From an uncultured Dokdonia sp. (lineage in GTDB: Bacteria; Bacteroidota; Bacteroidia; Flavobacteriales; Flavobacteriaceae), in contig NZ_CANLNH010000001.1 of the NCBI RefSeq assembly GCF_947492535.1, forward strand, positions 1-64,000: a stretch of DNA of 64,000 nt, written 5' to 3'. The notes beneath the pieces were generated by a model. It was not told the origin of the DNA, did no database searches, and saw only the letters and a program-made list of their open reading frames with translations. This document shows positions 1 to 64,000 of this stretch, piece by piece (within the stretch, counting starts at the first letter, position 1; each line of letters starts with the position of its first letter). The position numbers and the translations under genes are program-made.

Positions 1-155
1 TAGTTATAGGTAATTTCAATCAGGAGCGTATAGCTAATAATAGAAACTACTGTTGCAAAGTCTCAGCCTAGAGTAGGATAGATTATATTCAGATTCTACA
101 TAAAAAGACTCTTTGTTATTTTATTTTTCTCTCAATATGTCAATGAACATTTATA

Positions 156-193
156 AAATGTGATTTCGAAAAATCATCTTTGAAATCACATTT
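156..193. repeat. 12-bp perfect inverted repeat
   Basis: AAATGTGATTTC at 156-167 is the exact reverse complement of GAAATCACATTT at 182-193, with a 14-base loop. A T-rich stretch (about 199-207) follows on the plus strand. It could be a weak terminator or a protein-binding site; the stem is AT-rich. Confidence 0.45.
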
Positions 194-254
194 CAAATAT
201 ATCTTTTTTCAAAGAAAACTGTCTATATGGAAGCAATTGAATTCTAAGGAGGTT

Positions 255-306
255 ACTTCGAAAATTCGAAGTGATTGGTGTAGAATAACTTACATCCTAC
301 ACCAAT
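255..306. repeat. Two adjacent inverted repeats, possible minus-strand transcript end
   Basis: ACTTCGAA (255-262) pairs with TTCGAAGT (265-272). ATTGGTGTAG (274-283) pairs perfectly with CTACACCAAT (297-306). They begin 13 bases beyond the stop of the minus-strand gene at 319-558, where a transcript end is expected, but no clear U-tract follows. Confidence 0.4.
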
Positions 307-318
307 TCATTAATACCT

Positions 319-558
319 TTATATTGAATTACTTATTTCTGATATAAACTTGTTCATTTCTATGTATGTCCCAATAGGGGGAGCCGTATTAGTGAAGTTA
401 CAGTCTACAAACTCACATTCTAAGAAAGAACTATTTGAAATATGAAGTGCTGGGAATAAGCAATTGGTAAAGGTGCAATTATCATATTCTCCAGAGGGAA
501 GTCCATTGATTGTATAATCAATTCCTTTGTAATTTTCGTCTAGGAATACTTTGGACAT
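319..558 (-). CDS. Short pentapeptide-repeat protein, probably truncated
   Basis: A 79-residue protein. Residues about 24-54 show the pentapeptide-repeat rhythm of alternating F and C (NCTFTNCLF, then FLECEFVDCNF). Known members fold as a right-handed quadrilateral beta-helix and usually carry many more repeats, commonly around 150-200 residues in total. Here the pattern stops after two coils and an unrelated tail (APPIGTYIEMNKF) runs to the stop. This suggests a 3' truncation or a decayed gene. It is the last cistron of the minus-strand polycistron, 9 bases after the GyrI-like gene. No biochemical role can be assigned. Confidence 0.6.
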   Translation of the reverse strand: MSKVFLDENYKGIDYTINGLPSGEYDNCTFTNCLFPALHISNSSFLECEFVDCNFTNTAPPIGTYIEMNKFISEISNSI

Positions 559-567
559 GATACGTCA

Positions 568-1458
568 TTATTCTTTCAAAGGCATAAAAATCTCTGCTTT
601 CCATTGAAGCTCATTACCTCCCATATTTGGGTTGTTATAAAAGACTTCAATAGGAGTGAGTGCTACGGGAATGTTACGACTTTCTGCATAGCTTTGTAAC
701 GCATACCAAGCACGATCTGAAGTGATGTAGTTACCGTTATATGTGGCTTTGATGGCTTTTTGACTTTCGTATTGTTTATACCTAATCTCTGGATGCTTAG
801 GTAGACTATCCCTTTTCTTAATCGGGAAACAAAAATTATAAGTGATACTATCTGTTTTTGTATTCCAATTCGTAACTTCTACAAATGGCGTCCCGTTGAG
901 TTCGACATTCCCTTTCAACATGATTTGTGTCAGTAAGGAATAATTATACATCATTCCTTTTGCTTTCTCAACCTGTAAACCTTTAAGAGGTGTATAGGCA
1001 ACATAGGTCGCTCTTGTGGTATCCTCTCCATTAATGGTCACTTTTGTTCTTTTGAGATGCGAATTAAGAATGTCATAGAATTCTTTAACCGTTGCTTCAG
1101 AACGTTTTTCTATGGCTGTTTTAGAAAACGGAATAGCAAGCTTATTTGCCAGACTATGATCGATATCCTTTATATACACTTTTACGCGAGACGTAGAATC
1201 GGTTTCTTTTTCTATCTTCCAAGTATAGGTGTGTATAGAATCCCCAAAATTAAACTGCTGCGTAAGCTCATCAAATTGAGACTGATCTATAATCTCTGTA
1301 CCTGGAATACCCGCGTACCATGATTTTATAGACTGATTAACGGTTCCTACAGTTGTTTTTGTAGAAAAACGAACTACATAATCATAGGGCTTTATAAATA
1401 GATACCAGACTGCTACGATAAGGAAAATGAAGAGTAGTAGACGTACTATCTTTTTCAT
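568..1458 (-). CDS. Membrane-anchored GyrI-like / effector-binding domain protein
   Basis: 296 residues. An N-terminal hydrophobic segment (residues about 5-21) looks like an uncleaved membrane anchor. The middle (about 30-150) resembles an SRPBCC-type fold. The C-terminal third ends in a pattern typical of GyrI-like or AraC effector-binding domains (ALTPIEVFYNNP and the final EIFMPL). Family members bind small ligands or partner proteins; no DNA-binding domain is present, so a direct transcription-factor role is unlikely. It sits 6 bases downstream of the haloperoxidase-like lipoprotein gene and 9 bases before the pentapeptide gene, inside the susCD/FG-GAP polycistron. The ligand is unknown. 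The domain assignment is by pattern only. Confidence 0.6.
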   Translation of the reverse strand: MKKIVRLLLFIFLIVAVWYLFIKPYDYVVRFSTKTTVGTVNQSIKSWYAGIPGTEIIDQSQFDELTQQFNFGDSIHTYTWKIEKETDSTSRVKVYIKDIDHSLANKLAIPFSKTAIEKRSEATVKEFYDILNSHLKRTKVTINGEDTTRATYVAYTPLKGLQVEKAKGMMYNYSLLTQIMLKGNVELNGTPFVEVTNWNTKTDSITYNFCFPIKKRDSLPKHPEIRYKQYESQKAIKATYNGNYITSDRAWYALQSYAESRNIPVALTPIEVFYNNPNMGGNELQWKAEIFMPLKE

Positions 1459-1464
1459 AAGAAA

Positions 1465-2826
1465 TTAGTTTGAAGCTTGAGCGTTATTAATTTTCATTTT
1501 TAAAGAAGCATTGATAAATCTTCCTATATTTTTTCCTTGTACCAGACCGTTATCTACAGCAGCACGATAATGGATTCCACCATAGAGTCTACTAATTGCA
1601 GCTTCACTGGCAGCGGCTCTAAACGAAGAAAAACTACGTACAGGAAGTCCATAAGGTAATTCTGTATCATCTACAAAGGAAAACCCATCACCAAAAATAC
1701 TCGTTAATGCTTCTGAAGCAGCACCCGATACGACTGAGTGACCACTTACATACTCTGGAAATGGAGGCGTTTGTAAAATAGGTTGCCAGCTATCATTAAA
1801 ATGTTCGTTAATCAATGTTTCTGGACGTACTAAATTACTGCGGTATTTTTCATCCCAACAGCTTATAAAAGCATCGGCAATGGCGATAGATGTTTTTGTA
1901 TAGGTATACATAGTTTGCATAGGATCATGACCTGCATTTCTAGAAGCGATTTTAGCAATTCCAATCCAGTGTGCGCCTGGTGTGATTTTTTTAGTAGCAA
2001 ACATAAGGTGTCCTCTGGTAACAGATACATAAGGATTACAATCCCAGAATTGAGCAATGGCAATCTCTTCGGCATTGTCTCCTTGTTTGGTGATGCTTTC
2101 GCTGATGTCATATACTTCTTTTAATTCTTTATAAAAATTGGAAGATTCATCCATAGAGAAGGCAGGAGGCGGTACCGGTTTAAATTGCGCCGCCGAGTCA
2201 ATCACAAAAGGACGTATTTTATTCCAATGTGGTTCGATTCCATCTGCATACGCAGGTGGCGTAGGTTGCCATCTAGAAGGATCGTCTGTGATTACAGAAA
2301 ACTTAGGCATTGTACGTGTTTCCTTATATAAATCTTTATCCATCCATGCAGCAACATGGTCTGCTACCGTAAGCCCATAGGCTTTAGACGTTGTGTATTC
2401 TTTTTCGTTTTTAGTATTCCAAAGTTGGTATAAACTATCACGATACGGCGTGATCATATCTTCAGAAAATACGAGACGTCTACTTAAATCCATATGCGCG
2501 ACAAGTGCAGCAAGTTCGTAGTTTAGATTCTCGGTTGTTGCAGGTTCAGGAATCGTTGTAAAATCTGTAAGTTGTGTTGCTAGGGAATTATACTCAGATC
2601 GTGTACTTGCCAAAATTTCATAAGCCGCTACATTAGGATAGGCATAAATTCTACTGGCTTGTGGTGGCGAAAAAATATCATGTATCATCACTTCTGTTAC
2701 ATTGTTTACAGAGGTATGAAAATCTTCAGCAGAAATCACAATAGGTTCAAGGGGTTTTTCTTCACATGCTGTAAAAGAAAGAACCAGGAGTAGTATTCCA
2801 AAATAGCGGGATAATAGGGTATTCAT
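1465..2826 (-). CDS. Vanadium-dependent haloperoxidase / PAP2-superfamily lipoprotein
   Basis: The chosen start (Met at 2826) gives 453 residues and a clean lipoprotein signal (MNTLLSRYFGILLLVLSFTAC). An upstream Met at 2868 is possible but would overlap the previous gene by 35 bases and spoil the signal peptide. Three vanadate/phosphate-binding motifs are visible: KYRSNLVRP (about residue 327), VSGH (about 360) and SRLYGGIHYRAAVD (about 412). These supply the Lys, both Arg, the acid-base His and the metal-ligand His of vanadium haloperoxidases and PAP2 phosphatases. The closing Asp is displaced to +6 after the last His, against +4 in the classical motif. Probable location is the periplasmic or outer-membrane face. 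It follows the third FG-GAP gene by 7 bases. Whether it is a haloperoxidase or a phosphatase cannot be decided. Confidence 0.8.
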   Translation of the reverse strand: MNTLLSRYFGILLLVLSFTACEEKPLEPIVISAEDFHTSVNNVTEVMIHDIFSPPQASRIYAYPNVAAYEILASTRSEYNSLATQLTDFTTIPEPATTENLNYELAALVAHMDLSRRLVFSEDMITPYRDSLYQLWNTKNEKEYTTSKAYGLTVADHVAAWMDKDLYKETRTMPKFSVITDDPSRWQPTPPAYADGIEPHWNKIRPFVIDSAAQFKPVPPPAFSMDESSNFYKELKEVYDISESITKQGDNAEEIAIAQFWDCNPYVSVTRGHLMFATKKITPGAHWIGIAKIASRNAGHDPMQTMYTYTKTSIAIADAFISCWDEKYRSNLVRPETLINEHFNDSWQPILQTPPFPEYVSGHSVVSGAASEALTSIFGDGFSFVDDTELPYGLPVRSFSSFRAAASEAAISRLYGGIHYRAAVDNGLVQGKNIGRFINASLKMKINNAQASN

Positions 2827-2833
2827 GTTGCGT

Positions 2834-5800
2834 TTATTTTTGTAATTGGTATACATGTGCTTTGTCATTATTAAAGGTAACCAAAAGATATGTTTTTGTC
2901 TCTAACGGTAGGATGGTAAGATGTCTTACTGATTTTTGAGCGAGGTCTAATCCTAATTGATGACCTAATGTACTACTTCCATCACTTTTAATCAATGCTC
3001 CAGAGAAAGAATCAAGTCTTCCGTGAAAGGGCTTTACTCCAAAGTAATTTCCAGCCGCGAGCACTTCTTCCTTCCCGTCTCCATCAAAATCATAAGTTTC
3101 AAATGCCATGATAGGCGCTACTTGTAAGTTTTCGCCGAAAGGCACAAAAGTAAAACGGCCTCCTTCATTTCTTAAGTATCCAGATTGTAAGGTATGTACT
3201 GTTAGTTTTGTGCTTTCTGAAATGGCTTTTTTTCCGAAGATCTCTTCTACGGTCTGACCTCCAAAATCTTGATAACTTGTATATTTTTTAAAGAGATTGG
3301 TCATTTGTCCTCCCAGATCATTAAGACCTACAAGGGGGTAATAAGCTCCTTCTTTTTGAGTCGCAACGATAGTTTCTGACTGACCGTTATCATCAAAATC
3401 ATCGAGATAAGCATACATAGGTGTTTCAGGAGTAGCCACAAATTTGCTATTTTGTCCCCAGTTTCCTAAGATATAATCGATGTCCCCATCGGCGTCCATA
3501 TCAAAAGGTGCTATCGCTTGCCATAAACCATTTAAAGGAGTATTCATGATCGTTACTTTTCCAAGGGTTCCATTGGTGTTTGCATAAAATTGAGGCATCA
3601 TCCATTCACCAATAAGAACAAGGTCTTTAGTGCCGTCTCCATTGAAATCGCTCCAAACAGCATCTGTGAGCATACCAATATTATCAAAAGAAGTTGAGGT
3701 ATCTATTGTAAAAGTACCGTTGTCATTGCGCAGTAATACCGATTCTGAAGGACGCCCAAAGTCATTTGCGATAGCTTGATTGCCTACAAATACATCCAAG
3801 TCTCCGTCATTATCATAATCATGTACAGCAAGCACAGAGGCGTTCTGAAAGCTCTCTGGAAGTTGCTGTTGTACAAAAGTGGTGTCTTGTGCTGTGAAAT
3901 ATACATCCTTTAGTGGTTTGGATCTTTTACTAAAATCTGCCCCTCCAGTACCAATGAATAGATCTGCACGACCATCTTGATTAAAGTCTTGTATGGTAGC
4001 TACCACATCTTCTGTGCTATTTTCTTTTGTAATTGAAGGATAAGAAGCTTCTGTAAATCCAGTACTATCTCTTAGGTAGATTTTGGATGCTATAAACTTA
4101 GAACTTCCAAAGTAAATGTCGTCTTTTTGATCACCGTTTAGATCTCCAATAGCAACCGCAGGACCCCGATCTGATACCTGATATGGAATTAATTTCTGTC
4201 TATTGAAATCAATATATGGGTCTTCCGTATGTGTAAAATCAATGCCAAGATTATCAGCTACTTTTTTGAAAAGGGATTTCTGGGTAGGTTGAAGGCTTTT
4301 ATAATCAAAGGGTATATTGCCTTTCGGCGAAATAGTGAGCGTCTGATTAACAGGAACGTCCATAAGCGTTTGTGCCGTACGATCTGGCCAAACAATTTTA
4401 ATGTAATCTATAGTCGTTTCATTTCCGAAACCAAAGTGAAGTATAGGTTCTGAAGATGCTTGAAAACCACGTACCGTATATAGCTCTTTGTATTGTAATT
4501 GCCCTTTGTTGTATGCAAATACTTTTGTGCCTATTCCGAATCTATTGGAGGGTTTATAATCAAAACGAATTTTCAAATAGTTTGCAGAGGCATCGGTTGT
4601 GTTTTGATATACCTGAGGTGTAGTATTGATATTATTGGTTACAATATCTAAGTCTCCATCATTATCTAGATCGGCTAGGGCAGTAGCTCCAGAAACTAAA
4701 GTGTCTTTTTTAGTCCATGTGCCAGAGAGGTCTTCAAAAGCTAATTTCCCCTTTCCTTTAAAAATATAATTGTGTGTATTTCCCTTAGGCATTAAGTCTA
4801 AGGCTTTCTGATCAATGAGCTTAGTGTTACTTATTTTATTTTGAATTTGCTCACTAGAGATAAAACGAATATAATCAAGATCATTAGGGCGTTTAGGAAT
4901 TCCGTTTGAGATAAATAAATCTTGCGAACTATCTTGATCAAAATCAGCAAACAGAGCGCTCCAACTCCAATCGGTTGCAGCAATACCACTTAAGAGAGCG
5001 GTCTCTTGATAGTCATATCCTTTTTGGTTTACATACAACATATTGCGTGTAAACTGATAATGATACCCAAAACGATCAATACGTAATTTCTGTGTTTGAA
5101 TATTATCATCTCCTTCAGACGATTTTAATACTTTTTCATCTTCAGGTAACATGTCTAGAGAGATCATATCTGGCCATCCATCGCCATTAATATCTGCTAC
5201 ATCACTTCCCATAGAAAAACGTGAGGTGTGTCCAAAATAGTCTTTTAAGCTTTCGCGAAAGCTTCCTTCTCCAGTATTCAAATAGTAATAATCATCTTCA
5301 TGGAAATCATTTCCTATATAAATATCTGGCCATCCATCTTGGTTGAAATCGGCAATAGCGATTCCTAATCCGTAGCTATTGATTCCTCCTAAGATGCCTG
5401 CTTCTTCACTTACATCTGTAAATTTCCCGCCATCATTTCGCATCAATCGATCTCCTGTTTCATAATTACGTTTAAAACGCAAGGAAGACTTTCCATAAGA
5501 GTCTTGTGTGTGTACTGCATGGTTGAGAATGTAAACATCTAAATCGCCATCAAGATCATAATCTAAAAATGCCGCATTAGAACTATAGGTATCTAAATCA
5601 AGCCCATATTTGGCAGCGCTTTCTGTAAATGTTTCATCACCATTATTGATGTACAATTCATTATGTCCATCAAACCCATTAATACCTACCACAGCACATA
5701 CATAAATATCTAACAATCCATCCCCATTTACATCGCCCATCACAGCACCTGTATTCCATGTACTATTTCCTCGTATTCTTGCTTGAACGCTAATGTCTTC

Positions 5801-6085
5801 AAATTGGAGATTGCCTTTATTGAGGTATAATTTGTTTTTTACTTGGTTTCCTGAAATGAAAATATCAGGAAGATTATCACCATTGATATCTCCTATCGCA
5901 AGTCCTCCACCATTATAAAAGTAGAGATAGTCTATGATATTAAAATCATCACTTTCTGTCAGCGTATTTTCAAACGTAAGTCCCGTGTCTGCCGCCGACG
6001 GATTTTTAAATAAGGTATCTTTCTCTTTGCAACCAAAGAGGATAAAGAATATGCTCAGAAACAGGATATTTCTAATTGCCAGCAT
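2834..6085 (-). CDS. FG-GAP/VCBS repeat lipoprotein with ASPIC/UnbV domain (paralogue 3)
   Basis: 1083 residues with a lipoprotein signal (FFILFGC). Repeated calcium-binding-type FG-GAP blades are plain, for example IGDINGDNLPDIFI, GDVNGDGLLDIYV and DYDNDGDLDVFVG. They form one set over about residues 55-480 and a second over about 640-1040. Between them (about 495-580) lies an ASPIC/UnbV domain (GIGTKVFAYNKG, VRGFQASSEPILHFGFG, IKIVWPDR). These CRTAC1-like proteins are predicted beta-propellers exposed at the surface or in the periplasm; a molecular function is not established. The start overlaps the preceding paralogue by 14 bases, implying translational coupling. One iterated palindrome writes SFRES at about residue 277, where both paralogues have a TFTE-type sequence. 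Confidence 0.88.
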   Translation of the reverse strand: MLAIRNILFLSIFFILFGCKEKDTLFKNPSAADTGLTFENTLTESDDFNIIDYLYFYNGGGLAIGDINGDNLPDIFISGNQVKNKLYLNKGNLQFEDISVQARIRGNSTWNTGAVMGDVNGDGLLDIYVCAVVGINGFDGHNELYINNGDETFTESAAKYGLDLDTYSSNAAFLDYDLDGDLDVYILNHAVHTQDSYGKSSLRFKRNYETGDRLMRNDGGKFTDVSEEAGILGGINSYGLGIAIADFNQDGWPDIYIGNDFHEDDYYYLNTGEGSFRESLKDYFGHTSRFSMGSDVADINGDGWPDMISLDMLPEDEKVLKSSEGDDNIQTQKLRIDRFGYHYQFTRNMLYVNQKGYDYQETALLSGIAATDWSWSALFADFDQDSSQDLFISNGIPKRPNDLDYIRFISSEQIQNKISNTKLIDQKALDLMPKGNTHNYIFKGKGKLAFEDLSGTWTKKDTLVSGATALADLDNDGDLDIVTNNINTTPQVYQNTTDASANYLKIRFDYKPSNRFGIGTKVFAYNKGQLQYKELYTVRGFQASSEPILHFGFGNETTIDYIKIVWPDRTAQTLMDVPVNQTLTISPKGNIPFDYKSLQPTQKSLFKKVADNLGIDFTHTEDPYIDFNRQKLIPYQVSDRGPAVAIGDLNGDQKDDIYFGSSKFIASKIYLRDSTGFTEASYPSITKENSTEDVVATIQDFNQDGRADLFIGTGGADFSKRSKPLKDVYFTAQDTTFVQQQLPESFQNASVLAVHDYDNDGDLDVFVGNQAIANDFGRPSESVLLRNDNGTFTIDTSTSFDNIGMLTDAVWSDFNGDGTKDLVLIGEWMMPQFYANTNGTLGKVTIMNTPLNGLWQAIAPFDMDADGDIDYILGNWGQNSKFVATPETPMYAYLDDFDDNGQSETIVATQKEGAYYPLVGLNDLGGQMTNLFKKYTSYQDFGGQTVEEIFGKKAISESTKLTVHTLQSGYLRNEGGRFTFVPFGENLQVAPIMAFETYDFDGDGKEEVLAAGNYFGVKPFHGRLDSFSGALIKSDGSSTLGHQLGLDLAQKSVRHLTILPLETKTYLLVTFNNDKAHVYQLQK
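5251..5260. repeat. Iterated palindrome copy 1 (FRE frame)
   Basis: TTTCGCGAAA inside the larger 18-bp palindrome AAGCTTTCGCGAAAGCTT. It encodes SFRES in FG-GAP paralogue 3. Confidence 0.9.
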
Positions 6086-9000
6086 TGTATACTCTTGGTT
6101 TTTCGTTGTTAATAGCAGCTATTAAAAAGGTATTGCCTTTTTTATCTTTAAATGTCGCTAGATGTTTGATTTCTTCACGAACCTCAAAGCCGCTTGTTGT
6201 ATACTCTTGCCATTCAAATCCAAGATTTCCATCGCCTAATAATACATTACCACTACTGGCATCCAATTGTGAATATTGTGGTTTGAATTCAAAATTATTA
6301 CCCCCCATCACAAGGTCTAAATTTCCATCATTATTAATGTCAGTACACGCAATACCACATACACATGATAACTGTACACGTACAGGTAAGTCTTGAATTT
6401 TAAAAGTGCCATTGCCTTCATTAATCGCAATCACAGAGGCTGCTGTTTGTACCTGTTTTACAATAGAGACATCAATGACTTCTTTTGGAAATAACTCATC
6501 AATAGATCGTTTTGCATAATCAGACGCTTTGATGTTTTGCTTTTTAAGCGAGACCAATTGTCCCGTTAGTTCTTTCTTCTGATGAAGCGGATAATCTTTT
6601 CCGTCTTTCTGGAAGGTGGTGATTTGCTCAATAGTACCATTATTGTCAAAGTCATTAATGTACATTTTCATAGGAGCCCCTTCTTCTGGTTTATAATGAA
6701 TATTTGTCCCTTCATTACCTAATACCAGATCGAGGTCACCATCATTATCAAGATCTGATGCTTCTACCGTATTCCACCAACCATGTAAATCGTCTAGTGA
6801 ACTTTTCATAGGGGTAAGTCGTCTTCCATTATTTTTGAAGATTTTTGTAGTACCCCATTCTGAAGTAACCACAAGATCTTTTTTGCCATCTTGATCCATA
6901 TCTGCCCAAAGTGCATCGGTAATCATTCCGGCATCTTTAAGCGGGTATGCAATACGTTCTGTCGCATTAGAGAATTCTCCGTTTCCTCTGTTTTCTAAAA
7001 AGAGATGTTCTGGATCGATTCCATATACAGCAATCACACTTCGTGATCCTACAAAGACATCCATATCGCCATCTTGATCAAAATCATAAGGTGCGATCAC
7101 AGACATGTTCTGGTAGGCAGAGGGTATGGTATTTTCCGCTTTCGCGAAAGCGCCCTTACCATCATTCAAATATAAACGAAGGCTATAATCTGTTTTGGTC
7201 GTTACTTCATTACCGCCTGAGCCCACCATAAGATCTAAATCTCCATCATTATCTGCATCAAAAAATGCCGCCGCCGAATCTTCATAGTTTGCTTCTTTCT
7301 TAAAAATCGCATTGTTAGGAGCTTTGGTAAGTACCCCATTGCCTTTATGTAAATAGATCGTTCCTGCTTGTTTTTTTGCGCCTCCAATAAATACATCTTC
7401 ATGCCCATCACCATTTACATCTCCAATGGCAAGGGAAGGTCCTTCTTGTGATAGTTTTTTAGCGATAAGTCCTTCGTAATCAAAATCACTATACTCGTTT
7501 TCTTTATGTGTGTCTAGTGATGTATTTGTAATCTCATTAAAGAGTGTTTGTATTTTCTTAGGAGCGGGTGCTTTATAGGTTGCTGTAGCATCTGTAATCT
7601 GTAGCTGAAGCGTTTGATTAACCGTAAGATTCTCAAAAGTCTGTGTTTTGTCATTAGGCCAAATCACACGTAAGGAGTCTATTTTTTGAGAGGTGCCTAA
7701 TCCTATAGTCATTCCGTGCTCCATAGACGATTGGAATCCTCTAGAAGGGACTAATTCTTGAATATAGGTTTGCCCTCCGTGATATAAACGTACAGATGTG
7801 CCAATCGCAAAAGGATTCTTTTCTGCGCCTTTAAATTTTAATTTGATATAGTTATGATCCTTTTCTTTATCCGTATTGTTTCTATAGATAAAAGAAGGCA
7901 TATTTACGTTATTGACCACTAAGTCAAGATCGCCATCATTATCTAAATCGCCATAGGCAGCACCGTTAGACATACTTAAAATTTCAAGTCCCCAATCTTT
8001 GGCTTTGTTTTTAAACGTAATATCGCCTTGGTTTTGGTAGGCATAATTAGAAAGAGGTTTTACTGGCATTTTATTAATGATAGTGTCTAATACTCTGGTC
8101 TCTCCTTTAGCTTTACTTTGGATAATTTCATTAGCAAAAAAATCTATAAAATCGAGATCGGTAAGATCATGGTTGATTCCATTAGTTACATAAATATCAC
8201 GATATCCGTCATTATCCATATCAAAGACCAATCCTGACCAACTCCAATCGGTAGCTTCTACACCACTATGATAGGCCACTTCAGAGAAGGTGCCATTTCC
8301 ATTGTTTACTTGTAGTGTGTTTTGAATAAATTGTTGGTAGAAATCATTACGTTGCTTTCGCTTGTAGACATTGTATCCATCAAATTCCATCACTGATTTT
8401 ACACGCTCTTCGCCATCAGGAAGCATATCTGTGATAAAAATATCTTGTAGACCGTCATTATTAATATCTGAAATATCAACCCCCATGGCAGAAAGAGATA
8501 GGTGAGAGGTCCATTTTTTGATTTCTTCAGTAAAGGTGCCATCTTGATTATTGATATATAAATAATCGCGCTCAAAGAAATCATTGGAGATGTAAATGTC
8601 GGGATACAAATCATGATTTATATCGGTAACCATCACACCGAGCCCAAAACCTATTAATGAGCCGTAAATACCTGCTTCGTCACTTACGTCTGTAAAAACA
8701 CCATCGTCATTGCGCATTAATAAATCACCAACACCTCTAAACTGACTGTCTATATTTTCCCAATCCTGTGCACGTTTATCACGTTGCCCTTCGTTTCCAA
8801 GACTTCGTACAGGCACATTACTATTGTTTAATATATATACATCTAGGTCTCCATCCTTATCGTAATCAAAGAAAGAAGCATGTGTTGAAAATCCTGAAGT
8901 CGCTAAGTTGTACTCTTTTGCTTTTTCGGAAAAGGTAAGATCTCCATTGTTGATGTATAGATCATTATCATGGTTATTTGCTTCTAGATTTCCTGCATTA

Positions 9001-9434
9001 CTTACGTAGATGTCTAGCAGCCCGTCAGCATTTACATCTGCCATGGTTACTCCGGTAGACCATGCTTTGTTTCCTTCAATACCTGCTTTTTCAGAGATAT
9101 CTTCAAAAGTAAAACCTCCTTTGTTTAGATACAGTTTATTTTTCCCCATGTTGGCAGTAAGAAAAATATCTGCAAATCCATCATTATTAATATCTCCTAT
9201 AGCGACACCACCTCCATTATAGAAGTTGCGGTATTTGAAAATATTAAAGTCTTTCTGGTTTTCTATAGCATTTACAAAATCAATACCTGTTTCTTCTTTA
9301 GACAAAAGACTAAACAAGGTATTTTCTTTTCGTACAGGTTCTTTTTTTTCTTCTTTGGTTGTTGAAGTGCATCCTATAATAGATAGAGTGATAAGAACTC
9401 CAAGAATGATTTGGTATGTGAATTTAATTTGCAT
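6072..9434 (-). CDS. FG-GAP/VCBS repeat lipoprotein with ASPIC/UnbV domain (paralogue 2)
   Basis: 1120 residues with a lipoprotein signal (ITLSIIGC). The architecture matches the two neighbours: N-terminal FG-GAP blades (IGDINNDGFADIFL, MADVNADGLLDIYV), an ASPIC/UnbV domain near the middle (AIGTSVRLYHGG, VPSRGFQSSMEHGMTIGLG, LRVIWPND) and a second blade set (IGDVNGDGHEDVFIGG, DQDGDMDVFVGS, TDINNDGNLDLVMGG). The Asp-rich DxDxDGxxD loops suggest calcium binding. Likely surface-exposed or periplasmic. It starts 6 bases after the stop of paralogue 1 and its 3' end overlaps paralogue 3 by 14 bases. An iterated palindrome writes AFAKA at about residue 763, where the paralogues have other residues. 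Confidence 0.88.
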   Translation of the reverse strand: MQIKFTYQIILGVLITLSIIGCTSTTKEEKKEPVRKENTLFSLLSKEETGIDFVNAIENQKDFNIFKYRNFYNGGGVAIGDINNDGFADIFLTANMGKNKLYLNKGGFTFEDISEKAGIEGNKAWSTGVTMADVNADGLLDIYVSNAGNLEANNHDNDLYINNGDLTFSEKAKEYNLATSGFSTHASFFDYDKDGDLDVYILNNSNVPVRSLGNEGQRDKRAQDWENIDSQFRGVGDLLMRNDDGVFTDVSDEAGIYGSLIGFGLGVMVTDINHDLYPDIYISNDFFERDYLYINNQDGTFTEEIKKWTSHLSLSAMGVDISDINNDGLQDIFITDMLPDGEERVKSVMEFDGYNVYKRKQRNDFYQQFIQNTLQVNNGNGTFSEVAYHSGVEATDWSWSGLVFDMDNDGYRDIYVTNGINHDLTDLDFIDFFANEIIQSKAKGETRVLDTIINKMPVKPLSNYAYQNQGDITFKNKAKDWGLEILSMSNGAAYGDLDNDGDLDLVVNNVNMPSFIYRNNTDKEKDHNYIKLKFKGAEKNPFAIGTSVRLYHGGQTYIQELVPSRGFQSSMEHGMTIGLGTSQKIDSLRVIWPNDKTQTFENLTVNQTLQLQITDATATYKAPAPKKIQTLFNEITNTSLDTHKENEYSDFDYEGLIAKKLSQEGPSLAIGDVNGDGHEDVFIGGAKKQAGTIYLHKGNGVLTKAPNNAIFKKEANYEDSAAAFFDADNDGDLDLMVGSGGNEVTTKTDYSLRLYLNDGKGAFAKAENTIPSAYQNMSVIAPYDFDQDGDMDVFVGSRSVIAVYGIDPEHLFLENRGNGEFSNATERIAYPLKDAGMITDALWADMDQDGKKDLVVTSEWGTTKIFKNNGRRLTPMKSSLDDLHGWWNTVEASDLDNDGDLDLVLGNEGTNIHYKPEEGAPMKMYINDFDNNGTIEQITTFQKDGKDYPLHQKKELTGQLVSLKKQNIKASDYAKRSIDELFPKEVIDVSIVKQVQTAASVIAINEGNGTFKIQDLPVRVQLSCVCGIACTDINNDGNLDLVMGGNNFEFKPQYSQLDASSGNVLLGDGNLGFEWQEYTTSGFEVREEIKHLATFKDKKGNTFLIAAINNEKPRVYNAGN
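7140..7149. repeat. Iterated palindrome copy 2 (AFAKA frame)
   Basis: Core of CGCTTTCGCGAAAGCG. It encodes GAFAKAE in FG-GAP paralogue 2; paralogue 3 has TTFVQQ at the aligned place. Confidence 0.9.
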
Positions 9435-9440
9435 ATACTA

Positions 9441-12400
9441 TTACTTCTCTTTTTTTAGAAATAGAGGGGTGTCATTATTACGTCCTACAACATAAAAGAC
9501 ACGTTCTTTTATTTTAATTTTTTGAATACTTCGGGAAGCCCCTTTGATATCATAATTCTGATTTGAAAGTGTGCTAAATCCACCCTTTGTATCATTTTTC
9601 AAAAATACGCCATGAGAGCCATCTAGCCTACCTAATTGCGTACTTATTTCATAGTTGTTGCCTACTAACAGGACGTCTAGAAAGCCATCTTCATCAAAAT
9701 CTTCTATAAGAAGATCATGAACGGAAGAAGCTTGTGCTAAAAAGGGTAATTCATGTGCTTGAAATACGCCATTTCCTTTGTTTTCAAAATAGGTAGACGC
9801 AAATAGATAGGCTTCTTTCTTTTCAGAAGATTGTAATTTTTCTTTACCTAGTAGTTGTGTTAAGTTCGCTTTCGCGAAAGCGTTATAAGACAGAAACTTT
9901 TTATTTAGGAAAGGAAGTTGTTTTACAAGCTCATCTTTAGTTGCTATAGTGGTTTCTATACCCTGATAATAATACGTAACGATAGGATCAATTTGTTTAT
10001 TGTCGTCAAAGTCATTGCGATATAATGTCACAGGCTCCTCCAGTGTAGGCTGTAAACGTGTATTTAATCCCCAATTCCCCGCTATAATATCTTGGTCACC
10101 ATCATTATCAAAGTCGGCAACTTTGATGGTGTTCCACCATCCATGTGTGTTTTCTAATCCTTCTGTTTTTTGACGTTTTAACGATGTTCCATCATTTATA
10201 AAAATAGTGATAGGCATCCAATGTCCAGCAATAATTGCATCTGGATAGTCATCATTATTTACGTCTTGCCAAGTGATATCGTATACATTTCCTACATTCT
10301 GAAATTCTTTTGAATAGGTAGCTGTAATATCTTTAAAATGACCATTACCATCATTTTTAAATAGGTATTGTGTGGGGGTTTCACCAAATTGATGTGGTAC
10401 TACATTAGCGGTGATAGCGATATCTACATCTCCATCCTTGTCTAGATCTATAGCTGTTACTTTAGATGCATTGATATTAATGTCATTAAATTGTTCTGAG
10501 TCTCTCTGAAGCACACCTTCATTTGTAATATATAATCTAGGGGCTAGTGGTTTTCCTCTTTTAAATTCATTACCACCACTTACAATCAATACATCATTTA
10601 TTTGATCTCCATTAGCATCAAAGATCAATGAGTGAGTGTCTTCATTGATTTTAGTTTCTTTTGCGTCAGGTAGTTCTTGTGGTTGAAAATCTCCTGATTC
10701 ATCTTGGATCCAAATCTGAGAGGATTGTCCTTTTGCTCCTAATGTAATGATATCTTCTTTTTGGTCATTATTTAAATCTCCAACATTAATATAGGGTCCT
10801 AAATTAGTACTTGCATACGGGACTAAAAGAGATCGACTAAATTCTATTGAAGTACCATCTCGATGTTTAAAATCTATAGGGGTTGTGCTATTTGTAATCA
10901 AAGAGTTTTGAATTTCTTGTGAATTACTCTCAATATGTCCTGAAGCATTTTTATAATCTAAAACAATAGTTTGATCTGCTTGAGTATTTTGGAGCGTTTG
11001 AATTTTTCCATCTGCCCAGACAACCTGTAAAGAATCTATTTGTTTCTGTGTTCCCAATCCTATAAAAAGCGTAGGGGGTGTTGCAGATAAATATCCTTGT
11101 GGATAGTTCTCAAAAAACTGTTTTTCTTCTTTCGTATATATGGAAACTTTTGCACCAACACCTTGTGTGTTTTTTATACTTCCTTTAAAGTTTATTTTTA
11201 AATAATGCGTGGCGCTTGTGTCCTGTCTTGTCGTATTTTCTAATATAAGTGCATTTTGATTTACATTATTGACGACAATGTCTAAATCACCATCATTATC
11301 TAGATCTGCGTAGCTAGCACCATTACTAAAAGAAGTTTGCGGAGTTTGCCAGGAATCACTCATATTTTCAAACTGAGTGTTTCCTTTATTTTTATAAAAG
11401 TAATTGATAGTTTTTTTCTCTGGGAGTTCATCTATGAAGGTAAGTTCTTTAGAACTCATGCCTTTGCCAAGGCGTTTTTGAATACTTTCATTGGAGATAA
11501 AGTTAACAAAGTCCATGTCATTTGTAGCTCCTTTTATACCATTAGTGATATAGATGTCTTTTTTACCATCGTTATCAAAATCGGCGATAAGTGGAGACCA
11601 CGACCATTCTGTTGCAGATATACCACTAAGAAATGCGGTTTCGGTGTACTTATTATTACCCAGATTTAAATGCAATGTGTTTTGCATAAATTGAGGCTCA
11701 TATCCATTACGCAATTGATTCTGAAAAATAGGGTAGTTGTATTCTGTACCAGAAACTTTTAAAGACTGCAAGTTTTCTGGTAGCATATCTAGAGACATGA
11801 TATCTGAAAGGCCATCATTATTGATATCAGATATAGCATTTCCCATAGAGAAGTGTGTACTATGACCTAGTATGGATTGCGTAGAATTTACTTCTGTAAA
11901 TGTCTTGTCTTTTTGATTGATGTAGAGGTAGTCATTTTCAAAAAAATCATTTCCAATATATATATCTGGATATCCATCCTTGTTGATATCAGATATAGAG
12001 ATGCCAAGTCCATAGCCTAATCTACTTTGGAAAATTCCAGCTTTAGTCGTTACATCTATAAATTGACCGTTTTGATTTTCTAATAACTTGTCTCCATAAA
12101 GTGTGTCCACTTTTTTGCGTAATGTACCTTTTCCATAGTTGCTATTTGGGTGTAGCGAATGGTTTAAAATAAATACATCAAGATCTCCATCTGTATCATA
12201 ATCAAAAAAAGATGCTTGCGTAGCTAGGCCTTTTAGATCTAAGCCATACCTTTTTGCTTGTTCTTTAAATTGAGGAATTCCATCAGTATTGTTTCCTTGA
12301 TTGATGAATAATAGATTTGTTCCTTTTAAGTTAAGATGTCCATCTACTTTTGAGATATAGATGTCTAATAAGCCATCATTGTTGATGTCTACAGTAGTAA

Positions 12401-12737
12401 TACCTGTAGTCCATCCTATGTCATTTCTAATTCCAGATTGGGAAGTAGTGTTCTGAAATTGTAAGCTTCCTTTATTGATATATAAGTGGTCTGCTTGTTG
12501 GTTTGCTGTAAAGTAAATATCATCTAAGCCATCATTGTTAAAATCTGCAATGGCAGTACCTCCACCGTTGTAGAAATAGAGGTAGTTTAGAATATTTAGC
12601 TCAGGTGTATTTTGTATTATATTAGAAAAAGAAACTCCAGTATTAGTCACTTCAACAAACTTTGGTTGAAGTATTATTTTTTCTTTACAAGAGGTAAAGA
12701 AAAATAGACTAATTAATATTACAAATAGGGGTTTCAA
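9441..12737 (-). CDS. FG-GAP/VCBS repeat lipoprotein with ASPIC/UnbV domain (paralogue 1)
   Basis: 1098 residues, the first of three tandem paralogues in transcription order. A short lipoprotein signal (SLFFFTSC) leads into FG-GAP blades (IADFNNDGLDDIYF, DINNDGLLDIYI), then an ASPIC/UnbV domain (GVGAKVSIYTKE, LFIGLGTQKQIDSLQVVW), then more blades (VGDLNNDQKEDIITLG, DFDNDGDQDIIAGNWG). The start is 97 bases beyond the susD stop, with a terminator hairpin in between. Expression therefore probably depends on readthrough from susCD or on a promoter I cannot see. Similarity among the three genes is obvious in order and spacing of blades, but they are diverged rather than recent copies. Function unknown. 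Confidence 0.88.
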   Translation of the reverse strand: MKPLFVILISLFFFTSCKEKIILQPKFVEVTNTGVSFSNIIQNTPELNILNYLYFYNGGGTAIADFNNDGLDDIYFTANQQADHLYINKGSLQFQNTTSQSGIRNDIGWTTGITTVDINNDGLLDIYISKVDGHLNLKGTNLLFINQGNNTDGIPQFKEQAKRYGLDLKGLATQASFFDYDTDGDLDVFILNHSLHPNSNYGKGTLRKKVDTLYGDKLLENQNGQFIDVTTKAGIFQSRLGYGLGISISDINKDGYPDIYIGNDFFENDYLYINQKDKTFTEVNSTQSILGHSTHFSMGNAISDINNDGLSDIMSLDMLPENLQSLKVSGTEYNYPIFQNQLRNGYEPQFMQNTLHLNLGNNKYTETAFLSGISATEWSWSPLIADFDNDGKKDIYITNGIKGATNDMDFVNFISNESIQKRLGKGMSSKELTFIDELPEKKTINYFYKNKGNTQFENMSDSWQTPQTSFSNGASYADLDNDGDLDIVVNNVNQNALILENTTRQDTSATHYLKINFKGSIKNTQGVGAKVSIYTKEEKQFFENYPQGYLSATPPTLFIGLGTQKQIDSLQVVWADGKIQTLQNTQADQTIVLDYKNASGHIESNSQEIQNSLITNSTTPIDFKHRDGTSIEFSRSLLVPYASTNLGPYINVGDLNNDQKEDIITLGAKGQSSQIWIQDESGDFQPQELPDAKETKINEDTHSLIFDANGDQINDVLIVSGGNEFKRGKPLAPRLYITNEGVLQRDSEQFNDININASKVTAIDLDKDGDVDIAITANVVPHQFGETPTQYLFKNDGNGHFKDITATYSKEFQNVGNVYDITWQDVNNDDYPDAIIAGHWMPITIFINDGTSLKRQKTEGLENTHGWWNTIKVADFDNDGDQDIIAGNWGLNTRLQPTLEEPVTLYRNDFDDNKQIDPIVTYYYQGIETTIATKDELVKQLPFLNKKFLSYNAFAKANLTQLLGKEKLQSSEKKEAYLFASTYFENKGNGVFQAHELPFLAQASSVHDLLIEDFDEDGFLDVLLVGNNYEISTQLGRLDGSHGVFLKNDTKGGFSTLSNQNYDIKGASRSIQKIKIKERVFYVVGRNNDTPLFLKKEK
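9870..9879. repeat. Iterated palindrome copy 3 (AFAKA frame)
   Basis: Core of CGCTTTCGCGAAAGCG. It encodes NAFAKAN in FG-GAP paralogue 1; the other paralogues read DFGGQT and DYAKRS at the aligned position. Confidence 0.9.
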
Positions 12738-12779
12738 TTCGTATTTTAAAATGCAAGTTTACTAAAAGAATAGTGAATA

Positions 12780-12810
12780 AAAAAGAGGGTTGAAAAACAA
12801 CCCTCTTTTT
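12780..12810 (-). terminator. Intrinsic terminator after susD, inside the polycistron
   Basis: A 13-bp perfect stem (12780-12792 with 12798-12810) around a five-base loop, with GAGGGTTG as its GC core. On the minus strand it is followed by a T-run. It lies 23 bases past the susD stop and before FG-GAP paralogue 1, so it should reduce downstream transcription. Confidence 0.8.
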
Positions 12811-12833
12811 AAGCTTAATTCAAAGTGTAGGTC

Positions 12834-14450
12834 CTAATAACCTGGATTTTGTGTCAAATTAGGATTGAGGATAAGTTGATCTGCTGGAATCGGAAATAAA
12901 TTTCTACTTTCATCACCTACAAACGCAGGATCTTTTAATTCCCAGTTTCTTGTGAACTGACCGAAACGAATTAGGTCATTACGTCTCCATATTTCTTCAT
13001 ATAATTCACGTCCTCTTTCATCAAGCATATCCTGTTCTGTTAGAGAACCTAGTGGAGAAGCGCTACGAATGATACGTAATTCATTCACTTCGGCTAAAGC
13101 ATCACCAGAAGCACCTCTTAATATTGCTTCTGCTCTCATTAAGTGAGCATCAGAATATCTAAAGAAAATTTCATGTCCTGTAAATCCTCCAAACGTAGGG
13201 TTGTACTTTATAACACGCATTCCAGTAGTCTCACTATTATTAATGATATTGGATGCACCGTTATTATCAGTATAGTCTCTTTCAAACACTAGAGGTCCTC
13301 CAGGTCTGTCGTTAAGAGGAGTTCCGTCTATTTCATATTGCTGACCTAAAAGGAAACCATTACCTATATTTGATCCTGCTTCAAAACCTGGGAAGTTTCC
13401 AGATTCTGTTGTGCCAGGGCGTCCTGTAAATTCAATACCTTCTGTAGGTACAAAACCTCTACGTTCTTCCTGTCCTTGGCCTTCTAAGTTAGAGTCAGCT
13501 GGTCCTTCAAATAAATCATAAAACTCAGAGAGTGTAGCAAAACCATTCCAACCACCTCCAGCAATTTCTGGAGCCATATTATAGTGTAATCCATTCCAAA
13601 TTCTATTACCTACTGCTGTAGTAAGAAATAAAATAGTCTCGTTATCTTCTTGTTCTCTAAAGATATCGAAATATCCAGTTTCTATTCCGAAACCATCTGC
13701 TTCTATTTGATCTACTAAACTTACTACACGTTGCATATCAGATGCATCTGGTGAAGCTCCAATATAAACATGTCTATTTAATAGTACTTTTGCTAATAAG
13801 TACCTAGCAGCACTTTTACCTGCTCTGTTTGTTCCGCTACCTGGTCCTACATCATTAAGATTTGCAATAGCTTCTTCCAAGTCTGAAATAATTCTTGCTA
13901 CCGCCTCTTCTCCAGTCAATACAGTTGGATCTATACTAAGGTTTTCTTCTGGATCTCTTATTGGAACTTGCCCATAATTATCTAAAACAACCCATACACC
14001 TAGTGCTCTAAAGAAATGAGCTTGTCCAGTTTGCTCTTGACTTAAGGTGGTCAAAGGAGAAAGTAATTGATCTGCAGAGAAATGCAATCCATTCCATTGA
14101 TTCCAAACATTTCCAATAAAGGCATGATTAGCAGGCCAGTTATGTTGATGTAATTGTCTCCAAATACCATTATCTCCCCAGTCAGCTCCACGTGTTGGAA
14201 TAATAAATTCCTCAGTAGTTACTTCACTTAAAGCAAAAAGATTTGCTTGGTCTCCTACAAAACCATTTAGGTTATTGTAAAGGCCAGTTATAAAACCTTC
14301 AGGATCTGCAACACCTTCAAAGGCAACAGCATTTACTGAATCGGTTTCTTCTACTTCTAAATCCGTGCAGGATCCTAGTACTGCTACGACCATTATGGCC
14401 ATTAATGACCTAAAAATGGGTTTTACTTTGTAATACTTCATAGTTTTCAT
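12834..14450 (-). CDS. SusD/RagB-family outer-membrane nutrient-binding lipoprotein
   Basis: 538 residues with a lipoprotein signal (VVAVLGSC, Cys at about residue 28). The sequence has the SusD hallmarks: an N-terminal stretch after the lipid anchor with a conserved GLYNNLNG helix, TPR-like helices in the middle and the C-terminal block (DERGRELYEEIWRRNDLIRFG) that ends in NPGY. Family members sit on the outer surface as a lid over the cognate SusC channel and bind glycans or peptides. The gene follows susC by 7 bases. The substrate cannot be read from sequence; no glycoside hydrolase or peptidase gene is adjacent, which argues against a classical polysaccharide utilisation locus. Confidence 0.92.
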   Translation of the reverse strand: MKTMKYYKVKPIFRSLMAIMVVAVLGSCTDLEVEETDSVNAVAFEGVADPEGFITGLYNNLNGFVGDQANLFALSEVTTEEFIIPTRGADWGDNGIWRQLHQHNWPANHAFIGNVWNQWNGLHFSADQLLSPLTTLSQEQTGQAHFFRALGVWVVLDNYGQVPIRDPEENLSIDPTVLTGEEAVARIISDLEEAIANLNDVGPGSGTNRAGKSAARYLLAKVLLNRHVYIGASPDASDMQRVVSLVDQIEADGFGIETGYFDIFREQEDNETILFLTTAVGNRIWNGLHYNMAPEIAGGGWNGFATLSEFYDLFEGPADSNLEGQGQEERRGFVPTEGIEFTGRPGTTESGNFPGFEAGSNIGNGFLLGQQYEIDGTPLNDRPGGPLVFERDYTDNNGASNIINNSETTGMRVIKYNPTFGGFTGHEIFFRYSDAHLMRAEAILRGASGDALAEVNELRIIRSASPLGSLTEQDMLDERGRELYEEIWRRNDLIRFGQFTRNWELKDPAFVGDESRNLFPIPADQLILNPNLTQNPGY

Positions 14451-14457
14451 TTTTTAT

Positions 14458-17400
14458 TTAAAATCGTGCATTAACACCTAGTGTAAACGTTCTTGGTCGT
14501 GGTGTTTGTGCTAAATCTATACCTCTTGCAGGTATTTGAGCTGCATTTAAGAAACCAGTGTTTGTTGAAACTTCTGGATCAAGTCCACTATAGTCAGTTA
14601 TTAAGAATAAGTTTTGTCCTGTGAAAGACAAACGTAATCCGTCTAAAACTCCGTCACCACTTAGTGGCCAATCATAAGAAAGTGTTGCATTTTGTAATCT
14701 CACAAAATCTCCTTTTTCTAAGAATCTATCAGATACAGTTGTAGATGCTCCAATATTTTCACCATTTAAGAGACTTTGGATTGTTTCTTGTGTAACATTT
14801 TGTTGTTGTAAGAAATTCCCTGCTGAGAATAATGCATTGTTTGTCGCATTATATACATAAAATCCTCCTTGATAGTTAAAGAAAGTGGAAAGTGACCAGT
14901 TTTTATAGCTAGCATTAAGAGAGAGACCTCCTGTTAAAGTTGGTATTGCTGATCTATCTGAGAATTCTCTATCAGTTACAGGATCTCCTACGCCATCACC
15001 ATTAAGATCTGCGAATATAGGATTTCCATCTCCATCAAATCCTTCAAATCTAGCTAAGAAGAATGAACTAAGAGGTTGATTGTTGTCTAATCTCTGCGCA
15101 AAAGCATTTGTTAGACCGTTACCGTTGATTGGTGCCAAATCTTGTGGTGCATCAGTATAGTCTTCAAGAACATTATCATTGTATGCAATATTAAAACTTG
15201 CACTAAAGTTCCAATCATCAGTTTGAACAAAATCATAAGCTAAAGCTAATTCTACACCTTGATTAATTAGAACACCATTATCTAAATTACCAAAAACAGT
15301 TGGAATACCACCAAAACCAGGTGCAGGTACAGCTCTCTGTAATAATAAATCTCTTGTTTCTTTTCTATATACGTTAAATGATCCGTTAAAACGATCTTGA
15401 TTAAATCCAAAATCTACACCCACGTTAAAGTCTGTTGTTTCTTCAAATTTTAATCCTGGATCATTGTTACCAATAAATTGTGTTCCTCCTGGAGGATTTA
15501 AATCTGTTGGACCAGCAAATCCTTGTCCAGATATTTGTTGTCTAAGTATTGCATTACCAAAAGTTAATCCTTGAGAGTTACCTGTAATACCAACACCTAG
15601 TCTTATTTTTAAAGTTGACACATTATCACCTGTAAAATCTTCTTCATGTAAATTCCAAGCAAAAGCTCCTGATGGGAAAAAAGCAGATTTTTCATCTTCA
15701 CCAAAAAGAGTAGAACCGTCAAGTCTTCCTGTAGCAGTCAATAAGAATTTATTATTTGCAAAAGATAAATTTGCTCTTACAAATACAGATTGAAATTCAT
15801 CAAAGTTATCAAATGTATTAGCTGTATATGCTGTTATAAGTCTTTGGAAAGCAGGTAAGTCCTCAAATAAGAATGGATTTTCTGGATCATTAAAATTATT
15901 AAAACCTACTGAAGCACTATCATTATCATAACCAAACTGTTGAAAATCTCTTCCAATAGCATTAGAAACTAAATCAAATTGCTGTTCTACAATACCAAAT
16001 ATATTATCTAAATTATTAGTTGTTAAACCACGACCTTGAGAGAAAAAACCATTTCTGTCAAATTTTTGATAAGAATATCCACCAATAACATCTATTCCCC
16101 AAGAATCAAAATCTTTTTTGTAATTTAAAGTAAGGTCAAGTTGTGTATTTTCATTTTCAACACTATTGAATTGAACATCACCAACTCCTGAGATGTTATT
16201 AACTCCAAAAACATTTGGAGCAAATGCAGATATAATTTGACTATCACCATAATCGTAACTTGCAAATACTTTTGCACTAAATTCTGAAGTAAAATCATAT
16301 CCAACAGAAATGTTAGCTAAATATCTATTAGAATTAGCTAGAGATTTAAAGTTTTCCAATAAGTTAGGAGGATTAAATCTGTTTTCAAAACCAAATGTAG
16401 CATCTGGATCTATAGGGAATGTTGGATTAGTTGTTAGAGATGAAGATAAAAAATCTCCCACAGATCCTGCTCCACCTGATAATGGTGCTTGTGAATCATT
16501 AACTCGAGAAATTGTACCTTGGAAATCTACAGTTAATTTATCATCTAAAAATTTCTGACTTAAATTAACTCTACCAGCAATACGTTCCTGTGCAGCTTGC
16601 TCTACAAGACCATTTTGATTACTATATGTAAAAGATGATCTTATATTTCCTGACCCCCAATTCTTAGCGTAACTTAAGTCTGTTCTTCTAGAATATGCAG
16701 TTCTTAACGCAAAATCTTGATAATCACCATTACCACCTCCATTTAGAGCAGCAGGCAGACCAAGATCTTCACGTGCTTGTATAAATTCACTTGCTGTTAA
16801 AAGATCATATTCGTTTGCTACAGTTCCTACACTTACAGAACTATTCAATTCCCAAACCCCTTTTCTAGCCGTTCTACCAGCTTTCGTTTGGATAATTACA
16901 ACTCCATTTGCTGCACGTGCTCCATAAATAGCTGTTGAAGAAGCATCTTTTAGAATCGAAATGCTTTCTATATCATTAGGGTTTAAAAAACTTAATGGGT
17001 TTCTTTGAGCGCTTCCTCCGATACCACCAACCTGAGCAGTAGGTGGTCCTCCACCTCCCAAAGGGATACCATCAACGACGAAAAGTGGGTCATTTCCAGA
17101 TCGAATAGAATTTACACCTCTAATATTGAAATTAATTGCGGCTCCAGGCTCTCCAGAAGTTTCAGAGATAGCTACCCCAGAAGTTTTACCTTGAATTAAT
17201 TGTTCAGGAGAAGCTATTACTCCTGAATTAAATTCTTCTGATGTAACCACAGCAACAGTTCCAGTGGCATCTTTTATAGTAGTAGATCCATATCCAATTA
17301 ATACCACTTCATCAAGTGCGTTGTCAGGAGCTAATGTTACATTTACAGTAGTTTGTCCATTTACAGCGATCTCTTGAGTTGCAAAACCTACATAACTAAA

Positions 17401-17613
17401 TATAAGTATAGCATCACTAGCTACGTTGTTAAGAGTGTAGTTACCGTCAAAGTCGGTAGTAACACCGTTTTGAGTGCCTTTTACAATTACATTTGCACCC
17501 GGCAGAGGACCACTTTCCTCTGTCACTGTTCCAGACACTGTCTGGGCAGTTGAAATTCCCGCAAAGAGAACCGCGACAAACAGTAGCATACTTTTAAGTA
17601 ATACTTTCTTCAT
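14458..17613 (-). CDS. SusC/RagA-family TonB-dependent outer-membrane transporter
   Basis: I chose Met at 17613 (1051 residues), because it opens a proper signal peptide (MKKVLLKSMLLFVAVLFAG, cleaved after STAQ); an in-frame Met at 17670 would add 19 polar residues. After the signal come a carboxypeptidase-regulatory-like domain (VSGTVTEESGPLPGANV), the SusC linker (LDEVVLIGYG), a plug domain (NFNIRGVNSIR, PLFVVDGIPL) and a long beta-barrel ending in LGVNARF with the C-terminal Phe typical of outer-membrane proteins. It imports a ligand through the outer membrane using TonB energy, with the adjacent SusD as lid. It is the first gene of the locus, behind a LacI-type operator. It contains no copy of the iterated palindrome. 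Confidence 0.93.
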   Translation of the reverse strand: MKKVLLKSMLLFVAVLFAGISTAQTVSGTVTEESGPLPGANVIVKGTQNGVTTDFDGNYTLNNVASDAILIFSYVGFATQEIAVNGQTTVNVTLAPDNALDEVVLIGYGSTTIKDATGTVAVVTSEEFNSGVIASPEQLIQGKTSGVAISETSGEPGAAINFNIRGVNSIRSGNDPLFVVDGIPLGGGGPPTAQVGGIGGSAQRNPLSFLNPNDIESISILKDASSTAIYGARAANGVVIIQTKAGRTARKGVWELNSSVSVGTVANEYDLLTASEFIQAREDLGLPAALNGGGNGDYQDFALRTAYSRRTDLSYAKNWGSGNIRSSFTYSNQNGLVEQAAQERIAGRVNLSQKFLDDKLTVDFQGTISRVNDSQAPLSGGAGSVGDFLSSSLTTNPTFPIDPDATFGFENRFNPPNLLENFKSLANSNRYLANISVGYDFTSEFSAKVFASYDYGDSQIISAFAPNVFGVNNISGVGDVQFNSVENENTQLDLTLNYKKDFDSWGIDVIGGYSYQKFDRNGFFSQGRGLTTNNLDNIFGIVEQQFDLVSNAIGRDFQQFGYDNDSASVGFNNFNDPENPFLFEDLPAFQRLITAYTANTFDNFDEFQSVFVRANLSFANNKFLLTATGRLDGSTLFGEDEKSAFFPSGAFAWNLHEEDFTGDNVSTLKIRLGVGITGNSQGLTFGNAILRQQISGQGFAGPTDLNPPGGTQFIGNNDPGLKFEETTDFNVGVDFGFNQDRFNGSFNVYRKETRDLLLQRAVPAPGFGGIPTVFGNLDNGVLINQGVELALAYDFVQTDDWNFSASFNIAYNDNVLEDYTDAPQDLAPINGNGLTNAFAQRLDNNQPLSSFFLARFEGFDGDGNPIFADLNGDGVGDPVTDREFSDRSAIPTLTGGLSLNASYKNWSLSTFFNYQGGFYVYNATNNALFSAGNFLQQQNVTQETIQSLLNGENIGASTTVSDRFLEKGDFVRLQNATLSYDWPLSGDGVLDGLRLSFTGQNLFLITDYSGLDPEVSTNTGFLNAAQIPARGIDLAQTPRPRTFTLGVNARF

Positions 17614-17731
17614 AAGATTCTTGTTTAAATTAGTTTGCTTAGTTTTAAAAAAATTCAATGTTTTAATCATTTATAAGCGTCTAATTTATGTAAAATTTAC
17701 GTTAACGCAATAAAAATACAACGTTAAAGTT

Positions 17732-17747
17732 ACGAAAACGTTTTCGT
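17732..17747. promoter_or_regulatory. LacI/GalR-type operator upstream of susC
   Basis: ACGAAAACGTTTTCGT is a perfect 16-bp palindrome with the central CG step and A/T-flanked half-sites of LacI-family operators. It lies about 119-134 bases upstream of the susC start. No LacI-family regulator is encoded in the window, so the regulator must be elsewhere. Confidence 0.6.
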
Positions 17748-17954
17748 GTGTACAACGCTTTTTATATGGTTTTATGCGAAATTTTGAGTGTTTTTTTTGA
17801 CAAGTTGTTAAAAAGGAACACCCCTAATTGTCAAAAATGTAATGTATTATATTTTTCTAATAATTATAATTGAGTTTTGTTAGGATAAGGAGGCTCATTT
17901 TGAAATGAACGATTTAAATAGTATTTTAAAAAGAATACTTCTAAAATTGAAAAG

Positions 17955-17962
17955 TATATTTG
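17955..17962 (+). promoter_or_regulatory. Candidate -7 box (TATATTTG) at the HI0933-type gene
   Basis: Matches the Bacteroidota -7 consensus TAnnTTTG but ends one base before the annotated ATG at 17964. If it is real, transcription starts inside the frame and translation may use TTG at 17979. No matching -33 TTG is seen. Confidence 0.4.
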
Positions 17963-17963
17963 C

Positions 17964-19205
17964 ATGAAAATATATTTTTTGGAAGCTACATCAATACATA
18001 AAAACATCATTATCATCGGAGGCGGCGCTGCTGGTTTTTTCACTGCAATCAATATAGCTTCTAATCTTCCAGATGCTTCTATTTTAATTCTAGAGCGAGG
18101 AAAAGAAGTGCTTACAAAAGTGCGTATTTCAGGAGGCGGTAGATGTAATGTTACGCATGCAGAGTTTATTCCAAAAGAATTGTCAAAAAATTATCCTCGT
18201 GGAGAAAGGGAACTTTTAGGTCCTTTTCATTCATTTATGACAGGTGATACAATCTCTTGGTTTGAAAAGCGAGGGGTTGCTCTTAAAATAGAAGAAGATG
18301 GTCGTATGTTTCCTGTTTCTGACTCTTCGGCTACAATTATAGATTGCTTTTTGAAAGAAGCAGATCGGCTTGGTATTAATGTATATAAGAATCATTCAGT
18401 CCAATATATATCCAAAGAAGCCCAAAATTGGTTCTTAAAAACAAATCAAGGTAATTTTACCTGTGATACATTAATTGTGACTACCGGAAGTAATCCCAAA
18501 GTCTGGAAGCTTTTGGAAAATCTAGGGCATACAATTACTCAGGCGGTCCCTTCTTTATTTACATTTAATTGTAAGGATATTCGGATTAAAGATTTGATGG
18601 GGTTATCAAAAGAAGCTTCAGTTGAAGTTTTAGATACAAAACTTCAGTCAGAAGGTCCCTTACTTATTACACATTGGGGATTGAGTGGTCCAGGTATTTT
18701 AAAACTTTCTGCTTGGGGTGCTAGAGAACTGGCCGCAATGGAATATGAATTTACAATTAAAGTAAATTGGTTGTTAGATAGAACGGTAGATGATGTGATG
18801 GAGGAATTAATGAACTTTAAGCATGAGTTTGCAAAACAATCGCCTCATACTTACACACAATTTGATTTGCCTAAAAGGCTTTGGCAAAACTTGCTTACTG
18901 CTGCGACTATTAAAGTAGGGGCTAAATGGGCAGACCTCACTAAAAAACAATTAATCGCTTTAAGTAAAGAACTTACCGAAGGGCTATATCCTATAAAAGG
19001 GAAAAGTATTTTTAAAGAAGAGTTTGTGACTGCTGGTGGTATCAATCTTAAAGAAATCAATTTTAAGACGTTTGAAAGTAAATTGCATAAAAATCTATAC
19101 ATGTCAGGGGAAGTACTTAACATAGATGCGATTACTGGAGGGTTTAACTTTCAAAATGCTTGGACAGGCGGTCATATGATAGCAGAAGCTATTACTAATG
19201 TATAA
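17964..19205 (+). CDS. HI0933/YhiN-family FAD-dependent oxidoreductase
   Basis: 413 residues. A dinucleotide-binding motif (IIIIGGGAAGFFTAINIAS) lies near residues 15-33, followed by the family signature RISGGGRCNVTHA (about 54-66) and a C-terminal FAD-contacting stretch (DAITGGFNFQNAWTGG). This matches the HI0933-like flavoproteins, annotated as NAD(P)/FAD-dependent or aminoacetone-oxidase-like, whose physiological substrate is mostly unknown. Cytoplasmic. It is transcribed divergently from susC and converges on tspO. The ATG is followed by an unusual 12-residue lead before the nucleotide-binding strand; a promoter box abutting the ATG raises the possibility of a TTG start at 17979. Confidence 0.88.
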   Translation: MKIYFLEATSIHKNIIIIGGGAAGFFTAINIASNLPDASILILERGKEVLTKVRISGGGRCNVTHAEFIPKELSKNYPRGERELLGPFHSFMTGDTISWFEKRGVALKIEEDGRMFPVSDSSATIIDCFLKEADRLGINVYKNHSVQYISKEAQNWFLKTNQGNFTCDTLIVTTGSNPKVWKLLENLGHTITQAVPSLFTFNCKDIRIKDLMGLSKEASVEVLDTKLQSEGPLLITHWGLSGPGILKLSAWGARELAAMEYEFTIKVNWLLDRTVDDVMEELMNFKHEFAKQSPHTYTQFDLPKRLWQNLLTAATIKVGAKWADLTKKQLIALSKELTEGLYPIKGKSIFKEEFVTAGGINLKEINFKTFESKLHKNLYMSGEVLNIDAITGGFNFQNAWTGGHMIAEAITNV

Positions 19206-19217
19206 GCATGTATGCGC

Positions 19218-19227
19218 TTTCGCGAAA
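19218..19227. repeat. Iterated palindrome copy 4 (intergenic)
   Basis: In GCGCTTTCGCGAAAGCAT between the convergent HI0933-type and tspO genes. Confidence 0.9.
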
Positions 19228-19282
19228 GCATATAAAATATAAATAGCTGAATAATAGAATATTAAATATATTTTTAGTGAGT

Positions 19283-19759
19283 TTAGTTCAATCTCCAAAT
19301 CTCAAAGTTGAGAATCGTAGCAAAAGCCACCCAACACGCATAAGGAACTAATAAATAAGCAGCACGATTGTCTACAACTTTAAACCATTTAATGGTTAGA
19401 AGTATCATAATGAATAAAATAATGATTTCAATAAGTGCCCAGCTGGGTTGTCTCATTCCAAAAAATAAAATACTCCACATGGCATTTAAAATCAACTGAA
19501 ATCCAAAGTGATATAAAGCCGTTTGCACCCATTTGTGATAAAAGCCTTTGTGCCATACCAACGCTACGGCAACTCCCATCAGTATATATAGGACAGTCCA
19601 AACGGGTCCAAAAATCCAATTTGGAGGATTGAAACTAGGTTTGTTAAGGGTGACATACCAATCTGTAATACTTGATTGTGTCGCAATAGCACCTATCCCG
19701 CCTATAGAAAGGCAGAAGACAACAGCGATTAAAATTTTAAGTAGTAGACGTTTCTTCAT
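19283..19759 (-). CDS. tspO: TspO/MBR-family tryptophan-rich sensory membrane protein
   Basis: 158 residues with five predicted membrane helices, the usual TspO length and topology. Diagnostic stretches are KPSFNPPNWIFGPVWTVLY (helix 1-2 loop and start of helix 2), the aromatic-rich centre with LNAMWSILFF, and the end WVAFATILNFEIWRLN. TspO proteins bind porphyrins and related tetrapyrroles and influence stress and light-dependent regulation in other bacteria. The gene is divergent from mvaD, sharing a 93-base intergenic region. This neighbourhood with isoprenoid genes may be incidental. Confidence 0.92.
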   Translation of the reverse strand: MKKRLLLKILIAVVFCLSIGGIGAIATQSSITDWYVTLNKPSFNPPNWIFGPVWTVLYILMGVAVALVWHKGFYHKWVQTALYHFGFQLILNAMWSILFFGMRQPSWALIEIIILFIMILLTIKWFKVVDNRAAYLLVPYACWVAFATILNFEIWRLN

Positions 19760-19824
19760 TTGGTACTACCAATGTATAAAAAAACTCGTAAAAACTTCCA
19801 TACAAATAATAGAAAGACAACAGT

Positions 19825-19832
19825 TATCTTTG
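19825..19832 (+). promoter_or_regulatory. -7 box (TATCTTTG) of mvaD
   Basis: Exact TAnnTTTG match 20 bases before the mvaD ATG at 19853. It supports that start over the longer in-frame ATG at 19760. No clear -33 element at standard spacing. Confidence 0.55.
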
Positions 19833-19852
19833 CCAAAACTTATAATTCTTAT

Positions 19853-20929
19853 ATGTCTGAAGATTCTTTTGTTTTACATTTAAACACAGCCATACTTTCA
19901 GCCGGATCTGTGTCTTGGCAATCTCCTAGTAATATTGCTTTAGTAAAGTATTGGGGAAAACATGGGGAACAATTACCTCAAAATGCTAGTATAAGCTTTA
20001 CCTTAAGTAATTGTCATACAACCACAATCTTGCATTATACTCAAAAAGAATCTGAAGGATTTGAATTTGAAGTATATCTAGATGGTCAAAAAGAGGTGGG
20101 TTTTGAACCTAAGATTGCTAGTTTTTTTAAACGAATAGAAAAATATGTTCCTTTTATAACAAACTATCGTTTTAAGATTGAGACGTCAAATTCATTTCCG
20201 CATAGTTCAGGAATTGCCTCTTCGGCATCCGGAATGAGTGCATTGTCTTTATGTATTATGGACATAGAGCGACAACTTTCTCCTGAAATGACCGAAAGTT
20301 ATTTTATGCAAAAAGCATCCTTTTTATCTCGTCTAGGATCTGGAAGTGCTTGCCGAAGTTTGGAAGGCCCTCTTATTGTTTGGGGAGCACATCAAGATAT
20401 CTCAAATAGTAGTGATTTGTATGGTACTTCATATCCATACGAAGTGCATTCAAACTTTCAAGAATATCAAGATACGATACTACTAGTAGATAAAGGAGAG
20501 AAACAAGTAAGTAGTACTGTGGGACATGGGTTGATGCATGGGCACGCTTTCGCGAAAGCAAGGTTTACACAGGCTCACGATAATTTAGTCCAGTTAAAAG
20601 AGGTGTTAGCCTCTGGAGATTTGGATGCTTTTATCGCCTTAGTTGAAAGTGAAGCACTCACATTACATGCGATGATGATGACCAGTCATCCTTATTTTAT
20701 ATTGATGAAGCCTAACACACTAGAGATCATAAATCGTATATGGGAGTATAGAGAAAACACAGACTCAAAAGTATGTTTTACACTTGATGCAGGAGCTAAT
20801 GTACATGTGCTATATCCTAAAAAAGAAACCAAAGAGATACACCTTTTTATAGAGAATGAATTGTCAAAGTTTTGCCAAAACAACCACTATATTAATGATA
20901 GCGTGGGAAATGGAGCAAAAAAATTGTAG
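19853..20929 (+). CDS. mvaD: Diphosphomevalonate decarboxylase
   Basis: 359 residues from the chosen ATG at 19853. The alternative ATG at 19760 adds 31 residues, begins upstream of the promoter box and lacks family resemblance. The enzyme converts mevalonate 5-diphosphate to isopentenyl diphosphate using ATP. Visible features are the family N-terminus SNIALVKYWGKHGEQLPQN, the GHMP ATP loop PHSSGIASSASGMSAL (about residue 116) and the catalytic Asp in LDAGANVH (about residue 312). It is followed 29 bases later by mevalonate kinase and then a UbiA-type gene. An iterated palindrome encodes AFAKA in the C-terminal half. Confidence 0.95.
   Translation: MSEDSFVLHLNTAILSAGSVSWQSPSNIALVKYWGKHGEQLPQNASISFTLSNCHTTTILHYTQKESEGFEFEVYLDGQKEVGFEPKIASFFKRIEKYVPFITNYRFKIETSNSFPHSSGIASSASGMSALSLCIMDIERQLSPEMTESYFMQKASFLSRLGSGSACRSLEGPLIVWGAHQDISNSSDLYGTSYPYEVHSNFQEYQDTILLVDKGEKQVSSTVGHGLMHGHAFAKARFTQAHDNLVQLKEVLASGDLDAFIALVESEALTLHAMMMTSHPYFILMKPNTLEIINRIWEYRENTDSKVCFTLDAGANVHVLYPKKETKEIHLFIENELSKFCQNNHYINDSVGNGAKKL
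20548..20557. repeat. Iterated palindrome copy 5 (AFAKA frame)
   Basis: Core of CGCTTTCGCGAAAGCA. It encodes HAFAKAR in mvaD. Confidence 0.9.
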
Positions 20930-20958
20930 ATTTGTATATACTAAGTTAACCTACAACT

Positions 20959-21897
20959 ATGAAAGGCCCCTTATTTTATTCTAAAATTCTTCTTTTCGGA
21001 GAATACGGAATCATCAAAGATTCAAAAGGACTCTCAATACCTTATAACTTTTACAATGGAGCGCTTAAATGCGATGGTAGTACATCTGATGAAGCAGTAG
21101 ACTCTAATGCGAAGTTAACCCAATTTGCATCGCATCTATCTACATTGTCAGAAGCAGAAGATGTACTTGTTCAGTTTGATATTGAGCGATTATCTCAAGA
21201 TTTAGCTAAGGGAATGTATTTTGATTCTAGTATCCCACAAGGATATGGTGTAGGGAGCAGTGGCGCATTAGTAGCTGCTATTTATGATAAGTATGCAACA
21301 GAAAAAATTACAGTTTTAGAAAACTTAACAAGAGAGAAGTTACTAAAACTCAAAGCTATTTTTGGAGCGATGGAATCTTTTTTCCATGGAAAATCTTCAG
21401 GATTAGATCCTTTAAATAGTTATTTAAGCTTACCTATTCTTATTAATAGTAAAGATAATATTGAACCTGCTGGTATTCCTTCACAAGAGCAAGAAGGAAA
21501 AGGAGCTGTGTTTTTATTAGATAGTGGTATTGTAGGAGAGACTGCTCCTATGGTGAATATCTTTATGGAAAACATGAAGCAAGAAGGTTTTCGTAACATG
21601 CTTAAAGATCAGTTTGTAAAACATACAGATGCATGTGTAGATGATTTCTTAAAAGGAGATGTGAAATCACTTTTCGGAAATGTAAAACAACTATCTAAAG
21701 TCGTATTAAGTAATTTTAAGCCTATGATTCCTAAAGCATTCCATACCCTATGGAAACAAGGAATAGAAAGTAATGATTACTATCTGAAGCTTTGTGGTTC
21801 TGGAGGTGGTGGTTATATCTTAGGGTTTACCCAAGATATAGATAAGGCACGTAAAGCACTTCAAGATCATAGATTAGAAGTTGTCTATAATTTTTAA
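20959..21897 (+). CDS. mvk: Mevalonate kinase (GHMP kinase)
   Basis: 312 residues. It phosphorylates mevalonate with ATP. The GHMP kinase pattern is complete: N-terminal KILLFGEYGIIKDSKG, ATP loop QGYGVGSSGALVAA (about residues 94-107), catalytic Asp region SSGLDPL (about 146-152) and glycine-rich motif 3 LCGSGGGG (about 277-284). It has the Bacteroidota form of the family. Phosphomevalonate kinase is not in the window. Located 29 bases after mvaD and 27 bases before the UbiA-type gene, consistent with one isoprenoid operon. Confidence 0.92.
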   Translation: MKGPLFYSKILLFGEYGIIKDSKGLSIPYNFYNGALKCDGSTSDEAVDSNAKLTQFASHLSTLSEAEDVLVQFDIERLSQDLAKGMYFDSSIPQGYGVGSSGALVAAIYDKYATEKITVLENLTREKLLKLKAIFGAMESFFHGKSSGLDPLNSYLSLPILINSKDNIEPAGIPSQEQEGKGAVFLLDSGIVGETAPMVNIFMENMKQEGFRNMLKDQFVKHTDACVDDFLKGDVKSLFGNVKQLSKVVLSNFKPMIPKAFHTLWKQGIESNDYYLKLCGSGGGGYILGFTQDIDKARKALQDHRLEVVYNF

Positions 21898-21924
21898 TTT
21901 TTCCCCTTTATAAGGTTTTTCTAT

Positions 21925-22830
21925 ATGCTTTCGCGAAAAAACAAACGAAGACTTCTTAAGGTGTTTAGTTTGTTTTCTGTAGTGAGAGGGTATAATATTC
22001 TGGTGATTGTACTGGCCCAATACCTCGCATCTATATTTATATTATCCTCGGGTAGAACATTAAGAGAAGTTGTCTTTGATCTCAATCTTTTTATGCTTGT
22101 TATTGCTTCTGCAGCAACCATTGCAGGCGGATATATCATCAATAACTTTTACGATTCAGAAAAAGATTTAATTAATAGACCTCGCAAAACAATGTTGGAT
22201 AGATTGGTAAGTCAAAATACCAAACTCTCTTTTTATTTTGTATTGAATTTTCTGGCCGTTATTGCTGCTAGTTATGTCTCATTTAGAGCAGTTGTCTTTT
22301 TTGCGATTTATATTTTTGGCATTTGGTTATATTCTCATAAGTTGAAGAAGAGACCTTTTATAGGAAATCTTACCGCGGCAGTACTAGCCATTACTCCTTT
22401 CTTCGCTATCTTTTTGTATTACAAAAACCTCGATACCGTCATTTTTGTACATGCTAGTTTTTTGTTTTTGGTGATTGCAATGCGCGAACTCACAAAGGAT
22501 TTAGAAAATTTAAAGGGAGATTTGGCACAAGGATATCGAACAATTCCTATTGTGTTTGGAGAAAAAACGTCCAAATGGATGCTTACCGCCTTAGCAGGTC
22601 TGACAATAATACCAGTTTATTTCTTAATCAATCATTTTGAAGTAGGATATATGGATTTTTACTTTTATGCGAGTGTAATTGCATTACTCTTTTTTTTAGG
22701 AGCCTTATGGAAATCACAAGCAAAACTTCATTATTTATTATTACATAATATTTTAAAGTTTATTATTGTAGCAGGTGTTTTTTGTATCGTCCTCATCAAA
22801 CCTAATGAATGGTTACGATTTATTACTTAA
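21925..22830 (+). CDS. UbiA-family prenyltransferase (geranylgeranylglycerol-phosphate synthase-like)
   Basis: 301 residues with about eight to nine membrane helices. The first Asp-rich motif is NNFYDSEKDLINRP (residues about 73-86) and the second lies around ELTKDLENLKGD (about 188-199), the two metal/diphosphate-binding sites of UbiA enzymes. These transfer prenyl chains to aromatic or polar acceptors; the form next to mevalonate genes in Bacteroidota is often annotated as geranylgeranylglycerol-phosphate geranylgeranyltransferase, but the acceptor is unproven. The ATG directly precedes an iterated palindrome, so residues 2-5 (LSRK) are palindrome-encoded. Confidence 0.85.
   Translation: MLSRKNKRRLLKVFSLFSVVRGYNILVIVLAQYLASIFILSSGRTLREVVFDLNLFMLVIASAATIAGGYIINNFYDSEKDLINRPRKTMLDRLVSQNTKLSFYFVLNFLAVIAASYVSFRAVVFFAIYIFGIWLYSHKLKKRPFIGNLTAAVLAITPFFAIFLYYKNLDTVIFVHASFLFLVIAMRELTKDLENLKGDLAQGYRTIPIVFGEKTSKWMLTALAGLTIIPVYFLINHFEVGYMDFYFYASVIALLFFLGALWKSQAKLHYLLLHNILKFIIVAGVFCIVLIKPNEWLRFIT
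21929..21938. repeat. Iterated palindrome copy 6 (LSRK frame, at a gene start)
   Basis: GCTTTCGCGAAAAA one base after the UbiA-type ATG. Only the left GC flank is kept. Encodes MLSRK. Confidence 0.85.
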
Positions 22831-22845
22831 TCATATACTGCAGAT

Positions 22846-23610
22846 TTAAGAAGGTCTTTTTTCACTTAAATACTTCCAGTACCTTTTTGGGACATGCTGC
22901 ATATGTAACTTCATGTTTTTCCGTGATGCAATGTTGGTGCTCTTAAAGTAATTTTGCCATAATTCTTCGTATTGTAGTTCTTCTTCTGTAAAGTAAATAG
23001 TTGCTTTTGATGGTGTGTTAACGTCAGAAGTAAGTGCTAGTTCAATCGTTTCTACCGTATGAAGGTCATAATAGATACCATACTTTCGCTTGAGATCATA
23101 GATGAGCCATTTTTGATCTGCGTATCGTTTTTTAAAATGATTTGAGTTGAGAGGTAAGACATTAAAATCGGGTGCTATTGTAGCGAAATAGATGTTGTCC
23201 TTTGTTTCGCGAAAGCGTACAAAAGCATCCATACGGTGTTTTTCTCGGCCTACCATTTTAACGACTTTTCGTATTTGAACCACATCAAAATCAGTGTAGT
23301 CTTCTATAGATGTTTGGTGTTTAAAAAGCTTTACAATATAAGAGAGTAGTGTGTTTTCAATACCTTCTTTTTCACTCAAAAAAGCACGATAGATGGCTGT
23401 TGTAGTTATGGCACCTCCAGTTTGTTTGAGACCTTTCCAAACACGTTCGGCCTTTACAGAATCTGTAGTGATGGTTTCTTTTGTGTCAAAAATAGATAAC
23501 GCATTATTGTAATTAGGGACAATAGATAGTGATGTCGGTTTTTGTTCATAGTATTCAAAAACACAGGTAAGAAATCCTTCAAAAGAACTGTCATATCTAT
23601 AAATAGCCAT
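22846..23610 (-). CDS. TIGR03915-type probable DNA metabolism protein
   Basis: 254 residues from Met at 23610 (MAIYRYDSSFEGFLTCVFE); the upstream Met at 23652 would overlap the preceding gene. The opening matches the TIGR03915/DUF4130 family, found next to or fused with uracil-DNA-glycosylase-like and radical SAM partners and annotated as a probable DNA metabolism protein. Conserved-looking segments include KMVGREKHRMDAFVRF and the C-terminal HVPKRYWKYL. It begins 13 bases after its radical SAM partner ends. Cytoplasmic; reaction unknown. An iterated palindrome encodes RFRE in the middle. The family name is from recall of the pattern. Confidence 0.8.
   Translation of the reverse strand: MAIYRYDSSFEGFLTCVFEYYEQKPTSLSIVPNYNNALSIFDTKETITTDSVKAERVWKGLKQTGGAITTTAIYRAFLSEKEGIENTLLSYIVKLFKHQTSIEDYTDFDVVQIRKVVKMVGREKHRMDAFVRFRETKDNIYFATIAPDFNVLPLNSNHFKKRYADQKWLIYDLKRKYGIYYDLHTVETIELALTSDVNTPSKATIYFTEEELQYEELWQNYFKSTNIASRKNMKLHMQHVPKRYWKYLSEKRPS
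23205..23214. repeat. Iterated palindrome copy 7 (FRE frame)
   Basis: TTTCGCGAAAGCG, right flank only. Encodes VRFRE in the TIGR03915-type gene. Confidence 0.85.
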
Positions 23611-23623
23611 GGTGATATTGGTG

Positions 23624-24907
23624 TTATATAACAAGAGGCGTTTGTGTGTCAAATAAGTTAAGCTGGTTGCTATATGCTTTTCTAAACTTACTAGTACTCT
23701 CTTGCATGATCAGGCTTTTGAGCTGGCCAGGTGTTCTGTCTTTTGTTTCAAAATCTTTGGAATCACAAGTGATAAAATATTTAGCTCTATTCATAGCGAT
23801 ACCTATATTTTTGAGGTGTTCCCAATTGAGGTTTCGGTATTTTCGCGCCTGTATGATTTTATGTACAGACCGCATCCCTACACCAGGAATTCGAGCAAGT
23901 ACATGCTTACTGGCTTTATTAATATTTACAGGGAATTTCTCAAGATTTCTAAGTGCCCAGCTTAGTTTTGGGTCAATATCTGCATCGAGGTTAGGATGCT
24001 CTTTTGTGAGTAATTCTTTGACATCAAATCCATAAAATCGAAGTAACCAATCTGCTTGATATAATCTATTTTCTCGTAACATAGGAACTTCTGTACCTAT
24101 AGAAGGCAAACGATCATCATAACTTATAGGAATATACCCAGAGTAGTAGACGCGTTTCATGTGGAAGTTTTTATAAAAATGAGCACTTGTATACATGATT
24201 TGAGCATCAGTTTCTCCAGTAGCTCCGATAATCATTTGCGTACTTTGACCAGCAGGCGCATAGACAGGCGTGCTTTTAATGATTTTCTTTTCACTTTTAT
24301 ATTGAATGATTTCGTTTTTAACCTTTAACATAGGTTTTATAAAATCTTCTCTTTTTTTATCAGGTGCTAGTAGTTTGAGTCCTGATACGGTCGGAATTTC
24401 AATATTGACAGAAAGTCGATCTGCATATAAACCTGCTTCACGCATTAACTCATCACTAGCACCGGGAATAGACTTAAGATGTATATACCCATTAAAGTTT
24501 TCTTCTTCTCGTAATTTTTTTGCTACGGCAACAAGCCTCTCCATGGTATAATCAGCATTTTTAAAAATGCCGCTACTTAAGAAGAGACCTTCTATATAGT
24601 TTCTGCGGTAGAAATTAATAGTTAAGTCAACGACTTCTTGTACTTTAAAAGCAGCCCTTTTAATATCATTGCTTTTTCGAGTGACACAATAAGCACAGTC
24701 AAAAATACAGTGGTTTGTCAGCAAAATTTTTAATAAAGAAACACATCGTCCATCTTCAGTATAACTATGACAAATACCCATGCCACTGCTATCGCCTAAC
24801 CCTTTGTTTTTATTAGCACGTTTGCTTCCGCTAGAAGAGCAGGAAACATCATACTTTGCTGCATCGGCAAGGATATTGAGTTTTTCTTTAATTCGGTCAA
24901 AATTCAT
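23624..24907 (-). CDS. Radical SAM protein, putative DNA modification/repair (TIGR03916-type)
   Basis: 427 residues. The radical SAM cluster motif is CIFDCAYC (Cys 67, 71 and 74). Two further cysteines just upstream (CHSYTEDGRC) are conserved in this family. A C-terminal helix-hairpin-helix (KHVLARIPGVGMRSVHKI) suggests DNA contact. It matches the radical SAM family that co-occurs with TIGR03915 proteins and is predicted to act in DNA modification or repair; no reaction has been assigned to my knowledge. It is the first gene of a two-gene minus-strand operon with the partner 13 bases downstream. A TATTTTTG box lies 15 bases upstream of the start. Confidence 0.85.
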   Translation of the reverse strand: MNFDRIKEKLNILADAAKYDVSCSSSGSKRANKNKGLGDSSGMGICHSYTEDGRCVSLLKILLTNHCIFDCAYCVTRKSNDIKRAAFKVQEVVDLTINFYRRNYIEGLFLSSGIFKNADYTMERLVAVAKKLREEENFNGYIHLKSIPGASDELMREAGLYADRLSVNIEIPTVSGLKLLAPDKKREDFIKPMLKVKNEIIQYKSEKKIIKSTPVYAPAGQSTQMIIGATGETDAQIMYTSAHFYKNFHMKRVYYSGYIPISYDDRLPSIGTEVPMLRENRLYQADWLLRFYGFDVKELLTKEHPNLDADIDPKLSWALRNLEKFPVNINKASKHVLARIPGVGMRSVHKIIQARKYRNLNWEHLKNIGIAMNRAKYFITCDSKDFETKDRTPGQLKSLIMQESTSKFRKAYSNQLNLFDTQTPLVI

Positions 24908-24922
24908 AAAATGGATTTATTC

Positions 24923-24930
24923 CAAAAATA
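24923..24930 (-). promoter_or_regulatory. -7 box (TATTTTTG) of the radical SAM operon
   Basis: Minus-strand match to TAnnTTTG, 15 bases upstream of the ATG at 24907. No -33 element at the usual spacing. Confidence 0.45.
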
Positions 24931-24975
24931 AAGAATATTTCCATTTATTATGTATTTCGTTCAAAATTTAACGTT

Positions 24976-24985
24976 TTTCGCGAAA
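24976..24985. repeat. Iterated palindrome copy 8 (intergenic)
   Basis: GTTTTTCGCGAAAGCG between the divergent radical SAM and nitrilase genes; right GC flank only. Confidence 0.85.
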
Positions 24986-25038
24986 GCGAATTTTAGGTAG
25001 ACCGACTATCATTTTTTGTATTTTTAGAAAAAAATTGA

Positions 25039-26004
25039 ATGACACATCCAGAGAATCATCTTAAAATAGCCATGGCGCAAATTGCTCCTGTTTGGCTTAA
25101 TAAACAAGCAACCTTAGAGAAAATTAAAAAATCCATTACAGAAGCAGCTCAAGAAGGAGCAGAGCTTATCGTGTTTGGAGAAGGCGTATTACCAGGCTAT
25201 CCGTATTGGTTAGCACTCACTGGAGGTGCCGAGTGGAATAAAGATGTAGTGAAAGAGCTACATGCACACTACGCTCGTAACTGTGTTGATATTGATGCAG
25301 GCGATTTAGAAGAGGTGTGTGCGCTTTCGCGAAAGCATAACATAGCCATTTACTTAGGTATTATTGAACGTCCACAAGATCGAGGTGGACATAGTTTATA
25401 CGCTTCTTTGGTTTATATAAACCAAGAAGGGGAGATACAATCAGTACATCGTAAATTACAGCCTACCTATGATGAACGTTTAACGTGGGCGCCTGGAGAT
25501 GGCCATGGACTACAAGTACATCCTTTAAAACAATTTACTGTTGGCGGACTAAACTGTTGGGAAAATTGGATGCCGTTACCACGTGCAGCTTTATATGGAC
25601 AAGGTGAAAATTTACATATTGCTGTTTGGCCAGGAAGTGATTATAATACGAAAGATATTACCCGATTTATAGCGAGAGAATCACGTTCTTTTGTGGTGTC
25701 TGTATCAAGTAGAATGCTTAGATCAGACTTTCCAAAAGACACACCTCATTATGATGAGTTGGTGAAGAACGCTCCAGAATTGTTATCGAATGGAGGGTCA
25801 TGCATTGCTGGACCTGATGGAGAATTTATAGTACATCCAGACATTACTACAGAAGGGAATATATATCATACTATTGATTTTAATCGTGTGTATGAAGAAC
25901 GACAAAACTTTGATGCAGTAGGACATTATTCACGCCCAGATGTAACGCAATTAAGTGTAAATAGAGAACGTCAGAGTACGATTAAGTTGTCTCCCTCATC
26001 CTAA
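25039..26004 (+). CDS. Nitrilase-superfamily carbon-nitrogen hydrolase
   Basis: 321 residues. The catalytic Glu-Lys-Cys triad is visible: Glu 48 in FGEGVLPGYPYW, Lys 139 in HRKLQPTYDE and Cys 173 in GGLNCWENWMP. The NCWEN form is typical of true nitrilases, which turn nitriles directly into carboxylic acid and ammonia, rather than amidases. Cytoplasmic. It stands alone with a strong terminator downstream. Its last residues (LSPSS) and stop codon lie inside a dispersed palindromic repeat, so the C-terminus may have been rewritten by that insertion. An iterated palindrome encodes ALSRK at about residue 97. The natural nitrile substrate is unknown. Confidence 0.9.
   Translation: MTHPENHLKIAMAQIAPVWLNKQATLEKIKKSITEAAQEGAELIVFGEGVLPGYPYWLALTGGAEWNKDVVKELHAHYARNCVDIDAGDLEEVCALSRKHNIAIYLGIIERPQDRGGHSLYASLVYINQEGEIQSVHRKLQPTYDERLTWAPGDGHGLQVHPLKQFTVGGLNCWENWMPLPRAALYGQGENLHIAVWPGSDYNTKDITRFIARESRSFVVSVSSRMLRSDFPKDTPHYDELVKNAPELLSNGGSCIAGPDGEFIVHPDITTEGNIYHTIDFNRVYEERQNFDAVGHYSRPDVTQLSVNRERQSTIKLSPSS
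25325..25334. repeat. Iterated palindrome copy 9 (LSRK frame)
   Basis: Core of GCGCTTTCGCGAAAGCAT. Encodes CALSRKH in the nitrilase; only 349 bases from copy 8, the closest pair in the window. Confidence 0.9.
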
Positions 26005-26030
26005 CCTTCTCCCAGAGTGAGAAGGAACTT
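25991..26030 (+). repeat. REP-like palindromic element, copy A
   Basis: Contains CCTAACCTTC, a small hairpin (CCTTCTC 26005-26011 with GAGAAGG 26019-26025) and GGAA. It overlaps the last codons and stop of the nitrilase gene. The same layout recurs at 26145 and, inverted, at 26196. Confidence 0.65.
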
Positions 26031-26046
26031 TTTAGAGGTATATAAC

Positions 26047-26095
26047 ATTAAAAATAGAGTACTGCTCTAAAATAGAGCAGTACTCTATTTTTAAT
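26047..26095 (+). terminator. Terminator of the nitrilase gene
   Basis: Perfect 23-bp inverted repeat (26047-26069 with 26073-26095) with an AAA loop. The stem contains AGAGTACTGCTCTA and ends in a T-run on the plus strand. Confidence 0.8.
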
Positions 26096-26144
26096 TTAAA
26101 GGAACATATTATTTACAATTAAAAAGCTACTCATCTCTTCTACA

Positions 26145-26175
26145 CTTCCCTAACCTTCCTTTTTAGGAGGGAATA
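26145..26175 (+). repeat. REP-like palindromic element, copy B
   Basis: CCCTAACCTTCC, short loop, AGGAGGGAA: same design and orientation as the element at 25991. Confidence 0.6.
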
Positions 26176-26195
26176 CTCGTATGCATATTTTGAAA

Positions 26196-26230
26196 TTTCC
26201 CCTCTAGTAAGAGGGGATTAAGGGGTGTGT
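26196..26230 (-). repeat. REP-like palindromic element, copy C (inverted)
   Basis: An 8-bp hairpin TCCCCTCT (26198-26205) with AGAGGGGA (26210-26217), then ATTAAGGGGTGTGT. On the minus strand this reads CCCCTTAATCCCCTC, hairpin, GAGGGGAA, the same plan as copies A and B. Confidence 0.6.
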
Positions 26231-26264
26231 TATTTTATAAGTATCGAAACTGCCGACTATATTA

Positions 26265-26314
26265 AAAAACAAAACACCCGTTCAATGAGTGATGGTTTCT
26301 CATTGACGGGTGTT
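26265..26314 (-). terminator. Terminator of the orphan exbD gene
   Basis: AACACCCGTTCAATGAG (26273-26289) pairs with CTCATTGACGGGTGTT (26299-26314), 16 bp with one bulged T. On the minus strand it is followed by TTTTGTTTTTTAAT. It lies 25 bases past the exbD stop. Confidence 0.8.
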
Positions 26315-26339
26315 GTACACTTGATGATTAGTGTATATG

Positions 26340-26957
26340 TTATAGCTCTCGTTTTTTAGTTTGAGCGTCTGTAATTAATAGTGGGTATAATTCTTTGATT
26401 TGTTTTAGTTGCGTTTTTGCTTTTTGAAGATCTCCTTTGTATTTGCCTTCTTGTACTTGTTTATTGATGACTGTAAAATCATATCCAAACAAACGTTGAG
26501 ACTCACGATTACGCAGGATGTTATACGCTTTGGCTAATTCATTTTGCAGGAGTACATATGAACTATAAGCAGATTTCCGATTAGCATCTATAGCAATCAC
26601 TGCTTTTTTAGGGCTGTCTGATGATGTTGGATCGCGATCTCCTTGACAATAATTACAGTAAAATTCGTCATTGCTATTTGCGCCCCCATTATCGATAAAT
26701 GTTAAGGCTATTTCTGAGATTTCGTTAATAGGAGTTACTTGGTCATCTACAAGAAACTCTCCTTCTATATTTATAAAAATAGGAAGGATGTTTTTTTCTT
26801 TAACAGGTGTTGGATCAGGATTTGTTTCTATAGGAAGAAATCTAGCAATGCCTTTGTCCTTATCAATGGTAGTGGTAACTAGGAAAAAAATAAGCAGTAA
26901 AAAGGCAATATCGGCCATAGATCCTGCATTTACTTCGGGTGCATTTCGTTTTGACAT
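26340..26957 (-). CDS. exbD: ExbD/TolR-family biopolymer transport protein, orphan
   Basis: 205 residues with a short cytoplasmic N-terminus, one membrane helix (MADIAFLLLIFFLVTTT, about 14-30, carrying the conserved Asp 16 that conducts protons) and a periplasmic domain. ExbD works with ExbB and TonB to energise outer-membrane receptors such as SusC. No exbB or tonB gene is nearby, although in this phylum exbB and exbD usually sit together. An insertion around residues 92-115 contains a CNYC motif. It has its own terminator. Confidence 0.88.
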   Translation of the reverse strand: MSKRNAPEVNAGSMADIAFLLLIFFLVTTTIDKDKGIARFLPIETNPDPTPVKEKNILPIFINIEGEFLVDDQVTPINEISEIALTFIDNGGANSNDEFYCNYCQGDRDPTSSDSPKKAVIAIDANRKSAYSSYVLLQNELAKAYNILRNRESQRLFGYDFTVINKQVQEGKYKGDLQKAKTQLKQIKELYPLLITDAQTKKREL

Positions 26958-27156
26958 AACGTGATGGTTTTAAAAAAATTAATAAAATAACATTCCTTTG
27001 GTTGGTGTTTTTTTATCAAATAGTCCCCTATCGGTAGTAATCTGTCTAATGAATACAATCATCTTTTTGAATGTATAAGATGATTATTTCCAATTTGTAT
27101 CAATAGATATGCCATAAAATAGTTTCAAAGTGCTTTCGTAGTTTGTATTTCAGAGT

Positions 27157-27331
27157 TTACCCGCATTATGTGATAGAACTTCGTGATGAGGGTTGAAACA
27201 GCAATGAAATATGACGTTTTTTGAGTTTTAGCATAGCATCGCTATGGCTAAGCTTAAAAATGTAGCGCAGTGATATATTTTGCAGCAGTTTCAAGACGGA
27301 ATAGATTTTCTATTGCATAATGCGGGTTTAA
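27157..27331. repeat. MITE-like imperfect inverted-repeat element
   Basis: ACCCGCATTATG (27159-27170) and CATAATGCGGGT (27317-27328) are perfect 12-bp terminal inverted repeats. Inward, matching blocks recur on both arms (ATAGAA, TTGAAAC-GC, AAATAT), and the centre is another hairpin (27228-27237 with 27241-27251). Total about 175 bp, no coding capacity. The region 26958-27156 beside it holds nothing I recognise. Confidence 0.65.
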
Positions 27332-27343
27332 AGCTACCTTTGC
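27314..27343 (+). promoter_or_regulatory. Promoter of the pseudouridine synthase-like gene
   Basis: TTG at 27314-27316, 19-base spacer, TACCTTTG at 27336-27343: a full match to the Flavobacteriia pattern TTG-N17-23-TAnnTTTG. The TTG lies inside the right end of the MITE-like element. Confidence 0.75.
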
Positions 27344-27361
27344 ATTCAAATAGAAAGAATC

Positions 27362-28177
27362 ATGAGTCAAGGAGCATCTCGAAGCAACAAAGGAAAACAG
27401 AAGACTACTAGAGGAGGCTATCAGAAGCAAGCAAAGCCAAAACAGGCGACGCCTCAAAAGAAGAAGGATGACGGAACAATGCGTTTAAATAAATACATTG
27501 CAAATGCAGGTATTTGTTCTCGTCGTGAAGCCGATATGTATATCTCTATAGGAAATGTCACTGTAAATGGGAAGGTTGTTAATGAGATGGGGTATAAGGT
27601 ACAGCTAGGAGATGATGTACGTTTTGATGGACGTCGTATCAATCCAGAAGCTAAGGCATATGTACTCCTTAATAAACCGAAAGGATTTGCGACAACAACA
27701 AGTAATGACAAAGGAAATACAGTGATGGATCTTGTTGCAAAATCTACAAGCTCTCGTATTAAACCTATAGGAAGATTAGGGCGTAATGCAACTGGGTTGT
27801 TATTATTTACAAATGATGAAGAAGTACATCAGCGTTTTACAAATTCAAAAGCAGGCGTTGCTAAATTATACCATGTAGAGTTATCTAAAAATCTGAAGGC
27901 AGCAGATATTGAGCGCATCAATGAAGGTCTCACTGTTGAGGGTAAGAAAATAAGTGTTGAAGATATTAGTTATGTAGATGGCGCTCCTAAAAAAGAAGTA
28001 GGGCTTAAAATTAAACACACTGGGAATAGTGTGATACGCACTATTTTTGATCATCTTAATTACGAGGTTGTAAAAATAGATTGTGTTACGATTGCAGGGC
28101 TTACTAAAAAAGATTTGCCAAGAGGTCATTGGCGTCATCTTACAAAACAAGAAGTCATTAATTTAAAAATGGTATAG
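27362..28177 (+). CDS. RluB/RsuA-family pseudouridine synthase homologue lacking the catalytic Asp
   Basis: 271 residues. A basic, low-complexity N-terminus (1-38) precedes an S4 RNA-binding domain (MRLNKYIANAGICSRREAD, about 40-85) and the synthase domain. The family motif GRLDxxTxG, whose Asp attacks uridine, reads GRLGRNATG here; the codon at 27779-27781 is ggg, residue 140. A later normally basic position in the motif LDRV also differs (KIDCV). The C-terminal AGLTKKDLPRGHWRHL is intact. RNA binding may persist while isomerase activity is probably lost. It has a good promoter and lies 43 bases before a glycosyltransferase gene. Confidence 0.85.
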   Translation: MSQGASRSNKGKQKTTRGGYQKQAKPKQATPQKKKDDGTMRLNKYIANAGICSRREADMYISIGNVTVNGKVVNEMGYKVQLGDDVRFDGRRINPEAKAYVLLNKPKGFATTTSNDKGNTVMDLVAKSTSSRIKPIGRLGRNATGLLLFTNDEEVHQRFTNSKAGVAKLYHVELSKNLKAADIERINEGLTVEGKKISVEDISYVDGAPKKEVGLKIKHTGNSVIRTIFDHLNYEVVKIDCVTIAGLTKKDLPRGHWRHLTKQEVINLKMV

Positions 28178-28220
28178 TTTTTCAGAAAAAACTATATTGC
28201 GGCTCACTAACTTGATTTTG

Positions 28221-28940
28221 ATGTCGTATCGACTTACCATTGTAATTCCCGTTTACAACGAAGAAGATAATCTTCAACGTGTAGAAAAAGAATTTCTAAC
28301 CTATTTTGAAAATGCGACTGTAAAAAGCAAAGTGCTCTTTGTGAATGATGGTTCTAAAGATAGCAGTCAGGCACTTATAGAAGATATCTGTTCTCGTAAT
28401 GATAGTTTTACATACATTTCTTTTGCACAGAATGCAGGACTAAGTGCTGCGATTAAAGCAGGATTTGATTATGCAGATACAGAACTAGTAGGCTACATAG
28501 ACGCCGATCTCCAAACCACTCCAGAAGATTTTAATAAACTATTGGATGAAATGGACGATTGCGCATTAGTAACTGGCGTACGAGCCGATCGTAAGGATAG
28601 CTTTGTAAAAAATATGTCATCCAAAATCGCAAACGGAATTCGTCGTGCATTTACACATGATGGGATGGATGATACAGGGTGTCCTCTTAAAATTATAAAA
28701 GCAGACTACGCAAAACGCATTCCTATGTTTAGAGGATTGCATCGATTTTTGCCTGCCATGATTTTATTGCAACATGGAAAAGTAAAACAAGTACCTGTAC
28801 GTCATTTTCCTCGTATTGCTGGTGAAGCAAAGTTTGGAGTATGGAATCGATTACTAGGGCCCTTAATGGATTGCTTTGCGTATCTCTGGATGAAAAAGAA
28901 GTATATTAATTATACCGTAGAAAAAACAAGCCGTGGATAA
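28221..28940 (+). CDS. GT2 glycosyltransferase, ArnC/dolichyl-phosphate-mannose-synthase-like
   Basis: 239 residues from ATG at 28221 (MSYRLTIVIPVYNEEDNL); an in-frame ATG at 28197 would add eight residues and start within a hairpin after the previous gene. The GT-A fold is clear: VIPVYNEE, VNDGSKDSS, and the metal-binding GYIDADLQTTPEDF around residue 95. Members transfer a sugar from a nucleotide sugar to a polyprenyl phosphate on the cytoplasmic membrane face. There is no C-terminal membrane domain. Its last 8 bases overlap the LAB_N gene, which starts with GTG; together with the ArnT-like gene this forms an ArnC / lipid-A-like / ArnT module. Confidence 0.87.
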   Translation: MSYRLTIVIPVYNEEDNLQRVEKEFLTYFENATVKSKVLFVNDGSKDSSQALIEDICSRNDSFTYISFAQNAGLSAAIKAGFDYADTELVGYIDADLQTTPEDFNKLLDEMDDCALVTGVRADRKDSFVKNMSSKIANGIRRAFTHDGMDDTGCPLKIIKADYAKRIPMFRGLHRFLPAMILLQHGKVKQVPVRHFPRIAGEAKFGVWNRLLGPLMDCFAYLWMKKKYINYTVEKTSRG

Positions 28941-29550
28941 GTTTTCCATACTTGCTGTTATTGCTCAAATTCTTTTTGGAGGAAGGATGTACACACAATG
29001 GATTCTTTCTGAAAAACAAAAAAAATCAGTAACACCTCTTTTCTTTTGGTGGTTAAGCCTCTCAGGTTCTTTTTTACTTTTTATTTATGGGTATTTACGC
29101 GTTGATTTTCCATTAATGCTTGGGCAAGTGCTTACCTATTTTATTTATATACGCAACTTGCAAATACAAGATCAATGGTCAAAAATACCTCGATGGAGTC
29201 GGCTCTTGTTCTTTCTAATTCCTGTTATTATTGTTATTTATGGATATAATAATGGTAATTATGATATTAAAAACCTTCTAAATAACCCAGATATTGCACA
29301 GTGGTTATTAGTACTAGGAATCATTGCTCAAATAGTTTTCACACTGCGCTTTGTATACCAATGGCTTTATGCCGAACAGCATAAAGAAGCCATACTGCCT
29401 TTAGGTTTCTGGGTAATTAGTCTTATAGGAGGGTTAATGACATTGACTTATTTTATCTTTAGACAAGATATTGTATTGATTATTTCTAATGTAATGGGCG
29501 CTATTATTTATACGCGTAACATTATGTTGTATCGAAAAAAGCATGATTGA
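28933..29550 (+). CDS. Tandem LAB_N-domain membrane protein (lipid A biosynthesis N-terminal-like)
   Basis: 205 residues and about six membrane helices, starting with GTG at 28933. Two similar halves repeat the pattern AQI-F--R---QW-------(K/E)---P--FW--SL-G: AQILFGGRMYTQWILSEKQ with PLFFWWLSLSG, and AQIVFTLRFVYQWLYAEQH with PLGFWVISLIGG. This is the LAB_N fold seen at the N-terminus of some lipid A biosynthesis proteins, duplicated. It probably acts as a small transporter or accessory protein in lipid-linked sugar transfer. Both ends overlap neighbours by 8 bases, implying coupled translation. Confidence 0.85.
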   Translation: MDKFSILAVIAQILFGGRMYTQWILSEKQKKSVTPLFFWWLSLSGSFLLFIYGYLRVDFPLMLGQVLTYFIYIRNLQIQDQWSKIPRWSRLLFFLIPVIIVIYGYNNGNYDIKNLLNNPDIAQWLLVLGIIAQIVFTLRFVYQWLYAEQHKEAILPLGFWVISLIGGLMTLTYFIFRQDIVLIISNVMGAIIYTRNIMLYRKKHD

Positions 29551-31183
29551 TTTCTTAAAAAAATGGCCAATACTAACCATCATAAGTGTGGTTGCACTAT
29601 TGCTATTGCCTTTTTTAGAGGTGATGGAAGTGACCATTATGGAAGCACGTAATTTTATTACAGCTCGTGAAATGCTTACGGATGGAAATTGGGTGCTTAC
29701 GACTATGAATGGAGAAGCTAGGTATCAAAAACCACCTCTGCCTACATGGTTAACGGCACTTTCGGCTATGTTGTTCGGAATAAAAAGTACATGGGGATTA
29801 CGACTGCCTGCTGTACTTATGGTCATGTTGTTAGGGAGTGTGTTGTATACGCTTTCGCGAAAGCTTACCCTGAACAAATCCCATAGTTTGTATACTGGGT
29901 TGATAGGAGTTACGTCTCTCTATGTTATTCTTATTGTTTTTGAAGCTCCTTGGGATATTTATGCACATGCATTTATGCTAGTAGGGATTTATAGTATTGT
30001 ACAAATCTTTAAGACCACTGAAACAGCATGGGGATATATGCTATTAGCTGTTTTAGGAATTGGGGCATCTGTATTAAGTAAAGGCCCTGTGTCTGTATAT
30101 GCGTTGTTATTACCGTTTTTGATTTCTTACGGAATCATCTTTCGAAAATCAAATACGACTAAAAAATGGATGCAGTTCTCAGGAATTCTTGTGTTGGGGC
30201 TTGTGCTAGGATTTAGTTGGTATCTCTATGTACGCTATGCAGATCCAGCAACATTCAAAGCCATTACATCCAAAGAAACAGGGAATTGGACAAGTTATAA
30301 TGTGCGCCCTTTTTATTACTACTGGAGTTTCTTTGTGCAAAGTGGTGTATGGACGGTTCCTGCTTTTATAGGATTGTTATACCCCTATTTAAAAACACGG
30401 GTGTCCAATTTGAAAGTTTATCAGTTTACACTTTTATGGACGTTAATAGCGGTTGTGTTACTTTCTGTTATTCCAGAGAAAAAGTCAAGATATTTAATGC
30501 CTGTATTAATTCCATTAGCAATGAATACAGGGTTTTATATTGAGTATCTCATACGTCATTTTAAAGAATTAAAAGATAAACGTGAGACGATTCCCGTATA
30601 TTCTTCTTTTGGAGTAGTAGGATTGGTCTTTATAGCAATTCCAATTTTTGCTGTCTATCTTTTACTAACAGAGAAACCTATAGAGGTTCCTGTACGTACC
30701 TATGTGTTTGTAGGATTACTTTGTGCGATAGGTGTTTTCTTGCTTAAGAAATTATATCAAAAATCAATTGAAGGTGTTATTATGTTGCTCATGATAGGAC
30801 TTATTACTTGTGTCTATAGTTTAGGACCGTTACACATTAAAAATAAGGAAGTCAGCAAAGATCATTTTGGTTTTGATGGGTTTTTTAAAGGGTTGAATAT
30901 AGAAGAGACTATACCTATTTATGCTTATAAAAATACATCGCCAGAAATGATATGGGCTAGAGGAGCTAAGATTCCTATTGTAGAAAACTTAAGCGAACTG
31001 AAATCTGATACTACATTTTATGTGATAGATTGTCAATTGTGTGAAGAGGTTATAGAAGAGGATAAAGATATTGGTAACTTTATATATGAAGCACCTTATC
31101 TTATTGATTTGAACTATGAAGGATTAGATCATAAAGATCGTAAAGTAGGGTATGTGTATAAGTTAATTAAACGAGAGCAATAA
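29543..31183 (+). CDS. ArnT-like GT-C glycosyltransferase (GT83/PMT superfamily)
   Basis: 546 residues with about 12 membrane helices. The first periplasmic loop holds the catalytic pattern of polyprenol-phosphate-dependent transferases (EARNFITAREMLTDGNW, then RYQKPPLPTWL), like ArnT, which moves aminoarabinose to lipid A. The donor is probably a polyprenyl-phosphate sugar made by the upstream ArnC-like enzyme. The C-terminal soluble part (about 440-546) ends in a domain without a recognised motif. It overlaps the LAB_N gene by 8 bases. An iterated palindrome encodes TLSRKLT in a loop at about residue 105. The acceptor could be lipid A, protein or glycan. Confidence 0.87.
   Translation: MIDFLKKWPILTIISVVALLLLPFLEVMEVTIMEARNFITAREMLTDGNWVLTTMNGEARYQKPPLPTWLTALSAMLFGIKSTWGLRLPAVLMVMLLGSVLYTLSRKLTLNKSHSLYTGLIGVTSLYVILIVFEAPWDIYAHAFMLVGIYSIVQIFKTTETAWGYMLLAVLGIGASVLSKGPVSVYALLLPFLISYGIIFRKSNTTKKWMQFSGILVLGLVLGFSWYLYVRYADPATFKAITSKETGNWTSYNVRPFYYYWSFFVQSGVWTVPAFIGLLYPYLKTRVSNLKVYQFTLLWTLIAVVLLSVIPEKKSRYLMPVLIPLAMNTGFYIEYLIRHFKELKDKRETIPVYSSFGVVGLVFIAIPIFAVYLLLTEKPIEVPVRTYVFVGLLCAIGVFLLKKLYQKSIEGVIMLLMIGLITCVYSLGPLHIKNKEVSKDHFGFDGFFKGLNIEETIPIYAYKNTSPEMIWARGAKIPIVENLSELKSDTTFYVIDCQLCEEVIEEDKDIGNFIYEAPYLIDLNYEGLDHKDRKVGYVYKLIKREQ
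29853..29862. repeat. Iterated palindrome copy 10 (LSRK frame)
   Basis: Core of CGCTTTCGCGAAAGCT. Encodes TLSRKLT in the ArnT-like gene. Confidence 0.9.
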
Positions 31184-31192
31184 AAAAGCAGT

Positions 31193-31585
31193 ATGCGATG
31201 TAACCCAAGAACACTTTTTTTAATAGATGGGCTCGGAGCAATCCTATCAGCTTTTATGTTAGGAATAGTATTGGTGAAACTAGAACGCCTTTTTGGAATC
31301 CCTACATCTAGCTTATATTTTCTCGCCATATTCCCTGTGTTTTTTGCCATTTTTGATTTTTATTGTTACCAAAAAAAGACAGGTAATTTAGGTCGGTTTT
31401 TAAAGATCATTGCAATACTAAATGTATTGTATTGTTGCATATCTGTAGGGTTTGCATTTTATCATATAGAAACGATTACCTTCCTAGGGTGGATGTATAT
31501 CTGTATTGAGGTGTTGATTATCTTAATCCTTTCACTATTTGAACTTAAAGCAGCTAAAAAAATAACTATTGAAAATAATAAATAA
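31193..31585 (+). CDS. Small four-helix membrane protein of unknown function
   Basis: 130 residues, not recognised. Four hydrophobic segments at about residues 8-28, 40-58, 68-88 and 92-115. There are Cys pairs in helix 3 (YCC) and near the loops, but no catalytic pattern. It lies 9 bases after the ArnT-like gene, and its stop overlaps the start of the hydrolase gene (TAATG), so it belongs to the operon. Its size resembles small accessory proteins of envelope operons, which is inference only. Confidence 0.7.
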   Translation: MRCNPRTLFLIDGLGAILSAFMLGIVLVKLERLFGIPTSSLYFLAIFPVFFAIFDFYCYQKKTGNLGRFLKIIAILNVLYCCISVGFAFYHIETITFLGWMYICIEVLIILILSLFELKAAKKITIENNK

Positions 31586-32472
31586 TGAAACTAAGCTTAA
31601 CTTATTATATTACGTTATTTGTTATTAAACTAAAGGGTTTAAAAAAGGCGTTTAGTCAAGATCCAATAGATTATAAGAAAATACGAAAAGAAGATGTTCA
31701 TCAAGTAAAAGGATCGTTTTTTAAGAAGCATCAAACGCGTACGTTTACTATTTTAAATACGTCAATTACTGAGATTACGTCAGACAAGACTTCAGGTAAA
31801 TTAGTGTTATTTATTCATGGAGGTGCTTTTATATCTGGTCCAGCAAAACATCACTGGGATACTATAAGAACCATCGTTAAACAAACGAATCATACCATCT
31901 GGATGTGTGATTACCCGAAAGCTCCTGAAAATACGATTTCACTGATATCACAAAATATAGATGAGGTGTATAATACAGCTCTAAAAACATACAATGCAAA
32001 TCAAATTTCTTGTATTGGAGATTCTGTGGGAGGGACACTGATTACAGCTTTGGTTCAAAGGTTAGTTCAAAAAGAAATGGAACTGCCTTCTAAAATTATT
32101 CTAGTCTCTCCAGTCATGGATGCTACATTATCTAATCCTGAAATAGAAAAAGTAGATCTGCTTGATCCTATGTTGTCTAAAAAAGGAGTGCTTAGTGCAA
32201 AGCAAATGTGTGCCGAAAATAATGATTTAGAAAATAGTATGATATCTCCATTGTATGGGAATTTTGAGCATTTTCCTCATACTATTTTATATGTAGCAAC
32301 GCATGATATTACATATCCAGATCAGAAACTAGCCATTGAAAAATTAATAAAAGCAAATGTTTCTATAGACGTTATTGAAGGAAAAAAAATGCCTCATATT
32401 TGGCCATTTCTACCCGTAATGAAAGAAGCAGGGCAAGCATTAAATGAAATCATTAATAGGTTAAATGAATAG
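31585..32472 (+). CDS. Alpha/beta hydrolase, hormone-sensitive-lipase-like esterase
   Basis: 295 residues. The oxyanion-hole motif is HGGAF (residues 78-82), close to the HGGGF of the HSL family. The nucleophile is Ser 147 in GDSVGG. The Asp (HDITYPD, about 241-247) and His (PHIWP, about 270) complete the triad. No signal peptide; the hydrophobic N-terminal helix (SLTYYITLFVIKL) may hold it at the membrane. It is the last gene of the ArnC-LAB_N-ArnT operon and starts on the stop codon of the small membrane protein. The substrate may be an acyl or acetyl ester in the envelope, but this is inferred from context. Confidence 0.85.
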   Translation: MKLSLTYYITLFVIKLKGLKKAFSQDPIDYKKIRKEDVHQVKGSFFKKHQTRTFTILNTSITEITSDKTSGKLVLFIHGGAFISGPAKHHWDTIRTIVKQTNHTIWMCDYPKAPENTISLISQNIDEVYNTALKTYNANQISCIGDSVGGTLITALVQRLVQKEMELPSKIILVSPVMDATLSNPEIEKVDLLDPMLSKKGVLSAKQMCAENNDLENSMISPLYGNFEHFPHTILYVATHDITYPDQKLAIEKLIKANVSIDVIEGKKMPHIWPFLPVMKEAGQALNEIINRLNE

Positions 32473-32490
32473 TCTTATTCCATAAAGCTG

Positions 32491-33879
32491 TTATACAACA
32501 ATAGGCTTCTTACTCTTCCTAAAAACTTCCCATAGAAACACGCCAACGACTAGTAGGTATTCTGTTGCTACAAGCCATAGATTTTCTTTAAACCCATCGG
32601 GTCCATAGGCTGTATAACTGAGTATAATAGTAAAACTCCACACCAGTGGAAACCGATACTTCGTAAATACACATAAAATAAGTGGGGTTGCTACATACCA
32701 AGGATGTACTGTGGTAGAGAGTAAAAAATAAAACGAAATGCCTAGAAGTATTGCCGTTATCGTAGCTTTAAGCGTTCTATTTTTTCTAAATAATGCTAAG
32801 AGGAGTAACAATCCTACTACATAACGCGGTAATAAAGGTCCTACATCGCCTATAATATTCCATCCAATAGTTTGATAGCCATACCAGCGTATGATATAGT
32901 ATATACTCGCATTGAATTCAAATTTTTTAAACCATAGCGCAATAGAAGTTCCGAAGTTTTCGGCAAATTCACCTGTTAGGAAAGGAGCAAAGGTAAGTGC
33001 TACGGTTCCTAAAACGATGAGGTAATAAAAAGCAGCTTGCTTCCAACCCTTCCACGAAAGAAATAGGTTTTGCCCTTTTGTGGTATTTCGCGAAAGCAAA
33101 AATTGAAATAAAAGAGGCAGGAATAATAAGGGTAATAATTTTACTGATATAGATAACGCTATTAAAATAGCACTACCTATCCATTTCCCTTTATGTAGGA
33201 GATAGAGGGATCCTATTACGAAAAATAGCATCACTGATTCAAAGTGCAAATTACCCGTCATCTCTATAATGATAAAAGGGTTAAGGGCATACCAGAAGAT
33301 TGCGTGAATAGGTAATCCCATGCGCTGGAGCAATTTTTTCCCAAGTATGATGACTCCCATATCAGCAATAAGAATGAGTACTCTAAATACAATAGCAGCA
33401 CCTGTAATACTATTGCCAGAAAATAGGCCTGCAATAGCAAAACACAATTGGTTGATAGGCGGGTAGTTGGTATAATGACTTCCATTGAGTTCGCCCATGC
33501 CTTTATAAAGCTGATCGGCTTGAGATACCACATCCATTGCGCCTGATTCTACATAACTTAAAGGTGTCGTTAAATAGGGGTTTATTCCTTCTAAAAGCAA
33601 TCTACCGTCCCATATAAAACGATAAAAATCTTGAGATAAATTCGGGATTACAGGAAGGAAAATAAGTCGGAATACAAAGGCAATAAAAGCAAGTAACCAG
33701 AAATCGGTTTTTCCTAGCTGTACTATTTTATAGAACAAGAGAAATAAGGCACTATATAAAGTGAATAACTTTATAAAATCATCACGTACTAGATCGTAGG
33801 CAAATACCCAATAGAATACTAATGATAGTAGAGCAAAAAGAAGCGGAAGTTTGTGATATTTCCAAATCTGTGCAATCAC
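32491..33879 (-). CDS. GT-C mannosyltransferase-like integral membrane protein
   Basis: 462 residues, about 11-12 membrane helices. The loop after the second or third helix carries SQDFYRFIWDGRLLLEGINP, the acidic pattern of polyprenol-linked mannosyl/glycosyltransferases of the DUF2029-like group. A later YPPINQ stretch and the TTVHPWYVATP segment are also typical. It probably transfers a hexose from a polyprenyl phosphate on the periplasmic side. Start and stop overlap the preceding GT2 gene by 4 bases (ATGA). It converges with the hydrolase gene with only 18 bases between. An iterated palindrome encodes LLSRN in a loop. Confidence 0.8.
   Translation of the reverse strand: MIAQIWKYHKLPLLFALLSLVFYWVFAYDLVRDDFIKLFTLYSALFLLFYKIVQLGKTDFWLLAFIAFVFRLIFLPVIPNLSQDFYRFIWDGRLLLEGINPYLTTPLSYVESGAMDVVSQADQLYKGMGELNGSHYTNYPPINQLCFAIAGLFSGNSITGAAIVFRVLILIADMGVIILGKKLLQRMGLPIHAIFWYALNPFIIIEMTGNLHFESVMLFFVIGSLYLLHKGKWIGSAILIALSISVKLLPLLFLPLLFQFLLSRNTTKGQNLFLSWKGWKQAAFYYLIVLGTVALTFAPFLTGEFAENFGTSIALWFKKFEFNASIYYIIRWYGYQTIGWNIIGDVGPLLPRYVVGLLLLLALFRKNRTLKATITAILLGISFYFLLSTTVHPWYVATPLILCVFTKYRFPLVWSFTIILSYTAYGPDGFKENLWLVATEYLLVVGVFLWEVFRKSKKPIVV
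33086..33095. repeat. Iterated palindrome copy 11 (LSR frame)
   Basis: TATTTCGCGAAAGCA, right flank only. Encodes LLSRN in the GT-C gene. Confidence 0.85.
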
Positions 33880-35366
33880 ACTTTGGAGGTTAATGATTTA
33901 AAGAATACAAATCCAAAACCTATAAAAAGCATAAAGTGAAAAGGGAATAATCCAAAATCACCTCCTTGATCTCCTACAATAAAAGCACTGTACATTCCAA
34001 AAGCAAAATACAACATAAGGGCTCCTTCGATAAAAATATTTAAGGAGACTTTTTTCTTAAGATATTTATTGCCTTTCCAATTATCTTTAAGGTTATTTAT
34101 ATTAAACTTTGGAGTACGTATAAAATCACTTCGTTTTCCAATATGCCCTTCAATAACAGCAATAGAATTGTGTAGTGAGAAGCCCATGGCAATACTAAAG
34201 AAGGTGAAAAACATACCTATATATCGTATAAATTGCTTGAAGCCGCCGCCATATATATTCTTAAACATATACCAATAGCATATAAAGAAAATCACTGTGC
34301 TCATCACAAAGAAACTCATGACTACAAAGTAGGTTTTAAGATGTCCATATTCATTTTTGATATAGAGCATAGGAATACTTAATAACCCTACAATAAGCAC
34401 ATTTAAAAACATGGTGCTATTGAGTAAGTGTAATATTCCGTGAAATTTAGTCTTTGTAGACAAGCTTTTGCTTTTAACTACTTTGGAAGCCATTTTCTGA
34501 AAATTTTCGGCCCCTCCTTTATTCCATCTAAATTGCTGTGAGCGTGCAGCGCTAATCACAACAGGCAATTCTGCAGGTGTTTCAACATCTTCAAGATATT
34601 TAAACTTCCAGTTTTTAAGCTGTGCTCTATAACTTAAATCAAGATCTTCAGTGAGGGTGTCTCCTTCCCAATTTCCTGCATCAATGATACATTGTTTACG
34701 CCATAGTCCTGCGGTACCATTAAAGTTAATGAAATGCCCTTTGCTGTTTCTTCCTACTTGTTCTAATGTAAAATGTGCGTCAAGGGCAAAAGCTTGTACT
34801 TTTGTAAGTAGAGAGTAATCTCTATTGATGTGTCCCCATCGTGTTTGTACAACACCAATATTGCGATCTATAAAGTAAGGAACGGTACGTTGTAACCAAT
34901 TAGGTTCTGGAAGGAAATCAGCATCAAAAATGGCAATAAATTCTCCTTTAGCATCTATAAGACCTTCTTTAAGAGCACCTGCTTTAAATCCGGATCTATC
35001 TTTACGCGTTACATGCTTTATGTCGAGTCCCGTTTTTTGTAATCGCTCTATATGCTTTTTTGTAGACTGTAAAGACTCGTCGGTACTATCATCTAGTACT
35101 TGAATTTCTAATTTGTCTTCTGGATATTCTAGTAATGCGATATTATCTAGTAATCGCTCCATCACATACAGTTCATTATATACAGGAAGTTGTATGGTCA
35201 CATAAGGTACTTGCTCTGGATCAGATAAGTCAAATTTTGGGGCATCATCCTTTTTACGTTGTGCCCGCAAATAATTAAATAACAAATTAAGTTGCGATAG
35301 GCTATATGCAAATATGATGAGTAGTGAAATGGTGTAAATCGTAATGATTATGAGTTCTAACAGCAT
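33876..35366 (-). CDS. Processive-type GT2 glycosyltransferase, cellulose/mannan synthase-like
   Basis: 496 residues. A membrane helix at the N-terminus, then a GT-A domain (QLPVYNE, VLDDSTDES, FDADFLPEP), the acceptor motif TEDLDLSYRA and QQFRW (Q--RW, about residue 280), followed by about four to five C-terminal helices. The D, D, D, QxxRW pattern marks processive beta-glycan synthases such as CslA glucomannan synthase, though single-addition members exist. It sits in the inner membrane with a cytosolic active site. It overlaps both neighbours, by 1 base upstream and 4 bases downstream. No PilZ domain is present. The product may be an exopolysaccharide or a glycolipid head group. Confidence 0.87.
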   Translation of the reverse strand: MLLELIIITIYTISLLIIFAYSLSQLNLLFNYLRAQRKKDDAPKFDLSDPEQVPYVTIQLPVYNELYVMERLLDNIALLEYPEDKLEIQVLDDSTDESLQSTKKHIERLQKTGLDIKHVTRKDRSGFKAGALKEGLIDAKGEFIAIFDADFLPEPNWLQRTVPYFIDRNIGVVQTRWGHINRDYSLLTKVQAFALDAHFTLEQVGRNSKGHFINFNGTAGLWRKQCIIDAGNWEGDTLTEDLDLSYRAQLKNWKFKYLEDVETPAELPVVISAARSQQFRWNKGGAENFQKMASKVVKSKSLSTKTKFHGILHLLNSTMFLNVLIVGLLSIPMLYIKNEYGHLKTYFVVMSFFVMSTVIFFICYWYMFKNIYGGGFKQFIRYIGMFFTFFSIAMGFSLHNSIAVIEGHIGKRSDFIRTPKFNINNLKDNWKGNKYLKKKVSLNIFIEGALMLYFAFGMYSAFIVGDQGGDFGLFPFHFMLFIGFGFVFFKSLTSKV

Positions 35367-36058
35367 TATTTAAAACTATATTTAAATATCCAACTTAAAA
35401 TTTTTATGCCAGCAAAGATAGCACCTTTTACTGTTCCAGAAACCTTAGAAACTCCAATACGATTACGGTATTTTACTGGGATTTCTGTGTATTTCATTTT
35501 CTTCTTTAAAACCTTAAGTTGCATTTCTACCGTCCAACCGTAGGTTTTATCTTCCATCTCTAATTTGAGTAAGCTGGAGTACTTCATCGCTCTAAAAGGC
35601 CCTAAATCAGTAAAGCGAGCTCTAAAAAAGAGACGCATTAGGGTCGTTGCTAACCAATTTCCAAATATTTGAGGGATCGTCATGGATCCGCTTTCGCGAA
35701 AGCGTTTATCTCTCGCTCCAATCACCATATCACATCCATCCTCAATAATAGGTGTAATAAGCAAAGGTAACTGTTCAGGATAATCACTATAATCGCCATC
35801 TAAAAAGACAATAATATCTGTCTTATCTTTTGAGTTGGCAACATATTCCATTCCTTTTAAACAAGCATTTCCATATCCAGGGGTGTCTTCTCTCAATACC
35901 GTTGCTCCTGCTTTCTTAGCAACGTCATCTGTTTGATCTGTAGATGCATTACTTACAACAATCACTTCTTGTACACTCTCTGGAATATCTTTAATGACTA
36001 GACCTATTGAATCTTGCTCATTATAAGCGGGAATAATAACTTTGATGATGGGATTCAT
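35366..36058 (-). CDS. GT2 glycosyltransferase, polyprenyl-phosphate sugar synthase-like
   Basis: 230 residues, no membrane domain. The GT-A motifs are VIIPAYNEQDSIG, VSNASTDQTDDVA and FLDGDYSDYPEQLP (Asp pair at about 86-88), with a C-terminal KYRNRIGVSKVSGTVKG like DPM1-type enzymes. It probably makes a polyprenyl-phosphate hexose that feeds the downstream GT-C enzyme. It is the second gene of a minus-strand operon, 14 bases after the YwqK-like gene. An iterated palindrome encodes KRFRESG. Confidence 0.87.
   Translation of the reverse strand: MNPIIKVIIPAYNEQDSIGLVIKDIPESVQEVIVVSNASTDQTDDVAKKAGATVLREDTPGYGNACLKGMEYVANSKDKTDIIVFLDGDYSDYPEQLPLLITPIIEDGCDMVIGARDKRFRESGSMTIPQIFGNWLATTLMRLFFRARFTDLGPFRAMKYSSLLKLEMEDKTYGWTVEMQLKVLKKKMKYTEIPVKYRNRIGVSKVSGTVKGAIFAGIKILSWIFKYSFK
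35692..35701. repeat. Iterated palindrome copy 12 (FRE frame)
   Basis: Core of CCGCTTTCGCGAAAGCG. Encodes KRFRESG in the GT2 gene. Confidence 0.9.
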
Positions 36059-36072
36059 AGTCGGTGTCAGAT

Positions 36073-36555
36073 CTAGTACATCTTTACATCAGGGTTATCA
36101 CGCCTAAAACTTCTAATGCTGGTCCACATGCCTTCATACATGTCATGTATATATTTTTCTACCTTTATTAGTTTGTTTTTCTGATATATTAAGCTAAATC
36201 CGTTTTTCTTATTATTTTGGTATTGTGTTTTACGTTTTTCTTGGGTTGCAAGATCGTAAAAAATCCACCAATTCTCAGCGATTCCATTTTTATAATGCCC
36301 TTCTCTCTCTAAAGAGCCGTTTTTACTGTAATAATACCAGTATTCTGTTTTCTTATTTTCTTTGTAATGACCTCTTGAAGCAATTTTTCCATTTTCATGA
36401 TAGTAATACCAATAACTAGTTTTATCACTACCCATAACCCAGCCTTCTGCTTTGAGGTTGCCATTGGTGTGATATTCTTTAGTATACATACGTACCGCTC
36501 CTTCATCTGTGGAGGGTGAGATCCATAAAAGTAACACGAGTAAATATAATGTCAT
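36073..36555 (-). CDS. YwqK-like MORN-variant repeat protein, secreted
   Basis: 160 residues, beginning with a hydrophobic signal (MTLYLLVLLLWIS). Repeats of about 23 residues follow with the pattern YH-NG-----G------(T/E)-WYYY: YHTNGNLKAEGW, YYHENGKIASRGHYKEN, YYSKNGSLEREGHYKNG. These are MORN_2 repeats as in proteins annotated YwqK family antitoxin. That label does not imply a toxin partner, and none is seen. It is the first gene of the glycosyltransferase operon, 14 bases before the GT2 gene. Function in the periplasm unknown. Confidence 0.75.
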   Translation of the reverse strand: MTLYLLVLLLWISPSTDEGAVRMYTKEYHTNGNLKAEGWVMGSDKTSYWYYYHENGKIASRGHYKENKKTEYWYYYSKNGSLEREGHYKNGIAENWWIFYDLATQEKRKTQYQNNKKNGFSLIYQKNKLIKVEKYIHDMYEGMWTSIRSFRRDNPDVKMY

Positions 36556-36713
36556 GATGATGTCGTTAGGATTGCTTAGACGTAACTATTTTACAAGGCT
36601 AACAGAAAATTATTTTTTTTGTAGCGATAGTACATCAACAAAAGAATAGATCGTCTTGAAGAAAGTATGAGAAAGTGAATAGTGATGCTTATTTTTACCT
36701 AAAGTAATACACT

Positions 36714-37832
36714 ATGAATTTAAGTTATTGGGAATATACATCATGGTTATCTAATATTGATTATACTATTGTAGGTAGTGGTATTGTAGGATTAAATTGT
36801 GCATTACGCTTACGCGAAAAGTTCCCAGGTGCGCGTATTCTCATTCTAGAAAAAGGCATGTTGCCGCAAGGCGCGAGTACTAAAAATGCAGGATTTGCTT
36901 GTTTTGGAAGCCTATCGGAAATCCTTGACGATCTTCATTCACATTCTGAAGAAGAGGTGGTGTCTCTCATTAAGCAGCGTATTGATGGATTAAACCTATT
37001 AAGAACTACATTGGGCGATGATGCTATAGATTATCAAGAGCTAGGAGGGTATGAGCTTTTTACAAAAGAAGATGAAACCTTGTATGAACATTGCTTACAA
37101 CATATAGATCGTATAAATGAATTACTATATCCTATTTTTAAAGCCCCAGTGTATAGTACAAAAGATAATGTGTTTGGATTTGATCATATTCAAGACCGCT
37201 ATATCTACAATGCCTTTGAAGGGCAAATTGATACAGGCGCTATGATGGAAAGTTTATTACAACTCGCTATTCAAAAAGGGATTAAAATCATGAATGGTGT
37301 AACCGTAGATGCTTTTGAAGAAAAAGGAAATATGGTTATGATTAGTACAAATAGATTTTCTCTGGAAAGCAAACAATTATTAATAGCGACCAATGGTTTT
37401 GCGTCCCAATTAGGATTACAAGAAGTAAAACCTGCAAGAGCACAGGTATTGATTACAAAACCAATTCCTGATTTGAACATAAAAGGAACATTTCATTTAG
37501 ATAAAGGGTATTATTATTTTAGAAATATAGATAACCGTATTCTTTTTGGAGGTGGACGTAATCTGGATTTTGCTACCGAAGAAACGACAGATTTAGGGCA
37601 GACAGCTTTAGTTCAAAATGAATTGGAGCGTTTATTAAAAGATGTTATTTTACCAGGAATTCCTTTTGAAATAGACAGGCGATGGAGTGGAATTATGGGT
37701 GTAGGAACTCAAAAGAAGCCAATCGTTAAGAAACTCTCTCATAGCATACACGCAGGCGTCCGCTTAGGTGGAATGGGAGTTGCCATAGGTAGTCAGGTAG
37801 GTAGAGACTTGGCAGATTTGATAGAAGGATGA
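36714..37832 (+). CDS. DadA/glycine-oxidase-like FAD-dependent oxidoreductase
   Basis: 372 residues. The FAD-binding Rossmann motif is YTIVGSGIVGLNCALRLRE (about 17-35), followed by the adenine-ribose Glu in ILILEKG. The middle resembles the D-amino-acid oxidase fold (DAO family), and the C-terminal GGMGVAIGSQVGRDLADLIEG closes the FAD site. It likely oxidises an amine or amino acid; the substrate is unknown. It stands alone. The last 12 codons are duplicated 140 bases downstream in an otherwise missing second copy (37934-37972). Confidence 0.85.
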   Translation: MNLSYWEYTSWLSNIDYTIVGSGIVGLNCALRLREKFPGARILILEKGMLPQGASTKNAGFACFGSLSEILDDLHSHSEEEVVSLIKQRIDGLNLLRTTLGDDAIDYQELGGYELFTKEDETLYEHCLQHIDRINELLYPIFKAPVYSTKDNVFGFDHIQDRYIYNAFEGQIDTGAMMESLLQLAIQKGIKIMNGVTVDAFEEKGNMVMISTNRFSLESKQLLIATNGFASQLGLQEVKPARAQVLITKPIPDLNIKGTFHLDKGYYYFRNIDNRILFGGGRNLDFATEETTDLGQTALVQNELERLLKDVILPGIPFEIDRRWSGIMGVGTQKKPIVKKLSHSIHAGVRLGGMGVAIGSQVGRDLADLIEG

Positions 37833-37923
37833 TTCCTTTATTTGTAAAACCCATTACGGGGTAGTTATTCTATTTATTTTGTAATTTTTGGATACAAAAT
37901 AAATAGAATTTTCTGTTACATTG
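37797..37923 (+). repeat. Direct repeat unit 1 (gene tail plus terminator)
   Basis: First unit of a 140-base-period tandem duplication. It covers the last 12 codons of the FAD oxidoreductase, about 85 bases of 3' region with CCCATTACGGGGTAG, and a hairpin. The matching unit is at 37937-38063. Confidence 0.8.
37868..37908. terminator. Terminator-like hairpin after the FAD oxidoreductase
   Basis: TTCTATTTATTTTGTA (37868-37883) pairs perfectly with TACAAAATAAATAGAA (37893-37908), 9-base loop. AT-only stem with T-tracts on both strands. Confidence 0.6.
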
Positions 37924-37933
37924 TTCTTTAAAT

Positions 37934-37972
37934 CAAGTAGGTAGAGACTTGGCAGATTTGGTAGAGGGATGA
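37934..37972 (+). pseudogene. 3' remnant of a second FAD oxidoreductase copy
   Basis: Reads QVGRDLADLVEG then stop, in frame, against QVGRDLADLIEG at the true gene end. No start codon or upstream homology precedes it. It looks like the tail of a tandem duplicate whose body was deleted, or a short segmental duplication of the gene end. Confidence 0.75.
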
Positions 37973-38063
37973 TACTAGTTTTTACACAGCCCATTGTGGG
38001 GTGGTTGTTCTTTTGTTTTTGTAATTTTTTGAGAACAAAAAGAAAAGAACTTTCCGTTATGTA
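37937..38063 (+). repeat. Direct repeat unit 2
   Basis: Second copy of the unit at 37797. The first 37 bases differ at two positions (I to V and a synonymous G change); the non-coding part is more diverged (CCCATTGTGGGGTGG) but keeps its hairpin. Confidence 0.8.
38007..38050. terminator. Terminator-like hairpin of repeat unit 2
   Basis: GTTCTTTTGTTTTTGT (38007-38022) pairs with ACAAAAAGAAAAGAAC (38035-38050) with one mismatch. Its sequence differs from unit 1 but pairing is preserved, suggesting selection on structure. Confidence 0.55.
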
Positions 38064-38152
38064 CATATTTTAAAAAAGAAGCTTTTGCGCTTTTTTAGAA
38101 ATTACTTTCCGTTATCTTGGTTTCGGATTCAAATGATAAATATTTAGACATA

Positions 38153-38602
38153 ATGAAATTGTTATTTATTGTATTAATACTAATAAATATTCCAGTATTC
38201 GCTCAAGATGGTTCTGATATTTGGTATGTTAATTCAGAAAATATTGATAATGGTATTATTGGAAAAGTTTGTCATATAGATGTTTACTCAAAATCATTTA
38301 TGGGTCGAGCTATTGATACTATAGAAATAAATGTTAAAGGAAAAAAAGTTAAGTTTATTGAGCATAGAGTTGATAATGGCTATAATAACTGGCTCAGAGA
38401 CCAATATTTAATCGCTTTACCGATATACAGGAATTCTTCTATGCGATTGATTTCTTCTAAAATTGATAGTTTAGACTCTAAAAAAATATATGTAACAAGT
38501 GTCGTAGGTTATTATAGGTATGATAATCCACTAGATACTATCACAGTTATTAATCATGATTATTTAAGAAAAAACGTAGCTGCTATTTTGTTAAAAAACT
38601 AG
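38153..38602 (+). CDS. Hypothetical secreted protein
   Basis: 149 residues from ATG at 38153, chosen because it opens a signal peptide (MKLLFIVLILINIPVFAQ); an in-frame ATG at 38117 would add 12 polar residues. The mature part is small, beta-rich by appearance and contains a single Cys (GKVCHIDVYS). I do not recognise a family. It lies 18 bases before the GreA-like gene and has a more AT-rich composition than its neighbours, which may mean recent acquisition or weak constraint. Likely periplasmic. Confidence 0.65.
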   Translation: MKLLFIVLILINIPVFAQDGSDIWYVNSENIDNGIIGKVCHIDVYSKSFMGRAIDTIEINVKGKKVKFIEHRVDNGYNNWLRDQYLIALPIYRNSSMRLISSKIDSLDSKKIYVTSVVGYYRYDNPLDTITVINHDYLRKNVAAILLKN

Positions 38603-38620
38603 TTGTTATTTTAAAAATCT

Positions 38621-39079
38621 ATGAAAAAACAAGCATTAAAAGAAGAGCTATTTAAACATTGTCAATCTCAACTGGGATTACGCCGTGCTGCGGTAGATAA
38701 TATATTAAAAAATGTGGCGCTATCTCTTAAAGAAGAAACCAAAAGCTCTGCAGGAGATAAGCATGAAACAGGAAGAGCAATGCTTCAGCTAGAAAGAGAA
38801 AATGCAGGAAAGCAATTGGCTGAAATAGAAAAGCTAGAAGCAATTCTCCATCGTATATCTACGGCTATTTCTTCTGGACCTGTGCATTTGGGGAGTGTTG
38901 TGCATACAAGTCAAGCAAATTACTTTATAAGTATTCCTGTAGGAGAAATTAAAACAGAAGCAGGTGTCTTTTATGCTATTGGCGTAGGATCTCCTATTGG
39001 AAAACTGTTACTAGGAAAACAGGAAGGTGATGAAGTACGCTTTCGCGAAAGCGTATTTAAGATTAACACCATTTACTAA
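38621..39079 (+). CDS. GreA/GreB C-terminal-domain-like protein with coiled-coil N-terminus
   Basis: 152 residues. The N-terminal half (about 1-80) is charged and helical, like an antiparallel coiled coil, with ETGRAMLQLERENAGKQLAEI in its second helix. The C-terminal half (about 85-150) resembles the FKBP-like domain of GreA/GreB (VGSPIGKLLLGKQEGDEVRF). Real GreA proteins rescue stalled RNA polymerase using acidic residues at the coiled-coil tip; whether this one does is unclear. Bacteroidota homologues are sometimes mislabelled as 3-oxoacyl-ACP synthase. An iterated palindrome encodes RFRESVF near the C-terminus. Confidence 0.75.
   Translation: MKKQALKEELFKHCQSQLGLRRAAVDNILKNVALSLKEETKSSAGDKHETGRAMLQLERENAGKQLAEIEKLEAILHRISTAISSGPVHLGSVVHTSQANYFISIPVGEIKTEAGVFYAIGVGSPIGKLLLGKQEGDEVRFRESVFKINTIY
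39041..39050. repeat. Iterated palindrome copy 13 (FRE frame)
   Basis: Core of CGCTTTCGCGAAAGCG. Encodes VRFRESVF in the GreA-like gene. Confidence 0.9.
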
Positions 39080-39087
39080 ATAGCTAA

Positions 39088-39121
39088 AAGGTGTCTCCAA
39101 TGCATCTTATGGAAACACCTT
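39088..39121. terminator. Bidirectional terminator between convergent genes
   Basis: AAGGTGT-C-TCCA (39088-39099) pairs with TGGA-A-ACACCTT (39110-39121), one internal mismatch. It serves the GreA-like gene and the beta-propeller gene. Confidence 0.6.
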
Positions 39122-39145
39122 ACCTTTTAAAAATAAGAATAGCTA

Positions 39146-40360
39146 TTATTCTTTAATCACTTTTATAGTATTACTTCGCTGATTGAGACCTATGATTTTG
39201 GCAAAATAGATTCCTGATGAAAGTGTTGACATATCAATGACTGTGGTGTTTTCTTGTGATACAATAAGTTCACCTAATACGCTATATACGTTTACTTTTG
39301 CAATCTCTGAAGTATCTGGAGATTGTATCATCAGTTGATCTTGAACAGGGTTTGGAAATACAGAAAATGAAGCTAGATTTTCTTCTTCAGTAGATAAAGA
39401 TCCCGCATTAAGAACACTCACACCTTCAAAAGTTCCAAACCATATATTTCCTTCATCATCAGCTTCAATACCTCTTATGCCATTGCTTAGGAGTCCATCG
39501 CTTTGATCTACTACTAACCAGTCTGTACCATCAAATCGTGATGCACCAAAACTTCCTCCAAACCACACATTTCCATCATTGTCTTCAGCAATTTCTCTTA
39601 TGTTATTTGAAGCGAGTCCGTCTACAGTTGTAAATATGGTGAAAGAGTCTCCATCAAAGCGTGTCAAACCTGTATCACTAAAACCTGAACTAAACCAGAT
39701 ATCTCCGTTTTGGTCTTGAAAAACTCTGCTAAGTTCATCTGAAGCAAGTCCGTTTTGTGCTGTAATGCTTGTAAATGTTGTACCATCAAATCTGACAGCA
39801 CCTTTGTCTGCAGTGCTAAACCAAATATCACCGTTGGTAGCTTGGATAACAGATGTGAGTAAATTAGATGATAACCCATCTTCTATAGTGTAATTTGTAA
39901 ACGTTGTTCCATCAAACATAGAGGCGCCATCACCTGTGGCAAACCAGATGTTACCATCCGTATCTTCTATAATATCTTCTACATTTGAACCTACTAATCC
40001 ATCTGCTGTAGAAAATTGTGTCCAAGTTGTCCCATCAAACATGCTTACTCCATCGTCTCCAAAAAAAGGAACACTCCCAAACCAATAATTTCCATTGCTA
40101 TCTTGAAAGCAAGAAACCATGGTGTTACTATGTGGCCCATCGTCTATACCAAATTGTGTCCAAGTTATCCCGTCAAATCTAGCAATTCCAGGATTGTCAG
40201 GGTCAGTCCATCCAACACACCAAATGTCTCCATTAGTATCTTGAATGACTTCATATATAATGCCTGGAATTACACCATCTACTACAGTGTAATTAGTAAA
40301 TGTTTGGCTGTAACCTATATAGTTTATTAATAAGGTGATTAAAAATAATTGTTTTTTCAT
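39146..40360 (-). CDS. Secreted two-component-regulator-type beta-propeller with T9SS sorting domain
   Basis: 404 residues from Met at 40360 (MKKQLFLITLLINYIGYSQ, a signal peptide); an upstream Met at 40381 is less likely. About seven repeats of roughly 45 residues carry Reg_prop blades (QDTNGDIWCVGW, EDTDGNIWFATGDG, EDNDGNVWFGGSFG), each followed by FDG-(T/D)-(W/F). The C-terminal 70-80 residues are a type A T9SS sorting domain (FSVFPNPVQDQLMI ... NTIKVIKE), so the protein is probably exported across the outer membrane and attached to the surface. Unlike hybrid sensor proteins with these blades, it has no kinase or DNA-binding domain. The ligand is unknown. Confidence 0.87.
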   Translation of the reverse strand: MKKQLFLITLLINYIGYSQTFTNYTVVDGVIPGIIYEVIQDTNGDIWCVGWTDPDNPGIARFDGITWTQFGIDDGPHSNTMVSCFQDSNGNYWFGSVPFFGDDGVSMFDGTTWTQFSTADGLVGSNVEDIIEDTDGNIWFATGDGASMFDGTTFTNYTIEDGLSSNLLTSVIQATNGDIWFSTADKGAVRFDGTTFTSITAQNGLASDELSRVFQDQNGDIWFSSGFSDTGLTRFDGDSFTIFTTVDGLASNNIREIAEDNDGNVWFGGSFGASRFDGTDWLVVDQSDGLLSNGIRGIEADDEGNIWFGTFEGVSVLNAGSLSTEEENLASFSVFPNPVQDQLMIQSPDTSEIAKVNVYSVLGELIVSQENTTVIDMSTLSSGIYFAKIIGLNQRSNTIKVIKE

Positions 40361-40500
40361 GTTGTTTTTTTTAGGTTTCAAAACAAATATCTCATAGCTT
40401 ATATAGAACGAAGTTCATTTTTATAAACATTTACGGAGCCCCGACAAAGAGCTATAGGTTCCCGATATATTTTTACAAAGACGTTTTAAAGTTAAAAATG

Positions 40501-40539
40501 GATCCGCATACTGTCCTCCTAAAAACATATATGCGGATC
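40501..40539. promoter_or_regulatory. 10-bp inverted repeat upstream of the beta-propeller gene
   Basis: GATCCGCATA (40501-40510) pairs with TATGCGGATC (40530-40539), 19-base loop. It is GC-richer than its surroundings. It could be a leader hairpin or a dimer-binding site. Confidence 0.45.
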
Positions 40540-40665
40540 TCCTAACAAACCAACTAAACACTCTTTTTTGTCATAAATAACGTTATTTTTCTATTTCAAT
40601 GTGTGTTCCTTGACTGTTTAGTTAGGCCAAAAGTAATTTGACCTTAGACAGATAAAAACAAGCAA

Positions 40666-40697
40666 TGAGGGAAGTGCCCTTTTGAGTGAGGGAAGTG
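40666..40697. promoter_or_regulatory. Two 11-bp direct repeats at 21-base period
   Basis: TGAGGGAAGTG occurs exactly at 40666-40676 and 40687-40697. The two-helical-turn spacing is that of regulators binding tandem sites on one DNA face. Confidence 0.5.
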
Positions 40698-40794
40698 TTT
40701 TCTGATGTATAATTTAAAATGAATGTGCTATAAATTATGTAGGATTTATATTTTGAAGTATTTTCACGCCAACTAATTAATTGTCAAAATTACA

Positions 40795-41472
40795 ATGAGC
40801 TATTATATTTTAATGGGGCTAGGTATTGCTGTTTTATTGGCCTTTTTTATTCATTATTTAATTAAGTTTATCAAACACAAATCTCTCTATCCTTTTATGC
40901 CGTTTAAATATAATTTTAGACGTCGAAGAGTCACTTTTGCAAAAACACTTGAATTATTATCAGATCGCAAAGCAAAAACGATTATAGAAACAGGGACTTC
41001 CAGAAAAGGATTATCAGCAACACGAGGTGATGGTGCAGGTACTTTTGTCTTTGGTAAATGGGCAATGCAAAACAATGCAAAATTGTTTTCGGTAGATATT
41101 GATAAAGATGCGGTTCAAGAATGTAAAGTAGAGGTAGAAAATCAAAATCTTCAAGATACTGTTACAGTTCTATTAGACGATTCCTTGAATTTTCTAGCTA
41201 ATTATAAAGATCAGGTAGATTTTTTATACTTAGATAGTTACGATTATTCAAGAACAGATACAGCCATTCAAATCGCAAGCCAAGAGCATCACTTAAAAGA
41301 ATTTAAAGCTATTGAATCCAGATTGCATAAAGACACTATTGTTCTTATAGATGATTGTGGATTGCCTGGAGGCGGAAAAGGAAAAACAGTAGTTTCTTAT
41401 ATGGAGCAAAAAGGATGGAAAATCTTAATAGATGCATATCAAATACTTTTAGTCCATAATGATAGTCTTTAG
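40795..41472 (+). CDS. Membrane-anchored class I SAM-dependent methyltransferase-like protein
   Basis: 225 residues. An N-terminal membrane helix (YYILMGLGIAVLLAFFIHYL) leads into a Rossmann-type domain. The SAM-binding region is around IIETGTSRKGLSATRGDG (about 64-81), the acidic strand end SVDIDKDA (about 100-107) and the later VDFLYLDSYDY. This resembles the Methyltransf_24 group that acts on sugars or small molecules. The catalytic domain is probably cytosolic. The last 24 bases overlap the convergent ABC transporter gene. The substrate is unknown. Confidence 0.75.
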   Translation: MSYYILMGLGIAVLLAFFIHYLIKFIKHKSLYPFMPFKYNFRRRRVTFAKTLELLSDRKAKTIIETGTSRKGLSATRGDGAGTFVFGKWAMQNNAKLFSVDIDKDAVQECKVEVENQNLQDTVTVLLDDSLNFLANYKDQVDFLYLDSYDYSRTDTAIQIASQEHHLKEFKAIESRLHKDTIVLIDDCGLPGGGKGKTVVSYMEQKGWKILIDAYQILLVHNDSL

Positions 41473-42408
41473 TGCTAGCTTTATCTGATCATCAGGAACA
41501 TATTGTTTTGAAGATTCAAAAAAGATAGTAATATCTTTATTTGTGCTCTCTATTAAATAATAGCTTCCTTTAAAATAGCTTTGTTGTATAATAACATCAA
41601 GACCCGTAGTTGCTTCAGTGATTTGATGAGGATAGACCAGGACTAATGTAGATGTATCCTTTAATGTTGGGTCAAACAGATACGCAGGAATTTCATTTAC
41701 TTCCCCAAAAAGAGAGGCAATATAGTGTGTCTTTGGATGTTTATAGAGTTCTTTTGTAGGGGCATTTGCAATGATTTCTCCTTCTCGAATGACAATAGTA
41801 TGGTCCATATACGATAAAATATCCGTGCTGTCATGAGTGGCTACAATACAAGTGATTTGTTGTTTTTTTAAATAGGAAAACAGCTTTCTTCTCAATCTGT
41901 TTTTTCTAAAGTTATCAATATGAGAAAAAGGTTCGTCGAGCAATAAAATTTCGGGTTCTTTTGCAATTGATTGCGCGAGTGCTACGCGTTGTTTCTGTCC
42001 TCCAGAAAGTGTTTTTACATGCGCTTTCGCGAAAGCGGACATCTCCACCACTTCCAATAATTCCTCAGTACGTTGCGTACTTTCTTCTGGATATAAACGA
42101 GAAAGGAATTTTTTGATATTCTCTTCAACCGAAATAAAAGGCATTAAATCAAAATCTTGAGAAAGATATTTGATAAAAGGCATCCCAGGAACAAGGTTTT
42201 CTTTAGGCCCTGTTATTTGTTGGTCTTTCCAAGAAATAGTGCCAGAATTTGTATCATATAAACCATAAATTAACTTTAATAATGTTGTTTTTCCACAACC
42301 ACTTTCTCCTATAACAGCGACATGAGCCCCTTGTTTGATCTGAATAGAAACATCTCGTAATGAGAAACGGTCAGAAATAGTAAACGATACATTTTTGATA
42401 GTAAGCAT
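41449..42408 (-). CDS. ABC transporter ATP-binding protein (FbpC/PotA-like), orphan
   Basis: 319 residues. Walker A is GESGCGKTTL (about 34-43), signature LSGGQKQR (about 134-141), Walker B EILLLDEPFSHID and H-loop ATHDS. A C-terminal extension (about 235-319) looks like a TOBE-type regulatory domain. Such ATPases energise iron, polyamine or molybdate importers, but no permease or binding protein is adjacent, so its partner is unknown. The ATG is only 7 bases from a TACCTTTG box, so the mRNA has almost no leader. The 3' end overlaps the convergent methyltransferase gene by 24 bases. An iterated palindrome encodes AFAKAHV just before the signature motif. Confidence 0.9.
   Translation of the reverse strand: MLTIKNVSFTISDRFSLRDVSIQIKQGAHVAVIGESGCGKTTLLKLIYGLYDTNSGTISWKDQQITGPKENLVPGMPFIKYLSQDFDLMPFISVEENIKKFLSRLYPEESTQRTEELLEVVEMSAFAKAHVKTLSGGQKQRVALAQSIAKEPEILLLDEPFSHIDNFRKNRLRRKLFSYLKKQQITCIVATHDSTDILSYMDHTIVIREGEIIANAPTKELYKHPKTHYIASLFGEVNEIPAYLFDPTLKDTSTLVLVYPHQITEATTGLDVIIQQSYFKGSYYLIESTNKDITIFFESSKQYVPDDQIKLALKTIIMD
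42025..42034. repeat. Iterated palindrome copy 14 (AFAKA frame)
   Basis: Core of GCGCTTTCGCGAAAGCG. Encodes SAFAKAHV, five residues ahead of the LSGGQ motif of the ABC ATPase. Confidence 0.9.
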
Positions 42409-42415
42409 ACAATGA

Positions 42416-42423
42416 CAAAGGTA
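42416..42423 (-). promoter_or_regulatory. -7 box (TACCTTTG) of the ABC ATPase gene
   Basis: Minus-strand TAnnTTTG, ending 7 bases before the ATG. It predicts a leaderless or nearly leaderless mRNA. Confidence 0.5.
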
Positions 42424-42518
42424 GTATATGTGCTATTAAAAGTATAGAATAGTGATCGTAATATATATTGATTAGGTTAAATAAAAGTGAAAAGATAGTA
42501 AGCTCGCGACGGACATCT

Positions 42519-42526
42519 TATTTTTG
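42519..42526 (+). promoter_or_regulatory. -7 box (TATTTTTG) of the metallophosphoesterase gene
   Basis: Plus-strand TAnnTTTG, 14 bases before the ATG at 42541. No -33 TTG at the usual spacing. Confidence 0.4.
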
Positions 42527-42540
42527 TTAAAATTTCTATA

Positions 42541-43767
42541 ATGATTCGTTTCATTTTATTTATCGTATTTGTTATTCTACTTGATATATATGCATATCAA
42601 GCCTTTCGTTTTTTAGTAAAAGCACGTTGGGGAACCGTATTGTATTTTCTTATTACAGCTCTTATTATAGGAGGTTTGTTTTTGCAATTTGCCACTGGAG
42701 ATAGGCGTAGTTGGTCAGCCATGACACAGTTTTTTATTGTGACGTTTATTATTATGATTGTCTCTAAAATGGTACTTATTGCTGTGATGTTTGGAGAAGA
42801 TATCTTTCGAGTTTTAGAAGGGCTTTATTATAAATTGTCAGGGAAGACGTCCTCATATGCATTACCATCCCGTCGTAAGTTTGTAAGTCAAATTGCTTTA
42901 GGGCTAGCAGCAATACCATTTGCCTCTATTTTATACGGTGTGGTTAAAGGCCGTTATAACTTTAAAGTACTGAAGTATACCTTGCATTTTGAAGATTTAC
43001 CCGACGCCTTTGATGGGTATCGTATCACGCAAATAAGTGATATTCATAGTGGGAGTTTTGACAATAAGGAGAAAGTAGATTACGCCATAGATCTTATTAA
43101 TGAACAAGCGAGTGATGCTATCTTGTTTACAGGAGATATGGTCAATAATGAGGCAAAAGAAATGGAGCCTTATATGGATATCTTTAGTAAACTAAAAGCA
43201 AAAGACGGTAAATTCTCGGTATTAGGAAACCATGATTATGGAGATTATGTGCCTTGGGAAACAGAGGCGCTTAAAAAAGCAAATCTTGATCGTCTTAAAG
43301 AGATACAGAAAGAGATAGGGTTTGACTTAATTCTTAATGATAGTCGCTTTTTAGAAAAAGAAGGGCAGCGCATTGCATTAGTAGGAGTTGAAAACTGGGG
43401 AGCTGGAGGATTTAAAAAGGCAGGAGATTTAAACAAAGCTATAGAAAATATAGCTTCAGATGATTTTAAGGTATTGCTAAGTCATGACCCTTCACATTGG
43501 GATAACGAGGTAGTATCCCATAAAGATCATTTTCACCTCACATTAAGTGGTCATACCCATGGAATGCAATTTGGAATAGAGATTCCTGGATGGATAAAAT
43601 GGAGTCCTGTAAAATGGCGTTATAAACATTGGGCAGGTATCTATGAAGAGCAAGGACAATACATTAATGTAAACAGAGGGTTTGGGTATTTGGCATTTCC
43701 AGGAAGAGTTGGGATATGGCCTGAGATTACTGTTATAGAGCTTAAAAAAGGCTCAGAAACAGCATAG
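42541..43767 (+). CDS. Membrane-anchored metallophosphoesterase (YkuE-like)
   Basis: 408 residues. Four N-terminal hydrophobic segments (to about residue 135) precede a calcineurin-type domain. All five metal-binding blocks are present: DIHSGS (167), FTGDMVNN (about 197), GNHDYGD (227), SHDP (about 317) and SGHTHG (about 335). Similar proteins (YkuE/LpxH-like) hydrolyse phosphoesters of lipids or nucleotides; with its membrane anchor and no dedicated partner the substrate may be a phospholipid, but this is inferred. Transcribed with its own promoter box, 67 bases before the thioredoxin-like gene. Confidence 0.88.
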   Translation: MIRFILFIVFVILLDIYAYQAFRFLVKARWGTVLYFLITALIIGGLFLQFATGDRRSWSAMTQFFIVTFIIMIVSKMVLIAVMFGEDIFRVLEGLYYKLSGKTSSYALPSRRKFVSQIALGLAAIPFASILYGVVKGRYNFKVLKYTLHFEDLPDAFDGYRITQISDIHSGSFDNKEKVDYAIDLINEQASDAILFTGDMVNNEAKEMEPYMDIFSKLKAKDGKFSVLGNHDYGDYVPWETEALKKANLDRLKEIQKEIGFDLILNDSRFLEKEGQRIALVGVENWGAGGFKKAGDLNKAIENIASDDFKVLLSHDPSHWDNEVVSHKDHFHLTLSGHTHGMQFGIEIPGWIKWSPVKWRYKHWAGIYEEQGQYINVNRGFGYLAFPGRVGIWPEITVIELKKGSETA

Positions 43768-43781
43768 TGAAGATAAAATAG

Positions 43782-43789
43782 TATATTTG
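43782..43789 (+). promoter_or_regulatory. -7 box (TATATTTG) of the thioredoxin-like gene
   Basis: TAnnTTTG, 44 bases before the ATG at 43834. Confidence 0.45.
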
Positions 43790-43833
43790 ATAAGGGTATT
43801 CCCCCGTTTGTGAAGTACTAAATCGTAAAGGTT

Positions 43834-44133
43834 ATGTCAAAATTTGGCGAATTAATAGACTTAAACGTTCCCGTTCTACTGGATTTTTATACAGAATGGA
43901 ATGAAGACTCTGTATCTATGCATCCTGTGCTTAGAGATGTGGCTGCAGCTATGGGAGACAAAGGCAAAGTAATAAAGATTGATGTAGATAAGAATAATAA
44001 GCTTGCAGAAGCTCTTCGTATCAAATCATTACCAACCCTTATTATATATAAAAATGGCGAGATGAAATGGCGTCAGAGTGGAGAGCAAGATGCAAATACT
44101 TTAATCGGTATTATGCAAGAATATGCTTCCTAA
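43834..44133 (+). CDS. Thioredoxin-fold protein lacking the CxxC active site
   Basis: 99 residues with a thioredoxin fold: strand VPVLLDFYTEW (12-22), KVIKIDVDKN and the cis-proline loop SLPTLIIYKNG. Where thioredoxins have WCGPC the sequence is WNEDS (residues 22-26), and the protein contains no cysteine at all. It cannot do dithiol exchange; a chaperone or protein-binding role is possible. The rest of the fold, including GEMKWRQSG, is well kept, so it is not a decaying gene. The last 4 bases overlap the convergent deacetylase gene. It has its own promoter box. Confidence 0.88.
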   Translation: MSKFGELIDLNVPVLLDFYTEWNEDSVSMHPVLRDVAAAMGDKGKVIKIDVDKNNKLAEALRIKSLPTLIIYKNGEMKWRQSGEQDANTLIGIMQEYAS

Positions 44134-44807
44134 TAATTTTCTTTCATAGGTTTAAAATGATATCCTTTTTCTAAAAAATAATCAATTACTTTAGGTAATG
44201 CATACATCATGTTTTTTGATGCTTTTACACTATCGTGAAAAACAACCAAGTCGCCAGATTTAGTATGCCTTAGTACATTTTGCAAACACTTCTCAGGAGT
44301 TATTGAGGCATCCCAATCATAGGCTACTGTCCGGTACATAATAATCTGATATCCTTTTTTGCGAAGTTGTTTTGCTTGTTTTCTTTTTATTTTACCATAT
44401 GGAGGTCTAAAAAGAGGAAAATAAGAAGTACTTTTTTTTGGTTTGTTTAATACGGTAGTCATTGTACTTTCAGCAAGAGCTATATTAGAGATGTAATCTT
44501 CTGTAGCTTCTTTCCATCCTTTTAGGTGATGTTGTGTGTGATTACCAACAACATGTCCGTCTTCAATAATCTGCTTAAAAACCTGAGGATGTTTCTGTAC
44601 ATTATCTCCGATACAAAAAAACGTAGCTTTTATATCTTTTTGCTTAAGAAGCGCTAATACCCATTCTGTTACTTCAGGGATGGGACCATCATCAAAAGTG
44701 AGGTATATTACTTTTTTCTGAGAAGGGATGTCCCATATATACCAAGACGGGTGCATCCATTTTATAAACGAAGGCACCCGTATAGGAAGTGGGATAAACA
44801 TACCCAA
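44130..44807 (-). CDS. Polysaccharide deacetylase (NodB homology)
   Basis: 225 residues. The NodB motifs are TFDDGP (37-42, catalytic base and metal Asp), NHTQHH (metal His pair, about 93-98) and RPPYG (about 134-138), with later DWDAS and LVVFHDS. Such enzymes remove N- or O-acetyl groups from peptidoglycan, chitin-like or capsular glycans. The N-terminus (MGMFIPLPIRVPSF) is only weakly hydrophobic, so export is uncertain; Met 3 could also be the start. It lies 2 bases after the DUF2723 gene, suggesting joint transcription with that glycosyltransferase. Confidence 0.9.
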   Translation of the reverse strand: MGMFIPLPIRVPSFIKWMHPSWYIWDIPSQKKVIYLTFDDGPIPEVTEWVLALLKQKDIKATFFCIGDNVQKHPQVFKQIIEDGHVVGNHTQHHLKGWKEATEDYISNIALAESTMTTVLNKPKKSTSYFPLFRPPYGKIKRKQAKQLRKKGYQIIMYRTVAYDWDASITPEKCLQNVLRHTKSGDLVVFHDSVKASKNMMYALPKVIDYFLEKGYHFKPMKENY

Positions 44808-44809
44808 TT

Positions 44810-47800
44810 TTAATTTTTTAGAATCGTATCATTTTCTGTAGTATCTGCTGGGATAGGAATAGATTCATCACCAAGGATGTCTTCTATACTTTCAACACTT
44901 TCTGGCTCATCGTCATCATAGAAGAAAGAGAATGCACGTAGGTAATTATTAAATTCTTTAGCTTTTTCTTCTACGAGTTCTTCATCTTGATTAGCGACTA
45001 ATAAATCAATAAGGCTTCTATACTTTTCTATATTAGTAATGATCTCTTCTGCATACTCATACTGGGTATTTTCAGAAAGACCACTAAAATACGTAAGCTG
45101 TTCTTGATATTTTTTAGCAAGCTGCTCCCATAGATCTCTTGCCTTTTGGGTTTCACCTACCTCGTAATAGCCACTTACGTATGGTTCTAATAATGTATAG
45201 AATTCAAAGATGTCTACAGGCATTTTTTCCATTGCCAAATCCATCAATTCTTTTGCCTTTTCAGGTTGATTCTCTATAATGAGTTGTTCTACAACACGCG
45301 CTATATTCCCGCGATATGTAATCGCATTAGAGCGTGTTTCACGATCATGATAGATGTTAGGGTCACCACTATTACCCCAATACCAGTCTTTGATAATCTC
45401 ATAAGATTTTTCAGAATCTATACGTCCCATATCATATGGATTACGAGGGTCTACTGGAGTACTGATAGGAATCAATTTAAAACATACGCCATCAAGCTGT
45501 AAATAATCCTTCATCCATAAATAATCGTCATCTCCAAAACTACCTCCTGTAAAATAAATAGGACGCTCCCAGTTATTCGTAGCAAGAATATCCATCATAA
45601 GAAGTCTATTCTTATATAGGATATCATTTTTTAATTCAATGTCTATATAAGGAACTACTAAGTCTGAATCTCTTTCTGGAATAATTTTATTCTTAAGTAC
45701 AGCATTTTTATCTACAGGGATTCTTATTTTCTTACTAGGAAAGGTATTTACTAGTTTTCCATTTCTGAGTTCTTCCTGTGTTCTAGGATCATCACTGGCA
45801 ATCCAGTTAAGCCAATCGCTAATAGGTGTGATATCATCTTCTCCTCTTTTAATTGGAGAATAAAATAAGGCATCACGGGTACCATAGCGGTATTTTTCGT
45901 GAGTAAGTGTACTAGGAACAGGATCGCTATCAAATGCTTTGCGTTTCATTTGATCCATATACCAATCGGTATTAATTAGACTCGTATTTACAACACGCAC
46001 ATCCGTACGATATCCTTCAATTTCTTGAACATACCAAAGAGCAAAGGTGTCATTATCACCTATGGTAAATAAAATAGCATTTTCATCTACCGAATCTAAA
46101 TATTTCCGAGCCATTGCAAGCGCTGTTTTACGTCCAGAGCGATCATGGTCATCCCAATTTTCTTTGGCTAATAATACAGGTGCGGCAAATAGACAGAGCA
46201 CCATAGCGATAGGAAGTGCTACTTTAGGTTTAATGAGATCTTTTAGAATATCAAATAGTGCATATGCGCCAAAACCTATCCACATAGCAAAGACATAAAA
46301 AGAACCTACTAATGCATAATCACGCTCTCTAGGTTCAAAAGGACGTTCATTTAGATACACTTTAAGCGCTAAGCCTGTAAATAAGAAAAAGACAAGGAGT
46401 ACCACAAAATTCTTCCGGTCTTTACTTGCATGAAATAGTAATCCTAATAGCCCTAATAATAAGGGTAAGAAGAAATAGGTGTTACGCGCTTTATTTTTTA
46501 ATACATCCGAAGGTAAATTATCTTGCGAACCTATAAATAAACTATCTACCCAATCTATTCCACTTATCCAATTTCCATTAAAGTTGTCTCCTTGACCTTG
46601 AATATCATTTTGACGTCCTGTGAAGTTCCACATAAAATAACGCCAATACATATACCCAAATTGATAACTAAACATATAAGAGATATTATCTCCAAAAGAA
46701 GGTTTCTCTATATCAAGGTAGGATCCAATTTCACTTCTTAAGAAAGAATTGTAACCATCATAATCTACTTTGCCTTGGGCATAGTCTAATTTAAACTGCG
46801 TAACAATTTCCTGTAATTCTGCGTTTCCTGCATAGTCTGCTTTAATACCAAATTTAAGTGGTCCTGTATACTGCATATAATTTGCGTTATGTTCAGGACT
46901 CCACATACGTGGTAAGAAAGCTTTATGGGCATCGTCAAGATTTTGACCTGCATCACGCCATTCATTTACAATAATATATTTGCCAGACTTTTCGTCTTTT
47001 TCATATTTTTTCTTTTCATCTACATAAGGATTATCTGGATCTAGTCCTGAGTAATCAGAAGTAAACTGAGGTCCATAAAAAAGATGTGTCTCTGGATATT
47101 GTTCACGATTGTAATACGCAAGTAGCTCACGCGCATTATTTGGATTGTTTTCATTTATGGTAGTTCCTGCATTCGCTCTTATAGGTAACATAAGCCAACT
47201 TGAGAAACCTATAAATATAAATAATACACACAGTAGTACTGTATTCAAGGCAGGCTTATTATGCTTTCGCGAAAGCGTAAACCCATAGTAAAAAAGCCCT
47301 GCAAGTAATAGTGCCGCGATAATAGTACCACTATTGAAAGGAAGTCCCATAGTATTTACAAAGAAAACTTCTAAGTGTCCAAAAATAGCAAGGGTGTATG
47401 GTAGTAAGAACTTAAATATAAATAGAAGAACAGCAACGACGACTACAAGCGCAATGATGAAATTTTTAGGAGTAATCTTTTTAGTATTTTTAAAATAGTA
47501 TAATAATCCTATTGCAGGAATGGTAAGAAGTCCCATGAAGTGAATCCCGAAAGACTGTCCTACAATAAAAGCAATAAGGATAAGCCATCTATTACCACGA
47601 GGCTTATGCATGTCACGTTCCCAAAGAAGTCCTAAATAAAATAGTAAGGATAGAATAAAAGCGGCAGGAGCATAAACTTCGGCTTCTACTGCATTAAACC
47701 AAAAACTATCTGTAAAACTAAAAGCAAGCGCTCCGATAGCAGCACTTCCAAGGATCGCATATTGTTTTGAAGTAGTTAGTACTTCGTTATTAATATGTAA

Positions 47801-48118
47801 TAGTTTGCGTATTAATAGTGTAAGTGACCAAAACATAAAAAGGATCGTAAAGGCACTTGTTAAGCATGAAAGATAATTTACGGCTAAAGCAACATAAGTG
47901 CTGTCTGGCGCAAAAATAGAAACAAAAGCTCCTAGTATTTGATAAAGAGGAGCTCCAGGTGGATGCCCAATCTCTAATTTAGAAGATGTTGAGATGTATT
48001 CTCCTGCATCCCAAAAACTTGCTGTAGGCTCTACAGTAAGAGAGTATACAAGTAATGCGATGGCAAAAACACTCCATCCGACTATTTTATTCCACTTCTT
48101 AAAGTTGAATTCTGTCAT
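44810..48118 (-). CDS. DUF2723 integral membrane glycosyltransferase (protein O-mannosyltransferase-like)
   Basis: 1102 residues. The N-terminal half has about 11-13 membrane helices with the DUF2723 signature (SFWDAGEYISTSSKLEIGHP, residues about 34-53), in which the D/E pair after the first helix matches PMT-type GT-C active sites. A long periplasmic region with more helices follows, ending in a TPR-like domain (about 960-1070) and a low-complexity acidic tail. The family is placed near the protein O-mannosyltransferases and in Bacteroidota is linked to envelope protein glycosylation. Located directly upstream of the deacetylase gene. An iterated palindrome encodes TLSRKHN in a loop. Confidence 0.87.
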   Translation of the reverse strand: MTEFNFKKWNKIVGWSVFAIALLVYSLTVEPTASFWDAGEYISTSSKLEIGHPPGAPLYQILGAFVSIFAPDSTYVALAVNYLSCLTSAFTILFMFWSLTLLIRKLLHINNEVLTTSKQYAILGSAAIGALAFSFTDSFWFNAVEAEVYAPAAFILSLLFYLGLLWERDMHKPRGNRWLILIAFIVGQSFGIHFMGLLTIPAIGLLYYFKNTKKITPKNFIIALVVVVAVLLFIFKFLLPYTLAIFGHLEVFFVNTMGLPFNSGTIIAALLLAGLFYYGFTLSRKHNKPALNTVLLCVLFIFIGFSSWLMLPIRANAGTTINENNPNNARELLAYYNREQYPETHLFYGPQFTSDYSGLDPDNPYVDEKKKYEKDEKSGKYIIVNEWRDAGQNLDDAHKAFLPRMWSPEHNANYMQYTGPLKFGIKADYAGNAELQEIVTQFKLDYAQGKVDYDGYNSFLRSEIGSYLDIEKPSFGDNISYMFSYQFGYMYWRYFMWNFTGRQNDIQGQGDNFNGNWISGIDWVDSLFIGSQDNLPSDVLKNKARNTYFFLPLLLGLLGLLFHASKDRKNFVVLLVFFLFTGLALKVYLNERPFEPRERDYALVGSFYVFAMWIGFGAYALFDILKDLIKPKVALPIAMVLCLFAAPVLLAKENWDDHDRSGRKTALAMARKYLDSVDENAILFTIGDNDTFALWYVQEIEGYRTDVRVVNTSLINTDWYMDQMKRKAFDSDPVPSTLTHEKYRYGTRDALFYSPIKRGEDDITPISDWLNWIASDDPRTQEELRNGKLVNTFPSKKIRIPVDKNAVLKNKIIPERDSDLVVPYIDIELKNDILYKNRLLMMDILATNNWERPIYFTGGSFGDDDYLWMKDYLQLDGVCFKLIPISTPVDPRNPYDMGRIDSEKSYEIIKDWYWGNSGDPNIYHDRETRSNAITYRGNIARVVEQLIIENQPEKAKELMDLAMEKMPVDIFEFYTLLEPYVSGYYEVGETQKARDLWEQLAKKYQEQLTYFSGLSENTQYEYAEEIITNIEKYRSLIDLLVANQDEELVEEKAKEFNNYLRAFSFFYDDDEPESVESIEDILGDESIPIPADTTENDTILKN
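47265..47274. repeat. Iterated palindrome copy 15 (LSRK frame)
   Basis: Core of TGCTTTCGCGAAAGCG. Encodes TLSRKHN in a loop of the DUF2723 protein. Confidence 0.9.
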
Positions 48119-48221
48119 GTTTTTATTTTTTTTGCAATGTGGCGAAGTTAAGAATATCAGGTAACTTCAGCGTTAATTTTTTCAAAACGTGTAAAAAAGT
48201 TGTAATATTTTTCAAAATAAG

Positions 48222-48252
48222 TTTGCATACCAAAAAGTTTGGTTTAAATTTG
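48222..48252 (+). promoter_or_regulatory. Promoter of the tRNA-Gln gene
   Basis: TTTG at 48222-48225, 19-base spacer, TAAATTTG at 48245-48252, then 18 bases to the tRNA. A full match to the Flavobacteriia vegetative promoter. Confidence 0.8.
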
Positions 48253-48270
48253 CATCCGCTATCAAGATAG

Positions 48271-48342
48271 TGGCCTATGGTGTAACTGGCAACACGTCTG
48301 GTTTTGGTCCAGAAGAGTCTAGGTTCGAGCCCTAGTAGGCCA
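48271..48342 (+). tRNA. tRNA-Gln (anticodon TTG)
   Basis: 72 bases with a complete cloverleaf. The acceptor stem TGGCCTA (48271-48277) pairs with TAGGCCA (48336-48342). The anticodon stem TCTGG/CCAGA encloses the loop TTTTGGT, anticodon TTG. The T-arm CTAGG TTCGAGC CCTAG is standard. No CCA is encoded beyond the discriminator. Single gene with its own promoter and terminator. Confidence 0.95.
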
Positions 48343-48350
48343 ACTCTTCA

Positions 48351-48384
48351 AACCCTCAGAAAATAAAAGTTCTGAGGGTTTTTT
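48351..48384 (+). terminator. Terminator of tRNA-Gln
   Basis: AACCCTCAGAA (48351-48361) pairs with TTCTGAGGGTT (48370-48380), followed by TTTT. Located 9 bases after the tRNA. Confidence 0.88.
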
Positions 48385-48461
48385 GTTTTTATCAAGTTTC
48401 ATAATGTATGTCATGGTTTTATTTATATTGAGATATTTGATGGTAAGCAACATTCTTTGAG

Positions 48462-49004
48462 TTATTGAAATAAAACATACCTAGGAGGAACTAAACCATT
48501 TAGTCTCATATGAACAAGCATTTGACCTCTATGGTGTGTTATATGGTCTGCAAGTAATAAGAAAATTTGACGCTTAGTTCTATTTAATCCAAAATAATCT
48601 AGCCGCATGTTTAATTGTGAGGTGTCAAATTGTTCAATGAGTTTTATAGCTTCATTAAATGTTTTGTTTACTGTTATAATCATTTCTTTTTTGGATTTAT
48701 GGACAACTTTAAATACGGTGTCAGTTTTCCAATCTCTAGATTTTCTTCCACCTAATAATGATTGACTATGCCAATCAATAGCATATCCTATATGCATTAA
48801 GTTTTCAGCAAAACTCAATGACTCTGATGTGGGTCTAAAGTGATATGTGTCTTCAGGCATCATTTCTGCGATATGAATTAAATATTTTTTAGAGTTCTCT
48901 AGCCGTTCTATATAATCTTTAATAAATAGGTTTTCTTGAGCTAATAGCGGTGACGTAACCAAACTAAATAGTATAATTATTATAAGGGCATGTATGCGTT
49001 TCAT
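48462..49004 (-). CDS. Exported DinB/YfiT-like metal-binding protein
   Basis: 180 residues from Met at 49004 (MKRIHALIIIILFSLVTSPLLAQ, a signal peptide); Met at 49043 would add 13 residues. The mature part is a DinB-like four-helix bundle, with metal-ligand candidates in MHIGYAIDWHSQ and ADHITHHRGQMLVH, the usual His triad positions. DinB-superfamily proteins include thiol transferases and proteins of unknown role; export is uncommon for the group but seen in Bacteroidota. Its neighbours (tRNA-Gln and the LuxR gene) give no hint about its job. Confidence 0.82.
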   Translation of the reverse strand: MKRIHALIIIILFSLVTSPLLAQENLFIKDYIERLENSKKYLIHIAEMMPEDTYHFRPTSESLSFAENLMHIGYAIDWHSQSLLGGRKSRDWKTDTVFKVVHKSKKEMIITVNKTFNEAIKLIEQFDTSQLNMRLDYFGLNRTKRQIFLLLADHITHHRGQMLVHMRLNGLVPPRYVLFQ

Positions 49005-49152
49005 AATGGTTGTAATAGTTTTACCAATGTAATATGGATGCATTAGTATATTCTATAAGAAATTTAGATTTCAATAATAACTTCTACAAAAGAACATAAA
49101 CCAGTAGATGTTTTGTAAATAAACAGGTATGATTATAGTGCTAGTACCCGTA

Positions 49153-50094
49153 TTAATTTTTGAATTTAGAAATTAATTCAGCTCTATTTGAAACATTAAG
49201 CTTGTTGTAGATGTTGGTGATATGTGTTTTAACAGTGCTTAGACTTATAAATAAATTTTCAGCAATATCTTTATTACTCTTTCCTTCAAGGATAAGATTT
49301 TTGATATTTAACTCCTGTTTACTTAATTCGTATTTTCTTTTTTTAGTTTTCGTAATTTTAAATAAAAAGAGGTATGTCATTAGTATAAATACTAAAAATC
49401 CAAGAATAAAATTAAAGAGCTTGCTCGTAGCGTATTTATTTTCTATTGATTTTAAATGATGGGATGCTAATTCATTTTCTAGAAAAATATATTCGATACT
49501 ATTAATTTCACTTAGCTTTAATTCTTCAAGGAGGTTCGAGTAATATTCTGGATTAACAGAGATATCCTTTCTAAGTAAGTTTTTATTTTTGAGTTCTTTA
49601 ATGCTCAATAATTTTATAGCTAAAATCTTAAGAGAGTCCTTTGTATAATTTCGAATCTCATTTAAATAGATCGTTTGATTATCAGTAATCGTGTCTTGTT
49701 TTTTTATGAACTTTTTTAATTGTTGCCATTCTTTATCAGTAGGATTAGTGTTTGTAAATGTTGAGAAAGGAGTATCACTTTTTTGAAAAAAGAGGGAGTC
49801 ATTATTAGATAAAATAAAACTTTTGGAGGTGTCTTTATGATTATTTGTGAAAAGAGTATATATTTTTTCTTCCTCAGAGAGTTCTTGATTAATGTTAAAA
49901 AACCCGTTAGTGTCTAACTGGCTACTCGTTATGATCGTAGACTCTTCAGAAGGGTTAATGCTTTCTATAGATAAAAAAATCAGTTGTTTATCTGTTAAGC
50001 TGTCACTGGGGACTATATATCCCGATATATTTGTTTGAGCGCTGAGTTTACTGCTCAATACAATTAAGAGTATAAAAAGAAGCATTCTATTCAT
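49153..50094 (-). CDS. Membrane-tethered LuxR-type transcription regulator
   Basis: 313 residues. An N-terminal signal (MNRMLLFILLIVLSSKLSAQ) leads to a periplasmic part (about 21-228, beginning TNISGYIVPSD) of unknown fold, then one membrane helix (about 229-248) and a cytoplasmic LuxR/GerE helix-turn-helix (about 255-312: YELSKQELNIKNLILEGKSN, SLSTVKTHITNIYNKL). This is a one-component signal reader whose periplasmic half could sense an envelope signal. No histidine kinase or phosphoreceiver domain is present. The gene is single, behind a terminator from the universal stress gene. The target genes are unknown. Confidence 0.85.
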   Translation of the reverse strand: MNRMLLFILLIVLSSKLSAQTNISGYIVPSDSLTDKQLIFLSIESINPSEESTIITSSQLDTNGFFNINQELSEEEKIYTLFTNNHKDTSKSFILSNNDSLFFQKSDTPFSTFTNTNPTDKEWQQLKKFIKKQDTITDNQTIYLNEIRNYTKDSLKILAIKLLSIKELKNKNLLRKDISVNPEYYSNLLEELKLSEINSIEYIFLENELASHHLKSIENKYATSKLFNFILGFLVFILMTYLFLFKITKTKKRKYELSKQELNIKNLILEGKSNKDIAENLFISLSTVKTHITNIYNKLNVSNRAELISKFKN

Positions 50095-50185
50095 AAGTGA
50101 AAACTACTATTTTTAAGTGTAATATCAATGAAATGAATACATTTTTAGCATAAAATTATCTGAGTTCTAGTGATGATGATCCTGT

Positions 50186-50234
50186 CATCAAATAAAAAGT
50201 TCCAATCATTATGATTGGAACTTTTTATTTGATG
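50186..50234. terminator. Bidirectional terminator, 24-bp perfect stem
   Basis: 50186-50209 and 50211-50234 are exact reverse complements around a single T, containing AAAAAGTTCCAATCAT. It ends the universal stress gene transcript (minus strand) before the LuxR gene. Confidence 0.8.
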
Positions 50235-50293
50235 AGCGTATGTGTTTAAAAGATTATTTACAAGAGGTAAATAAGCTATATATCTGAATGCGC

Positions 50294-50303
50294 TTTCGCG
50301 AAA
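50294..50303. repeat. Iterated palindrome copy 16 (intergenic)
   Basis: Core of GCGCTTTCGCGAAAGCG between the universal stress gene and its terminator. Confidence 0.9.
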
Positions 50304-50318
50304 GCGTACTCAGGAACA

Positions 50319-51155
50319 TTATATTTTAAAAGTAATTACAGGACGTTGCGCGTGATTTACAAGTCCTTCACTTAAAGAGCCATTTAAGAAATGGGCAAGA
50401 CCACTTCGGCCATGCGTTCCGATACCTACCAGCCCAGATCCTATGGTTTCTGCAAAATGAAGAATCCCTTTTTCTACAGAATCATCATTATAGATATTAA
50501 GTGTGTAATCTGTACATTCAGGCTCTTTCTCCATAAAGGCTTTCATTTTTGCTTCTATCTCATGCGTTGTGTGAAAGTTGTTAGGCGTATTGATATAAAG
50601 CATATGTAATTTTACGTCATTATCTTTTGCAAATGAGAATGCTTGTTTAAAAGAAGTGTGATTCTCTTCTTTAAAATTAGTAGCATATACAAATTTCTCT
50701 ATCGCAAAGTTTTCGTGACGCCTTTTGATAACGAGTACAGGTATTTTGGAATTTCGTACTACTTTCTCTGTATTAGAGCCAATAAGAATTTCTTGAAGAC
50801 CAGTGGCGCCATGTGATCCCATAACGACCAAATCTGCTTCGTACTTTTCGGTGTATTCCATAATTCCTTCAAAGGCACCGTCAAATTCTGCAGTTTCATG
50901 AACTGTAATGCCATCTAAAAAAGGAGCATTCATCATGTTTTCAAATTTTTGATGTGCTAATTTCATAAAAAATATAGCTTCAGGAAGATCACTCTTTGAA
51001 CCCCCAGTAGCACCATCTACAAGTTGCATAGGGAGTTCAAGCATGTGTAGTAAGTTGATCTCACTTCCATACTTTCTGGCAAGATCTGCGGCAACGCGTA
51101 AAGCGTTCTCTGCCTGCTCTGAAAAATCTGTGGGAACAAGTATTTTTTTTATCAT
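50319..51155 (-). CDS. Tandem universal stress protein (UspA family)
   Basis: 278 residues from Met at 51155 (MIKKILVPTDFSEQAENAL); an upstream Met at 51206 would add 17 residues of unrelated sequence. Two Usp domains lie at about 1-150 and 155-278. Both carry the ATP-binding glycine pattern: GSHGATGLQEILIGSNTEKV and GTHGRSGLAHFLNGSLSEGL. Family members bind ATP and help cells through starvation, oxidative or envelope stress. Cytoplasmic. Single gene with a strong terminator downstream; the divergent neighbour is the rimP operon. Confidence 0.92.
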   Translation of the reverse strand: MIKKILVPTDFSEQAENALRVAADLARKYGSEINLLHMLELPMQLVDGATGGSKSDLPEAIFFMKLAHQKFENMMNAPFLDGITVHETAEFDGAFEGIMEYTEKYEADLVVMGSHGATGLQEILIGSNTEKVVRNSKIPVLVIKRRHENFAIEKFVYATNFKEENHTSFKQAFSFAKDNDVKLHMLYINTPNNFHTTHEIEAKMKAFMEKEPECTDYTLNIYNDDSVEKGILHFAETIGSGLVGIGTHGRSGLAHFLNGSLSEGLVNHAQRPVITFKI

Positions 51156-51258
51156 ATGGGAGGGGTTTTTGTGAATAACTGTGTTCAAAATAGTAACCGT
51201 CTTCAATTTACAAAATAATAAGCAGTTTAATAGGCTTTTATAAATGGATAATTTGTCT

Positions 51259-51266
51259 TACATTTG
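51259..51266 (+). promoter_or_regulatory. -7 box (TACATTTG) of the rimP-nusA-infB operon
   Basis: TAnnTTTG match 58 bases before the rimP ATG. The predicted transcript starts just upstream of the leader hairpin at 51290. Confidence 0.55.
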
Positions 51267-51289
51267 CACCATTGAAAGAAACGAGTATT

Positions 51290-51314
51290 GAGGGGACAGC
51301 GGTCCCCTCTTTTT
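51290..51314 (+). terminator. Leader terminator (attenuator) before rimP
   Basis: GAGGGGAC (51290-51297) pairs with GTCCCCTC (51302-51309) around AGCG, followed by TTTTT. An intrinsic terminator between the promoter box and the rimP ATG at 51325, so it can stop the operon transcript before the first gene. Confidence 0.75.
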
Positions 51315-51324
51315 ATAGGCAAAG

Positions 51325-51789
51325 ATGTTGAGAGAAAAAGTAACCCAACTCCTTCAAGAAGCAATGGATGAAAATCCATCCCTTTTTTTGATAAGTTTAG
51401 ACATACAAGGTAACAACGAAGTTAAGGTCATAATAGATGGTGATCATGGAGTTACTGTTCAAGATTGTATCGCTGTAAGTAGAAAAGTTGAGCACAATTT
51501 AGATAGAGAAGAAGAAGATTTTTCTTTAGAAGTTATGTCTGTAGGAGCTACCACACCTCTTCAGCAAAAAAGGCAGTATAAAAAAAATATAGGTCGTTTT
51601 CTGGAGATAAAAACCCAAGCAGGGGCGAAATTGGAAGGAACGCTGGAAGAAGTTACAGAGGAAAATGTAACATTAACTTGGAAAGCGAGAGAGCCTAAGC
51701 CTGTGGGAAAAGGAAAAGTAACTGTTCAAAAAACAGAAGTGATTCCTTATGAAAATATAGTAGAAGCAAAAGTGATGATTAAATTTTAA
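51325..51789 (+). CDS. rimP: Ribosome maturation factor RimP
   Basis: 154 residues, the usual RimP length. It assists assembly of the 30S subunit. The N-terminal domain has LISLDIQGNNEVKVIIDGDHG and VQDCIAVSRKVEHNLDREEE, and the C-terminal SH3-like domain includes GRFLEIKTQAGAKLEGTLEE. It starts the rimP-nusA-infB operon, 12 bases before nusA. A terminator hairpin in the 5' leader indicates attenuation control of the whole operon. Confidence 0.93.
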   Translation: MLREKVTQLLQEAMDENPSLFLISLDIQGNNEVKVIIDGDHGVTVQDCIAVSRKVEHNLDREEEDFSLEVMSVGATTPLQQKRQYKKNIGRFLEIKTQAGAKLEGTLEEVTEENVTLTWKAREPKPVGKGKVTVQKTEVIPYENIVEAKVMIKF

Positions 51790-51801
51790 CAATATGTTGA
51801 T

Positions 51802-53034
51802 ATGGAGAATTTAGCGTTAATCGATTCTTTTTCGGAATTTAAGGACGATAAATTAATAGATCGTGTAACTCTGATGGCTATCTTAGAGGATGTTTTTAGA
51901 AGCACGTTGAAAAGACGTTTTGGAAGTGACGATAATTTTGATATTATTATTAATCCTGACAAAGGAGATCTTGAAATATGGCGTAACCGTATTGTGGTAG
52001 CCGATGGAGAGGTAGAAGATGATAATGCAGAAATATCACTTACAAATGCACGTAAAATTGAAGAAGATTTTGAAGTTGGTGAAGATGTGTCTGAAGAAGT
52101 AAAACTTATTGACTTAGGGCGTCGTTCTATTTTAGCATTACGCCAGAACTTAATAAGTAAGATTCATGAACATGATAATACAAATATCTATAAGCAGTTT
52201 AAAGAGCTTGAAGGTGAGTTGTATACAGCTGAAGTTCATCATATAAGACATAGAGCAATTATTTTGCTTGATGATGAAGGGAATGAAATCATACTTCCTA
52301 AAGATCGTCAGATTCCATCTGACTTCTTTAGAAAAGGAGAAAATGTAAGAGGTGTAATTGAAAGCGTAGAATTAAAGGGAAATAAACCTTCAATTATTAT
52401 GTCACGTACAGCGCCTATATTTTTGGAAAAATTATTTGAATCAGAAATACCAGAGGTGTTTGATGGTTTAATTACTATTAAAAAAGTAGTGCGTATTCCA
52501 GGTGAAAAAGCAAAAGTAGCCGTAGATTCGTATGACGATCGTATAGATCCTGTTGGAGCCTGTGTAGGTATGAAAGGATCTCGTATCCATGGAATCGTAC
52601 GTGAATTAGGAAATGAAAATATAGATGTGATTAATTATACAAATAATCTTAATCTATTTATAAGCCGAGCATTAAGCCCGGCACGTATCACTAGTTTAAA
52701 ACTAGATGAAGAAAATAAAACGGCTCAAGTATATTTGAAGCCAGAAGAAGTGAGTAAAGCAATTGGACGTGGAGGACATAATATTCGTCTTGCAGGTCAA
52801 TTGACAGGATATGAGATAGATGTGTACCGTGAAGGTGTAGAAGAAGATGTAGAGCTTACAGAGTTTTCTGATGAGATCGAAGGATGGATTATTGAAGCAT
52901 TTGCAAAAATTGGATTTGATACTGCAAGAAGTATCTTAGAACAAGATGTAGATGATTTGGTAAGACGTACTGACTTAGAGGAGGAAACTGTACTTGATGT
53001 AATGCGCATTCTCAAAGAAGAATTTGAAGAATAA
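51802..53034 (+). CDS. nusA: Transcription termination/antitermination factor NusA
   Basis: 410 residues. Domains in order: RNA-polymerase-binding N-terminal domain (1 to about 105), S1 domain (about 130-205; GELYTAEVHHIRHRAIILLD), KH1 (about 225-290; GACVGMKGSRIHGIVREL, ending near VINYTNNLNLFI) and KH2 (about 295-350; KAIGRGGHNIRLAGQLTG). A short C-terminal helical domain follows (SDEIEGWIIEAFAKIGFD). It controls pausing, termination and antitermination in transcription. The long acidic repeat domains of E. coli NusA are absent, as is usual in this phylum. In other bacteria NusA feeds back on its own operon, which fits the leader terminator. Confidence 0.95.
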   Translation: MENLALIDSFSEFKDDKLIDRVTLMAILEDVFRSTLKRRFGSDDNFDIIINPDKGDLEIWRNRIVVADGEVEDDNAEISLTNARKIEEDFEVGEDVSEEVKLIDLGRRSILALRQNLISKIHEHDNTNIYKQFKELEGELYTAEVHHIRHRAIILLDDEGNEIILPKDRQIPSDFFRKGENVRGVIESVELKGNKPSIIMSRTAPIFLEKLFESEIPEVFDGLITIKKVVRIPGEKAKVAVDSYDDRIDPVGACVGMKGSRIHGIVRELGNENIDVINYTNNLNLFISRALSPARITSLKLDEENKTAQVYLKPEEVSKAIGRGGHNIRLAGQLTGYEIDVYREGVEEDVELTEFSDEIEGWIIEAFAKIGFDTARSILEQDVDDLVRRTDLEEETVLDVMRILKEEFEE

Positions 53035-53086
53035 CATGCCTATTCATAATATAAAGGAATAGGAAAAGAATAAATTAAAGCAGTTT

Positions 53087-55891
53087 ATGGCAGCAGCAAC
53101 AATGCGATTAAATAAGGTGTTAAGGGAGCTCAATATCTCTCTAGATCGTGCCGTAGAGTATTTAGACTCTAAAGGTATCGAGATAGAGGCGCGTCCGACT
53201 ACAAAAATCTCTCAAGAGATTTATAATGTGCTTTCGGATGAGTTTCAAACAGACGCTAGTAAGAAAGTAGCTTCTAAGGAAGTCGCTGTAGAGAAGCTTA
53301 AGGAGAAGGAGGCGTTACGTATTGCTCGAGAAGAAGAAATCGAAGCAAAGCAAGAGGCTAAAAAACCTGAAGTTGTTAAAGCGAAGGTAAGTCTTAGTGG
53401 GCCAAAACAAGTTGGGAAAATAGATCTTGATGCATCAAAGAAGGTTCAGCCTGAAAAGAAAAAGGAAGAACCTAAAAAGGAAGAAGTTGTTGATGAGGTA
53501 AAACCAATAGAAGAAGCTCCTAAAGTGGAAACTCCTAAAGTGGAAGCGCCTAAGGAGGTAGAAACTCCTCCTGTGCAACCTGTTAAGGAAAAAGTAAAAG
53601 AAGAAGCAAAAAAGCCTGTTGCTAAAAAAGAAACTGCTCCTGTAAAAAAAGAAACTCCTAAGAAAGAAACTCCTAAAACTGAAGTCGCTGCCGAAACTCC
53701 AGTTAGATTAGGGGATGAAGTTCTTAAGACAGATTATAAAAAACTGGATGGACCTAATTTCACAGGACAAAAAATTGATCTTACTCAATTTAAAAAACCT
53801 GAAAAGAAGAAAAAGGAAAGTGCAGAGGATGCTAAGAAAAAGCGCCGTAGACGTATTACAAAACCTGGAGGAGGAAACAACAATAATAATAATTCGAATT
53901 CAGGAGGAGGAAATCGTGGTGGAAACCGTGGTGGAAACCGAGGAGGTAATAATAAACGTAAACCAGCAGTAGCTAAAGTAGAGCCAACTGAAGAAGAAGT
54001 ACAAAAGCAAATTAGAGAGACTCTTGAAAAACTTCAAGGGAAATCTAGTAAGGGTAAAGGAGCAAAATATCGTAGAGATAAGAGAGATCAGCACCGTCAA
54101 AAGACAGAAGGTGAACTTGCTGCTCAAGAAATAGAAAGCAAAATCCTTAAAGTAACAGAGTTTGTTACAGTAAGCGAAGTTGCGATTATGATGGATGTAC
54201 CTGTAACGGGTATTATCTCAGCATGTATGTCTTTAGGAATGATGGTAACTATGAATCAGCGTCTAGATGCTGAAACACTTACGATTGTTGCTGATGAATT
54301 TGGATATACAGTAGAGTTTGTTACTGCAGATCTTGAAGAGGCAATTGTTGAAGTAGAAGATGCTCCAGAAGATTTATTAGAAAGAGCACCTATAGTAACT
54401 GTAATGGGTCACGTAGATCACGGTAAAACATCGTTCCTTGATTATGTGCGTAGTGAAAATGTGATTGCAGGAGAAAGCGGAGGAATTACACAGCATATTG
54501 GTGCATACGGAGTAACATTAGAAAGCGGTCAGAAGATGGCATTCTTAGATACACCGGGTCACGAAGCCTTTACGGCAATGCGTGCTCGTGGAGCTCAGGT
54601 AACTGATATCGCTGTTATTGTTGTCGCTGCCGATGATGATATTATGCCACAAACAAAAGAAGCAATAGCGCATGCGCAAGCAGCCAATGTGCCTATTGTA
54701 TTTGCTATTAATAAAGTAGATTTACCTACAGCAAATCCTGAAAAGATTAAAGAAGGATTAGCAGCTATGAATTTATTAGTCGAAGATTGGGGAGGTAAAA
54801 TCCAATCTCATGATATTTCTGCTAAGACTGGATTAGGGGTTAATGAATTACTTGAGAAAGTATTGTTAGAAGCTGAATTATTAGAGCTGAAAGCAAATCC
54901 TAAGAAAAATGCTATTGGAACTGTTGTAGAAGCATTCTTAGATAAAGGACGTGGATATGTGTCTACGGTGCTTGTGCAAGGAGGAACGTTGCGTGTAGGA
55001 GATTATCTCTTAGCAGGTACATGTTCTGGTAAGGTAAAAGCAATGCATGATGAACGTGGAAAGAAAATTAAAGAGGCTGGACCATCAACGCCAGTATCTG
55101 TATTAGGTCTTGACGGAGCACCACAAGCGGGTGATAAGTTTAATGTAATGGATGATGAGCGTGAAGCAAAAGATATTGCTTCTAAACGTACACAATTACA
55201 GCGTGAGCAAAGTGTTCGTACGCAGCGTCATATTACATTAGATGAGATTGGAAGACGTATTGCACTTGGTGACTTTAAAGAGCTTAACATTATCCTTAAA
55301 GGAGATGTTGATGGTTCTGTAGAAGCACTTACAGATAGTTTCCAAAAATTATCTACAGAAGAAATAGCTGTAAATATTATACATAAAGGAGTAGGTGCGA
55401 TTACAGAAAGTGATGTGCTTCTTGCTTCAGCATCTGATGCAATTATTATTGGATTTAATGTAAGACCTGCGGGTAATGCTAGGCAGGTGGCAGATAAGGA
55501 AGAAATCGATATCCGTATGTATTCTATTATATACGATGCGATCAATGATCTTAAAGATGCCATGGAAGGAATGTTATCTCCAGAAATGCGTGAAGAAATT
55601 ACAGGTACCGCAGAGATACGTGAAACTTTCAAAATATCGAAAGTTGGTACTATTGCTGGATGTATGGTGACTAGTGGTAAGATCTTTAGAAACTCTAGTA
55701 TCCGTATTATACGTGATGCTGTCGTTGTGTATACAGGAGAGTTGTCAACGCTGAAACGTTTTAAAGATGATGTGAAAGAGGTAAGTAAAGGATATGATTG
55801 TGGTATGCAAATTAAGAACTACAATGATATCAAGATTGATGATGTAATTGAAGCTTTCCAAGAAGTAGCGGTTAAGAAAAAGCTTAAATAA
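53087..55891 (+). CDS. infB: Translation initiation factor IF-2
   Basis: 934 residues. A long N-terminal region (about 1-400) starts with an IF2-N helix bundle ([20 protein letters not shown]) and continues into a Lys/Glu/Pro-rich, low-complexity linker with an Asn/Gly tract ([18 protein letters not shown]). The GTPase core has G1 GHVDHGKT (about 441), DTPGHEAF (about 488) and NKVDL (about 541), then domains II-IV with [13 protein letters not shown] and the C-terminal fMet-tRNA-binding domain. It places initiator tRNA on the 30S subunit. It ends the rimP-nusA-infB operon, with a terminator 22 bases beyond the stop. No iterated palindrome occurs in it. Confidence 0.96.
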
Positions 55892-55913
55892 GCTCGATAC
55901 CTATCTTAAATTA

Positions 55914-55946
55914 AAAAAGCCTTTCTAGTATTTAGAAAGGCTTTTT
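55914..55946. terminator. Terminator between infB and the SPOR gene
   Basis: AAAAAGCCTTTCTA (55914-55927) pairs perfectly with TAGAAAGGCTTTTT (55933-55946), 5-base loop and T-runs on both strands. It serves both convergent genes. Confidence 0.88.
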
Positions 55947-55969
55947 AGTTATGTAATATTGGTAGTTTA

Positions 55970-56362
55970 TTATCTCTTTGGGTCTGGTTTGAAGATTAAA
56001 GCATTAGGAAACTCTTTCTTAATTTGTATAAGCGCTCTATCAGCTTCAAGTCGATTTCTAAAACTTCCTACCCATACTTTATAGTTAGGCGTTTCGTATT
56101 CTATATCTGATTTCCACGTTCCCACCTTATTTCTAAATCGTTTAAGCATGGTTCCAGCTTGTGCGGAATTTCCAGAATAGATTTGAATTTTATAGTGGTC
56201 TCCAAGTTCGTTATCGTTGCTTAATTCGTTCTTTAATTCTAGTAATTGTGGAATCTTTGCATCTTGAGAAATGGTTACTTGTGCTGTTTGCGCTTTCGCG
56301 AAAGCGTAAAAAGACAGAAAAACGAAGAGTGTAAGTGCTTTACTATTAGGGTGTATTGTCAT
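55970..56362 (-). CDS. Exported SPOR-domain protein
   Basis: 130 residues. The signal peptide runs through LTLFVFLSFYAFAKAQ, with cleavage likely before QTAQV. The C-terminal 75 residues match the SPOR fold (YKIQIYSGNSAQAGTMLKRF and YKVWVGSFRNRLEADRALIQ), which binds denuded glycan strands at the septum or recycling peptidoglycan. Periplasmic. Notably, the end of the signal peptide (AFAKA) is encoded by an iterated palindrome. A minus-strand TACCTTTG box lies 22 bases upstream of the start. Confidence 0.87.
   Translation of the reverse strand: MTIHPNSKALTLFVFLSFYAFAKAQTAQVTISQDAKIPQLLELKNELSNDNELGDHYKIQIYSGNSAQAGTMLKRFRNKVGTWKSDIEYETPNYKVWVGSFRNRLEADRALIQIKKEFPNALIFKPDPKR
56294..56303. repeat. 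Iterated palindrome copy 17 (AFAKA frame)
   Basis: Core of GCGCTTTCGCGAAAGCG. Encodes YAFAKAQ, the signal peptide end of the SPOR protein. Confidence 0.9.
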
Positions 56363-56384
56363 CTTAAAAATATAATTTGTACGG

Positions 56385-56392
56385 CAAAGGTA
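56385..56392 (-). promoter_or_regulatory. -7 box (TACCTTTG) of the SPOR gene
   Basis: Minus-strand TAnnTTTG, 22 bases upstream of the ATG at 56362. Confidence 0.5.
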
Positions 56393-56487
56393 AATGAATA
56401 AACGAAAAATAGATTATTTTGTTATTTAGAATTATTATAAATTAAAAACTAGCGCTTTTGCATTCTTCAAAAATGAGTTCTAAGTAT

Positions 56488-56495
56488 TATTTTTG
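56488..56495 (+). promoter_or_regulatory. -7 box (TATTTTTG) of the act operon
   Basis: TAnnTTTG, 92 bases before the actA ATG. The only upstream TTG is 27 bases away, longer than usual. Confidence 0.45.
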
Positions 56496-56587
56496 CATAC
56501 GATTTGAAGAGCTCGATTAACAGTTTATTAACAGCAGTTATATTGTAATAATCGTGCCAAATTTTTGAAGCTAATTCAATACCAATT

Positions 56588-57883
56588 ATGATACAGGTGA
56601 ATCGCCGTAACTCATTTTCGAGAATTATCACATTATGCGCAGCATTCTTGCTCGCTTTTTCTTCTTCCCTTTTTGCTCAGATAGACGCCGCTAGTGGTGA
56701 TGCAGATGCTGGGAAAGCATTGTTTAAGACTAATTGTGCTGCTTGTCATAAGTTGTATAAGCCTATGACGGGACCTGCACTTTTTGATGTAGTCGAAAAA
56801 TATGAAGAAGATTACGAGTGGTTAGGAAAATGGATCAGAAACTCGCAAGAACTTATTAAGGCAGGAGATGCTAGAGCTGTAAAAGTGTATGAAGAGAATG
56901 GACAGAAAGTCATGAATTCTTTTTCTGCTCTTACAGATGCGGATATTAGTAATATTCTAGCATATACAAATGTGCCAGTTACTACAGGTGGTCCTGATGG
57001 AACTCCAAATCCGAATCCTGTACCAGTTGAACCAGGTGTTTCAAATGAAATTATCCTTTCTATTTTAGGGTTAGTATTATTACTTCTTGTCGCGGTATTA
57101 TTTATCGTAAACAATACGCTTAAGAAATTTGCAGAAGCGCAAGGTATTGTTGTTGAAGAAGAAAAAACACGTAAGCCAATTTGGAAAGCGTTTGTTGAAA
57201 ATCAATTCCTAGTGTTAGTGTCTGTAATCTTCCTTCTGTTAGGAAGTGCATACTTTGCATATGGATGGATGTCTCAAGTAGGTGTTGATCAAGGGTACGC
57301 TCCTGTGCAACCAATTCATTACTCGCACAGAATCCATGCTGGAGACAATGCAATAGATTGTAAGTATTGTCACTCTTCTGCAAGAGTAAGTAAGCATTCA
57401 GGAATTCCTTCATTAAATATATGTATGAACTGTCACAAATCTATAGGTGAAGTGGCAGCAGAAACACAGGCAGAAGGTAAGAATGAGTATGGAGTAGATT
57501 ATAATAAAGAGATTCAGAAGTTATATACAGCTGTAGGTTGGGATGAAGCTTCTCAAGCATATACCGGAGAGACAAAGCCAGTAGAATGGATTCGTATTCA
57601 TAACCTTCCAGACTTTGCATACTTTAATCACTCGCAGCACGTAAGTGTAGCAGGTGTTGAGTGTCAGAAATGTCACGGTCCTGTAGAGGAGATGGAGATT
57701 ATGGAGCAGCATTCACCACTTACAATGGGTTGGTGTATTAACTGTCACCGTGAAACAAACGTAAAAGTAGAAGGAAACGAGTATTATACAAAAATACACG
57801 AACAGCTTTCTAAAAAATACGGAGTTGATAAACTTACGGCAGCTCAAATGGGAGGTCTTGAGTGTGGTAAATGTCATTATTAA
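56588..57883 (+). CDS. actA: Alternative complex III subunit ActA, multiheme cytochrome c
   Basis: 431 residues. The signal anchor is in residues about 12-30 (ITLCAAFLLAFSSSLFAQ). Six CxxCH heme sites are present: CAACH (50), CKYCH (258), CMNCH (279), CQKCH (359), CINCH (383) and CGKCH (426). The first lies in an N-terminal class I cytochrome c domain, separate from the pentaheme part; two membrane helices (about 153-175 and 203-225) lie between. Alternative complex III takes electrons from menaquinol and passes them to cytochrome c or an oxidase. It is the first gene of the act operon. ActA was described with five hemes in the best-studied complex, so the extra domain is noteworthy. Confidence 0.92.
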   Translation: MIQVNRRNSFSRIITLCAAFLLAFSSSLFAQIDAASGDADAGKALFKTNCAACHKLYKPMTGPALFDVVEKYEEDYEWLGKWIRNSQELIKAGDARAVKVYEENGQKVMNSFSALTDADISNILAYTNVPVTTGGPDGTPNPNPVPVEPGVSNEIILSILGLVLLLLVAVLFIVNNTLKKFAEAQGIVVEEEKTRKPIWKAFVENQFLVLVSVIFLLLGSAYFAYGWMSQVGVDQGYAPVQPIHYSHRIHAGDNAIDCKYCHSSARVSKHSGIPSLNICMNCHKSIGEVAAETQAEGKNEYGVDYNKEIQKLYTAVGWDEASQAYTGETKPVEWIRIHNLPDFAYFNHSQHVSVAGVECQKCHGPVEEMEIMEQHSPLTMGWCINCHRETNVKVEGNEYYTKIHEQLSKKYGVDKLTAAQMGGLECGKCHY

Positions 57884-57916
57884 TTAAGGACGCCACTTTA
57901 AATAAGTATAATATAA

Positions 57917-57939
57917 GGTCACTGAGCATAGCGAAGTGC
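57917..57939. repeat. REP-like fragment between actA and actB
   Basis: GGTCACTGAGCATAGCGAAG continues to TGC; CACT and AGTG form short inverted ends. It resembles a dispersed intergenic repeat family common in Bacteroidota, seen here once. Confidence 0.35.
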
Positions 57940-57960
57940 AAATAGTATAAAATCAATTAT

Positions 57961-60900
57961 ATGTCATCAAACAAGAAATACTGGAAAAGTGTCGATGAGC
58001 TTAACGGAAACCCGTTAGTTGAAACACTAAGACAGAATGAGTTTGTAGAAGAGATTCCGACAGATGAGTTTTTAGGTGATAAAGAAACCTTAGAAACTTC
58101 TCAAACAACACGTCGTGACTTCTTAAAGTACGTAGGATTCACTACAGCAGCGGCATCGCTTGCAGCTTGTGAAGGTCCTGTTAAGAAATCCATTCCTTAT
58201 GTAGTGCAGCCAGAACAGATTGTTCCTGGAGTTGCAGATTATTATGCATCTACTATTGCAGATGGATTTGATTTTGCAAGTATACTTGTGAAAACTCGTG
58301 AAGGAAGACCTATAAAGATTGAAAATAATAAACTAGCAAAAGCGGGATACGGAGCAAATGCGCGTGTGCACGCTTCTGTGTTGTCTATGTATGATCAAAA
58401 TCGTGCACAAGGACCAACAGCTTCTGGTGAGGCAGTTACTTGGAGTGATATTGATGCAGGTGTGATGGCACAGTTGAATAGCGGGAAGCAAGTTGTGTTA
58501 TTAACACAGACATTTGCAAGTCCTTCTACTGATAAATTGATTGCTGAGTTTGTAGAAAAATATCCAAATGTTTCTCATGTTGCTTATGATGCAGTAGGTG
58601 AACAATTTGCACTTGATGCTTTCGAAGTAAAGTATGGGGTGCGTGCTCTTGCAGATTATGACTTCTCAAAAGCAGAAGTGATTGTATCTGTAGGTGCAGA
58701 TTTCTTAGGAGATTGGAACGGTGGAGGCTATGACGCTGGATATGCTAAAGGACGTATACCTACAGATGGTAAGATGTCTCGTCACTTCCAGTTTGAAGCA
58801 AATATGTCGCTGTCAGGAGCAAATGCAGATGTGCGTGTTCCTGTAACACCTTCTCAGCAAAAAGCAATATTAAATGCTTTGTCAACAGGCTCTATGTCTG
58901 GTGTTCCTGAGAATGCTAAGAAAGCAGTTAGTGCGGCTATAAGCGAATTAAGAGCGGCTGGAAGTAAAGGTGTTGTTGTAACGGGATTACAAGATGTTCC
59001 TTCTCAAACAAAAGCGCTAGAGATAAATGCAAATAGCGAAGTGATTGATGTTGCGGCACCAAGAATGACACGTTCTGGTGATATCCGTAAAGTAAATCAG
59101 CTTGTTAAAGATATGAATGCTGGTAAGGTAGGAATGTTGGTAATGGCAGGGGTAAATCCTTCATACACGCTTCCTAATGCAGAAGCATTTACTTCAGGTC
59201 TTGCTAAAGTTGCGGTATCTGTAGCGTGTTCTATGCGTGCAGATGAAACGGCTACTGCGGCAACACATATTGCACCAACACCTCATTATCTTGAGGCATG
59301 GGGTGATGTTCAAATAAAGCAAGGAGAGGTAAGTGTTACACAGCCTACCATACGTCCTTTATTTGATACAAGACAATTCCAAGATAGCTTACTAAAGTGG
59401 ATGGGAAGTGATCAGTCGTATTATGATTACATAAAAACGACAATGACTAATGCGGGTATTTCTTTTAATAAAGCAGTACACGATGGGGTTGTGATGACGG
59501 ACGCTTTCGCGAAAGCGGTCTCAACAAATACAGATACTTCTATAACGGAAGATGCAGGTGCTTCAACAACCTTCCAAGGAGGAGGTTTTGAATTGACCTT
59601 ATATACTAAAACATCAATGGGAGATGGTAATCAAGCAAACAATCCTTGGTTGCAAGAAATGCCAGATCCTATTACAAGAGCAACATGGGATAACTACATT
59701 ACTATGTCTGAAGCTGATGCTAAGGATAAAGACTTGTGGTTAGACCGTAGTACATTCTTTACAGAGGCGCGTCATGATGCTAATGGTGGTTTGAACGGAA
59801 AGCTTGCTAAAATAACCGTAAACGGTGTTCCTTTAATTGCTCCTGTAATGGTGCAACCAGGTCAAGCAAAAGGATCGATTGGTCTTGCTGTAGGGTATGG
59901 TAGAACAACATCTATTCAAGAAGAAATGCAAACAGGTGTGAACGCCTATCCATTAATGCTTAATGGTAGTATGACACAAGGAGGTGTTTCTGTTGAGAAA
60001 GTAGATGGAGTCCATGAGTTTGCAGTGATACAATTACACAATACCTTAATGGGGCGTGGTGATATTGTAAAAGAAACTAGACTTGAGATCTTTAATACAA
60101 AAGATAAAAATCACTGGAATAAAGTACCTCAAGTATCAAAAGATCATCAAGAATATGATGTGACTTCTCCTGATGTTGATCTTTGGGATGAGTTTGATCG
60201 TTCTATAGGACATCATTTTAATCTAGGAATAGATTTAAATGCATGTACAGGATGTGGGGCTTGTGTGATCGCATGTCATGCAGAAAACAATGTTCCTGTA
60301 GTTGGTAAATCAGAAGTACGCCGTAGCCGTGATATGCACTGGTTACGTATAGATAGATATTATTCTTCTCAAGATACTTTTGATGGAGATAATAAGAAAA
60401 AAGACGGATTTAGCGGACTTTCTGGAGACAATGGTTCTTTAGGAGGATTTGGAGAAATGGAAGATCCAGCTGCAAATCCACAAGTGGCTTTCCAGCCAGT
60501 AATGTGTCAGCACTGTAATCATGCTCCTTGTGAGACTGTATGTCCAGTAGCAGCAACATCACATGGTCGTCAAGGTCAAAACCATATGGCGTATAACCGT
60601 TGTGTAGGTACACGTTATTGTGCAAACAACTGTCCATATAAAGTACGTCGTTTCAACTGGTTCTTATATAATGGTAATGATGAGTTTGATTACCATATGA
60701 ATAATGACCTTGGACGTATGGTGATTAATCCAGATGTAACAGTACGTTCTCGTGGGGTGATGGAAAAATGTTCTATGTGTATGCAAATGACACAAAAAAC
60801 AATTTTAGATGCCAAGCGTGATGGACGTGTAATTAAGGATGGAGAATTTGCAACAGCATGTTCAAATGCATGTACAAGCGGAGCATTAACGTTTGGAGAT

Positions 60901-61029
60901 GTAAATGATAAAGATAGTGATGTATATCACCAGTCACAAGACGACAGAATGTATCACTTACTTGAAAGTGTAGGTACAAAACCAAATGTATTCTACCAGA
61001 CAAAAGTGAGAAATACAAAAGAAGCATAA
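57961..61029 (+). CDS. actB: Alternative complex III subunit ActB, iron-sulfur / molybdopterin-oxidoreductase-like
   Basis: 1022 residues. A twin-arginine signal (TRRDFLKYVGFTTAAA, Arg pair at about 51-52) ends in a lipobox (LAAC, Cys about 70). The large B1 domain (about 80-730) has the molybdopterin-oxidoreductase fold but no molybdenum-ligating pattern, as known for ActB. The B2 domain carries four iron-sulfur clusters in CTGCGACVIACHAEN (about 762), CQHCNHAPCETVCP (about 849), CVGTRYCANNCPYKV and CSMCMQ. It passes electrons from ActC/quinol to ActA. It lies 77 bases after actA. An iterated palindrome encodes DAFAKAV in B1. Confidence 0.92.
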   Translation: MSSNKKYWKSVDELNGNPLVETLRQNEFVEEIPTDEFLGDKETLETSQTTRRDFLKYVGFTTAAASLAACEGPVKKSIPYVVQPEQIVPGVADYYASTIADGFDFASILVKTREGRPIKIENNKLAKAGYGANARVHASVLSMYDQNRAQGPTASGEAVTWSDIDAGVMAQLNSGKQVVLLTQTFASPSTDKLIAEFVEKYPNVSHVAYDAVGEQFALDAFEVKYGVRALADYDFSKAEVIVSVGADFLGDWNGGGYDAGYAKGRIPTDGKMSRHFQFEANMSLSGANADVRVPVTPSQQKAILNALSTGSMSGVPENAKKAVSAAISELRAAGSKGVVVTGLQDVPSQTKALEINANSEVIDVAAPRMTRSGDIRKVNQLVKDMNAGKVGMLVMAGVNPSYTLPNAEAFTSGLAKVAVSVACSMRADETATAATHIAPTPHYLEAWGDVQIKQGEVSVTQPTIRPLFDTRQFQDSLLKWMGSDQSYYDYIKTTMTNAGISFNKAVHDGVVMTDAFAKAVSTNTDTSITEDAGASTTFQGGGFELTLYTKTSMGDGNQANNPWLQEMPDPITRATWDNYITMSEADAKDKDLWLDRSTFFTEARHDANGGLNGKLAKITVNGVPLIAPVMVQPGQAKGSIGLAVGYGRTTSIQEEMQTGVNAYPLMLNGSMTQGGVSVEKVDGVHEFAVIQLHNTLMGRGDIVKETRLEIFNTKDKNHWNKVPQVSKDHQEYDVTSPDVDLWDEFDRSIGHHFNLGIDLNACTGCGACVIACHAENNVPVVGKSEVRRSRDMHWLRIDRYYSSQDTFDGDNKKKDGFSGLSGDNGSLGGFGEMEDPAANPQVAFQPVMCQHCNHAPCETVCPVAATSHGRQGQNHMAYNRCVGTRYCANNCPYKVRRFNWFLYNGNDEFDYHMNNDLGRMVINPDVTVRSRGVMEKCSMCMQMTQKTILDAKRDGRVIKDGEFATACSNACTSGALTFGDVNDKDSDVYHQSQDDRMYHLLESVGTKPNVFYQTKVRNTKEA
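59505..59514. repeat. Iterated palindrome copy 18 (AFAKA frame)
   Basis: Core of CGCTTTCGCGAAAGCG. Encodes DAFAKAV in actB. Confidence 0.9.
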
Positions 61030-61063
61030 AATAACTAATCAAAAGAACTAATTATATAGGATT

Positions 61064-62833
61064 ATGGCGCATTACGAAGCACCTATAAGAAGACCACTAG
61101 TTACCGGCGATAAAACATATCACGATGTAACTTTAGATGTTGTAGCTCCTGTAGAAGGGCGTGCTAATAAGTCTTGGTGGATAGTATTTACTATTGCTTT
61201 AGCTGCATTTCTGTGGGGAATAGGCTGTATTATTTATACCATATCAAATGGTATCGGTAGTTGGGGTCTTAACAAAACTGTAGGATGGGCTTGGGATATT
61301 ACCAACTTTGTATGGTGGGTAGGTATTGGTCACGCAGGGACACTGATTTCTGCAGTACTTTTACTCTTCCGTCAAAAATGGCGTATGGCGATTAACCGTT
61401 CGGCAGAGGCAATGACTATTTTCTCTGTAGTTCAAGCAGGATTATTCCCAATCATTCACATGGGGCGTCCTTGGTTAGCATACTGGGTATTACCTATTCC
61501 AAATCAATTTGGTTCTTTATGGGTAAACTTTAACTCACCACTTCTTTGGGATGTATTTGCGATATCAACATATCTATCGGTTTCTTTAGTATTTTGGTGG
61601 ACAGGATTACTTCCTGATTTTGCAATGATTCGTGATCGTGCAGTAAAGCCTTTCCAAAAGAAGATTTATAGTTTATTATCTTTTGGATGGTCAGGTCGTG
61701 CAAAAGATTGGCAACGTTTTGAAGAGGTGTCATTGGTACTTGCAGGTCTTGCAACACCACTTGTACTTTCTGTACACACGATTGTATCATTTGACTTCGC
61801 AACTTCGGTAATTCCTGGATGGCATACTACTATTTTCCCTCCTTACTTTGTTGCAGGAGCGGTATTCTCAGGTTTTGCAATGGTAAACACATTACTTATT
61901 GTAATGCGTAAAGTATCAAACTTAGAAAATTATATTACGTTACAGCATATCGAATTGATGAACATTGTAATTATGATTACAGGTTCTATTGTTGGAGTGG
62001 CTTATATTACTGAGTTATTTATGTCTTGGTATTCTGGTGTAGAATATGAACAATATGCATTCTTAAATCGTGCAACAGGACCTTATGCTTGGTCATATTG
62101 GGCGATGATGACATGTAATGTATTCTCTCCACAGTTTATGTGGTTCCCTAAATTAAGAAGAAGTATCATGTTCTCTTTTGTAATTTCAATTGTAGTGAAC
62201 ATAGGAATGTGGTTTGAGCGTTTCGTAATTATCGTTACATCATTACACCGTGATTACCTTCCTTCTTCTTGGACAATGTTCTCGCCTACATTTGTAGATA
62301 TAGGAATTTTTATAGGTACGATAGGATTCTTCTTTGTATTATTCTTATTGTATGCGCGTACATTCCCAGTAATTGCACAGGCAGAAGTAAAAACAATTAT
62401 GAAGTCTTCTGGTGAGCGTTATAAGAAATTAAGAGAATCAGGACAATCATTGTTAGGTACAGGTGCAGACCCTCGTACTTCAGGTGGTCCAGTGAAAATA
62501 AATCTTGGAGATCACATAACAACTGCAGATGTTCAAAAACTTGATGATGGACAGCCCTTAGTTGAAGCGTCTTCAGGAAGTGTAGAAGATCTTGTTGGTT
62601 CACTTGGTGCATTTGATGCAAGTACACAACAGGCAGATGATCTTAAGAAAATTAATGGTATTGGTCCAAAAATGGAAGAGAAGCTTAATGAGCTTGGTAT
62701 CTTTACATTTGCTCAAGTCGCAAAAATGACTCAGAGAGAGTACGACCTTTTAGATAGTATTACAGGTTCATTCCCAGGTAGAGCAGAACGCGATGATTGG
62801 GCAGGACAGGCAACAAAACTTAATAACAACTAG
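61064..62833 (+). CDS. actC: Alternative complex III subunit ActC (NrfD/PsrC family) with C-terminal helix-hairpin-helix extension
   Basis: 589 residues. About ten membrane helices in the first 445 residues form the NrfD-type quinol-oxidising subunit (IGHAGTLISAVLLLFRQKWR, HTIVSFDFATSVIPGWHTT). The remaining 140 residues are a linker and a small domain with a helix-hairpin-helix (LKKINGIGPKMEEKLNELG, about 527-545), then PGRAERDDWAGQA. This tail is not part of the known quinol-oxidising fold; such domains usually contact nucleic acid or proteins. It follows actB by 34 bases and precedes actD by 1 base. Confidence 0.9.
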   Translation: MAHYEAPIRRPLVTGDKTYHDVTLDVVAPVEGRANKSWWIVFTIALAAFLWGIGCIIYTISNGIGSWGLNKTVGWAWDITNFVWWVGIGHAGTLISAVLLLFRQKWRMAINRSAEAMTIFSVVQAGLFPIIHMGRPWLAYWVLPIPNQFGSLWVNFNSPLLWDVFAISTYLSVSLVFWWTGLLPDFAMIRDRAVKPFQKKIYSLLSFGWSGRAKDWQRFEEVSLVLAGLATPLVLSVHTIVSFDFATSVIPGWHTTIFPPYFVAGAVFSGFAMVNTLLIVMRKVSNLENYITLQHIELMNIVIMITGSIVGVAYITELFMSWYSGVEYEQYAFLNRATGPYAWSYWAMMTCNVFSPQFMWFPKLRRSIMFSFVISIVVNIGMWFERFVIIVTSLHRDYLPSSWTMFSPTFVDIGIFIGTIGFFFVLFLLYARTFPVIAQAEVKTIMKSSGERYKKLRESGQSLLGTGADPRTSGGPVKINLGDHITTADVQKLDDGQPLVEASSGSVEDLVGSLGAFDASTQQADDLKKINGIGPKMEEKLNELGIFTFAQVAKMTQREYDLLDSITGSFPGRAERDDWAGQATKLNNN

Positions 62834-62834
62834 T

Positions 62835-63371
62835 ATGAGTACGGGATCACACGTTATACACGCACTTTATACAGATGACGACGTTTTAATGAACGCCGTT
62901 AAGGAAGCAAAGAAGAAGCACTTACATATCAATGAAGTGTATACTCCGTTTCCTGTGCACGGACTTGATAAAGCAATGGGATTAGCTCCTACAAGATTAG
63001 CCATTACTGCATTTATGTATGGATGTGTTGGACTTACAGTAGCTATTACAATGATGAATTTTATTATGATTGAAGACTGGCCTCAGAATATTGGAGGTAA
63101 GCCTAGCTTTAGTTATATAGAAAATATGCCTGCATTTGTTCCAATTATGTTTGAACTTACAGTGTTTTTTGCAGCCCATTTAATGGTAATTACGTTCTAC
63201 ATGCGTAGTAGGTTATGGCCGTTTAAAAAAGCAGAAAACCCTGATGTACGTACAACAGATGATCATTTTCTAATGGAAATTGATGCTTCAGGACACGATG
63301 CTCAAGAACTTGCTGACTTTTTAGTAGGAACAGGAGCAACAGAAATTAATTTAGTAGCAAACGAAGAATAA
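62835..63371 (+). CDS. actD: Alternative complex III subunit ActD (DUF3341)
   Basis: 178 residues from ATG at 62835, one base after the actC stop; an upstream in-frame ATG at 62793 overlaps actC and has no family resemblance. Two membrane helices (about 60-80 and 97-120) sit in the DUF3341 fold with EVYTPFPVHGLDKAMGL and the amphipathic N-terminus. ActD is a small structural membrane subunit next to ActC. It lies 9 bases before actE, inside the operon. Confidence 0.9.
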   Translation: MSTGSHVIHALYTDDDVLMNAVKEAKKKHLHINEVYTPFPVHGLDKAMGLAPTRLAITAFMYGCVGLTVAITMMNFIMIEDWPQNIGGKPSFSYIENMPAFVPIMFELTVFFAAHLMVITFYMRSRLWPFKKAENPDVRTTDDHFLMEIDASGHDAQELADFLVGTGATEINLVANEE

Positions 63372-63380
63372 GGATACGCA

Positions 63381-64000
63381 ATGAAGAATATATTCAAAAT
63401 AGCTATCGTACTTATTGCCATTATAAGTTTAGGTTCTTGTAAGGAAGATAATAAGCCTAACTATCAGTATATGCCTAATATGTATGAGTCAGCAGGTTAT
63501 GAAACCTATGGTGATTATGAAGTGTTTGAAGACGTAACTGGAGGGTCGTCAGCAATGAAACCAGCTGAAGGATCAATAGCACGTGGGTGGATGCCTTATG
63601 AGATAGAAAATACAAATGAAGGGAAAGAGTTTGCGAAAGCAAATCTTAAAAATAAACTTCCTTTTACTGAAGAGACTGAAGCAAAAGGACAAGAGCTTTA
63701 CGATATTTATTGTGGTATTTGCCATGGTAAAAAAGGAGATGGTAATGGGAAGCTTGTAGAACGTGAAAAAATATTAGGTGTGCCAGCTTATAATGATGCT
63801 GGTAGGGCTATTACTGAAGGAAGTGTATATCATGTTATGTATTATGGTATTAACTCTATGGGGTCTTATGCTTCTCAAATGACAGAAGAAGAGATGTGGA
63901 TGGTAGATCACTATGTAATGTCTCTAAAAGATAAATTAGATAAGAAAGAGCCTCGTGCTTATGATGTGGTAGAAGTTATTGAAGAAATTCATACAGAAGA
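63381..64000 (+). CDS. actE: Alternative complex III subunit ActE, monoheme cytochrome c lipoprotein (partial)
   Basis: Start at 63381, running off the right edge; 206 codons are visible. The signal (MKNIFKIAIVLIAIISLGSC) has a lipobox with Cys 20. One heme site, CGICH, lies at about residue 111, followed by GKKGDGNG and a Met-containing stretch (YYGINSMGSYASQM) suited to the axial ligand. This matches ActE, the monoheme lipoprotein subunit that joins ActA in passing electrons on. It starts 9 bases after actD. A half copy of the iterated palindrome (TTTGCGAAAGC, 63630-63640) encodes FAKA. Confidence 0.88.
   Translation, partial: MKNIFKIAIVLIAIISLGSCKEDNKPNYQYMPNMYESAGYETYGDYEVFEDVTGGSSAMKPAEGSIARGWMPYEIENTNEGKEFAKANLKNKLPFTEETEAKGQELYDIYCGICHGKKGDGNGKLVEREKILGVPAYNDAGRAITEGSVYHVMYYGINSMGSYASQMTEEEMWMVDHYVMSLKDKLDKKEPRAYDVVEVIEEIHTE

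Follow-up and report, generated by a model that had tools for sequence, protein, structure and literature searches.

A palindrome built around TTTCGCGAAA is iterated throughout the genomes of Dokdonia and two further genera of Flavobacteriaceae; its sites arise by substitution in place and are preserved as DNA, and the gaps between them are far more even than chance. Our leading reading, to which we give a tentative probability of about 0.45, is that the palindrome labels self DNA, most likely as a DNA-uptake sequence for the pilus-free transformation machinery of the Flavobacteriaceae, recognized by a putative reader protein.

A long palindrome is iterated far beyond chance

The window, a 64,000-nucleotide stretch from an uncultured Dokdonia sp., contains 18 exact copies of TTTCGCGAAA, 14 of them in the full 14-mer form GCTTTCGCGAAAGC (Table 1), against a mean of 0.06 and a maximum of 2 in 100 dinucleotide shuffles. 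As the preliminary description had stated, 15 copies fall within ORFs, use each of the three frames and are read as AFAKA (6), LSRK or LSRN (5) or FRE (4), and three, at 19218, 24976 and 50294, are intergenic. The overrepresentation holds genome-wide: the Dokdonia genome carries 1,094 copies of TTTCGCGAAA in 4.86 Mb (21 for the reversed control), or ~225 per Mb, and 827 of GCTTTCGCGAAAGC (0 for the reversed control). Coding copies in four stretches (57, 24, 47 and 53) exceeded the means of 20 synonymous shuffles per stretch (2.20, 1.45, 1.60 and 2.45) by ~17- to 29-fold, and the chance-level counts that would have spoken against the pattern did not occur. The motif is a perfect palindrome of 14 to 20 letters, longer than first described, with the consensus TACGC-TTTCGCGAAA-GCGTA across 103 Dokdonia sites; strand bias is undefined for palindromes.

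Table 1. Copies of the palindrome in the window
Form	Position	Strand	Location
GCTTTCGCGAAAGC	5249..5262	.	FG-GAP paralogue 1, ORF 2834-6085 (-)
GCTTTCGCGAAAGC	7138..7151	.	FG-GAP paralogue 2, ORF 6072-9434 (-)
GCTTTCGCGAAAGC	9868..9881	.	FG-GAP paralogue 3, ORF 9441-12737 (-)
GCTTTCGCGAAAGC	19216..19229	.	intergenic, convergent ORFs, core 12 bp past stop
GCTTTCGCGAAAGC	20546..20559	.	ORF 19760-20929 (+)
core 10-mer with one GC half	21929..21938	.	first codons of ORF 21925-22830 (+); counted as coding, may precede the true start
core 10-mer	23205..23214	.	ORF 22846-23652 (-)
core 10-mer	24976..24985	.	intergenic, divergent ORFs
GCTTTCGCGAAAGC	25323..25336	.	ORF 25039-26004 (+)
GCTTTCGCGAAAGC	29851..29864	.	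ORF 29543-31183 (+)
core 10-mer	33086..33095	.	ORF 32491-33879 (-)
GCTTTCGCGAAAGC	35690..35703	.	presumed glycosyltransferase-like ORF 35366-36058 (-), Phe of FRE
GCTTTCGCGAAAGC	39039..39052	.	ORF 38621-39079 (+), close to 3' end
GCTTTCGCGAAAGC	42023..42036	.	ORF 41449-42408 (-)
GCTTTCGCGAAAGC	47263..47276	.	ORF 44810-48118 (-)
GCTTTCGCGAAAGC	50292..50305	.	intergenic, core 15 bp past stop of minus-strand ORF
GCTTTCGCGAAAGC	56292..56305	.	ORF 55970-56362 (-)
GCTTTCGCGAAAGC	59503..59516	.	ORF 57961-61029 (+)

Sites arise by substitution and are kept as DNA

The proposal that the palindrome was written independently into existing genes was borne out by orthologues of the dcw region, where 10 of 13 coding positions show substitution without inserted bases, as is the case for uptake sequences, and the other three are gapped or poorly conserved and align poorly. 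The absence of extra bases at these 10 positions gives no support to a REP or insertion element. In the ORF that we take, by eye from its sequence, to be glycosyltransferase-like, a near-invariant Leu is replaced by Phe only in motif carriers (non-carriers have Leu in 73 of 75 cases, Met in one and Tyr in one). Runs of several codons have been replaced as well. The three FG-GAP paralogues each hold one site at which the other two have other residues (SFRES versus TFTE; AFAKA versus TFVQQ; AFAKA versus DFGGQ), and two more sites are found in a fourth paralogue, which lies beyond the window; the four are mutually 33-39% identical. Between relatives, 23 of 26 aligned sites are intact, compared with 31% of random 10-mers, and in a more distant relative 7 of 11 are intact, compared with 15%. 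Orthologue alignment revealed both gain and loss of sites among relatives, and so the copies are not simply fixed in place.

Sites are evenly spaced and denser between genes

In four stretches from three genera, the coefficient of variation (CV) of the gaps is 0.48-0.74 versus ~1.0 by chance. No gap in the Nonlabens-like stretch is shorter than 1 kb (21 expected), and among 92 gaps in the motif-rich genome G248 none is shorter than 1 kb and one exceeds 10 kb. By the same test, no significant evenness was found for seven hexamers taken from this 400-kb Nonlabens-like stretch, for five hexamers of E. coli or for Chi, whose 68 sites in 250 kb of the E. coli genome fall at random (CV 1.02). The regularity of the motif sets a measured length scale for which any mechanism has to account.

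Between 42 and 85% of copies lie inside ORFs, in any frame, and the ratio of intergenic to coding density is 8.1, 13.5, 8.7 and 2.0 in the four stretches. Even spacing together with an intergenic excess is the pattern of uptake sequences, the excess being only 2-fold in one genome (G203). Intergenic densities per kb are 1.25 for convergent, 0.58 for divergent and 1.44 and 0.61 for co-directional pairs, and in co-directional pairs the median site lies 27-50 bp past the stop and 79-95 bp ahead of the next start. The ori-ter bias raised as a check by the preliminary description was not found: 20 samples of genome G016, with the origin placed near ParB, gave 60 sites for the half around the origin and 68 for the half around the terminus (75 versus 53 between the arms, P = 0.06).

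An RNA hairpin, acting as a transcription terminator or as a stabilizer of mRNA 3' ends, is, on mixed evidence, the least probable role, for although intergenic copies lie closer to the preceding stop than to the next start and changes matched on the opposite arm at flank positions -3 to -5 are slightly above expectation (0.21 versus 0.17, 0.21 versus 0.16 and 0.20 versus 0.09), the two innermost flank positions (-1 and -2) have none (0 of 51 and 0 of 46; 4% and 3% expected), a large share of copies lies within ORFs in any frame, and a hairpin would not need this exact sequence.

Three genera and some mobile DNA carry the motif

All 18 Dokdonia genomes searched contain 481-1,195 copies. Among 395 Flavobacteriaceae genomes searched, two further genera, one of them probably Nonlabens, have hundreds of copies, and the remaining 389 genomes have at most 26 copies of the 12-mer per strand, clustered on transferred islands in some low-count genomes. 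At least one of the carrier genera (g11) lies no nearer to Dokdonia than do genera without the motif. Mobile islands carry the motif, as do some virus contigs that bear genes for heads and tails; the four virus contigs were chosen from at least 120 matching stretches, listed because they match and thus not an unbiased sample, and 14 of the 120 matching stretches listed have two or more cores. A 35.7-kb Nonlabens phage, compared without its host genome, has no copy, where the density of G248 would predict ~8, and a plasmid search using one window gene gave no match.

A possible uptake sequence

Among the roles that the preliminary description had listed, uptake fits best. Under this reading, one protein specificity, common to Dokdonia, the probable Nonlabens and the third genus, would recognize the motif as duplex DNA; competent cells would preferentially import fragments that bear a site and then recombine them, uptake being the selected step, and point substitutions would add sites at any place, in a protein or between genes, where they are tolerated. 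We propose that sites would settle at even distances of ~4-6 kb because a second copy adds little to a fragment. The sections of PMC1939737 and PMC1626085 that treat uptake sequences describe even spacing, a non-coding excess, an origin by point mutation and an unusually strong consensus. Compared on this basis with the DUS of Neisseriaceae and the USS of Pasteurellaceae, the motif is alike in its roughly thousand copies, strong consensus, origin by point substitution, intergenic excess, even spacing and presence in related species. It differs in being palindromic and longer, in having an uptake role suggested by analogy, and in that most carriers have no pilus motor. The T4P/T2SS ATPase family (PF00437) exceeded the cut-off in just 6 of the 16 motif-rich genomes, and this is evidence against a pilus receptor like those of Neisseria or Haemophilus.

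The receptor may instead be part of the transformation system that works without pili in Riemerella. As reported in the consulted parts of the respective papers, R. columbina, also of the Flavobacteriaceae, prefers its own DNA (PMC7965970), and R. anatipestifer is transformed without pilus homologues, for which it requires one protein with DUF5689 and one with CarboxypepD_reg, predicted to lie in the outer membrane (PMC8459023). An adjacent DUF5689 and CarboxypepD_reg pair was found with a crude sequence filter in motif-rich G248 (L300:7368-11681); the rest of the sequence examined, a small part of the genomes, yielded no such pair. The pair is described as widespread in Flavobacteriaceae (PMC8459023, in part) and therefore does not explain a motif in only three genera.

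Two further observations bear on this reading. The published uptake sequences treated in PMC1939737 are non-palindromic, and the perfect palindromy of the motif counts against uptake; in addition, copies occur on some virus contigs and on mobile islands, a spread for which an intracellular role would account at least equally well. The same sections of PMC1939737 describe a graded excess of mismatched forms. Here, single-mismatch cores show no clear excess (ratio to non-carriers 1.77; 0.49-5.82 for 19 control palindromes), and they number 85 against 273 perfect cores in 1.19 Mb of Dokdonia sequence, compared with 764 against 1,471 in H. influenzae (PMC1939737). Two-mismatch cores had the lowest ratio of 20 palindromes (0.63), from which nothing is concluded, as a control reaches 0.69. 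The non-carrier set comprised the 72 of 80 named loci without a site, plus L066 and L067, and excluded four Dokdonia, three Nonlabens and one Leeuwenhoekiella locus (1 site); it has no perfect copies by construction, which does not apply to the mismatch classes.

Alternative roles

Nucleoid organization, also raised by the preliminary description, would entail a DNA-binding protein that uses sites every few kilobases to structure, tether or segregate the nucleoid. Even spacing, the lack of an ori-ter difference and the sites on mobile islands and virus contigs agree with such a protein, which we regard as the leading rival to uptake, though less likely: each site holds ~31-35 bits, an upper value since an exact core selected the sites, where ~12 would be enough for addressing, and we know of no nucleoid protein with ~1,000 near-identical sites. 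The motif shares a TTTC...GAAA palindrome with parS and Noc sites, which are present in a few to tens of copies and have an inner spacer of 4 bases compared with 2 here. An additional, carrier-specific ParB was not found, since ParB_N (PF02195) matches once in 14 of the 16 motif-rich genomes and twice in the other 2, as well as twice in 3 of 12 non-carriers. A broader description is possible, if doubtful: a quasi-regular lattice of 16-20 bp palindromes, ~1 site per 4 kb, with selection on distance and one putative protein specificity in three genera, extending to resident mobile DNA. In the passages searched, PMC5217627, which deals with spaced motifs, does not name the carrier genera.

The Chi sites described so far are short and lack palindromic symmetry. 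A Chi-like site that could be read from both sides and would license or protect self DNA at double-strand breaks is improbable. The 1,094 sites are close in number to the 1,008 Chi sites of E. coli K-12 (given in the relevant section of PMC1939737), and the presence of the motif on mobile DNA and virus contigs also fits; by contrast, E. coli Chi is asymmetric, 8 bp long and randomly spaced, and the RecC family (PF04257) is absent from all 28 genomes searched, which leaves a RecBCD Chi unsupported.

A HIP1-type origin, in which a methyltransferase and biased mismatch repair generate the sites, is likewise improbable. The likeness to HIP1 drawn earlier holds in outline, in that the motif, like GCGATCGC of cyanobacteria and the alternate HIPs, is a grossly overrepresented palindrome inside and between genes; the suggested role in methylation is weakened. 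Elhai 2015 ties such sites to methyltransferases (PMC4390886, in the part consulted), and of 12 Dokdonia genomes 9 have a D12 enzyme, one of them as a weak match, as do 2 of 12 non-carriers, where the matches are weak. No methyltransferase among the four families searched (PF00145, PF01555, PF02086 and PF02384) is common to all 16 motif-rich genomes: C5 was present in 7, N6_N4 above cut-off in 2, D12 in 10 and N6_Mtase in 15 (G203 being the exception), the last also in 11 of 12 non-carriers; the search scored presence only, and carriers may use different families. The motif further differs from HIP1 in its site of 14-20 bp rather than 8, a core 10-mer that is 60% AT and a lower density, HIP1 reaching 1,000-2,000 per Mb (PMC4390886, same part). 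The replacement of several-codon runs also counts against a HIP1-type origin. Outside the motif, TCGCGA is about as frequent in Dokdonia (0.057 per kb) as in non-carriers (0.063 per kb), and this lack of depletion gives no support to restriction-site avoidance either.

Within the literature searched, the motif would be the first signal of an uptake or spacing kind to be reported from Bacteroidota. If it is an uptake sequence, it would be a palindromic one, outside the pilus-based systems; if the lattice description is true, it would represent a class of signal with no known counterpart, one that marks self DNA across the genome or spaces the chromosome. The motif may serve as a marker of DNA that has passed through the carrier genera, as copper-resistance islands suggest, and it makes two questions experimentally tractable: the preference for own DNA in Flavobacteriaceae, and what drives iterated palindromes without a common methyltransferase.

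Abundance and distribution of the palindrome

The preliminary description had counted 18 exact copies of TTTCGCGAAA in the window, 14 of them in the full form GCTTTCGCGAAAGC, and both counts held, compared with a mean of 0.06 copies in 100 dinucleotide shuffles. As described, 15 of the 18 lie within ORFs, where all three frames are represented, and the other three are intergenic, and the argument that the palindrome had been written independently into each of three FG-GAP paralogues was borne out by alignment. The 4.86-Mb genome to which the window belongs holds 827 copies of GCTTTCGCGAAAGC and none of the reversed control. From 103 sites in 464 kb of this genome, we derived the consensus TACGC-TTTCGCGAAA-GCGTA; the 16-mer CGCTTTCGCGAAAGCG occurs there 50 times exactly and 26 times with a single mismatch, which in 25 cases falls among the three outermost positions of one side or the other. 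Across 1.19 Mb of Dokdonia, we found 273 perfect and 85 single-mismatch cores. The latter occur at 0.072 per kb versus 0.040 in a non-carrier set chosen for having no perfect site, a ratio (1.77) inside the range of 19 control palindromes; the core is therefore very pure. On contig C1 of the window's genome, the sites at 171771 and 175533 are both followed by the same sequence, CCTGTGCTGAGC, which is perhaps part of another dispersed repeat, of the TGAGCTTGTCGAAG type, also seen in the cassette-like locus L346.

Among 59 genomes, the window's own included, the 10-mer is present in 481–1,195 copies in all 18 genomes of the window's genus, 595 copies in one g11 genome and 0–12 copies in the remaining 40 (reversed-pattern controls, 0–24). 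In a survey of 395 family genomes, sampled evenly from a larger set, TTTCGCGAAAGC reached 476–983 per strand in six (two of the window's genus, three of g11 and one of g183) and at most 26 per strand in the other 389. The window's genus is Dokdonia, with a window protein 95% identical to that of D. pacifica. Of 80 named loci, four from Dokdonia have 3–8 sites each, three from Nonlabens have 3–5, one from Leeuwenhoekiella has one and 72 have none; because named Nonlabens loci carry sites, we infer that g11 is Nonlabens. In MurC, the other carriers (motif-rich genomes), g11 and g183, show 55%–59% identity to Dokdonia, no more than non-carriers do (54%–60%); across the majority of the remaining dcw genes, g183 shows a slightly closer relationship to Dokdonia and g11 does not. 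Two genera, g147 (possibly Leeuwenhoekiella; G167 and G321) and g133 (G311), have about 20 scattered palindromes per genome, above control; these lineages may be in the course of losing the system or may have only recently begun to acquire it.

In the literature searched, mostly non-subscription and by title or abstract, we found no earlier report of this palindrome in these bacteria. Going by titles, none of the listed works on highly iterated palindromes concerned Bacteroidota, and the best 10 of 653 matches in a mixed search included none naming Nonlabens.

Conservation and gain of sites

Sites are conserved as DNA. The window's genome and G011 share 86% identity over 127 kb, and 23 of their 26 aligned sites remain intact, compared with 31% of random 10-mers; for G014, the figures are 7 of 11 and 15%. 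One-sided sites occur in both directions.

We compared 20 dcw regions, finding 4–11 sites in each of 18 from carriers and none in the two from non-carriers. At ten of the 13 positions where a coding site occurs, the alignment shows no inserted bases at the motif, as in a MurD-like gene (named from its position in the cluster), where KETYKKVL in the window's genome corresponds to GYAFAKAL in the g11 genome G027; the other three fall where the alignment has gaps or conservation is poor, and say nothing on origin. In the glycosyltransferase-like gene at 35366–36058, every one of the five Dokdonia sequences, the window's among them, has the motif Phe, as does one Nonlabens sequence of three, and 75 non-carrier sequences have Leu (73), Met (one) or Tyr (one); thus, a starting sequence that favoured this site has yielded it in each of two genera. 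One murC site common to Dokdonia, g183 and g11 may reflect further repeated gain, common descent or transfer.

Spacing and placement

Sites were compared with placements keeping the coding/intergenic split (2,000 draws; null CV 0.98–1.04). The gap CV fell below the lowest draw in three genomes and, in G011, just above it (0.716); against uniform placement, P = 0.013 for G011 and ≤0.0001 for the others. Intergenic enrichment is weak in G203.

Spacing and intergenic enrichment of sites in stretches of four genomes
Genome	Sites	Gap CV	Gaps <1 kb, observed	Gaps <1 kb, expected	Intergenic enrichment (fold)
G000 (window's genome)	103	0.672	5	22.8	8.1
G011	57	0.743	0	11.7	13.5
G248 (Nonlabens-like)	93	0.481	0	21.2	8.7
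G203	61	0.656	1	8.6	2.0

No significant evenness was seen for Chi, whose 68 sites in a 250-kb stretch of E. coli have a CV of 1.02, for five hexamers in the same E. coli stretch or for seven in the G248 stretch. In 20 samples of 20 kb from the complete genome G016, we counted 0–10 sites each, with 60 in the ori half and 68 in the ter half and 75 versus 53 between arms (P = 0.06). The sole site-free sample (L346; G016:C1:2855001-2875000) is a cassette-like array of about a dozen one-strand units; between them stand long repeats resembling one another, in up to 12 copies, with attC-like ends, judged by eye.

Sites on mobile DNA

A related site-bearing island occurs in five genomes of other Flavobacteriaceae genera (L028, L029, L031/L032, L033/L034 and L038). 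Its genes, named by Pfam from the L028 and L029 copies, include an RND pump, an efflux protein and a heavy-metal ATPase family in all five and a multicopper oxidase in four; the donor was probably Dokdonia-like. Palindromes lie at recurring places in this copper/heavy-metal resistance island, with sites 933 bp apart in the outer-membrane efflux gene in four of six copies. Other sites in other genera fall on transfer genes. A DUF5712 gene (family scan of the L036 copy only), which we take to be relaxase-like, adjoins a coupling protein gene and has a palindrome at offset 743 in three genomes (L036:10509, L039:998 and L044:4894). In G109 (genus g89), 21 of 26 places among the matches listed fall within 87 kb of one contig; in g147 and g133 they are scattered. 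We infer that DNA passed from carriers into other genera, across whose genomes the motif did not then spread. Four viral contigs that encode head or tail proteins, selected for matching, have two or three sites in 11–14 kb; a 35.7-kb Nonlabens phage has none.

A candidate DNA uptake sequence

The length of the palindrome and the retention of its exact DNA point to recognition of the double helix by a protein acting as a dimer. A contribution from RNA hairpins is disfavoured, as none of 51 and none of 46 changes next to the core were matched on the other arm, although matched changes slightly above expectation at positions −3 to −5 leave it some room. Searching 16 carriers and 12 non-carriers, we found no methyltransferase of four families common to all carriers, no carrier-specific ParB and no RecC in any of the 28 genomes; a pilus-type ATPase above cut-off was missing in 10 of 16 carriers. 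The Nonlabens-like carrier G248 has a CarboxypepD_reg/DUF5689 pair (L300:7368-11681) resembling Riemerella transformation genes, and a palindrome core starts 43 bp past the end of the DUF5689 gene.

The trait combination of the palindrome is close to that of DNA uptake sequences, as portrayed in two reports (PMC1939737 and PMC1626085), from which it differs in being palindromic and in lacking a graded mismatch excess. By analogy, these traits suggest that it may serve as a DNA uptake sequence. Two further reports describe relatives that transform without pili (Riemerella anatipestifer, PMC8459023) and one that prefers its own DNA (Riemerella columbina, PMC7965970). With a pilus-type ATPase above cut-off missing in most carriers but relatives transforming pilus-free, any such uptake in these bacteria would probably proceed via pilus-free machinery.
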